A DNA stretch of 32,276 nt, from positions 1 to 32,276 of the IMG/VR virus record IMGVR_UViG_3300017714_000078; one strand, 5' to 3'. Below the pieces are notes generated by a model. That model saw nothing but the letters and a program-made list of their open reading frames with translations, ran no database searches and was not told where the DNA came from. Numbering within the stretch: the first letter of the stretch is position 1; each line of letters begins with the position of its first letter. Made by a program: the position numbers and the translations under genes. The DNA comes from a virus. Positions 1 through 32,276 of this stretch are shown here, piece by piece.

Positions 1-114
1 ACGATAAGTACTAACACAACAATAGCTACAACTGAAAATGCTATAGCAGGCGGACCTATTAATGTTGCAACAGGTGTAACGCTAACAATCAATGGAAACT
101 TTACGGTGGTATAA
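1..114 (+). CDS. C-terminal end of a tail-fibre protein (partial)
   Basis: The first 37 codons of the window are open in frame 1 and end in TAA at 112-114. The peptide ends AGGPINVATGVTLTINGNFTVV. The same pattern (AGP, a short beta strand, then TITVPSG and a final W-I-V type strand) closes the fibres at 6353-8449 and 20923-22656, so this is very probably the tip end of a third fibre of that type. The stop overlaps the next start as TAATG, which implies translational coupling to the small tip gene at 114. The rest of the gene lies outside the window, so its length and N-terminal type are unknown. Confidence 0.75.
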   Translation, partial: TISTNTTIATTENAIAGGPINVATGVTLTINGNFTVV

Positions 115-668
115 TGTCAGGAACAATAACAGTACAAAATATACAAGGACCCACAACAGGATCAAATGCCAATCAAGTTTTAATTCCTAGTGGACATTCA
201 TTACACGCACCCGGACATGTTATACAAGTCATTGACAGTGGAGCCAAGACAACCTCTGTAACAGTTCAGTCTACTACTTTTACAAATACCGATATGGTTA
301 ATGTGGCAATTACTCCTAAATTTGCAACTAGCAAAATTTATGTGATAGTAACACAGAATATTCAAGTATGGAACACTTCGGCATATGCCACAGGACGTTG
401 GAGAATTTTAAGAAATATAGCTGGTGGCAGTTATTCCGCAGTGATGGAAGATGATAGCACCGCCAATGGTAATATATTCGCATATGACTATGGTGGAAGC
501 GGAATTAATGTTTATTCTCCTATGACGTATCAATTTTTAGATAGTCCTAATACTACCAGTCAAGTCATATACAAAACGCAAATTGCCAGAGGAGCTAACG
601 GCGGAAATAGAATAGTATCTGATGGTGAAAATCCTGGGAGAATGACACTGTTGGAGATAGCACAATGA
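114..668 (+). CDS. Small tail-fibre tip protein, ITPK family
   Basis: A 184-residue protein with the layout shared by four or five small genes here. It has a short N-terminal peptide (ITVQNIQG), then APGHVIQV near residue 35, a core strand ITPKFATSKIYVIV at 66-79, a variable body, and the end MTLLEIAQ. Small proteins with an ITPK-x-SK core are common beside fibre genes in marine phages and are usually annotated as tail or structural proteins; a receptor-contacting role is inferred. The start is fixed by TAATG overlap with the fibre end upstream, and its stop overlaps the next gene by 4 bases (ATGA). No membrane segment or signal peptide is seen. Confidence 0.7.
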   Translation: MSGTITVQNIQGPTTGSNANQVLIPSGHSLHAPGHVIQVIDSGAKTTSVTVQSTTFTNTDMVNVAITPKFATSKIYVIVTQNIQVWNTSAYATGRWRILRNIAGGSYSAVMEDDSTANGNIFAYDYGGSGINVYSPMTYQFLDSPNTTSQVIYKTQIARGANGGNRIVSDGENPGRMTLLEIAQ

Positions 669-1240
669 GTACTATGCGTGTTGACAATATTACTGAAAAA
701 ACATCAGGACATGGTGTGCTTATTCCAGGTTCTATCTGTCAAGTTGTAGAACAAAAATTAAGTGGTAGAACAGTAATAAATGCCACAGGTGGGTATGGTC
801 AGAGCGTTGCTAGTGGACTAAAATGCAGTATCACACCCAAGTCAGCAAATCCAACACTTTATATCATTTGTCAGCTTCAATATACAACTGGAAACTTCAA
901 TGCTGGATATCAGTTGTATGACAATACCAACAGTCAATATGTTTTGTATAACGATCAAAGTTCGGATCCATCTAGCAATACTACTGGTAGAAAATATCTT
1001 TCCAGTGGTGGAATTGGCTCTTCTGGATTTAACAGTGATGGTAATGATTATGGTAATAGCAGTAGAACTGCCACAGGAAAATACACTCCTCCCAACAACA
1101 ACACACTAGAAATAGAAGTAAGAATGTTATATATGAATAATGTAGGAAATATATTCATCGGCGGAAATGAATCTAACGTGAACTATACATATGACAGCTA
1201 CAGTCATTGTTCACTAACACTTATGGAGATAGTAGGATGA
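665..1240 (+). CDS. Small tail-fibre tip protein, VDNIxEK/ITPK family
   Basis: A 191-residue protein beginning MSTMRVDNITEKTSGHG, with IPGSICQVV at 20-28, SITPKSANPTLYII at 55-68 and the end LTLMEIVG. The N-terminus is nearly the same as that of the gene at 23266 (MSTLYVDNLIEKSSNHG), 22 kb away, while the middles differ strongly. The middle is rich in Gly, Ser, Asn and Tyr, as in exposed beta-rich tips. ATGA overlaps at both ends put it in a coupled run of four genes. The likely role is a small virion adhesin or fibre cap; this is inferred from context and shared termini, not from a recognised binding site. Confidence 0.7.
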   Translation: MSTMRVDNITEKTSGHGVLIPGSICQVVEQKLSGRTVINATGGYGQSVASGLKCSITPKSANPTLYIICQLQYTTGNFNAGYQLYDNTNSQYVLYNDQSSDPSSNTTGRKYLSSGGIGSSGFNSDGNDYGNSSRTATGKYTPPNNNTLEIEVRMLYMNNVGNIFIGGNESNVNYTYDSYSHCSLTLMEIVG

Positions 1241-1728
1241 GCAGTGTAATGAAAGTTGACAGTATTACCAAAAGTGACGGCACAGCTGGTGTACACATTG
1301 CAGGACATGTTATACAAGTTGTAAGTGCAACATATCAAACACAAGCAACTACAACTAGTACTTCATTCGTTGATACTGGTTTAACGGCTTCTATTACACC
1401 AAAGTTTTCATCATCTAAAGTTTTTGTAACTGTTAGTCAGGCTTATTCTTTAACTCAGTCAACAGATAGTCAATGGCAGGGTAATTTAATAATAGCAGAT
1501 GGAAGTAATAATCTATTATTTGGTGGTACTGGATACGATCAATTTAGAATAAAAAATATGACAGCTTTTCATTGGCAAACAAATTTACAAGTGTTACATT
1601 CTCCTAACACTGCAAGTTCTTTTACATATAAAACTAGAATGAAAGCAATGATTAGTGGGACTAATGTTTATTCACAATATGCTGGAGTGGCTCCTTCAAG
1701 TATAACCCTTATGGAGATTGCACAATGA
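1237..1728 (+). CDS. Small tail-fibre tip protein, ITPK family
   Basis: A 163-residue protein starting MSSVMKVDSITKSDG. This start is preferred over an upstream ATG at 1207 because it makes an ATGA overlap with the previous stop and aligns with the N-termini of sibling genes. HIAGHVIQVV lies at 20-29, ASITPKFSSSKVFVTV at 51-66, and the protein ends SSITLMEIAQ. A 17-base stretch coding GHVIQV (1303-1319) is identical to bases 213-229 in the gene at 114, so these two are close paralogues at that point although their bodies differ. The stop overlaps the next fibre gene. A role as a host-contacting or tip-capping virion protein is inferred. Confidence 0.7.
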   Translation: MSSVMKVDSITKSDGTAGVHIAGHVIQVVSATYQTQATTTSTSFVDTGLTASITPKFSSSKVFVTVSQAYSLTQSTDSQWQGNLIIADGSNNLLFGGTGYDQFRIKNMTAFHWQTNLQVLHSPNTASSFTYKTRMKAMISGTNVYSQYAGVAPSSITLMEIAQ

Positions 1729-3410
1729 CTAGAGCAAAGGAAATGCGTGACTTACCATTGGCTATTGATGTTGATGCAAGTGGTAGATTAACAGTTGGTT
1801 CAATTGGAACAGATACAACACTGTCTGGAGGACAACCGGCATTCCAAGTTACAGGTTCAGGTTTTAATGGTTACATGGCGGCTGTTAGACGAGATACTAG
1901 TGTGTATGCTTCGGGTATAATACTTGCAAAAAGTCGTAGTAGTACAGCTGATAATTTTACAATCTTACAAGACAATGATCAAATTGGAGGTATAATTTTT
2001 ATTGGCGATGATGGTACTGATTTAGATACATACGGTGCTACAATACAAGCAGAAGTCAACGGCACACCTGCGGCTAATAATATGCCAACTGACTTAATTT
2101 TTAGTACAAATTCTGGAACTAATACTGTTACTGAAAGAATGAGAATTCTAAAAGGTGGTAATGTTGGTATTGGTACAAATAATCCTGTCACACTTTTAGA
2201 TGTTAGAGGCGAAGTAAGCATTGATTACAATGCTAGTTATGGTTTAAGATTTTACAATCAAGGAAGAAGTAACTGGAGTTCTATTGGTAATCCTCAAACC
2301 AGTAACCAAGCTGATTTAGTATTGAAAAGTGGCAATTCATCTATGACTTTTACACATAGTGGCAATCTTGGTATTGGAACAACTAGTCCAAGTGTTAATC
2401 TTGACGTTGCAACTGCCGGAAACACTTTTATACTAGTAAAAGACACAAGTAGTGGAAGTGGATTGTATTTGAAAGCGGCTTCGGATGGCGGCGCTGAAAT
2501 ACAAACAGCAGGCGGAAATAACACTATAGGTTTCAGAGCAAGTGGTCAAGAACGTTTACATATTACCGCCGCTGGTAAAGTAGCTGTCATTAATAGTAGT
2601 GCAAGTAACTTAACAGCAAAATTTACAGTAAACACCCCAGCCGCTACTCATAGCACTGGATATCAAGAAGACATAGCTCAACTGCATACAGGGGCCGCGC
2701 CAAGCTATGTTGGAAGACATTATATGAATTTCTTTCATGATAACAACAACAGAGACGGAACATCCGATCATACTGTATGGGGTATGGCATTTGGGTACGA
2801 CACCAATACCAGAGGTGGAATACAATACGATCACAAAGGCAATGAACGTATGACTCTTTGGAGTAGTTATGGTAGTATGCAATTTAAAGTACCAACTACG
2901 GCGGCGGTAACTCACAAAGCTCACACATTAACAGAAGATCCAGTACTAGAACTCAAAAACAATGGTAACAATCTTCGTCCGAGACAAAGTGCTATTTGTC
3001 TTACAATGTCATCAAACCAAAGTCTCACAGGAAACAGTGCATGGGTCAAAGTGGGCTTGAATTCAGTAATATATCAAAAAGGAGTCTCTGGTGCATGGGA
3101 TAGTGGCAATACAAGATATACTTGTCCAGAAACTGGTCTATACTTAGTTACTTCAGCATTTCAACTAGAACAGAATACAAGTAATGTGTGGAGATATATC
3201 TATCCAACTATAAACGGAGCAACTAACCCAGTCAATGGTATGAACTTTGCAGACTTTACACCTACTGGTGTATACGATGCTTGGAATCATACATGTATCT
3301 TAAGATGCAACAGTGGTGATTATATAGAATGGAAAGCGATTGGATCTGGCGGGTCAAATACTATTAAAGGTGGAACAGAAACTTCATGCAGTATATATTT
3401 TATGGGATAA
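1725..3410 (+). CDS. Tail fibre with C1q-like C-terminal domain
   Basis: A 561-residue fibre. The N-terminus (MTRAKEMRDLPLAIDVDASGRL) differs from the promoter-proximal fibres. Two VGIGT-type shaft repeats lie near residues 147 and 217 (NVGIGTNNPVTLLDV, NLGIGTTSPSVNLDV). From about residue 420 the sequence fits a C1q/TNF-like jelly roll: TCPETGLYLV, later CNSGDYIEW, and a closing strand SIYFMG. Such C-terminal trimeric domains are known as binding or trimerising heads in phage and bacterial fibres. It is the last large gene of its cassette, coupled by ATGA to the small tip gene before it and followed 4 bases later by a 92-aa helical protein. The exact ligand cannot be read from sequence. Confidence 0.78.
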   Translation: MTRAKEMRDLPLAIDVDASGRLTVGSIGTDTTLSGGQPAFQVTGSGFNGYMAAVRRDTSVYASGIILAKSRSSTADNFTILQDNDQIGGIIFIGDDGTDLDTYGATIQAEVNGTPAANNMPTDLIFSTNSGTNTVTERMRILKGGNVGIGTNNPVTLLDVRGEVSIDYNASYGLRFYNQGRSNWSSIGNPQTSNQADLVLKSGNSSMTFTHSGNLGIGTTSPSVNLDVATAGNTFILVKDTSSGSGLYLKAASDGGAEIQTAGGNNTIGFRASGQERLHITAAGKVAVINSSASNLTAKFTVNTPAATHSTGYQEDIAQLHTGAAPSYVGRHYMNFFHDNNNRDGTSDHTVWGMAFGYDTNTRGGIQYDHKGNERMTLWSSYGSMQFKVPTTAAVTHKAHTLTEDPVLELKNNGNNLRPRQSAICLTMSSNQSLTGNSAWVKVGLNSVIYQKGVSGAWDSGNTRYTCPETGLYLVTSAFQLEQNTSNVWRYIYPTINGATNPVNGMNFADFTPTGVYDAWNHTCILRCNSGDYIEWKAIGSGGSNTIKGGTETSCSIYFMG

Positions 3411-3414
3411 AAAA

Positions 3415-3693
3415 ATGACAAAAACAATTACAACTGAAATTAGCGATGCAATGTACAAAGCATTAGAATCAGCGGCATTAGATCCAGCAGAATGGGCCAA
3501 GAGTGCTATTGAATTAAGATGCAGAGTAGAATACGACGAGATTTATAGAAGCACTGTTGATAGATACTTAGAAGAAGGAATAACAGTTCCTAGTTCTAAA
3601 GATGAAATAGTAATGGATGCCTTTACAAGAGGTTGGGCTAAAACAGTTGCTCAACGCAATGCTGAATTTGACGATGAGTTAGCTAAAAAATAA
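3415..3693 (+). CDS. Small alpha-helical fibre-accessory protein (92 aa)
   Basis: The start at 3415 (MTKTITTEIS) is chosen because an upstream in-frame ATG at 3340 lies inside the preceding fibre gene and because the 92-aa length then equals that of its paralogue at 12145. Shared pattern: short beta start, then a helix with (E/D)W-x3-A-x4-R-x-R-x3-DEI (here AEWAKSAIELRCRVEYDEI), and an acidic C-terminal helix rich in Ala and Gln. Both copies directly follow a fibre with a C1q-like tip and directly precede a late promoter. No enzymatic motif is visible. A role in folding or attaching the upstream fibre is inferred only from position; I do not recognise a named family. Confidence 0.65.
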   Translation: MTKTITTEISDAMYKALESAALDPAEWAKSAIELRCRVEYDEIYRSTVDRYLEEGITVPSSKDEIVMDAFTRGWAKTVAQRNAEFDDELAKK

Positions 3694-3700
3694 CTAAATA
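3693..3700 (+). promoter_or_regulatory. T4-type late promoter box (ACTAAATA)
   Basis: The octamer overlaps the stop codon of the gene before it and sits 23 bases before the ATG at 3724. It is followed by TGTATAAC and a ribosome site GTAAGG, then TATACATATG, the leader repeated before other cassettes. It differs from TATAAATA at the first two positions, so it may be weaker than its sisters. Confidence 0.6.
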
Positions 3701-3723
3701 TGTATAACAAGTAAGGTATACAT

Positions 3724-5433
3724 ATGTCAACTCTCAAAATAGAACATATTGCTAATATTGCAAACAGCGGTCCAGACATCAGCATTGATACCAGTGGTCA
3801 TCTAAACATTGTAAACGGAAGTTTACAAATGGGTGGTACCACCATGTTGGATACCAGTGATACAACTCTAAAAAATGTAAGTAAAATTGGTATCGGAACT
3901 GCTAGTCCTGGTTACAAGTTACATCTGCATGAAAATTCAAGTAGCGAATCCTATCAATTATTTACGAATAGTACTACTGGAGCAACAACAAGTGACGGAT
4001 TCCGTATAGGTATTGATAGTAATGAAAATGCTTTAATATGGCATAGAGAAGCAAAAATTATTCAATTTGCTACAAGTAATGATATAAAAATGGTTATTTT
4101 AGCCAATGGCAACGTTGGTATTGGCACAACGAGCCCTCAACAAATTTTACATATACATAACTCAAGTGGAAACTTTAGTGCTGAAGCAGTACTCACAGGT
4201 AGATTATCTACAGGAACTCCTAAGGCAGAAGTAGCATTTAAAAGAGGCACATCTGGTGATGGAGCTATGCTTGTGTTACGATCTTCAAACAGTAGCGGTG
4301 CCTTAATAGATGCTGTTACCATAAAAGATGGAACTGGTAATGTTGGTATTGGAACAAATAACCCGCATGGCAATTTGCATATACATGGCGATAACACTAG
4401 AACAATATTTGGACCAGTAACTGCTAACCTTGCGGCACAACACAGATTAGAATTTTGGGAAAGTGCACCAACTAACTCTACAGACGCAAACTACGCAATA
4501 GAATATGATGGCACTACTACATATGGTGGTGATGGTGCGTTTCTATTCAGAGGATATGGCAGCGCCGCTAACCAAGTATTTGGTGGTATTAACAGACAAG
4601 GCACAGCATTCTTTGGTATGAACGGAGCATCACCAAGAGTAGGTATTGGTACAACGACTCCTAATGCTAAATTACATGTCTTCGAAAATGATTCGACAGC
4701 GTTTAGTCCAAGTAGTAGCACATGGCATAACATTGTAGTCAGTAATGAAAACACCAGTGGTACTGCTAGGACAGCAGGTATAGCCTTTGAACTCAATGGA
4801 TATCATGCAAATGCAGGAACTGGCATCGCCGCAGTAAAAAATGGTACTGCTAGTGATTATGGTGCTGATCTTGCCTTTATTACTAGACCACAAAGTCTCG
4901 TTGCTGAAGAACGCATGAGGATTGATTCGGCAGGCAATGTACTATTTGGTTGTGTTGCTCAACCATCAGGCAGTACTGGTGGTTCAGGATTTATGAACTC
5001 TACCCATGGTCGCAGAAATCTTTGGTTAGCACTAACTTCAACTGCTGATAATTCTCTTGTAATTTTTGCAAATCCTAACGGCATTGTAGGGCAAATTAGA
5101 TGTAGCGGATCAGTTACAAATTACATTACTACATCAGACAGACGATTGAAAGAAAATATCATACCAATACAAGATGCTTCACAAAAAATATTGGCTATGA
5201 ATCCAGTATCCCATACTTGGATAAATGATAAAACTGCACCTGAACAACATGGTTTTATTGCACAAGAAATGCAGTCTATTGTTCCAGAAGCTGTAAGCGG
5301 AGATGCTAACAGTGAAGAAATGATGGGAATGGATTATGGTAAAATTACACCTGTAATTGTTAAATCACTACAAGATGCGTTGAACGAAATATCCAGTTTG
5401 AAACAACGTATAAGTGAGTTGGAGAAAAATTAA
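3724..5433 (+). CDS. Tail fibre with S74 self-cleaving intramolecular chaperone
   Basis: A 569-residue fibre that opens a cassette. Four VGIGT-x-x-P-x3-L-H repeats fill the body (near residues 56, 131, 207 and 307), consistent with a trimeric beta shaft. From residue 471 the sequence TSDRRLKENI begins a Peptidase_S74 domain, followed by HGFIAQEMQSIVPEAV and a terminal heptad helix (ISSLKQRISELEKN). In this family the domain trimerises, folds the shaft and is then released by self-cleavage before the serine. The expected pair, Ser471 and Lys476 (five residues apart), is present, so the mature fibre should be about 470 residues. Its stop overlaps the next gene as TAATG. Confidence 0.88.
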   Translation: MSTLKIEHIANIANSGPDISIDTSGHLNIVNGSLQMGGTTMLDTSDTTLKNVSKIGIGTASPGYKLHLHENSSSESYQLFTNSTTGATTSDGFRIGIDSNENALIWHREAKIIQFATSNDIKMVILANGNVGIGTTSPQQILHIHNSSGNFSAEAVLTGRLSTGTPKAEVAFKRGTSGDGAMLVLRSSNSSGALIDAVTIKDGTGNVGIGTNNPHGNLHIHGDNTRTIFGPVTANLAAQHRLEFWESAPTNSTDANYAIEYDGTTTYGGDGAFLFRGYGSAANQVFGGINRQGTAFFGMNGASPRVGIGTTTPNAKLHVFENDSTAFSPSSSTWHNIVVSNENTSGTARTAGIAFELNGYHANAGTGIAAVKNGTASDYGADLAFITRPQSLVAEERMRIDSAGNVLFGCVAQPSGSTGGSGFMNSTHGRRNLWLALTSTADNSLVIFANPNGIVGQIRCSGSVTNYITTSDRRLKENIIPIQDASQKILAMNPVSHTWINDKTAPEQHGFIAQEMQSIVPEAVSGDANSEEMMGMDYGKITPVIVKSLQDALNEISSLKQRISELEKN

Positions 5434-5966
5434 TGGCACAATATTATCCTCAAAATAGTACTACTAATAAGTTAACAGGTGAAATATGGAGTGAAGGCTC
5501 TAATACATACAGTGGTGATGGTGGCGATAATGAAATACAAATACCATCATCTGGATATGCATATGCATTTGTACACATTAGATTCAGTGGAAGCGGTGTA
5601 GGAACAAATAGTTATACACAATTTCATAATAGTTCAGACAGTCACTTATCAATGGAATATAGCATGAGATACCACAGACAAGATGGTGGTAATAATTATT
5701 ATGTAGGGAATAGCACTTGGCAAAAGTTTGCTGACGGTCAAGATTGTAGTGTAGGTTGGACAGGGAGATGGTGGATACCAATAGGAAACTACGACAGAGT
5801 ACAGTTTAATGGTATTATTTCTTGGACATATAACGGCGTTGGCATAGCAGAGACACATGGATCATGGCAAAGACAAGGAAATGATAACATAGGTAAAGTA
5901 GGTGTTAATATTGATGGTAGTGGTACGGTCACTGGTATGCAGTGGAGAGTCATAGGATATAGATAA
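5433..5966 (+). CDS. Small Trp-rich virion protein, possible fibre tip
   Basis: A 177-residue protein starting MAQYYPQNSTTNKLTGEIW. I do not recognise the family. It is rich in Trp, Tyr, Gly and Asn (WTGRWWIPIGNYDRV around residues 109-123, THGSWQRQGN later), ends in a beta strand (MQWRVIGYR), and lacks signal peptide, membrane segment or coiled coil. Aromatic-rich beta proteins of this size next to fibres often bind glycans; that role is a guess here. It starts within the stop of the S74 fibre (TAATG) and its own stop overlaps the chaperone-like gene at 5966 in the same way, so the three genes should be made together. Confidence 0.6.
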   Translation: MAQYYPQNSTTNKLTGEIWSEGSNTYSGDGGDNEIQIPSSGYAYAFVHIRFSGSGVGTNSYTQFHNSSDSHLSMEYSMRYHRQDGGNNYYVGNSTWQKFADGQDCSVGWTGRWWIPIGNYDRVQFNGIISWTYNGVGIAETHGSWQRQGNDNIGKVGVNIDGSGTVTGMQWRVIGYR

Positions 5967-6319
5967 TGAAAGTAACAAGACAAAATGATAGATATATCGC
6001 TGACGCAATACGCTCAGTTGTAGGAGATCCAACTGCTGATGTAGCCTACTCACATAATTCACAAGACGAATTAGAAATCCAAATTCCCAGTGGAGTAGAT
6101 ATTAATCTAGTTGAAGCAGAAATGACAAATGCTAAAACTAACTATGATCTTGCTGAATTGCGTGAAGAAAGAGATAGATTAATATCAAAAACAGACTGGT
6201 GGGTATTGCCAGATAGAACACCAACTGATGCACAAAAAAACTACAGACAAGCACTAAGAGATATTACGAACACATATACATCACTAGAAGATGTAGTATG
6301 GCCCACACCTCCAAGTTAA
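5966..6319 (+). CDS. Phage tail assembly chaperone-like protein
   Basis: A 117-residue protein. The C-terminal half carries the Phage_tail_APC-type signature: LREERDRLISKTDWW at 65-79, then NYRQALRDITN at 92-102 and VVWPTPPS at the end. Two other genes here (20521 and 24343) share this half and differ in the N-terminal half, so the C-terminal part is likely the fibre- or tail-facing common domain and the N-terminal part the specific one. It ends its cassette, directly before a late promoter. The family name rests on motif recognition; which fibre it assists is inferred from position (the S74 fibre or the 177-aa protein). Confidence 0.75.
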   Translation: MKVTRQNDRYIADAIRSVVGDPTADVAYSHNSQDELEIQIPSGVDINLVEAEMTNAKTNYDLAELREERDRLISKTDWWVLPDRTPTDAQKNYRQALRDITNTYTSLEDVVWPTPPS

Positions 6320-6320
6320 A

Positions 6321-6328
6321 CATAAATA
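6321..6328 (+). promoter_or_regulatory. T4-type late promoter box (CATAAATA)
   Basis: It lies one base after the stop of the chaperone-like gene and 24 bases before the ATG at 6353. The flank TGTATAGCAGATAAAGG and the CATATG at the start codon match the repeated leader. In T4-type systems transcription starts a few bases after this box, which would leave a leader of under 20 bases. Confidence 0.7.
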
Positions 6329-6352
6329 TGTATAGCAGATAAAGGCATACAT

Positions 6353-8449
6353 ATGAGCAAAGCATTAGAACTTTCACAACTAGCAAATGATATAACATAT
6401 ACCGAAGGAACTGATACACTCAGCTTTGGTCAAGCCAATATTACAATTGGAAGTAATGCACTTTTATCTTACAATACATTTAGCGGTGACTTAACAGTTG
6501 CTAGTAACGGTGCAGTAACTCTTGCTACAGTAAACAGTAACGTTGGAAGTTTTGGTAGTGGCTCAGCTATACCAGTTGTAACTGTAAACGCAAAAGGTTT
6601 GGTTACTGCGGTTAGTACACAAGCAGTAAACATTGTTAGCACTACAGACATTGCTGGTGATAGTGGTACGGACACTATTACACTAGGCACCGATACGCTT
6701 ACTTTTGCAGGTGGCACTGGCTTAACTAGTGCAGTCACAAACAACAACGTAAGCATAGCATTAGATAATACGGCAGTTAGTGCAGGTAGCTATGGTGGTT
6801 CAACAGCAATACCAGTTATTACTGTAGATGCACAAGGTAGAATTACTAGTGCAAGTACAAGTTCAATCAACACAGATTTAGTAAGTGATACAACTCCACA
6901 ACTGGGCGGAACACTTGATGCCAATGGTAATACTATTGACATGGGCACAAACATACTTACTGATACAAATCTTGGACAGTTTATTACAGCGTATGGCTGG
7001 GGAAATCATGCAAGTGCTGGATACCTAACCAGTATTTCAGCAGACAGTATTAACGATACACATATAGATTTCGGAACAGGTTCTAATCAAGTTAGTACAG
7101 CAGACATTCCAGAACAAACAAATTTATACTATACTGATGCTAGAGCTGATGCAAGAATTACAAATGCACTAGGCGGTAATGTAACCATTACAGGCAATCT
7201 TACTGTAAATGGCACAACAACAAGTGTTAACTCAAATGAAGTAAACATTGGCGATAACATTATCAAACTCAACAGTGACGAAACAGGTACGCCAAGTCAA
7301 AATGCTGGTATTGAAATTGAACGTGGCACAAGCACTAATGTTGCTTTTAGATGGAATGAAACAAGTGATGTTTGGCAATTTACAAATGATGGAACAACAT
7401 ATAACAATTTAGGTACAGCAGATATTGTAAATGATACCACACCTCAACTTGGTGGAGATTTACAATCTAACGGCAACGATGTTAAGTTCGCAGACAATGA
7501 CAAAGCTATTTTTGGTACTGGTGCTGATATGGAAATATATCATAACACTACTAACAGTATTATTCAAACTACTAACACTCATAGTTTTAAACTTATGGGT
7601 GGAAGTAACAACTATATTGTAGCTACCCCTGCTAACGCAGTAACTTTATACCATAATGGTTCACCAAAAATAGCTACATCCTCTACAGGTGTTACAGTAA
7701 CTGGCACAGTAGCCGCCACAGCTTTTACAGGCGATGGTAGTGCATTAACTGGTCTTAGCACTGATTATACTGTGAGTGCAAACTATGCGTATAGACAAAT
7801 TACAGATGGAACAAATCTAGCAGTAGCTGGCAGTAATATAGATACATTTACTGTAACTGGTGGAACAGATATCAGTGCAGTAGTAACTCCTGCAAGTGAT
7901 ACACTTACACTTACAAACACCAGTACGCTTGATAGTGTGACTACCAGAGGTGCAACAACAAACACAAGTATACTATTTCCAGATAATGTAAAAGCACGTT
8001 TTGGTGATGCAAGTTCACCAGACATGGAAATATATCATGACGGTTTAAACAGCTATATAGATGACACAGGTACAGGCAGTATTTTTATACGCAGTGGTAC
8101 AACTTATATACAAAATGCCGCAGGTAATAAAACTGCTTTTGCAACAAACAGTGGTGCAGAACAAACACTTTATCACAACAACAATCCTAAGTTTGCTACG
8201 TCAGCTACGGGTATTGCAGTAACAGGTGATGTAGATGTAAGCACAGGACACATTGTCAGAGGCACACAACATTTTGATGGCGGTGCAACTGGTGGTGCAG
8301 GTGATATGGCATTTTTAGAAACTGACAATACAGTGAACAATAATTATTCAATAAGTAGTAATAGAAATGCAATGACTGTAGGACCAGTAACAGTAGCAAG
8401 TGGTGCTACAATTACAGTACCTAGCGGACAAAGATGGATTATAATGTAA
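6353..8449 (+). CDS. Tail fibre, cassette-opening, with AGP-type C-terminus
   Basis: A 698-residue fibre with an N-terminus (MSKALELSQLANDITY) of the kind that opens many marine phage fibres. In order it shows two GSxGxxxAIPVxTVxAxGxxTxxS repeats (about residues 62-85 and 143-166), TTPQLGG at about 182, an NLYYTDARADARI motif at 256-268, a LTVNGTTTSVNSNE block, and two EIYH modules in the second half. It ends AMTVGPVTVASGATITVPSG, the closing motif also seen at 1-114 and 20923-22656. No VGIGT repeat is present, which sets it apart from most siblings. One spare base separates its stop from the next fibre start. Shaft function is inferred. Confidence 0.8.
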   Translation: MSKALELSQLANDITYTEGTDTLSFGQANITIGSNALLSYNTFSGDLTVASNGAVTLATVNSNVGSFGSGSAIPVVTVNAKGLVTAVSTQAVNIVSTTDIAGDSGTDTITLGTDTLTFAGGTGLTSAVTNNNVSIALDNTAVSAGSYGGSTAIPVITVDAQGRITSASTSSINTDLVSDTTPQLGGTLDANGNTIDMGTNILTDTNLGQFITAYGWGNHASAGYLTSISADSINDTHIDFGTGSNQVSTADIPEQTNLYYTDARADARITNALGGNVTITGNLTVNGTTTSVNSNEVNIGDNIIKLNSDETGTPSQNAGIEIERGTSTNVAFRWNETSDVWQFTNDGTTYNNLGTADIVNDTTPQLGGDLQSNGNDVKFADNDKAIFGTGADMEIYHNTTNSIIQTTNTHSFKLMGGSNNYIVATPANAVTLYHNGSPKIATSSTGVTVTGTVAATAFTGDGSALTGLSTDYTVSANYAYRQITDGTNLAVAGSNIDTFTVTGGTDISAVVTPASDTLTLTNTSTLDSVTTRGATTNTSILFPDNVKARFGDASSPDMEIYHDGLNSYIDDTGTGSIFIRSGTTYIQNAAGNKTAFATNSGAEQTLYHNNNPKFATSATGIAVTGDVDVSTGHIVRGTQHFDGGATGGAGDMAFLETDNTVNNNYSISSNRNAMTVGPVTVASGATITVPSGQRWIIM

Positions 8450-8450
8450 T

Positions 8451-10331
8451 ATGAGCAAAGTAAGAATATATGGTGACACTAGTGGATATGTAGACATAGC
8501 TGTGCCAGCAGTTGCAGGTACACGCACACTAAACTTGGATAAAGTTCCACAAACAGCTACCAATGGAAATACTGGCATTGGTACTGATAACCCAAGTCAA
8601 AATTTACATGTATCTAGTTCAGATCATACTAGAGTTTTAGTTACAGCCGGCACTGACAAATATGCTGAACTACAATTTGAAAATGATGCACAAAAATTTG
8701 CAATAGGCGTACAAAATGACGATAAGTTTTTCTTGTATAATTCTACTGGTACATCACAAGTATTGACTGTTGACACATCTAGTAATGTTGGTTTTGGCAC
8801 ACAGAGTCCAAGTGCTAGGCTTCATGTGAAATCTGCCGGTACAGGTAATGTGTTATATGTAGAATCTTCAGATGGGCATCATTTAGGAGGATTTTATCAA
8901 GAATCTGACACTCGTGCGGCTTTCAATGTTAGAGATGCTAGTGGAAATGTCAAGGTTAATTTAGATGCTGGCGGAGATAGCTGGTTTACTGGTGGTGATG
9001 TTGGTATTGGAACTACAAATGGTGATGTTACAAGTGATGGAACTGCTAGTAGAACATACGTTGGTATTATAGGAAGCGGTAATCGAGGTCGTTTAAACTT
9101 AGGTTCTACAGCCGCAAATGGTGCAGATTCTGGCTCCCTTTCTTTTGTCAATGGTGCTAACGAACTCGGATCCATCACCATGGATACTAATTCTGGTGTA
9201 CAAAATGCTGGTAAAATGTATATAACAAGTACTGATGATATACTTGTTAGATCAATAAGTGATATAACCTATCAGACTACGTATACTAATAGCACAGCTG
9301 GTGATCACATATTCAAGTCTTACAACACAGAAATTATGAGATTAGATGGTGCTAACAATAGAGTTGGCATTGGAACTACTACTCCAGTCTCTACTCTACA
9401 GATTATGCCACCTAACGAAGATCAAAATAGTTTTAGAATTTACCGCGGTAAAAACGGCGGATACGAACTTAACTATTTAAACATGAGCCTTTATCAAGGT
9501 AATACTGTGTTTAATACAACATCAACTGATAGCTCTGGTAAAAGATATATATGGCAAATAAATGGTGCAGAAGCCGCAAGGATCGAGCAGGACGGTAGTT
9601 TAAATTTACTTAAAACTAGAGCAGGGTCAATCTCAGGTGGCACTAGTAATACAGGCGCAGTAATTAAATTACATACAGAAGGCCAATGGGAAAGTGGATA
9701 CGGTAATAATGCATTGGCAACTACCAACGATTACTTGGGCGGTATTGAGTTTTCCACAGGCGATAGTTCAACAGGTGAAGGTGTAAGAGCGGCTATTAGA
9801 GGAACAGTAGACAGCTACTATAATCAAAACAGTATTGTATTTGAAACAGCAGTCGGGGCAACAGCGGCTGAACCTATAGAACGTATGCGTGTCTGGCATA
9901 ATGGTATTGTTACAAAACCTTATACCCCTTCATTTTCATGTTATAAAAATGGTAATCAGACTGAACAAACTGGAAATGTTAATGTAACAAACTGGACTGA
10001 AAACTTTGATGAAGGCAACAATTTAAATAACTCTACAGGAGTATTTACTGCACCAGTCGCTGGTAAATATTATTTTACATTTAATGCAATGCACAGTGGT
10101 ACAATGGCTGGAGACCAACAATATAAGATCTTCCACAATGGAGTTTACTATCAAGGAAGCAATGATACCGGTGACGGCGGTAATTGGGACCAGTGTACAG
10201 TTGTAGCTATTATAGATATGGCAGCTAATGACACTGCCAATCCAGTTTCATATAGTAATGCAACTGACGGTAATAAACCGGCAGTTTACACCAACAGATA
10301 TAGTGGATGGATGGGATTTTTAATAGGATGA
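8451..10331 (+). CDS. Tail fibre with C1q-like C-terminal domain
   Basis: A 626-residue fibre. The N-terminus contains GDTSGYVDIAVPAVAGTRTL, a motif frequent at the start of marine phage fibres. Four VGIGT-like repeats follow, one of them altered (VGFGTQSPSARLHV). A C1q-like head starts near residue 490 with FTAPVAGKYYFTF, AANDTANPVSY and the closing strand GWMGFLIG. It follows the fibre at 6353 with a one-base gap and no promoter of its own, so it is probably expressed from the box at 6321. It holds one of only two GCAGC sites seen in the window (10221-10225). The ligand is unknown. Confidence 0.8.
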   Translation: MSKVRIYGDTSGYVDIAVPAVAGTRTLNLDKVPQTATNGNTGIGTDNPSQNLHVSSSDHTRVLVTAGTDKYAELQFENDAQKFAIGVQNDDKFFLYNSTGTSQVLTVDTSSNVGFGTQSPSARLHVKSAGTGNVLYVESSDGHHLGGFYQESDTRAAFNVRDASGNVKVNLDAGGDSWFTGGDVGIGTTNGDVTSDGTASRTYVGIIGSGNRGRLNLGSTAANGADSGSLSFVNGANELGSITMDTNSGVQNAGKMYITSTDDILVRSISDITYQTTYTNSTAGDHIFKSYNTEIMRLDGANNRVGIGTTTPVSTLQIMPPNEDQNSFRIYRGKNGGYELNYLNMSLYQGNTVFNTTSTDSSGKRYIWQINGAEAARIEQDGSLNLLKTRAGSISGGTSNTGAVIKLHTEGQWESGYGNNALATTNDYLGGIEFSTGDSSTGEGVRAAIRGTVDSYYNQNSIVFETAVGATAAEPIERMRVWHNGIVTKPYTPSFSCYKNGNQTEQTGNVNVTNWTENFDEGNNLNNSTGVFTAPVAGKYYFTFNAMHSGTMAGDQQYKIFHNGVYYQGSNDTGDGGNWDQCTVVAIIDMAANDTANPVSYSNATDGNKPAVYTNRYSGWMGFLIG

Positions 10332-10347
10332 TTAGTAGGATATACAT
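10332..10347 (+). promoter_or_regulatory. Ribosome binding site resembling the cassette leader, without a promoter box
   Basis: The gap holds TAGTAGGATATACAT before the ATG at 10348. This equals the ribosome-site half of the repeated leader (AGATAGGATATACATATG) but the ATAAATATGTATA half is absent. It looks like a leader copy that has lost its promoter, or a site where two cassettes were joined. Confidence 0.5.
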
Positions 10348-12111
10348 ATGCCTCTAGTATTAGACGGAACAACTGGATTTAACTTACCAGCAGGATCAGA
10401 AATTGGCGTAGGCACAGATACTCCGGCTGGTAACTTGAATGTTATTAGTACAGCTCATAATAACGGTTCCATATTTGATAGTGCAGGTACAACACAACTT
10501 TGGCTAAGAGATACTGATGCAACTTCAAATCAACGTAATTGGGGAATACAGGTAAGTGGTGGAGACTTTAATATCATTCGTGCAAATGACGATAGAGCCA
10601 GTGGATTTGTTACACCAATTTATATGCAACAGGCTCCTAGTAATTCACTAGTTATAAACAGTAGTGGTAATGTACTTCTTGGCACAACTGTAGAAGGTAG
10701 AGCCGCTGAAGGAGCAGATAGATTTACTATTGCTGACGCTACACACAGTGGTATGACAATTCGCAGTGGCACAGGCAGTTATGGTTCTATAAACTTTAGT
10801 GACAGCGAAGGTGGAACTGGAGAGTACGCAGGGTCTATTTTCTTTGCTCATGGTGGGCTTGGTGATAAATTGGTATTAGCTACAGCTGGCATTGACAGAG
10901 TTACAATTAGTAGTAATAGTGTTGGTATTGGTACACAATCTCCAGCATCGCCTCTGGGAGCAAACTATAGTTCACTAGACCTTAACAGTGGAGTATGGGG
11001 AGGTACTGTTAACTTCTCTGGTAATTCTGGAGGTTACATTGGTAACAGACATTCAGGAAATACTGGGTTAGGTTACTATTCAGCAGTAGCACACAGTTTT
11101 GCAGTAAACGGATCAACAGCCGCATCTTTAACAATAACCAGTGACGGTGACGTAGGTATTGGTGCAACAAATCCTGGAGGTTCTAGGCTATATTTACAGG
11201 ATACACATACTACCGCTGTAACCAATGCTACTCAATTGATAGCTAACACAACTTTAACCATTAACGGTAACTCCAGTCAAGGTTCTGATGTAATACGTAT
11301 GGGGCCGATGGGCACTGCTGGTAGATACTTCATAGATGTTTCTAATAGTGCTGGTAGTGCCGCATATGATCTTTTGTTGAATCCGATTGGTAGTGGCAAC
11401 GTTGGTATTGGTACAACTAGTGCTGGACAAACCTTAGTTGTACAAAACAATACATCGTCCAGCTATGGTGCAACTGGTTATAACGGTAATGCTACACTTA
11501 CACTTAAGACGCCAAATGCTGTAACTAACTATTCAGGAATTAGATATACTAATACTTCTGGTAATTACGAGTGGTACGCAGGTTCCAATCAAGTAGGTTC
11601 CAACTCAGCTGACTTTGTATTTCAAGGATATGACAGAGGTGCTGGTGGTTATAAAGAAATGATGCGAATAGAAGATAGTGGTTATGTAACAACGCCTCAG
11701 ATACCAGCGTTCTCATACTTGGGATCAAAATCACATAGTATTACTACAACTGGTACTCAGACAATGTCGAGTAGTAATGTATGGTCTGCAAGTGTTAATC
11801 ATGCGTTTAATAACGGTAGTCATTTTAATGCAAGTAATGGTAGATTTACAGCACCTATAGCTGGCAAATATTACTTTCAATTCCAATGTATGGCATCTAA
11901 TTTTGGTTCTGGATACCTTTGGTTTTACATGAACATCAATAGCACAACAAAATCATATATGCAAATGAATCAACAGACAAATCGTGTGCCTATGGTGCAT
12001 CATATGTACTGTGATCTATCCGCTAACGATTATGTTACTTGTCAATGGACAAATAACTATGTGAGTGGGCAAATACATTATCCAGGCTTTAGCGGGCACC
12101 TAATAGGCTAA
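10348..12111 (+). CDS. Tail fibre with C1q-like C-terminal domain
   Basis: A 587-residue fibre starting MPLVLDGTTGFNLPAGSEIGVG, a start seen in many marine phage fibres (LDGTTGI/F). Shaft repeats lie near residues 20, 192, 269 and 352, the last reading NVGIGTTSAGQTLVV. The C-terminal head from about residue 450 reads FTAPIAGKYYFQFQ, LSANDYVTCQW and ends FSGHLIG. It is close in plan to the heads at 8451 and 1725, but the surface stretches between the core strands differ, as expected if the core is kept for trimer packing and the loops bind receptors. The gene is followed by the paralogue of the 92-aa accessory protein, the same order as at 1725-3693. Confidence 0.8.
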   Translation: MPLVLDGTTGFNLPAGSEIGVGTDTPAGNLNVISTAHNNGSIFDSAGTTQLWLRDTDATSNQRNWGIQVSGGDFNIIRANDDRASGFVTPIYMQQAPSNSLVINSSGNVLLGTTVEGRAAEGADRFTIADATHSGMTIRSGTGSYGSINFSDSEGGTGEYAGSIFFAHGGLGDKLVLATAGIDRVTISSNSVGIGTQSPASPLGANYSSLDLNSGVWGGTVNFSGNSGGYIGNRHSGNTGLGYYSAVAHSFAVNGSTAASLTITSDGDVGIGATNPGGSRLYLQDTHTTAVTNATQLIANTTLTINGNSSQGSDVIRMGPMGTAGRYFIDVSNSAGSAAYDLLLNPIGSGNVGIGTTSAGQTLVVQNNTSSSYGATGYNGNATLTLKTPNAVTNYSGIRYTNTSGNYEWYAGSNQVGSNSADFVFQGYDRGAGGYKEMMRIEDSGYVTTPQIPAFSYLGSKSHSITTTGTQTMSSSNVWSASVNHAFNNGSHFNASNGRFTAPIAGKYYFQFQCMASNFGSGYLWFYMNINSTTKSYMQMNQQTNRVPMVHHMYCDLSANDYVTCQWTNNYVSGQIHYPGFSGHLIG

Positions 12112-12144
12112 TTAATAAGGTAAATAATACAAACGGAGAAAACC

Positions 12145-12423
12145 ATGCCAGATATTACAATTAGTATAACAGACACAGAGAAAAAAGCACTTGACTATGT
12201 GATGGTAGATATCAGTGAATGGACTGATAATGCAGTAACCAATCGTGCTAGAATTGCCAAAGATGAAATTATTTCACTATTAGTAGCACATTGTAATGCT
12301 AATAGCGTAGCTATTGCTACAGGTGAAGATGCTCAAGTAACTCAAGCATACACATTAGATGTAGTCAAAACAGCAGTACAGCAAAATGCAGATGCGGAAG
12401 CAGAACTCGCTGAAAAAGAATAG
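12145..12423 (+). CDS. Small alpha-helical fibre-accessory protein (92 aa)
   Basis: Paralogue of the gene at 3415 with the same length. The shared core is ISEWTDNAVTNRARIAKDEI at 21-40, followed by a predicted helical C-terminus rich in Ala, Glu and Gln (VVKTAVQQNADAEAELAEKE). A strong ribosome site GGAGAA lies six bases before the ATG, unlike the weak site of its paralogue. It closes cassette 2 just before the late promoter at 12434. The conserved order (C1q-tipped fibre, this protein, promoter) in two places suggests a specific partnership with that fibre type. Function is unknown; a folding or attachment role is inferred. Confidence 0.65.
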   Translation: MPDITISITDTEKKALDYVMVDISEWTDNAVTNRARIAKDEIISLLVAHCNANSVAIATGEDAQVTQAYTLDVVKTAVQQNADAEAELAEKE

Positions 12424-12433
12424 TCGATTTAAA

Positions 12434-12441
12434 CATAAATA
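12434..12441 (+). promoter_or_regulatory. T4-type late promoter box (CATAAATA)
   Basis: It lies 25 bases before the ATG at 12467 and is flanked by TTTAAA upstream and TGTATAATAGATAGGATAC downstream, matching the leader repeat. The gene start is CATTTATG here instead of CATATG. Confidence 0.7.
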
Positions 12442-12466
12442 TGTATAATAGATAGGATACACATTT

Positions 12467-15247
12467 ATGCCGTATATTGGACAGGGTCTTACTGAAGGTA
12501 GACGTAGACTACACAATTTTGTAGCAACATCAAATCAAACAACTTTTACAGCTACATATGATGTAGGCTACATTGACGTCTATCAAAATGGAATTTTATT
12601 AACTTCTACAGATTACACAGCTACCAATGGTACAACTGTGGTACTAGCTGTAGGTGCTAGTAGCGGTGATGAAATTACGATTATTGCACATCAAATATTC
12701 AGTGTCACTGACACAGTTAGTGCAATTACAGGCGGTGCTTTTGGTGGTAATGTTGATGTAACTGGAAATATTACAACTACAGGTAGTTTACAAGGTCCTA
12801 GCAGTTTTACAATTGATCCAGCAACACACGGAGACAACACAGGCACAGTAGTCATAGCAGGTGACTTGACTGTAAATGGTACTACCACAACAATTAATTC
12901 AACTACATTAGATATTGATGACAAAAATATCACACTAGCAAGTGGATCTGCTAATGCTTCTGTAGCCAATGGAGCAGGTTTTACTGTAGACTTAGGATCT
13001 GATGGTACTGCTACAATCAATTATGATAATACTAACGACGAGTGGGACTTTAATAAGCCAATAGACGTTGCTAGTATTACTGTTAATACTTTAAATGGCG
13101 GCGCAACGAACTTTGATATTAAGCAAAATACAGCTGATGGTTCAGATAATAAAAGAACTAGAATTGGCGGCGGCGGTGATGTAATTAACACTCGTGGTGC
13201 GTTTATTGAGTTACACGGTAACGAACATACATCAACTGGTAAAGCAATTATTAATGCAGGTAATGTAACTGGTGGTGAAATTTCTTTAAGAACAGGTGGA
13301 AGTGAAAATGTTGTTATAGCTAAGAATGGCAACGTTGGTATTGGTACACCCAGTCCAGATACTAAATTTCATGTTTACAACTCATCAGGAAACACATACG
13401 CTAAACTAGAATCTAATGCAAATAATACTAGAAGTGCTTTATTACCTTGGGCTAAGAAATCAGACGGATCTACACTAAGAGGCTATATTGGTGTAACAGG
13501 CGATGCCAACAAAATGGAAATTGCTACATCTACAAATGATAGTATACATTTTTATACTAACAACAATCCTACTAACAATGGTATATTCTTAAAAGCTAGC
13601 GGCGATGTTGGTATTGGTACAACTAGTCCGCAGGTTAAACTTCAAGTAAATGATACCGGAACAGCGGTTCCTACGAGTGGATACGGAACAGGGTTTAATG
13701 TATCAAGAGCCGATGGTCTTATAGGTATGACTATGGGTTATCTGACTACAAATAACACCATGTATATACAAGCTAGAAACTTTACTAATACAGATAGTCA
13801 ACCTCTTTTATTAAATCCAAATGGCGGTAATGTTGGGATTGGTACAGATGATCTAGATTTTCCTCTTGTAGTAAATTCATCATCTGGCGGCAACACTGTT
13901 AAATTACTTGGCAGATCAGCGGATAATATATCTAGTCTTGCTTTTTCAGATGCTGGAAATACAGCGACTAATTATATTCAAGGCAATAGTTCTTTTATCA
14001 GAGCTAGAGCAGATGGCGGGTTCCACTTCCGCAAAGGTGGCACCCCCGTAACCACTGATACGGGGGCATTTACGGTAAACGGTTTAAATGTTGGTATTGG
14101 TACAGATAATCCAGTGCATAAATTTCATATTAATCAACCTGGAAATAGTCCACAGATGCGAATTAGTGGTAATGCTAATTGGGATTTTTATTCGTATAAT
14201 GATACCAATTTTTATGTTAACAATGCTAGCGGAACAGTTTTAGGACTTCTGGGTAACAGAGACGCTTACTTTGGTAAGAATTTAAGCATTGGTGACAGCG
14301 TATTGAGTACATACCATACTAGTTACCCAGCACTAGACCTTGGATCTAGTGCTAGTGTACAAGGTTATACTGGCAATAATGGTGTTTGGCTACAAAGTAA
14401 TTTGTTTATGAACACAAACGGACATTGGACTTCTAAGAGTGACGACTATTCTGCAATGTTGGAATTGTACGATGGTAATTTTCATTTTTATAACACAGCT
14501 AGTGGAACAGGAACCAGAACATTATTAACACCGATGGTTATTAAACAAAATGGCAACGTTGGTATAGGAACAGGTAACCCAAACAAAAACTTACATGTTT
14601 ACGGAACTAATCCTACAATCCAAGTTCAGGGCGATAGTAATAGTTATTATCCTCGCATTGATATGACAGGGGTGAACGGTGGTCTTCATCTAGGAACATA
14701 TTGGGGTGGCAATATTACAAGTGCAGGCGACTTTTCGATTTGGACTGGCGGTACTGGAGATGGCGGAACAAAACAATTACAAATTCAAAATAGTAGTGGC
14801 AAGCTACAAACATACGGAAACACTTTTCATATCCATGCTGGGCAAGGAACACTAGGTCATGCAAACGAATTTCAATTCTTAACCACTGAAGTTGCAACCG
14901 GAACAAGCGGTAACTGGTATGATGTGTGCTATGTGAGTCACTCACCAAATTTGAGGTTTCATGGCATGAGTGTACAAGACAACAATCAGGTGTACTATGG
15001 CGGTGCTAGATATATGGGAGCTCTAATGGGCACATACGGAAATGTTGCATGTTATCAAGAACAAAAAAGAGTTAGTGCTATGAATGGCGGCGGTGTTAGT
15101 GATATAGATTACAGATATCTCAACAGCGGAGCCTCCAGTGGAAGTTATAGATTGCAAGTAAAATTAAATTTTTCAAGTGGTAGTCATAGAGTATATACAT
15201 GTGTGTATGGAAATGCAACTGCTGAAATTTCTAAAGACGGATACTAA
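12467..15247 (+). CDS. Long tail fibre with unassigned C-terminal tip domain
   Basis: A 926-residue fibre opening cassette 3. The N-terminus (MPYIGQGLTEGRRRLHNF) leads into a small beta module at about 18-85 (TTFTATYDVGYIDVYQNG, DYTATNGTTVVL), also used at 20923 and four times at the end of 29346. Next come SFTIDPATHGDNTGTV and LTVNGTTTTINSTTLDIDD, then five VGIGT repeats from about residue 290 to 700. The last 130 residues (from HIHAGQGTLG) contain Cys, Trp and Tyr-rich stretches such as NWYDVCYVSHSP and do not match C1q or S74 patterns that I know, so the tip is a candidate new binding or trimerising domain. A perfect 8-bp inverted repeat lies inside the gene at 14043-14066. Confidence 0.78.
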   Translation: MPYIGQGLTEGRRRLHNFVATSNQTTFTATYDVGYIDVYQNGILLTSTDYTATNGTTVVLAVGASSGDEITIIAHQIFSVTDTVSAITGGAFGGNVDVTGNITTTGSLQGPSSFTIDPATHGDNTGTVVIAGDLTVNGTTTTINSTTLDIDDKNITLASGSANASVANGAGFTVDLGSDGTATINYDNTNDEWDFNKPIDVASITVNTLNGGATNFDIKQNTADGSDNKRTRIGGGGDVINTRGAFIELHGNEHTSTGKAIINAGNVTGGEISLRTGGSENVVIAKNGNVGIGTPSPDTKFHVYNSSGNTYAKLESNANNTRSALLPWAKKSDGSTLRGYIGVTGDANKMEIATSTNDSIHFYTNNNPTNNGIFLKASGDVGIGTTSPQVKLQVNDTGTAVPTSGYGTGFNVSRADGLIGMTMGYLTTNNTMYIQARNFTNTDSQPLLLNPNGGNVGIGTDDLDFPLVVNSSSGGNTVKLLGRSADNISSLAFSDAGNTATNYIQGNSSFIRARADGGFHFRKGGTPVTTDTGAFTVNGLNVGIGTDNPVHKFHINQPGNSPQMRISGNANWDFYSYNDTNFYVNNASGTVLGLLGNRDAYFGKNLSIGDSVLSTYHTSYPALDLGSSASVQGYTGNNGVWLQSNLFMNTNGHWTSKSDDYSAMLELYDGNFHFYNTASGTGTRTLLTPMVIKQNGNVGIGTGNPNKNLHVYGTNPTIQVQGDSNSYYPRIDMTGVNGGLHLGTYWGGNITSAGDFSIWTGGTGDGGTKQLQIQNSSGKLQTYGNTFHIHAGQGTLGHANEFQFLTTEVATGTSGNWYDVCYVSHSPNLRFHGMSVQDNNQVYYGGARYMGALMGTYGNVACYQEQKRVSAMNGGGVSDIDYRYLNSGASSGSYRLQVKLNFSSGSHRVYTCVYGNATAEISKDGY
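14043..14066. repeat. Perfect 8-bp GC-rich inverted repeat inside a fibre gene
   Basis: CCCCCGTA at 14043-14050 pairs exactly with TACGGGGG at 14059-14066 around an 8-base loop. It is much richer in G and C than its surroundings. There is no T run after it, so it is not a standard terminator. It lies about 20 bases before a VGIGT repeat. Confidence 0.6.
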
Positions 15248-15248
15248 A

Positions 15249-15467
15249 ATGGAAAAAACAACAATAGATACGCATACACTGGAACATATTCCAGAAGAGC
15301 ATAGATCAAATGCTACTTCATACGAAGCACCAGATGGTTTATGGACACAATCAGACAAAGACAATGGTATATTACCTGAGGGTAAAAATGTAGGTGATGT
15401 TAGAGAAGCCGCTCATACTAGATATACAGTGACTTATTCTCCAAAACTAACTTATGATTATACGTAA
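15249..15467 (+). CDS. Small hypothetical protein (72 aa) after a long fibre
   Basis: The start MEKTTIDTHTLEH at 15249 follows the fibre stop by one base; an in-frame ATG at 15177 would run inside the fibre gene and is rejected. The protein is hydrophilic (PEEHRSNATSYEAPDGLWTQSDKDNGIL), ends in alternating polar and aromatic residues (RYTVTYSPKLTYDY), and has no membrane segment or known motif. Its place at the end of a cassette, where other cassettes carry chaperone-like genes, suggests a role tied to the 926-aa fibre, but there is no sequence support beyond position. A 20-base gap then leads to the next late promoter. Confidence 0.6.
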   Translation: MEKTTIDTHTLEHIPEEHRSNATSYEAPDGLWTQSDKDNGILPEGKNVGDVREAAHTRYTVTYSPKLTYDYT

Positions 15468-15487
15468 CAATTGATAGCCTTGACTAG

Positions 15488-15495
15488 TATAAATA
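15488..15495 (+). promoter_or_regulatory. T4-type late promoter box (TATAAATA)
   Basis: An exact match to the T4 late-promoter octamer, 23 bases before the ATG at 15519. The leader downstream (TGTATAACAGATAAGG, then TATACATATG) is the best copy of the repeated form in the window. Confidence 0.8.
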
Positions 15496-15518
15496 TGTAT
15501 AACAGATAAGGTATACAT

Positions 15519-17681
15519 ATGTCAAATGCACGTAACTTAGGAAACATAACCACAGGCGGACACCAAGGTGCAAGGGTGGCTGATGTTACTACTGAAGTAG
15601 CAAATCTAGTTGATAGTGCACCAGGTACACTGAATACATTAAATGAACTAGCGGCGGCATTGGGAGATGACGCAAATTTCTCAACTACTGTTACAAATTC
15701 AATAGCAACAAAACTACCACTTGCTGGTGGTACTATGACTGGTAATTTAACACTAGGCGATAGTACTAAAGCTGTTTTTGGTAATGACTCAGACTTAGAG
15801 ATTTATTTTGACGGTAACTCAAAAATTGCTGATGTTGGTGATGGAAAACTTGAGCTTCATTCCAATGGTACTGGTGTGTTTATTCAAAAAGGTGCTACAG
15901 AGTATATGGCTAAGTTTGAAACAGACGGTGCAGTAACTCTTTACCATGACAACTCACCCAAACTAGCTACAATCTCCTCTGGAATTGATGTTACTGGTAG
16001 AGTTGGTATTGGCTCAGATAGTCCAGCTTATGCACTTGATGCAGTAGGCTCTACAGGAAACACTGCCTATCTTCGTGTTACAAGAGCTACGGCATCTCAA
16101 GGAGAAGTAGGAGTCTGGTTAAACGATTGGGCTATGTACCAAAAAACTAATAGTGCAAATTTACATTGGTATAGAGCTGTAACTGGAGATTTATTGACGT
16201 TAACAACAACTGGTAGAGTTGGTATTGGATCAACTGATCCTGGCTCTACTTTTGATGTTAGAAATGGCACTGCTAACACACAAGTCGCATCATTTTCTGG
16301 TGCAGACTCTGGAGGCGGATTAAAAATTAAAACTGCTTCAACAACTAGAAACGATGACACTGTAATTTTTAATGCTAGTGATGCATTTGGAGAAATTGCC
16401 TTTGCTTCTGATAATACTGAAGTTATGCGTATTAGTGACAGTTACAAGGTGGGTATTGGAACAAATGATCCTCAACAGATGTTACACATAAGAGGCACCA
16501 GTCCTCAAATTATGCTGGAAGATAGCGATGCTACTGGAACTCCATATTCTAAAGTAAGCGGTGCTGATGGTAATCTTTATTTGCAAGCAGATGAAGGCAA
16601 CGAAGCGGCAAGCAGTTTCATATCAATGCGTGTAGACGGTTCAGAAAAATTAAAACTTACCGACACAACTATAAGAGTTGGTGGCGGTGGATCTGTAGAC
16701 AGTGCAAACACACAGTTTAATATGGAATTTCCTGCAACTGGAGGAATAAACTTTGGTAGTGGTTATACTTTTAGTAATATTTTCGGCGATGCTTTAGGTA
16801 ACTTATTCATAAAAGCAAATGCGTATCCTGCTAATACTGGTAGTGAAAGTAGAATAGAATTTAAAGCCGCAAATAGCGGCGGCGGCGCAGGTGATGTAAT
16901 GACTTATGCTGGTAACGGTATTTTAACTATTGGCAGTAACTATGGAACCAACGGAGGTTGGGAAGGTGCTAGTAGTAATCCTAAACTACAAGTAGAACAA
17001 GATGATGCATATAGGGGTATTTCACTAAGGGTAACTGGAAGTTCTAATGTTCATCCTACACTTTCACTGGATCGAAGTGGTCCCAGTGGTGGTCAAACAA
17101 CAAATAGTGCTAAACTAGGTCAAATAATTTTCAACGGGTCAAGCGGTTCTTATATTGGCAGAGTTGCGGCTTCCATTACAGCTGAACAATTTGGAGACTA
17201 TACTGGCGGATATGTGCCTGGACAACTGAAATTTAACACAAGTAATACTACAGCAACACATAATGGGCAAAGTCCTTCAGGAAGTCATCAAAAAAGACTT
17301 ACTATTAATCCTGCGGGAGATTTTTTGATTGGGTCACAATTCAATTATCACGTTCTAAGTGGTACTGCAAATCCAAACAGTGCATTTCAATACGATTTTT
17401 ATAGAGATACATACGGGCATCCAATGAAAATTACATGTGCAATTTCTCATTGGAACGGCGCATATATGAGTTATACAGAAGGTTTTTATTGGGGATTTAA
17501 TACAGCAATGAGTAGTAATGTTCTGCATAGTTATAATGGCGGCAATGGTAGTTGGACAATAAGTTTCCCAACTAATAATATTGTCAGAGTAAGAATGAAC
17601 GGAGATGCCAGCTATGCTTACGGCAGTGGTTGGTATATAAAACTAGAAGGTAATTTAAGAAGGACACATACACACGCATGA
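15519..17681 (+). CDS. Tail fibre with unassigned C-terminal tip domain
   Basis: A 720-residue fibre. The N-terminus MSNARNLGNITTGG is followed by a 45-residue block at 31-75 (VDSAPGTL to GGTMTG) that recurs in the next fibre with two differences. Then come one DLEIYFDG module (about 91-150) and three VGIG repeats (near 163, 235 and 311). The last 110 residues, after PAGDFLIGSQ, are Tyr, Trp, Gly and Asn-rich (HWNGAYMSYTEGFYWGF) and finish LRRTHTHA; I do not recognise this domain. The gene is promoter-proximal, and its stop overlaps the start of a 63-aa protein by ATGA. Shaft and binding roles are inferred from the repeats and context. Confidence 0.78.
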   Translation: MSNARNLGNITTGGHQGARVADVTTEVANLVDSAPGTLNTLNELAAALGDDANFSTTVTNSIATKLPLAGGTMTGNLTLGDSTKAVFGNDSDLEIYFDGNSKIADVGDGKLELHSNGTGVFIQKGATEYMAKFETDGAVTLYHDNSPKLATISSGIDVTGRVGIGSDSPAYALDAVGSTGNTAYLRVTRATASQGEVGVWLNDWAMYQKTNSANLHWYRAVTGDLLTLTTTGRVGIGSTDPGSTFDVRNGTANTQVASFSGADSGGGLKIKTASTTRNDDTVIFNASDAFGEIAFASDNTEVMRISDSYKVGIGTNDPQQMLHIRGTSPQIMLEDSDATGTPYSKVSGADGNLYLQADEGNEAASSFISMRVDGSEKLKLTDTTIRVGGGGSVDSANTQFNMEFPATGGINFGSGYTFSNIFGDALGNLFIKANAYPANTGSESRIEFKAANSGGGAGDVMTYAGNGILTIGSNYGTNGGWEGASSNPKLQVEQDDAYRGISLRVTGSSNVHPTLSLDRSGPSGGQTTNSAKLGQIIFNGSSGSYIGRVAASITAEQFGDYTGGYVPGQLKFNTSNTTATHNGQSPSGSHQKRLTINPAGDFLIGSQFNYHVLSGTANPNSAFQYDFYRDTYGHPMKITCAISHWNGAYMSYTEGFYWGFNTAMSSNVLHSYNGGNGSWTISFPTNNIVRVRMNGDASYAYGSGWYIKLEGNLRRTHTHA

Positions 17682-17869
17682 CTTATATAGTATTTAAAAA
17701 TAATGAAGTAGTTTTTTCTGCAGATAGTTTACCTGCTTTTGATGATGACACACTAATAATTACCAACAACCTGGAAGAATATAATCCAGGTTATGATTAT
17801 AGTGTTGTTGACGGCGAAGCAGTAAAAGGTGAGCCCAGAGAAATACCTCACCCACCAGAGGAAGAATAA
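17678..17869 (+). CDS. Small hypothetical acidic protein (63 aa)
   Basis: MTYIVFKNNEVVFSADSLPAFDDDTLIITNN starts in ATGA overlap with the fibre stop, and its stop is directly followed by the next ATG. It is acidic, with a predicted beta start and a proline-rich end (EIPHPPEEE). No catalytic or binding motif is seen. It sits in the slot where other fibres are followed by accessory proteins, so a fibre-linked role is plausible but not shown. A 7-bp inverted repeat (AACCTGG at 17768-17774 with CCAGGTT at 17786-17792) lies inside it. Confidence 0.6.
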   Translation: MTYIVFKNNEVVFSADSLPAFDDDTLIITNNLEEYNPGYDYSVVDGEAVKGEPREIPHPPEEE

Positions 17870-20500
17870 ATGGCACTTAACAAACTAACAGCAGATGCAC
17901 TAGTAGACGGCACACTTGATGCTGATGCTATTGGTACTGCTAGTATCACAACTGCAAAGTTACATTCAAATATTATTAGTGGGCAAACTGCAATTGGTAC
18001 AGTAGATGCTAGTAACGACTTGCTATTAATTTATGATAATGATGCAACCAGTTTGAAGAAAGTACCAGTATCTAGTGTTGGTGCTACAAATACAGATGGA
18101 TTAACTGAAGGCTCGAGCAATCTTTATTACACAAACGCTAGAGCAGATGCAAGAATTACAAACGCAATCAAAGATGAAGATAATATGGCGTCTAACAGTG
18201 CCACACATATACCTAGTCAACAATCAGTAAAAGCATATGTAGATACAGAAGTTGCTGGATTAGTTGACAGTGCACCGGGTACACTAGATACGCTAAATGA
18301 ACTGGCGGCGGCACTAGGTGATGATGCTAACTTCAGTACAACTGTTACAAACAGTATAGCTACTAAACTACCACTAGCTGGTGGTACACTAACTGGTACA
18401 CTGTCAGCTCCCTTAGTATCAGTCTCTACATCAGCGGCTAAAGTGGCTGAGTTTAATTCAACACATACTAATCACGGTTATATTGTGCTAAAGGAAGATG
18501 GTGCAGATAAGTTTTACGTGGGTGCATCAACGGCTGTTAGTGGTCAAACTAGTGCTTATACATTTTATGCTTCTAGTGGACTTGGACTTGATTTCAATAC
18601 AGGCGGTGTTGGGTCACCTAGAATGCGTATCGATAGCAGTGGTAATGTTGGTATCGGAGATTCTACTCCGATAGAAGGAAGGCTTACTGTAAGAAGTGAC
18701 ACTAATTCAAATGCAATATTTGCAGGAGGTCAAGCAACAACTGGACAAAGTTATGGAGTATTAGTTAATGCTGGTACAAATACAAGTGATGCAAACTTTA
18801 GATCCTACGATCAGACAGGATCAACACCATATTTTATTGTTAGAGGTGACGGAAATGTTGGTATTGGTACTAGTAGTCCTAGTGAAAGATTTGTAGTGCA
18901 TGGAGACGGCGCTAGAATGATAGTAAGTTCTAACGACTATGAAGTTGCTATGTTAGGTCGCAGAGGTTCAAGCGGTAACTCTTTAGACGGTGGTTATTTG
19001 AGATTAAGAGATGCTGGCGTTAACAAAGTAGTTTTAGACACAAACGGCACAAGCTGGATTACAGGTGGTGATTTACAACTTGGTGATATTGCAGAAACAA
19101 CTGGCGGTGGTAATATTAGCTTAACAAAAACCAGTAGCAGTTCTATCATATCAATAATGAGCCGTAGTGCTACTGATGGTCACACTGGTATGTTGAATTT
19201 TTATAAAACTCCTGCCACAAGCGGTAACTATACTTCTACTACTAGTGGAGATGTACTAGGTGAGATTAGGTTCTACGGAGTTAATAACAGTGCAGTAGCT
19301 GACATTGGTGCAATGATACAAGTATCACAAACTGGTGCTTTTAATAACAGTGTACCAGCTAAAATGACTTTTACAACTCAAGAAACACAAAGAATATCAA
19401 TACATGCAGATGGACACATTGGCATAGGTGATAATGTTACAGTGAGCAGTGCTTGGTCAAATGTATTTGGTGCAAGAGTACAATTGGATACTAGAGGTGT
19501 ACTTGCCGCCACAGACGGCAGTATGCAAATAGGTCACAACTGGTATTATGATGGCGCTGGCTCAAGTGGATACAAATACATAGCCAGTGGTAAAGCCAAT
19601 AGACAAGTACATGTAGACGATTACATCAGTTGGGAAATGGAAGAAACTGCAGGTACAGCAGGCGCTGAAATTACTTTTACTGAGAGAATGAGATTTACCA
19701 AAGACGGTAAGTTAGGACTTAATACTGCCACCGGCAATCCATTAGATAACATTGTAGCAGTAGTTGGTAATGGCGGTGGAATTTTACTGTCAACATATTG
19801 GAGTGGCTCTGCTACATCAGGACAGAAGATGGGAGCCATTGGTTTTAAAGGATATGCAGATGGCAATACCAATGCCGCCGCTGATGCTAAAATTGAAGGT
19901 GTTGCCGCATCAAATCACAGTGGTTCAAGTGCTCCAGCTCATTTAGATTTTTATACAAAAGATGACAGTATAGGCCCAGGCAGTGGACCAACAAGACGTT
20001 TTAGAATTGACGAGTATGGTGGTCAAATTGTACATAAAAGTAAAAATAACTGGTCAAGAGTACAACACAATGACAGCCAAGGCAGTAATATACATTATAG
20101 ATTATATGGTGCAGGATCAAGCACTACAACATATAATCTATTGAGATACAGAAGACACTATTGGGGTCATGGTAGTGTACACATCACTTTGTTTCAAACA
20201 TACTATAGTACAACATCACAAGGTGAATATTGGTTATTAGGACATGGTAGAAGTGATGGTAGCTATAGTCCTAGTTATGGTCTAGACTATAGAGATATTT
20301 ACAATGGACCAGGTAGTGGCAGGTTATCGCTTAATTTGCCCGGCGGCTCTCCTGGTAATAGTAGTGCTGAAATTGTTGATGTTTCAATTAGTATACCAGC
20401 ATATGTATATTATATGGTAAAAATAGAAATAGCACACAGTGAGTTTTATCCAACAACTAGTACTATGAGTTCCATAAATTCATATGCATTACATGCATAA
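17870..20500 (+). CDS. Long tail fibre with unassigned C-terminal tip domain
   Basis: An 876-residue fibre. It begins MALNKLTADALVDGTLDADAIGT, then has an EGSSNLYYTNARADARI motif near 80-96, SQQSVKAYVDTEV, and the 45-residue block VDSAPGTL to GGTLTG at 132-176 shared with the preceding fibre. Only two to three VGIG repeats follow (near 260, 329 and 516), separated by long spans. The last 150 residues, starting NNWSRVQHND, include HYWGHGSVHITLF and YSPSYGLDYRDIYNGPGSG and end SSINSYALHA; they match no family I know. The gene starts immediately after the 63-aa protein with no promoter, so it depends on the box at 15488. It carries an 8-bp inverted repeat at 18652-18673. Confidence 0.78.
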   Translation: MALNKLTADALVDGTLDADAIGTASITTAKLHSNIISGQTAIGTVDASNDLLLIYDNDATSLKKVPVSSVGATNTDGLTEGSSNLYYTNARADARITNAIKDEDNMASNSATHIPSQQSVKAYVDTEVAGLVDSAPGTLDTLNELAAALGDDANFSTTVTNSIATKLPLAGGTLTGTLSAPLVSVSTSAAKVAEFNSTHTNHGYIVLKEDGADKFYVGASTAVSGQTSAYTFYASSGLGLDFNTGGVGSPRMRIDSSGNVGIGDSTPIEGRLTVRSDTNSNAIFAGGQATTGQSYGVLVNAGTNTSDANFRSYDQTGSTPYFIVRGDGNVGIGTSSPSERFVVHGDGARMIVSSNDYEVAMLGRRGSSGNSLDGGYLRLRDAGVNKVVLDTNGTSWITGGDLQLGDIAETTGGGNISLTKTSSSSIISIMSRSATDGHTGMLNFYKTPATSGNYTSTTSGDVLGEIRFYGVNNSAVADIGAMIQVSQTGAFNNSVPAKMTFTTQETQRISIHADGHIGIGDNVTVSSAWSNVFGARVQLDTRGVLAATDGSMQIGHNWYYDGAGSSGYKYIASGKANRQVHVDDYISWEMEETAGTAGAEITFTERMRFTKDGKLGLNTATGNPLDNIVAVVGNGGGILLSTYWSGSATSGQKMGAIGFKGYADGNTNAAADAKIEGVAASNHSGSSAPAHLDFYTKDDSIGPGSGPTRRFRIDEYGGQIVHKSKNNWSRVQHNDSQGSNIHYRLYGAGSSTTTYNLLRYRRHYWGHGSVHITLFQTYYSTTSQGEYWLLGHGRSDGSYSPSYGLDYRDIYNGPGSGRLSLNLPGGSPGNSSAEIVDVSISIPAYVYYMVKIEIAHSEFYPTTSTMSSINSYALHA
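18652..18673. repeat. Perfect 8-bp inverted repeat inside a fibre gene
   Basis: TATCGGAG at 18652-18659 pairs exactly with CTCCGATA at 18666-18673 around a 6-base loop. The left arm lies within a VGIG repeat codon string. No T run follows. Confidence 0.55.
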
Positions 20501-20520
20501 GTTTAAAAGAAAGAGAAAAT

Positions 20521-20892
20521 ATGAGCGAACAATTTGAATACAGTGCAACTTGGTTATATCATCCAATCTTAATTGATGGTGTAGAATATAGTTATGATCC
20601 AAGTTTTGAAGTTCCTGTACCTCCAGAACATGAAGATTATGGAAAAACCGTACAAGAAATAGTTGGTAGTGATAAAATCACAGATGCTATGATAACAGAA
20701 CACAGAGAACTAGATACTTGGGATCAAATGCGAGAGTATAGAAACAAATTGTTAATTGAATGTGACTGGACACAAGGTGCAGACGTTCCTAGCAATATTA
20801 AAGATCCTTGGGCAACTTATAGAACTGCACTTAGAGATATAACCACAGCGACAACTACAGCAGATGTTGTATGGCCTACCAAGCCAAGTTAA
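20521..20892 (+). CDS. Phage tail assembly chaperone-like protein
   Basis: A 123-residue protein. The C-terminal half has the same signature as the genes at 5966 and 24343: MREYRNKLLIECDW at 70-83, YRTALRDITT at 100-109 and VVWPTKPS at the end. The N-terminal half (YHPILIDGVEYSYDPSFEVPVPPEHEDY) is a short beta-rich stretch unlike the other two copies. The ribosome site GAAAGAGAAA precedes the ATG by a few bases in a 20-base gap. It closes cassette 4 just before the promoter at 20894 and probably serves the 876-aa fibre upstream. The Phage_tail_APC-type assignment rests on motif recognition. Confidence 0.75.
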   Translation: MSEQFEYSATWLYHPILIDGVEYSYDPSFEVPVPPEHEDYGKTVQEIVGSDKITDAMITEHRELDTWDQMREYRNKLLIECDWTQGADVPSNIKDPWATYRTALRDITTATTTADVVWPTKPS

Positions 20893-20893
20893 A

Positions 20894-20901
20894 CATAAAT
20901 A
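20894..20901 (+). promoter_or_regulatory. T4-type late promoter box (CATAAATA)
   Basis: It lies 21 bases before the ATG at 20923, after GTTAAA. The leader is shorter than in other copies: TGTATAACAAAGGAATAGTCT, with AAGGA as ribosome site and no CATATG at the start. Confidence 0.7.
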
Positions 20902-20922
20902 TGTATAACAAAGGAATAGTCT

Positions 20923-22656
20923 ATGCCATATTTAGGTAATCGTCCAGATAATGTTGTTATACGAAACGCACAACAAGAATTTAACTACACTGCTACCAGC
21001 AGTCAAACCACATTCACTGGTGCAGATAGTAACAACACTATACTAGCATACAATGTTGGAAATGTCGAGGTATTTTTTAATGGTGCTAGACTAGAAGAAG
21101 CAGATTTTACAGCAACAAACGGAACTAGTATTGTTCTTGCAAGTGCGGCGGCTACTAATGATTTAATAAGTGTTGTAGCAACTGATGTATTTGAATCTAC
21201 AGATACAGTAAGCAAAGCCAATGGTGGAACATTTAGCAGTAATGTTACAGTAAGTGGTTTATTAACAGCAGACAATATAAGCACTGGTGGATATATCAGA
21301 GGTCCTAGCAGTTTAACAATCGATCCTGCGACACATGGCGACAACACAGGCACAGTTGTTATAGCAGGCGACTTAACAGTTAATGGTACAACTACTCAAG
21401 TAAATTCTAATGAAGTAAACATTGGCGACAATATTCTCAAACTTAACAGTGATGAAACTGGTACACCTAGTCAAAATGCAGGTATCGAAGTTGAAAGAGG
21501 TACAGGTACAAATGTAGTTCTAAGATGGAATGAAACTACTGATAAATGGCAATTTACAAATGATGGCAGTTCTTATGAAGATATAGGCGCAGGTATTAGT
21601 GTACAAGAAGAAGGCAGTGCATTATCCACAGCGGCAACTACATTAAATTTTGTTGGCAGTAATGTAACAGCTACGGGGTCAGGTGCAACCAAAACAATTA
21701 CTATAGGCGGTGGTGATGTTGTAGCAGATACTACTCCACAGCTTGGTGGAGACTTGGATGCAAATACAAAAAATATAACAAATGTTGCTAACATAGAAAT
21801 AGATAATTTAAAATTAGATGGAAACACTATAAGTTCTACAGATAGCAATGGAAATATTAATCTATCTCCAAATGGTACAGGCAAAGTTTATATTACGAAT
21901 GACAGCACAGTTTCTACTTTAATAGTAGAATCAACAATTGATGGTACGCAAACAGCACCAGACATAGACTTATATAAAAATTCATCAACCCCTGCCACTT
22001 ACGATTATTTAGGTAATCTTCTTTTTCATGGAAATAATTCCAATGGTGACAAACACCTTTTTGCTCAAGTTTTAGCTATGAATTATGGTAACACAGCAGG
22101 AGCAGAACGTGGTGCAATGCAATTTTGGTCGCTTATTGATGGTGTTAATTATAATCGCTTGTGGTGGGCACACGGCGGTTTAGTTATCAATGAATCAGGC
22201 ATTAATTCATATACTAGAATTGAAGGTCTTAATGACCAAAACCTTGTTTATGCAGATGCGGCAAACGACAGAGTTGGTTTTGGTACAAATACTCCTGATT
22301 ATAAACTTGATGTGTCACACGGAACGACAGCCGAATATGTTGGTACATTCCAAAATACTGCGGATAATCTTGAATTAAAGATTGGTACAACAACAGGTGG
22401 GTATTTAAATATACAAGGAGTAAGAGTTAATAATGATACTTCATATAACATAGCATTGCAGGGAGATGGTGGAAATGTTGGTATTGGTATACTAACTCCA
22501 GGCACAAGTTTACATATAAAAGATGCAATAACAAATCCCAACACGATAAGTAGTAATATAGACATACCAGCGAGTAGCAATAGTATGATGGCTGGACCAA
22601 TAACATTAAACGCAACGGTTACAATACCCAGCGGAAGCTCATGGACAATAGTATAA
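20923..22656 (+). CDS. Tail fibre, cassette-opening, with AGP-type C-terminus
   Basis: A 577-residue fibre. The N-terminus MPYLGNRPDNVVIRNAQQEF is related to that at 12467 and leads into the same beta module (TTFTGADSN, VEVFFNGARLEEADFTATNGTSIVL). It then shows SLTIDPATHGDNTGTVVIAGDLTVNGTTTQVNSNE, and an IGDNILKLNSDETGTPSQNAG block shared with 6353, which makes it a mosaic of the two. TTPQLGGDLDAN and two VGIG/VGFG repeats follow. The end (AGPITLNATVTIPSGSSWTIV) belongs to the closing type seen at 1-114 and 8449. Three small tip genes come next, the same order as at the window start. Confidence 0.82.
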   Translation: MPYLGNRPDNVVIRNAQQEFNYTATSSQTTFTGADSNNTILAYNVGNVEVFFNGARLEEADFTATNGTSIVLASAAATNDLISVVATDVFESTDTVSKANGGTFSSNVTVSGLLTADNISTGGYIRGPSSLTIDPATHGDNTGTVVIAGDLTVNGTTTQVNSNEVNIGDNILKLNSDETGTPSQNAGIEVERGTGTNVVLRWNETTDKWQFTNDGSSYEDIGAGISVQEEGSALSTAATTLNFVGSNVTATGSGATKTITIGGGDVVADTTPQLGGDLDANTKNITNVANIEIDNLKLDGNTISSTDSNGNINLSPNGTGKVYITNDSTVSTLIVESTIDGTQTAPDIDLYKNSSTPATYDYLGNLLFHGNNSNGDKHLFAQVLAMNYGNTAGAERGAMQFWSLIDGVNYNRLWWAHGGLVINESGINSYTRIEGLNDQNLVYADAANDRVGFGTNTPDYKLDVSHGTTAEYVGTFQNTADNLELKIGTTTGGYLNIQGVRVNNDTSYNIALQGDGGNVGIGILTPGTSLHIKDAITNPNTISSNIDIPASSNSMMAGPITLNATVTIPSGSSWTIV

Positions 22657-22657
22657 G

Positions 22658-23269
22658 ATGGCAAGCATATTAAAAGTAGATACAATTCAAGGAGCGACTT
22701 CAGCGGGTAGCATAGCGATGCCTACTGGCACTCCAATACAAATGGTTAATGCAGAAAATAATACCGGAGTAGTCCTTCAAGGAAACGCTACAGTAAAATT
22801 ACTAGATTGTGCTATAACTACCAAGGTAACAAATAGCACATTTATAGTTCAATCATTTTGTGGTATAGGTACTTTAACTTCGATGACTAGTAATAGTGAT
22901 ACTGATGTTGCACTAGCATTAGGTTACAAGTCCGGAAGTGTAAGTTCAGCTTCTACAGATTATACAGGTATTGGAGGTTATCAACCCAATCGTCATAATG
23001 TTTCTTTTTCCAACGGTAACTATGCATTTTATGCTATTGATGCCCTTGCTGGATCTGCTAGTTACAACTACATATACCATGCTTTCGGTGAACCCAGCAC
23101 CTGTCAGCAGTTTAGTCCTAGCGTAGCGGCTGGAACGACTCTCCAAGTTGCACTTTTTGGAGCAAGCGATGTTAATCAACACAGCATAACTTTCGGCACA
23201 AGACGCAATGACAACGCCGCTGATAGTGGAACAGTTATATACGTTTGTGTTACGGAGATTGCACCATGA
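22658..23269 (+). CDS. Small tail-fibre tip protein
   Basis: A 203-residue protein that starts one base after the fibre stop. MASILKVDTIQGATSAGS matches the KVDTIQ-type start of small marine phage tail proteins; TGTPIQMV takes the place of GHVIQV, and CAITTKVTNSTFIVQSF at 51-67 stands where siblings have ITPK-x-SK. The end VCVTEIAP echoes the LMEIAQ closing strand. So it is a divergent member of the family at 114, 665, 1237 and 23266. The middle is Ser, Tyr and Asn-rich with several His. Its stop overlaps the next start as ATGA. A tip or receptor-contact role is inferred from order and shared termini. Confidence 0.68.
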   Translation: MASILKVDTIQGATSAGSIAMPTGTPIQMVNAENNTGVVLQGNATVKLLDCAITTKVTNSTFIVQSFCGIGTLTSMTSNSDTDVALALGYKSGSVSSASTDYTGIGGYQPNRHNVSFSNGNYAFYAIDALAGSASYNYIYHAFGEPSTCQQFSPSVAAGTTLQVALFGASDVNQHSITFGTRRNDNAADSGTVIYVCVTEIAP

Positions 23270-23754
23270 GTACTTTGTATGTTGATAATCTAATAGAAAA
23301 AAGTTCTAACCATGGTGTGCATATTCCAGGACACGTTATACAATGTGTGTCAGCAAAAGGCAATAATACTCAATATTCGAATGCAAATGTTTGGGGAAAT
23401 ACTGTTGTAATTAATAGTATTACTCCTAAGTTTTCAACAAGTACTATACTTGGACAAGCTACAGTAGCAGTATGGAGAAGTGGTACTAATGCTTACTACG
23501 GCGTTCGAGTTGAAAATACTGGAGGCAACACCGGAATTAAAGCAATATGGGGCGACGGGTATATTCAAGCATCTGGTGAACCTCTTTCTTGGCAATCTTC
23601 ATATGAGTTTACTTACACTGCCGGAACAACCAGTGCAGTTCAATCAATGTTTCAAATACAACCAGGCGGTGGGTCTTTATGGTTTCCAAATAATGCTGGT
23701 ACATACGCACCAACAAGCCGATGGACATTTACTTTGTGGGAGATCGCAGTATGA
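23266..23754 (+). CDS. Small tail-fibre tip protein, VDNxxEK/ITPK family
   Basis: A 162-residue protein; the start MSTLYVDNLIEKSSNHG is chosen by ATGA overlap and by alignment with 665, rejecting an in-frame ATG at 23245. HIPGHVIQCV lies at 19-28, NSITPKFSTSTILGQATV at 50-67, and the end reads WTFTLWEIAV. The first 30 residues resemble those at 665 far more than the bodies do. The stop overlaps the next tip gene as ATGA. It probably forms part of the same capped fibre as its neighbours. Confidence 0.7.
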   Translation: MSTLYVDNLIEKSSNHGVHIPGHVIQCVSAKGNNTQYSNANVWGNTVVINSITPKFSTSTILGQATVAVWRSGTNAYYGVRVENTGGNTGIKAIWGDGYIQASGEPLSWQSSYEFTYTAGTTSAVQSMFQIQPGGGSLWFPNNAGTYAPTSRWTFTLWEIAV

Positions 23755-24317
23755 GCATACTAAAAGTTCAACAGCTACAGCATACTAATGGAACCAATGC
23801 AATGACTATTGCAACTAGTGGTGCTACTGCTTTTGGCGGTGCAGTAACGAATAGCAATCAACCATGCTGGAGATTAAATGGATATAATGGAGCAACATTA
23901 GTTCCACCTATAAACAATTCTACTGTACATACTTACAGACAAGTTGATTTTTCACAAGGATGTAGTGCATCAACCTCAAGAGTAACAATAAGTACGGCAG
24001 GCAAATATCTAGTAGGTCTTAGATTTGTAGTAGGCAATCCTAGTGCTAATACTGAAACAAGATATATGTCCGTTTATGTGAAAAAAAATGGTAGTAGTTA
24101 TCCTACTCGATCATTGCAAGGGGCTGAAGCAATATCGGATGGATGGGGATCAGGCAACTCGTATCATACTTTTGCTCTCACAGATGTAATTGACGTTGCT
24201 CAAAATGATTATTTAGAAACAGTTATAGGTAGAAGTAGTAGTTCAGATTGGAACGGAAATATATACGATGATAACGGAAGTGGCCACACAGTATTTTATG
24301 GTTACCTAGTAGGATAA
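23751..24317 (+). CDS. Small tip protein with C1q-like domain
   Basis: A 188-residue protein starting MSILKVQQLQHTNG (ATGA overlap; the upstream in-frame ATG at 23721 is rejected). After a short docking-like start the rest fits a C1q-like head: TISTAGKYLVGLRFVV at 79-94, VAQNDYLETVIGRS, and the closing strand TVFYGYLVG. Here the head is carried by a short gene with no shaft, whereas at 1725, 8451 and 10348 it ends a long fibre. It is therefore a stand-alone form of the same tip module, joined to a KVxxIQ-type N-terminus. Its stop codon lies inside the promoter box at 24313. Confidence 0.72.
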   Translation: MSILKVQQLQHTNGTNAMTIATSGATAFGGAVTNSNQPCWRLNGYNGATLVPPINNSTVHTYRQVDFSQGCSASTSRVTISTAGKYLVGLRFVVGNPSANTETRYMSVYVKKNGSSYPTRSLQGAEAISDGWGSGNSYHTFALTDVIDVAQNDYLETVIGRSSSSDWNGNIYDDNGSGHTVFYGYLVG

Positions 24318-24320
24318 ATA
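24313..24320 (+). promoter_or_regulatory. Possible late promoter box (GATAAATA) overlapping a stop codon
   Basis: The octamer contains the TAA that ends the preceding gene and lies 22 bases before the ATG at 24343. The leader TAGATAACAAAGGAATATATAA resembles the one at 20894 (ACAAAGGAATA). It would give the chaperone-like gene separate late transcription. Confidence 0.5.
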
Positions 24321-24342
24321 TAGATAACAAAGGAATATATAA

Positions 24343-24753
24343 ATGACAGATATAGCACAAGCATTAACTGAACTAGGCATTCAAGAATGGGTACTCAGAG
24401 GAGAACCTACTAGTAAAGCTGAATTTGCAACCATGTATGCCAAAGTTACAGGTGCAGATGCCAATGGTTCAGCTATTGAAAGCAACAAAGAATCAGACTG
24501 GGGTACAACTTGGGAAGCAGTTGTAGCCAAACGAGATGCACTAACTGCCGCACAACCTATGAAGCTATTAAGAGCAGAACGTGATATCAGATTAGCAGAA
24601 ACTGACTGGATGGGCAACAGTGATGTAACAATGAGTACAGCATGGAAAAACTATCGCAAAGCACTCAGAGACTTACCAGCGTCAGCTGATCCAAAACTAT
24701 TAAATGGAATGTTAGATCCAAGCTCAGTTACGTGGCCCACTAAGCCATCATAA
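24343..24753 (+). CDS. Phage tail assembly chaperone-like protein
   Basis: A 136-residue protein, the longest of three paralogues. The C-terminal half contains LLRAERDIRLAETDWM at 75-90, WKNYRKALRDLP at 101-112 and VTWPTKPS at the end. The N-terminal half (IAQALTELGIQEWVLRGEPTSKAEF) is predicted helical and differs from the other two copies, though it resembles N-termini of tail-assembly proteins in which a helix precedes this domain. It has an AAAGGA ribosome site and possibly its own promoter. It lies between the three small tip genes and the 1506-aa fibre, so it could serve either; the end-of-cassette position favours the upstream group. Confidence 0.78.
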   Translation: MTDIAQALTELGIQEWVLRGEPTSKAEFATMYAKVTGADANGSAIESNKESDWGTTWEAVVAKRDALTAAQPMKLLRAERDIRLAETDWMGNSDVTMSTAWKNYRKALRDLPASADPKLLNGMLDPSSVTWPTKPS

Positions 24754-24757
24754 TTAG

Positions 24758-24765
24758 TATAAATA
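24758..24765 (+). promoter_or_regulatory. T4-type late promoter box (TATAAATA)
   Basis: An exact T4-type octamer 23 bases before the ATG at 24789, followed by TGTATAGCAGATAGG and ATATACATATG. The leader is the same as that at 29315 from the box to the start codon. Confidence 0.8.
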
Positions 24766-24788
24766 TGTATAGCAGATAGGATATACAT

Positions 24789-27700
24789 ATGGCTCTCAGT
24801 AAAAATTTCGAACTTGGTAACTTTGCTAGTGGTTTGGATGTAAACAATAGCACAGGTGCTATTACAAATATAAATCTCAACACTGATGGAATTTCTGAAG
24901 GTTCAAATTTATATTACACCGATGCAAGAGTTAATACTTTTGCAGGTGGTGGAAGCCTTGCAACTATAACTACATCAGGCGATGTTACTGTAGGTGGTAA
25001 TTTAATTGTAAATGGTAGTACAACTACAATTAACAGTACAACATTAGATGTTGATGATATCAATATTACAGTAGCAAAAGGAGCCGCATCTGCGGCGGCG
25101 GCAAATGGTGCCGGACTTACTGTAGATGGCGCTAACGCTACATTTACATATGTAAGTGCTAGTGATACATTTGCAATGAATAAATCTTTGGCTACTAATC
25201 TAGTAGGAAATGTTACAGGAACAGTAAGTGATATAAGCAATCATCTACTAGATGAAGATAACTTTGCAACAGACAGTGCAACTAAAGTACCGAGCCAGCA
25301 AAGTGTTAAAGCATATATAGCAAGCCAACTATCAACACAAGACAATACAGATGAACTTACTGAAGGTTCTACAAATTTATTTTTTACCAATGAGAGAGTA
25401 GATGACAGAGTAAATGCATTAATTGTTGGTGGCAGTAATATTACAGCAACCTATGATGATGCCGCCGGCACACTTACTATTGCCGGAGCGGCAGGATATA
25501 CCACCAGTAGTTTCAATACAGACTTGGCGGCAAAAACTACAGACAACATAACAGAAGGCAGTAGTAATCTATATTATACTAACACAAGAGCAGACGCAAG
25601 AATAGCGGCGGCTAGTATTGGTGCATTATCAGATGTTAATACTTCAGGCGCGGCAAATGGCAAAATATTAAAATACAATGGTAGTGCTTGGGTAATAGCA
25701 GATGATGCTGGTGGTCCTACAGATACAGATGGATTAAGCGAAGGTTCTAGTAACTTGTATTATACAACTGCTAGAGCAAACAGTGCTATAGATGCTAGAG
25801 TCAACGCTAGCTTTATTAATAATTTAACTATTGTTGCTGATACTGCAACTACACTTGCGAATGCAAGAACAATATCAGGGGTAGCATTTGATGGAAGTCA
25901 AAATATTACACTTAACACAAGTGGTATTACAGAAAACACAAATTTATATTATACTGATGCTAGAGTTCAAACATATTTAGGCGGCGGCAGTACAACAAAT
26001 ATAGTTACCAGTGGAAATATTACAGTTGGCGGAAACCTGACAGTAAATGGTACAACCACTACAATTAGTACAACCAATACAGTAGTTGAAGATGCTTTGA
26101 TAGAACTGGGCACAGGAACTTCCGGTACACCTGCAAATGACAGTGGTATTGTAATTGAACGAGGCAGTGAAGCCAATGCATTTATAGGATTTGATGAAAG
26201 TGCAGATAAATTTATTGTTGGTACTGGAACATTTACCGGAGCAAGTACAGGTAATTTAACAATTACAACTGGTACTTTATTAGCAAATGTCGAAGGAAAT
26301 GTAACTGGAAACGTTACAGGAACAGTGAGTAGTTTAAGTAATCTTACTTCAGATAACCTCAGTGAAGGTTCAAGTAACTTATATTATACAACCGCAAGAC
26401 ACAACAGTGACTTTGATACAAGATTAGGAACCAAAGACACAGGATCACTCAGTGAAGGAAGTAATTTATACTATACTGATGCTAGAGTAAAAGCAAGTAC
26501 ACTGACCGCAGGTAGTTTAAGAGGTAGTGTAAACAATGCCACAGTACAATACGGAACCAGTTATACAGGTACTCCAGCACAAGGTAGTTTCTTCTTTGAC
26601 AGTTTAAATTCAAAATTAAAAGTATACACAGGCAGTGCATTTGTAGACGCTGTACCAGCCGGAGGCGGTGGTGGTGGTGGCGGAGCCAGTGATGCTAATA
26701 CTACTTTTAGAAATCATACCTATGATATTGCTAGTACTACCAATGCTTTGAGTGGTAAAGATAGTATTACAGTAACAGCAGGTGCTTTTGTAATAGGTTA
26801 CAAATATGAAATTATAAGTGCAGGTAACACCAGCTTTACAGGTATTGGTTCAGCAGACAATAACGTAGGAACACAGTTTACAGCAACCGGAGTAGGTACT
26901 GGTACTGGTACAGCAGGACATGTACTAAATTACACCACAACAGGTAATCAAAATATAGTTGTATTTAGAAATGGTGTTAAGCAAGTAGAAGGCTCGAGTG
27001 ATGACTATGTTGCAACTAGCGGAACAAGTATAAACTTTACTTACAATTTACTAAGTGGTGATGTAATTGATGTACAAATATATGAACTGCTCACAAACAG
27101 TGCTTACTATTTAAAAACTGAAACATATACACAAGCACAAGTCAATAGCCAAATATCTACAGGCGTAAGTTCATATCTGCCACTTGCTGGTGGCACACTA
27201 ACTGGCGATGTGTCACATGGTGATAATGTCAAAGCCAAATTTGGCGGTGGTTCTGATTTAGAGATTTATTATGATGGTACAGACGGATATATTAGAAATC
27301 ATGTAGGTGGAAGAATTATACAAAGAGCAAGGACTGGATTTTTATTTCAAACTAATGCAACAAACGGTGGTGCAGATAATGCAATTCGAGCAGTACAAAA
27401 CGGAGCCATTGAGCTATATTGGGATAATGATAAAAAGTTAGAAACAACTACCAATGGTATTGATGTTATAGGTGTAGGTTCAAACTTCAAAAGTGCTAGT
27501 TACAATATTCTAAACTTACAAACTGACACTGATGATAATGGTTCAAGTGATGATGGCATTTTCAAAATTACAAATGGCAGTTCAGGCACAACCAAAGCAG
27601 AGTTTAGATGGGACGAAAGCGAAGATACTGTACAAATTGCCTATGGAGATCATGGTAGAAATATTGTTATAAAATCAAATGGTAATGTTGGTATTAATGC

Positions 27701-29309
27701 AAGTACTCCACAATGTGGACTAAACATTTTTGGAGAGAGTACAAGTAACTGGGCTGATAGTGATTCTATGTATGGTAAAGATCATCCAGCATTTCTTAAG
27801 ATTACAAATGGACAAAACACTGTAGGTGTTGAGTCTGGTATAGTAATGAGATCAAAAACTGCTGGTGCAGGCGTTTGGTCTATGTATGCAAAACAGACTG
27901 CTAACTATCTTGCTGATCTTCATTTTAGAGGAAGAAATGCTGGTACAACAAGTGCAGTTAGAATGACATTAAAATCAGACGGCAATGTTGGTATTGGTAC
28001 AACTGCTCCTAGCTCTCCCCTGCATGTAAGAAAAGTGGGAAACCCGAGTGGTGGAAATAGAAACACAGTAGAAACTGTATTAACCTTAGACGCAACGGGA
28101 CATTACCCATATGGTGGTTATGGTGTTGGTATAGATTTTAAAGGCGAAGATTACGGAAATACTGCCATTCGAGAATATGCAAAAATCGAAGCAGTGATGG
28201 TAGGACATGCTAATCAGACTGCGGCAGGCGACCCTGCGTTTACAAGTGCGTTAACTTTTGCAACAAACAGTGGAGGAGCTTCTAGCACATTAGTAACTGA
28301 AAAGATGAGGATTGATGCGTCAGGCAACGTGGGTATTGGTATCACTCCCACTGATTATTTAACTGCTGGCTATAATTTACGTTTATACGGTGGAACACAG
28401 ACTTATCTAGCTTTCAATAATAGCACACATACAACACAAGTATTAGGTGGTTTTGTTATAGGAAATGATGGAGGTGCGGCAAGGATTACTCAGCGTGAAA
28501 ATCAACCATTAATTTTTGCTACTAACGACACCACTGCTATTACTATAGATGCAAGCCAAAAAGTTGGTATTGGAACAACTCCTAATTTTACATTCCATTC
28601 GGTTGGTACCGCACGACTACAAGGCAGTATGAATAATACTCATGGTCAGTTGAGTATTTACGGTACAAGTGCTGGTGATGCTCAAATCGCCTTTGTTACT
28701 GATGCTAATGGACGTGGAATTTATGTTGATAACAATGATACCAACAAAATGAAGTTTTACACTGGTTATGGTAAAGGTGTAGCTGGTAGAGAAATTACTC
28801 TGGACAATACTGGTAGCATGTACATAGGTAAAACATCATATACTGTAGCATCAGCAGGAGTAATACTTGATCAAAATGGAACCACTTACTACACTAAATC
28901 AACTGGCAACACATTGCATTTGCACGATACTGCTAACTATAAATTCTATGTAAATGCCAATGGCGGTATATACAACTATCAAAGTAATAACGTTAACCTT
29001 TCAGATGAGCGTGAAAAGAAAAATATAGAAAACATGTCTTCGCAATGGGAAACATTAAAAAAATGGAAACTAAAAAGATTTCATTTTAACAAAGACGAAG
29101 ATAGCGATGATAAAAAATACGGAGTTATTGCTCAAGATGTAGAATCTCATAACCCAGAAGTTGTAACTGATTTTAAAAGTACTGATGAAGAAACAAGATT
29201 GGCTGTAAAAGAACAACAAATGACGTGGATAGCTATAAAGGCATTGCAAGAAGCAATGGAAAAAATAGAAACATTAGAAGCTAGAATAACAGCATTAGAG
29301 TCTGCATAG
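24789..29309 (+). CDS. Very long tail fibre with S74 self-cleaving chaperone
   Basis: A 1506-residue fibre, the largest in the window and alone in its cassette. The first 600 residues hold seven EGSxNLYYTxAR-type repeats and two LTVNGTTT/IVNGSTTTINST blocks. A run of eight glycines near residue 625 forms a flexible hinge. Next comes a beta module (KYEIISAGNTSFTGIGSADN, later VVFRNGVKQVEG), a LPLAGGTLTGDVSHG link, one DLEIYYDG module and four VGI repeats (one altered to VGINASTP). The Peptidase_S74 domain starts at Ser1405 (LSDEREKKNI) with Lys1410 five residues on, then YGVIAQDVESHNPEVV and a coiled-coil end. Self-cleavage should leave about 1404 residues. Candidate main long fibre. Confidence 0.88.
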   Translation: MALSKNFELGNFASGLDVNNSTGAITNINLNTDGISEGSNLYYTDARVNTFAGGGSLATITTSGDVTVGGNLIVNGSTTTINSTTLDVDDINITVAKGAASAAAANGAGLTVDGANATFTYVSASDTFAMNKSLATNLVGNVTGTVSDISNHLLDEDNFATDSATKVPSQQSVKAYIASQLSTQDNTDELTEGSTNLFFTNERVDDRVNALIVGGSNITATYDDAAGTLTIAGAAGYTTSSFNTDLAAKTTDNITEGSSNLYYTNTRADARIAAASIGALSDVNTSGAANGKILKYNGSAWVIADDAGGPTDTDGLSEGSSNLYYTTARANSAIDARVNASFINNLTIVADTATTLANARTISGVAFDGSQNITLNTSGITENTNLYYTDARVQTYLGGGSTTNIVTSGNITVGGNLTVNGTTTTISTTNTVVEDALIELGTGTSGTPANDSGIVIERGSEANAFIGFDESADKFIVGTGTFTGASTGNLTITTGTLLANVEGNVTGNVTGTVSSLSNLTSDNLSEGSSNLYYTTARHNSDFDTRLGTKDTGSLSEGSNLYYTDARVKASTLTAGSLRGSVNNATVQYGTSYTGTPAQGSFFFDSLNSKLKVYTGSAFVDAVPAGGGGGGGGASDANTTFRNHTYDIASTTNALSGKDSITVTAGAFVIGYKYEIISAGNTSFTGIGSADNNVGTQFTATGVGTGTGTAGHVLNYTTTGNQNIVVFRNGVKQVEGSSDDYVATSGTSINFTYNLLSGDVIDVQIYELLTNSAYYLKTETYTQAQVNSQISTGVSSYLPLAGGTLTGDVSHGDNVKAKFGGGSDLEIYYDGTDGYIRNHVGGRIIQRARTGFLFQTNATNGGADNAIRAVQNGAIELYWDNDKKLETTTNGIDVIGVGSNFKSASYNILNLQTDTDDNGSSDDGIFKITNGSSGTTKAEFRWDESEDTVQIAYGDHGRNIVIKSNGNVGINASTPQCGLNIFGESTSNWADSDSMYGKDHPAFLKITNGQNTVGVESGIVMRSKTAGAGVWSMYAKQTANYLADLHFRGRNAGTTSAVRMTLKSDGNVGIGTTAPSSPLHVRKVGNPSGGNRNTVETVLTLDATGHYPYGGYGVGIDFKGEDYGNTAIREYAKIEAVMVGHANQTAAGDPAFTSALTFATNSGGASSTLVTEKMRIDASGNVGIGITPTDYLTAGYNLRLYGGTQTYLAFNNSTHTTQVLGGFVIGNDGGAARITQRENQPLIFATNDTTAITIDASQKVGIGTTPNFTFHSVGTARLQGSMNNTHGQLSIYGTSAGDAQIAFVTDANGRGIYVDNNDTNKMKFYTGYGKGVAGREITLDNTGSMYIGKTSYTVASAGVILDQNGTTYYTKSTGNTLHLHDTANYKFYVNANGGIYNYQSNNVNLSDEREKKNIENMSSQWETLKKWKLKRFHFNKDEDSDDKKYGVIAQDVESHNPEVVTDFKSTDEETRLAVKEQQMTWIAIKALQEAMEKIETLEARITALESA

Positions 29310-29314
29310 ATAAA

Positions 29315-29322
29315 CATAAATA
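29315..29322 (+). promoter_or_regulatory. T4-type late promoter box (CATAAATA)
   Basis: It lies 23 bases before the ATG at 29346, after TAGATAAA. The downstream leader TGTATAGCAGATAGGATATACATATG equals that at 24766, and even the first two codons of the two genes agree (ATGGCT). Confidence 0.72.
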
Positions 29323-29345
29323 TGTATAGCAGATAGGATATACAT

Positions 29346-32174
29346 ATGGCTCTTAATTTCCCAGCAAGTCCCGTAAATGGTCAAGTTTATGTAGCCTTGG
29401 GCCGTGGCTGGAAGTATAACAGTTCAGCAGGTATATGGGAAGCAAATATCAATGTTAATACAGTATTTGACAGTGATGATATTAGTGAAGGCACAGCAAA
29501 TCTTTTTACAACACAAGAAAGAACAGATGATTTTGTAAGTAATTTGATTACTGCTGGCAATAATATTACAGTTAATTACAATGATGTTGCTAATAGTTTA
29601 ACAATTGCAAGTACTACACCTACAACTATTTCTGGTAATGCTGGTACAGCTACAGCATTGCAAACAGCTAGAAATTTTAGTGCAACAGGTGATGCAACTG
29701 CACCAGCTGTAAGTTTTGATGGTACAGCCAATGTAGCACTTAATCTGACACTTGCAAACAGCGGAGTGAGTGCAGGAAGTTTTGGTAGTGGTAGTGCTAT
29801 ACCAGTAATCACAGTAGATTCAAAAGGACGCATAACCAGTGCTAGTACTCAAAGCGTAAACATTGTTACCACTACAGATATAGCAGGAGATAGTGGTACT
29901 GACACAATTACATTAGGAACTGATACCCTTACTTTTGCTGGAACAACCAGCGAGATAGAAACAGCAGTTACAAACAATCAAGTACAAATAGGTTTGCCCA
30001 ATGATGTAACAATTGGCAACAACCTTACAGTAACCGGTACACTTACCGTAAATGGAACAACCACCACTATAAATAGTACCCAATTAGACGTAGATGACCT
30101 TAATATCACTATAGCTAGTGGTGCTGGTAATGCCGCCGCGGCAAATGGCGCAGGTATCACAGTTGATGGTGCAAGTGCAACCTTAACATATACCAGTTCA
30201 AATGATAGATGGAACTTCAATAAAGAATTAGTTGTTGCAAGAGTACACGGAAATCTTACAGGAAATGTAACTGGGCAAGTCAGTGATATTAGTAATTTTT
30301 CAACAACTAACATTACAGAAGGTTCGAATTTATATTACACTGATGCTAGAGCAGATGCTCGTGCAACTTTACGTATTACAGCCGCAAGTATAGGAAATTT
30401 ATCAGATGTTGACATAACTACTTCTGCTCCAACAAATGGGCAAGTACTTATTTGGAATTCATCTAACAGTGAGTTTGAACCTGGAACAATAACTGGTTAT
30501 GCAACAAGTGATTTTAATACAGATTTTGCAAGTAAAGATACAGATGATCTAAGTGAAGGATCTACAAATTTATACTTTACAGATGCTAGAGCAAGAAGTG
30601 CAATCAGTGAAAATAGCACACAACTAGCATACAATAGCTCTACAGGCGTATTAACTTTTACACAAGGCAACACTGATACAGTAGCAGAAGGTTCAAGTAA
30701 TTTATATTTTACAAATGCAAGAGCTGATGCACGTATTGCCGCGGCAAGCATTGATGCATTGTCAGATGTAGATATAACAACTTCAGCACCTACAAATGGA
30801 CAAGCACTTATTTGGAATGCTAGTAATAGTGAATTTGAACCCGGCACAGTTGGTAGTACACTAACAGTGCAAGATGAAGGTTCTGCACTATCAACTAGTG
30901 CATCTATACTAAACTTTGTTGGTGCAGGTGTTACTGCAAGCGGAACAGGTGCAACAAAAACAATTACAATTGCTAGCAGTGTATCTGCTATTAGTGATTT
31001 AAGTGATGTAGATGCAAGTGGTGTTGCTAATGGAGAAATACTCAAGTATGTGAGTGCCAGCAGTGAGTTTCAGCCTAGCTTAATTACAAACAGTATGTTG
31101 GATCCAACCAATGTGTTTGCAGATCAATTTACTGCAAATGGCAGTACAGCGGCATTTACATTAAGCAGTGATCCTGGTAGTAAAAATGCAGTGCAAGTTT
31201 TTGTAGATGGTGTTCCACAAAAAGCAAGCGGATATACAGTAAGTGGAACAACATTAACATTAGGAGGTACACCTACTAATGGACAAATAGTTGAAGTAAG
31301 AGGATATGGAGTAGGACTACCAGTTGGAACAGTAGCAGATAACAGCATTACAGGTGCTAAACTACAAAACGGTACAATTGGTCTAAACAAAATACAAGCT
31401 GGTGATTACTACAATGCTGATACATTTACAGCAGGATCAAATCAAACTGCTTACACATTGACAACTGATCCAGGATCACCATACGCTATAACAGTTTACG
31501 TTGCAAATGTACAACAAAAACCAGTTACAAATTATACAGTGAGTGGAACAACACTAACACTTTCGGCGGCGCCAACACAAGGTGTGGAAGTATATGTACG
31601 TTATTATGGAGTTGCACTTGCCGTTGGTACTGTAGCAGATTCAAGTATCACTGGTGCAAAACTACAAGATGGCACAATAACCATTGACAAAATTGCGGCA
31701 GGAGCATATACTAAACAAACATTTACAGGTGACAACACAACCACAGCATTTACATTAAGCACAGACCCTGGTGTAGCACAAGCACTATTGATAATGGTAG
31801 ACAATGTTGTACAAGAACCTACTGAAAACTACACAACTAGTGGAACAACACTAACATTCACTAGTGCTCCAGCACTTAATGCTAGAATATATGTTCGCTT
31901 TCTTGGATTGCCGTATGCAAATGCTAGTGTTCCAGCTGATGACAGTGTTACAAATGTAAAACTTAATTTAACATACACTAGTAATCAATACACAGGAAAT
32001 AATTCAGCTACAGCATATACAATTCCAGCAGGGCATACAGCTAATAGCGTATTAGTAATATTAGATGGACTAATATTGCCTCCAAGTGATTACAGTGTAA
32101 GTGGCACTACATTAACATTTGGTAGTGCTCCACTGCTTAATCAAAGTATAGATATAAGGTACATGCCGGTATGA
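29346..32174 (+). CDS. Tail fibre with four tandem C-terminal beta modules
   Basis: A 942-residue fibre starting MALNFPASPVNGQVYVALGRGWKYN, a known marine phage fibre start with a Trp-containing small domain. The middle holds a GSFGSGSAIPVITVDSKG repeat, a LTVNGTTTTINST block, four EGxxNLYxTxAR repeats and two LSDVDITTSAPTNGQ segments. From about residue 590 to the end lie four copies of a 90-100 residue module (centred near 591, 694, 793 and 882), each with FTLSxDPG or a variant, VxVxVDxVxQ, a YTVSGTTLT strand and an IYVR-type strand; linkers of the type VADSSITGAKLQDGTI join them. VGIGT repeats are absent. The stop overlaps the next gene by ATGA. Confidence 0.82.
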   Translation: MALNFPASPVNGQVYVALGRGWKYNSSAGIWEANINVNTVFDSDDISEGTANLFTTQERTDDFVSNLITAGNNITVNYNDVANSLTIASTTPTTISGNAGTATALQTARNFSATGDATAPAVSFDGTANVALNLTLANSGVSAGSFGSGSAIPVITVDSKGRITSASTQSVNIVTTTDIAGDSGTDTITLGTDTLTFAGTTSEIETAVTNNQVQIGLPNDVTIGNNLTVTGTLTVNGTTTTINSTQLDVDDLNITIASGAGNAAAANGAGITVDGASATLTYTSSNDRWNFNKELVVARVHGNLTGNVTGQVSDISNFSTTNITEGSNLYYTDARADARATLRITAASIGNLSDVDITTSAPTNGQVLIWNSSNSEFEPGTITGYATSDFNTDFASKDTDDLSEGSTNLYFTDARARSAISENSTQLAYNSSTGVLTFTQGNTDTVAEGSSNLYFTNARADARIAAASIDALSDVDITTSAPTNGQALIWNASNSEFEPGTVGSTLTVQDEGSALSTSASILNFVGAGVTASGTGATKTITIASSVSAISDLSDVDASGVANGEILKYVSASSEFQPSLITNSMLDPTNVFADQFTANGSTAAFTLSSDPGSKNAVQVFVDGVPQKASGYTVSGTTLTLGGTPTNGQIVEVRGYGVGLPVGTVADNSITGAKLQNGTIGLNKIQAGDYYNADTFTAGSNQTAYTLTTDPGSPYAITVYVANVQQKPVTNYTVSGTTLTLSAAPTQGVEVYVRYYGVALAVGTVADSSITGAKLQDGTITIDKIAAGAYTKQTFTGDNTTTAFTLSTDPGVAQALLIMVDNVVQEPTENYTTSGTTLTFTSAPALNARIYVRFLGLPYANASVPADDSVTNVKLNLTYTSNQYTGNNSATAYTIPAGHTANSVLVILDGLILPPSDYSVSGTTLTFGSAPLLNQSIDIRYMPV
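31116..32171 (+). repeat. Four tandem copies of a ~95-codon beta module
   Basis: The copies begin near 31116, 31425, 31722 and 31989. Each encodes T-A-Y/F-T-L, then a V-x-V strand, then Y-T/S-x-SGTTLT and an I/V-x-V/I-R strand. Bases for SGTTLT are close to identical between copies (AGTGGAACAACA...). A diverged single copy sits at the N-termini of the fibres at 12467 and 20923. Confidence 0.7.
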
Positions 32175-32276
32175 GTAGAGTAAGAGACTTAGCAGACAAT
32201 AATATTGTATTTGTAGATGGTATTACCACAGCAGATATAAGTGAAGGTGCAAATTTATTCTTCACCAACACAAGAG
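32171..32276 (+). CDS. Start of another tail-fibre gene (partial)
   Basis: The last 106 bases are open from an ATG that overlaps the stop of the previous fibre as ATGA. The peptide MSRVRDLADNNIVFVDGITTADISEGANLFFTNTR joins an N-terminus like those at 6353 and 15519 (MS-x-A/V-R-x-L) to an EGxNLFFTNTR motif, so the fibre array continues past the window. Its length and tip are unknown. Confidence 0.75.
   Translation, partial: MSRVRDLADNNIVFVDGITTADISEGANLFFTNTR

What the first reader, a model, noticed from the sequence alone, without database searches (positions are those of the whole stretch)
1..32276. A 32-kb uninterrupted library of tail-fibre genes in promoter-led cassettes
Eleven fibre genes of roughly 560-1500 residues (plus one partial at each edge), five small tip genes and seven accessory genes follow each other on one strand with no other gene type. 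T4 and most marine relatives carry a few fibre genes. Here the units repeat a plan: late promoter, large fibre, optional extra fibre or tip genes, small accessory protein, next promoter. A phage with so many distinct tips could carry several adhesins on one particle, or different virions could carry different sets. The array runs beyond both ends, so its full size is unknown.
Basis: partly seen in the sequence, partly recalled or inferred. Interest (0 to 1): 0.75.

Follow-up and report, generated by a model that had tools for sequence, protein, structure and literature searches.

The report
Phage array of interchangeable tail fibres
An uncultured, probably marine virus of bacteria carries a stretch of at least 40,000 DNA letters made only of tail-fibre parts, apparently a set of about fifteen mounting points onto which different host-gripping tips, each with its own assembly helper, are swapped between related viruses.

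Summary
All 25 complete genes are on one strand (98.9% covered): 11 large fibres, 7 small fibre/tip genes (not 5) and 7 accessory genes; 7 of the 11 fibres follow an extended late-promoter box. A second contig (967 identical bases of overlap) carries the array to its right end, about 40.4 kb from the window's start. Two more contigs match the window (99.98-100%) and two match the extension (99.75-99.89%), so an artefact is unlikely for the right part.

Relatives explain the design. The 14 complete fibres all have different N-termini; 13 of these types recur, once each, in relatives B and/or G002. C-terminal tips move between N-types together with the downstream accessory gene (similarity correlation 0.82; N-terminus versus tip 0.09). 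Cassette order is permuted; the 3 of 13 neighbour pairs kept between the window phage and B all lack a box between them. Two modelled parts resemble a CBA120 TSP4/T4 gp10-like docking domain and a C1q head. PA5oct, a cultured relative, has one fibre at this locus.

Best reading: a branched, multi-adhesin tail with about 15 docking addresses and plug-in tip-plus-chaperone units. Co-display on one virion is inferred. New variant of a known kind (RaK2/phiK64-1/phiKp24-like).

The parts
1..113 (+). 3' end of a fibre gene, N-type z by position and DNA match
   Evidence: window 1-179 is 94.4% identical to L008 (G001) 10237-10415, the end of a z-type fibre followed by a small gene
114..668 (+). small fibre/tip gene 1 (184 aa)
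   Evidence: phrog_6942 tail fiber, E 2e-11; 69% identical to G001:10350 over 39 aa, the N-termini being alike by eye
665..1240 (+). small fibre/tip gene 2 (191 aa)
   Evidence: 82% identical to L036:4617-5237
1237..1728 (+). small fibre/tip gene 3 (163 aa)
   Evidence: 59% identical to G001:11491 over 64 aa
1725..3410 (+). fibre, N-type a (561 aa), tip class T2
   Evidence: phrog_9942, phrog_18345, phrog_15750; tip shared with G002 l, G008 i, L051 and L036 fibres
3415..3693 (+). accessory gene (92 aa), partner of T2 tip
   Evidence: 92% identical to L051:3113 after the same tip; also after that tip in G002, G008, L036
3695..3723 (+). extended late-promoter box
   Evidence: TAAATATGTATA 29 nt before the start
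3724..5433 (+). fibre, N-type b (569 aa), tip class T3 ending in Peptidase_S74 chaperone domain
   Evidence: PF13884 E 2.4e-16; tip shared with G002 f and G024 f
5433..5966 (+). small fibre/tip gene (177 aa)
   Evidence: position; no PHROG match
5966..6319 (+). accessory gene, Phage_tail_APC, partner of T3 tip
   Evidence: PF16778 E 1.5e-13
6323..6352 (+). extended late-promoter box
   Evidence: 30 nt before the start
6353..8449 (+). fibre, N-type c (698 aa), conserved C-terminus
   Evidence: last 200 aa 95% identical to G024 c
8451..10331 (+). fibre, N-type d (626 aa), C1q-like tip
   Evidence: model of residues 477-626, pLDDT 79.9; best Foldseek hits are C1q domains
10348..12111 (+). fibre, N-type e (587 aa), tip of the same family as d
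   Evidence: phrog_15750; phmmer E 7.5e-11 to the d tip
12145..12423 (+). accessory gene (92 aa) closing the c-d-e cassette
   Evidence: 88% identical to G024:115045
12436..12466 (+). extended late-promoter box
   Evidence: 31 nt before the start
12467..15247 (+). fibre, N-type f (926 aa), N-terminal TSP4/gp10-like docking domain, tip class T5
   Evidence: model of residues 1-110; tip 51% identical to G024 d tip over 116 aa
15249..15467 (+). accessory gene (72 aa), partner of T5 tip
   Evidence: 77% identical to G024:124044 over 65 aa
15490..15518 (+). extended late-promoter box
   Evidence: 29 nt before the start
15519..17681 (+). fibre, N-type g (720 aa)
   Evidence: N-type recurs in G002:4476 and G024:117442
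17678..17869 (+). accessory gene (63 aa)
   Evidence: position; no PHROG match
17870..20500 (+). fibre, N-type h (876 aa), tip class T1
   Evidence: tip 81% identical to the tip of G002 g
20521..20892 (+). accessory gene, Phage_tail_APC, partner of T1 tip
   Evidence: 85% identical to G002:6852; PF16778
20896..20922 (+). extended late-promoter box
   Evidence: 27 nt before the start
20923..22656 (+). fibre, N-type i (577 aa), N-terminal docking domain of the f family
   Evidence: alignment A2 and HMM
22658..23269 (+). small fibre/tip gene (203 aa)
   Evidence: 70% identical to L036:4156 over 27 aa
23266..23754 (+). small fibre/tip gene (162 aa)
   Evidence: 40% identical to G002:9219
23751..24317 (+). 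small fibre/tip gene (188 aa)
   Evidence: 75% identical to G001:2088 over 24 aa (scored with the upstream start 23721)
24343..24753 (+). accessory gene, Phage_tail_APC, closing the i cassette
   Evidence: 85-89% identical in G001, G002 and L036
24760..24788 (+). extended late-promoter box
   Evidence: 29 nt before the start
24789..29309 (+). largest fibre, N-type j (1506 aa), docking-like domain at 697-766, Peptidase_S74 end
29317..29345 (+). extended late-promoter box
   Evidence: 29 nt before the start
29346..32174 (+). candidate hub, N-type k (942 aa); C-terminus of tandem docking-like domains instead of a variable tip
   Evidence: last 200 aa 95-97% identical in G001 and G002, 59% over 150 aa in G008; repeats match the f/i N-termini, hhalign probability 95.9%, HMM matches weak (best domain E 0.002)
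32171..32276 (+). 5' end of fibre N-type l, continued in contig G003 (L010:862-3330)
   Evidence: 967-base exact overlap with L010

Best explanation
The window is the left and middle part of one virion-gene array of an uncultured, probably marine, T4-type phage related to PA5oct. It encodes a branched, multi-adhesin tail apparatus. Each large fibre has a different N-terminal segment that serves as its docking address, either on the baseplate or on hub fibres carrying TSP4/gp10-like domains (k, j, x, z). Each variable C-terminal tip is a host-binding head that folds with the small accessory protein encoded just after it, or with a built-in S74 domain. Promoter-led cassettes give late expression. 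Related phages exchange tip-plus-accessory units between addresses and reorder whole cassettes, while keeping about one copy of each address. Shown by sequence: array, distinct N-types, tip-accessory linkage, permutation, box. Supported by models: docking domain and C1q head. Inferred: docking role, chaperone role, simultaneous display on one virion, host-range function, marine origin.
For: 14 of 14 complete N-termini in the window plus its extension are distinct; 13 of the 14 types (all but n) recur, once each, in B and/or G002. 35 fibre+accessory cassettes, 490 between-phage pairs: tip-accessory similarity r 0.82, N-accessory 0.16, N-tip 0.09; 21 of 22 tip-similar pairs also have similar accessories, and 18 of the 22 have unlike N-termini; of 32 pairs with the same N-type 4 have similar tips and 7 similar accessories. 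0 of 5000 within-phage shuffles of accessories reach the tip-accessory value. Order permuted; of 13 neighbour pairs comparable with B, 3 are kept, all without a box between them. f N-terminal model: CBA120 TSP4 Z 9.6, T4 baseplate chain 5iv5_AC Z 7.8. k C-terminal repeats match it. C1q tip: Foldseek E 5.5e-9 to about 1e-8 for the best two hits. Other contigs match the array. Core TAAATA also lies before portal and tail-sheath genes of relatives, and the whole 12-base box before a structural-looking gene in five other contigs.
Against: No virion proteomics or image exists for this phage. N-type uniqueness shows distinct sequences, not proven docking sites; in contig L053 two fibres both score best, weakly, to type m (74 and 118). 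Only the f/i N-terminal domain was modelled (mean pLDDT 70), and its match list also holds phage neck and portal-complex domains at Z 8.0-8.3; other N-types are untested. Most similarity breaks lie away from boxes: 23 of 301 left ends and 22 of 307 right ends are at a box. The box is not array-specific: in 13 further loci that carry it, none of the ORFs found behind it matches an array gene. Tips of k and c, and partly i, are conserved, so not every fibre varies. No lyase or depolymerase domain was recognised in the proteins scanned; one match to a PHROG named hyaluronidase covers only the S74 end of fibre b. Six more distant relatives carry no box at the same locus, and 3-5 of the 7-18 large ORFs there match the array fibres.
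Confidence: 0.7

Rival explanations
1. The cassettes are alternatives: only a subset is expressed or assembled in a given infection, so different virions carry different adhesin sets.
For: Separate promoter-like boxes for most cassettes would allow separate control; f and i N-termini share a domain family, so limited competition for a site is possible.
Against: The boxes are near-identical and point the same way, giving no sign of differential control. No RVT_1, Resolvase or Phage_integrase match in 6 contigs of this group, which are fragments. All 25 genes are intact.
Confidence: 0.15
2. The array is mainly a reservoir of tips for recombination, with only a few cassettes functional at a time.
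For: Tip-plus-accessory units move between anchors and cassette order changes.
Against: No decayed cassette in the window; N-types recur across relatives, which suggests selection on each.
Confidence: 0.07
3. The fibres decorate other virion parts (tail sheath whiskers, capsid fibres) rather than forming the adsorption organelle at the baseplate.
For: Some jumbo phages carry capsid fibres or hair-like tail appendages (PMC13282480, passages).
Against: TSP4/gp10-like docking domains fit baseplate-linked branched fibres; the position between head and tail genes does not discriminate.
Confidence: 0.06
4. Assembly artefact that fused fibre genes of several related phages.
For: Modules repeat within the array, a known cause of mis-joins; the searches made gave no near-identical contig for window 1-20044. 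The window's own sample is not told, so a matching contig may share it.
Against: L033 (8280 b, 99.98%) and L034 (4886 b, 100%) span junctions of window 20045-28324; L010 overlaps the right end exactly; L094 and L100 match the extension. These five contigs bear four sample numbers. Relative B shows the same architecture with permuted cassettes.
Confidence: 0.02

Closest known systems
Branched receptor-binding systems of Klebsiella jumbo phages RaK2/phiK64-1 and phiKp24
   Same: Many fibre/spike genes, distinct N-terminal parts, gp10-like docking domains on hub proteins; phiKp24 has fourteen putative fibres (PMC9700779, passages), RaK2 at least ten structural proteins (PMC10253068, passages)
   Different: RaK2's annotated cluster ORF526-534 is about 21 kb, 9 genes on two strands; here at least 40 kb on one strand with accessory genes and repeated promoter boxes. 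The phiKp24 fibres are putative depolymerases; here C1q-like and other heads, with no lyase recognised
CBA120 tailspike complex (TSP1-4)
   Same: f/i N-terminal domain model resembles TSP4 residues about 170-256
   Different: Four spikes only (PMC10253068, passages); match is by fold, with low sequence identity
PA5oct (Wroclawvirus, Arenbergviridae)
   Same: Same locus: portal, protease, major head protein (68% identity) on one side, NUDIX and sheath-like genes convergent on the other
   Different: 6.3 kb with one annotated fibre gene between major head gene and the convergent genes there; a 57.8-kb interval in relative B, fibres and other virion genes together
Tail fibre plus cognate chaperone modules of Alteromonas phages A5/V22
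   Same: Fibre and chaperone shared as a module between distantly related phages (PMC10579305, abstract and outline)
   Different: There one host-recognition module is described; here many stand in a row, with tips moving between different N-termini
Methylophilales phage Melnitz (Kyanoviridae)
   Same: About 20 kb of fibre and hypothetical genes with tail-assembly chaperones; related APC proteins
   Different: No extended box before the 30 starts printed; mostly smaller genes

Membership tests
Branched multi-RBP tail system (CBA120/phiK64-1/phiKp24 type) | Several receptor-binding proteins encoded together | tested here: met
   11 complete fibres in the window and 3 more in the extension
Branched multi-RBP tail system (CBA120/phiK64-1/phiKp24 type) | Conserved, mutually distinct N-terminal anchor or docking segments | tested here: met
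   14 of 14 distinct, 13 recurring in B and/or G002
Branched multi-RBP tail system (CBA120/phiK64-1/phiKp24 type) | T4 gp10-like docking domains in hub proteins | tested here: met
   fold match to TSP4 (Z 9.6) and a T4 baseplate chain (Z 7.8; that it is gp10 is recalled); related repeats in k, single copies in j and z, two in x of B; phrog_677 in k (E 7e-6) and in B's j (E 5e-16). Model confidence is moderate and the HMM matches in k are weak
Branched multi-RBP tail system (CBA120/phiK64-1/phiKp24 type) | Polysaccharide-degrading tip domains (typical of the Klebsiella members) | tested here: inconclusive
   none recognised among PHROG matches of 25 window proteins (a hyaluronidase-named match covers only an S74 end) or Pfam matches of 10 of the 25
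Branched multi-RBP tail system (CBA120/phiK64-1/phiKp24 type) | Proteins present together on the virion | not testable with these tools
   no isolate
T4-type late promoter | TATAAATA-like element before late genes (motif recalled) | tested here: met
   core TAAATA before portal, sheath and fibre genes of relatives; 12-base box before array genes at 25 of 25 sites in six contigs and before a structural-looking 389-aa gene in five other contigs. Activity not tested
Invertible or diversity-generating fibre systems | Site-specific recombinase or reverse transcriptase with the array | tested here: not met
   no RVT_1, Resolvase or Phage_integrase match in 6 contigs, which are fragments of the genomes
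PA5oct-like phages (Wroclawvirus/Arenbergviridae) | Shared core genes and gene order around this locus | tested here: met
   tblastn synteny and 68% major head protein identity for relative B; terminase 55%. For the window phage itself only the right flank (G003) is held
PA5oct-like phages (Wroclawvirus/Arenbergviridae) | Formal genus/family membership by whole-genome similarity | not tested
   no complete genome; no nucleotide match of window 1-25000 in the phage collection

The most novel reading that the evidence does not exclude
A plug-in adhesin system: a fixed set of about 15 docking addresses, each a conserved N-terminus, onto which tip-plus-chaperone units are exchanged between addresses and between phages, with near-identical late-promoter boxes acting as both start signals and recombination joints that let whole cassettes change order while the address set is kept complete. 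One virion would then display a combinatorial set of about 15 adhesins.
Probability: 0.4. Interest if true: 0.72.

Novelty: new variant of a known kind. Interest (0 to 1): 0.6.

Why it matters
It turns a vague question (how does a phage carry many adhesins and change them quickly?) into a testable rule: address at the N-terminus, specificity at the tip, and a helper inherited with the tip. The arrays give natural anchor/tip/helper combinations from several phages, which could guide prediction of host range from metagenomes and show which helper belongs to which tip. It also marks the interval between the major head gene and the NUDIX/sheath-like genes in PA5oct-like phages as an expandable virion locus (6.3 kb in PA5oct, 21 to 53 kb in the six relatives where I fetched both flanks).

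Tried and rejected
Exact search of the first 47 bases of the window in viral contigs found no contig. Protein searches from the left part (N-types a and f) gave relatives but no near-identical contig. phmmer of k and j against PDB sequences gave nothing. A small tip gene had no match in the phage collection. DNA search of window 1-25000 against phages gave nothing. tRNA scans of the window and seven flanking loci were empty. Considered and set aside: DGR, invertase or shufflon mechanisms, and artefact.

I first thought the extended box specific to the array. Of 21 further loci scanned for N-types, 4 gave a match at score 60 or more.

Wider use of the cassettes: of 18 head-protein loci in 17 records, 8 records have a sheath-like match; I fetched six intervals with both flanks (21-53 kb). 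They carry no box, and 3-5 of their 7-18 large ORFs match the array fibres. Ten proteins of one interval were scanned, 6 with a named tail-fibre or baseplate match; the rest I only read by eye. So the cassette plan is not general for the group. Vibrio phage 2.275.O has tail-collar, short-fibre and hypothetical genes after its capsid gene, with no comparable run of annotated fibres; the stretch of Atu_ph07 that I read holds its sheath but showed no head locus.

The first tip/anchor statistics used a wrong N-terminus for one split gene; one search corrects it. The 35 cassettes in that test were chosen by hand: those with an accessory gene in the same cassette; fibres without one directly behind them (for example c, d, j, k, l of the window phage) were left out, and 2 of the 35 have no N-terminus on their contig. 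Cut-offs (normalised BLOSUM62 score): tip 0.35, accessory 0.45, N 0.40; other tip cut-offs gave like results. The one tip-similar pair without a similar accessory is B f and window b. Six pairs with similar accessories but unlike tips and N-termini belong to one accessory family. For the literature I searched the library and saw no description of such permuting cassettes in the listings; subscription papers and preprints are not held.

Full report
WHAT IS THERE. The window is an entire virus record of 32,276 bases. Twenty-five complete ORFs, all on the + strand and all free of internal stops, cover 98.9% of it together with the two edge fragments. Eleven are large fibres (561-1506 aa), seven are small fibre or tip genes of 162-203 aa, and seven are short accessory genes. 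Ten of the 11 large proteins match a PHROG tail or structural family at E 0.01 or better; 20923 matches only one of unknown function. Three accessories match Phage_tail_APC (PF16778) and two fibres end in Peptidase_S74. Nine of the 14 small proteins have no PHROG match; their class rests on position and on relatives.

PROMOTERS. TATAAATA as such is not enriched. A longer box, majority sequence AACATAAATATGTATAnCAnATAAGGTnTACATATG over 25 copies, is: its 12-base core occurs 7 times in the window, always on + and 27-31 nt before a fibre start; with one mismatch allowed there are 8 matches against 0.99 expected, none of 100 shuffles reaching 8. In six contigs of the group, 25 of 25 copies sit before array genes, while the bare TAAATA also lies before portal, sheath and other structural genes. 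The box is not confined to arrays: in 13 other loci none of the ORFs found behind it matches an array gene, and five stand before the same 389-aa protein, which by eye resembles the structural gene beside the sheath-like gene. Seven of the 11 complete fibres have the box; the others follow a neighbouring gene.

SIZE AND REALITY. Contig G003 overlaps the last 967 bases exactly and continues with three fibres and two accessories, then a convergent NUDIX gene and sheath-like gene and, further on, the tail sheath. The array therefore ends about 40.4 kb from the window's start. Other contigs match window 20045-28324 (99.98%) and 20095-24980 (100%), and two more match the extension (99.89% and 99.75%). 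These five contigs bear four sample numbers; the window's own sample is not told. The left 20 kb has no near-identical contig in the searches made.

RELATIVES. G024 (124.7 kb) ends inside an i-type fibre, and its last 77 bases are the first 77 of G001 from the same sample; I treat them as one phage, B. Because fibre modules repeat, this join is likely but not proven. B's array is about 46.7 kb from its x-type fibre on. Its flanks match PA5oct in the same order (major head protein 68%, portal 53%, protease 53%, NUDIX 40%, sheath-like 36%), where PA5oct has one annotated fibre, marked ESI-MS/MS in its record, between the major head gene and the convergent NUDIX side. Sheath, terminase and major head proteins all point to PA5oct-like or other jumbo phages and, for the head protein, to Vibrio phage 2.275.O. 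One head-protein relative lies on a 335-kb contig, which fits a jumbo genome; the genome size of the window phage is unknown. Marine origin is inferred from relatives, several binned in MAGs with marine titles.

ADDRESSES. The N-termini of all 14 complete fibres of the window phage differ. Compared over the first 50 residues, 13 of the 14 types (all but n) recur in B and/or G002, once in each; B carries 15 types plus x and w, G002 eight plus one fibre whose start is off the contig. In L053 two fibres both score best, weakly, to m. Within the four phages with the most cassettes, the highest N-terminal similarity score is 0.38 and the highest tip score 0.09.

TIPS AND HELPERS. I compared 35 fibre-plus-accessory cassettes from seven phages or contigs (490 between-phage pairs). 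Tip similarity tracks accessory similarity (r 0.82), while the N-terminus tracks neither the accessory (0.16) nor the tip (0.09). Of 22 tip-similar pairs, 21 have similar accessories and 18 have unlike N-termini; of 32 pairs with the same N-type, 4 have similar tips and 7 similar accessories. Shuffling accessories within phages 5000 times never reached the observed tip-accessory value (21 joint pairs observed, at most 12 in shuffles, same tip and accessory data). Examples: the window's h tip and its accessory recur on a g-type anchor in G002 (81% and 85%), the b tip on f anchors in G002 and B (82-83%, accessories 67% and 65% over part), the f tip on a d anchor in B (51%, accessory 77%). Pairs are not independent; by eye they fall into seven tip classes.

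ORDER. Window phage: z a b c d e f g h i j k l m n. B: x w y h b f m e g c d i k l z a j. G002: e g i k l b f m. In these orders all fibres stay on one strand. Of 13 neighbour pairs comparable between the window phage and B, 3 are kept (z-a, c-d, k-l), and all 3 lack a box between them (3 of 5 boxless, 0 of 8 boxed; Fisher p about 0.035 by my own arithmetic). B and G002 also share boxed neighbours, so the rule is not absolute. Ends of DNA similarity fall at boxes more often than expected (23 of 301 against a mean of 1.8, largest 12; 22 of 307 against 2.4, largest 14; 2000 shifts), but most breaks lie elsewhere.

STRUCTURE. The f-type N-terminal domain (13-sequence alignment, mean pLDDT 70, block means 81-91 over residues 11-70) matches CBA120 TSP4 residues 176-250 (Z 9.6, rmsd 3.4, 69 aligned) and T4 baseplate chain 5iv5_AC (Z 7.8; that this chain is gp10 is recalled); the list also holds T7-type fibre N-termini and phage neck or portal-complex domains, so a common tail fold is part of the signal. 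Related domains occur as tandem repeats at the C-terminus of k (hhalign 95.9%; HMM matches weak) and once or twice in j, z and x. Since k keeps a 95-97% identical C-terminus in G001 and G002 and has no accessory directly behind it, it is the best hub candidate. The d tip models as a C1q-like head (pLDDT 79.9; C1QL3 TM 0.76/0.86).

INTERPRETATION. The simplest account is a branched adsorption apparatus with about 15 different mounting points and exchangeable heads, as described for RaK2, phiK64-1 and phiKp24 (PMC9700779, PMC10253068 and PMC6872550, passages seen) but longer and built from promoter-led, single-strand cassettes. Exchange of a receptor-binding part with its chaperone is known in other phages (PMC10579305, abstract; PMC6872550, passages). 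What looks new is the scale, the N-type set kept across relatives, and the permutation of whole cassettes. Co-display, docking and chaperone roles remain inferred.

Noticed in passing
G046/L226-L228 and G051/L229-L231, interval after the major head gene: Proteins whose N-termini look like flavin-dependent (tryptophan-halogenase-like) enzymes (recalled resemblance, no search) lie among virion genes in two relatives; carbamoyltransferase-like proteins in G040 and G055 likewise.
   Followed up: no
L046:3484-9982 (G001): Phage B has a block of phrog_1417, 1409, 1604, 1458, 7084 and 14035 proteins between array and NUDIX gene; the window phage goes straight from array to NUDIX.
   Followed up: partly
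G008, reverse-complement coordinates 1284-13349: A predicted 4021-aa protein on the opposite strand left of the head genes; Atu_ph07 has a comparable giant virion structural protein.
   Followed up: no
window 114-1728 and 22658-24317: Two triplets of small genes with short conserved stretches (24-39 aa in three of them) and divergent bodies: the address-plus-variable-body plan may hold for small genes too.
   Followed up: partly
L236 (G054:C3): A contig binned in a Gammaproteobacteria MAG (isolate MED685) has a head protein 92% identical to phage B's and starts an x, w, y-like fibre series before the fetched stretch ends.
   Followed up: partly
L096, L098, L104, L105, L108: The same extended box, in a variant ending TAGGAGAA, stands before a 389-aa structural-looking gene in five short contigs.
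   Followed up: partly
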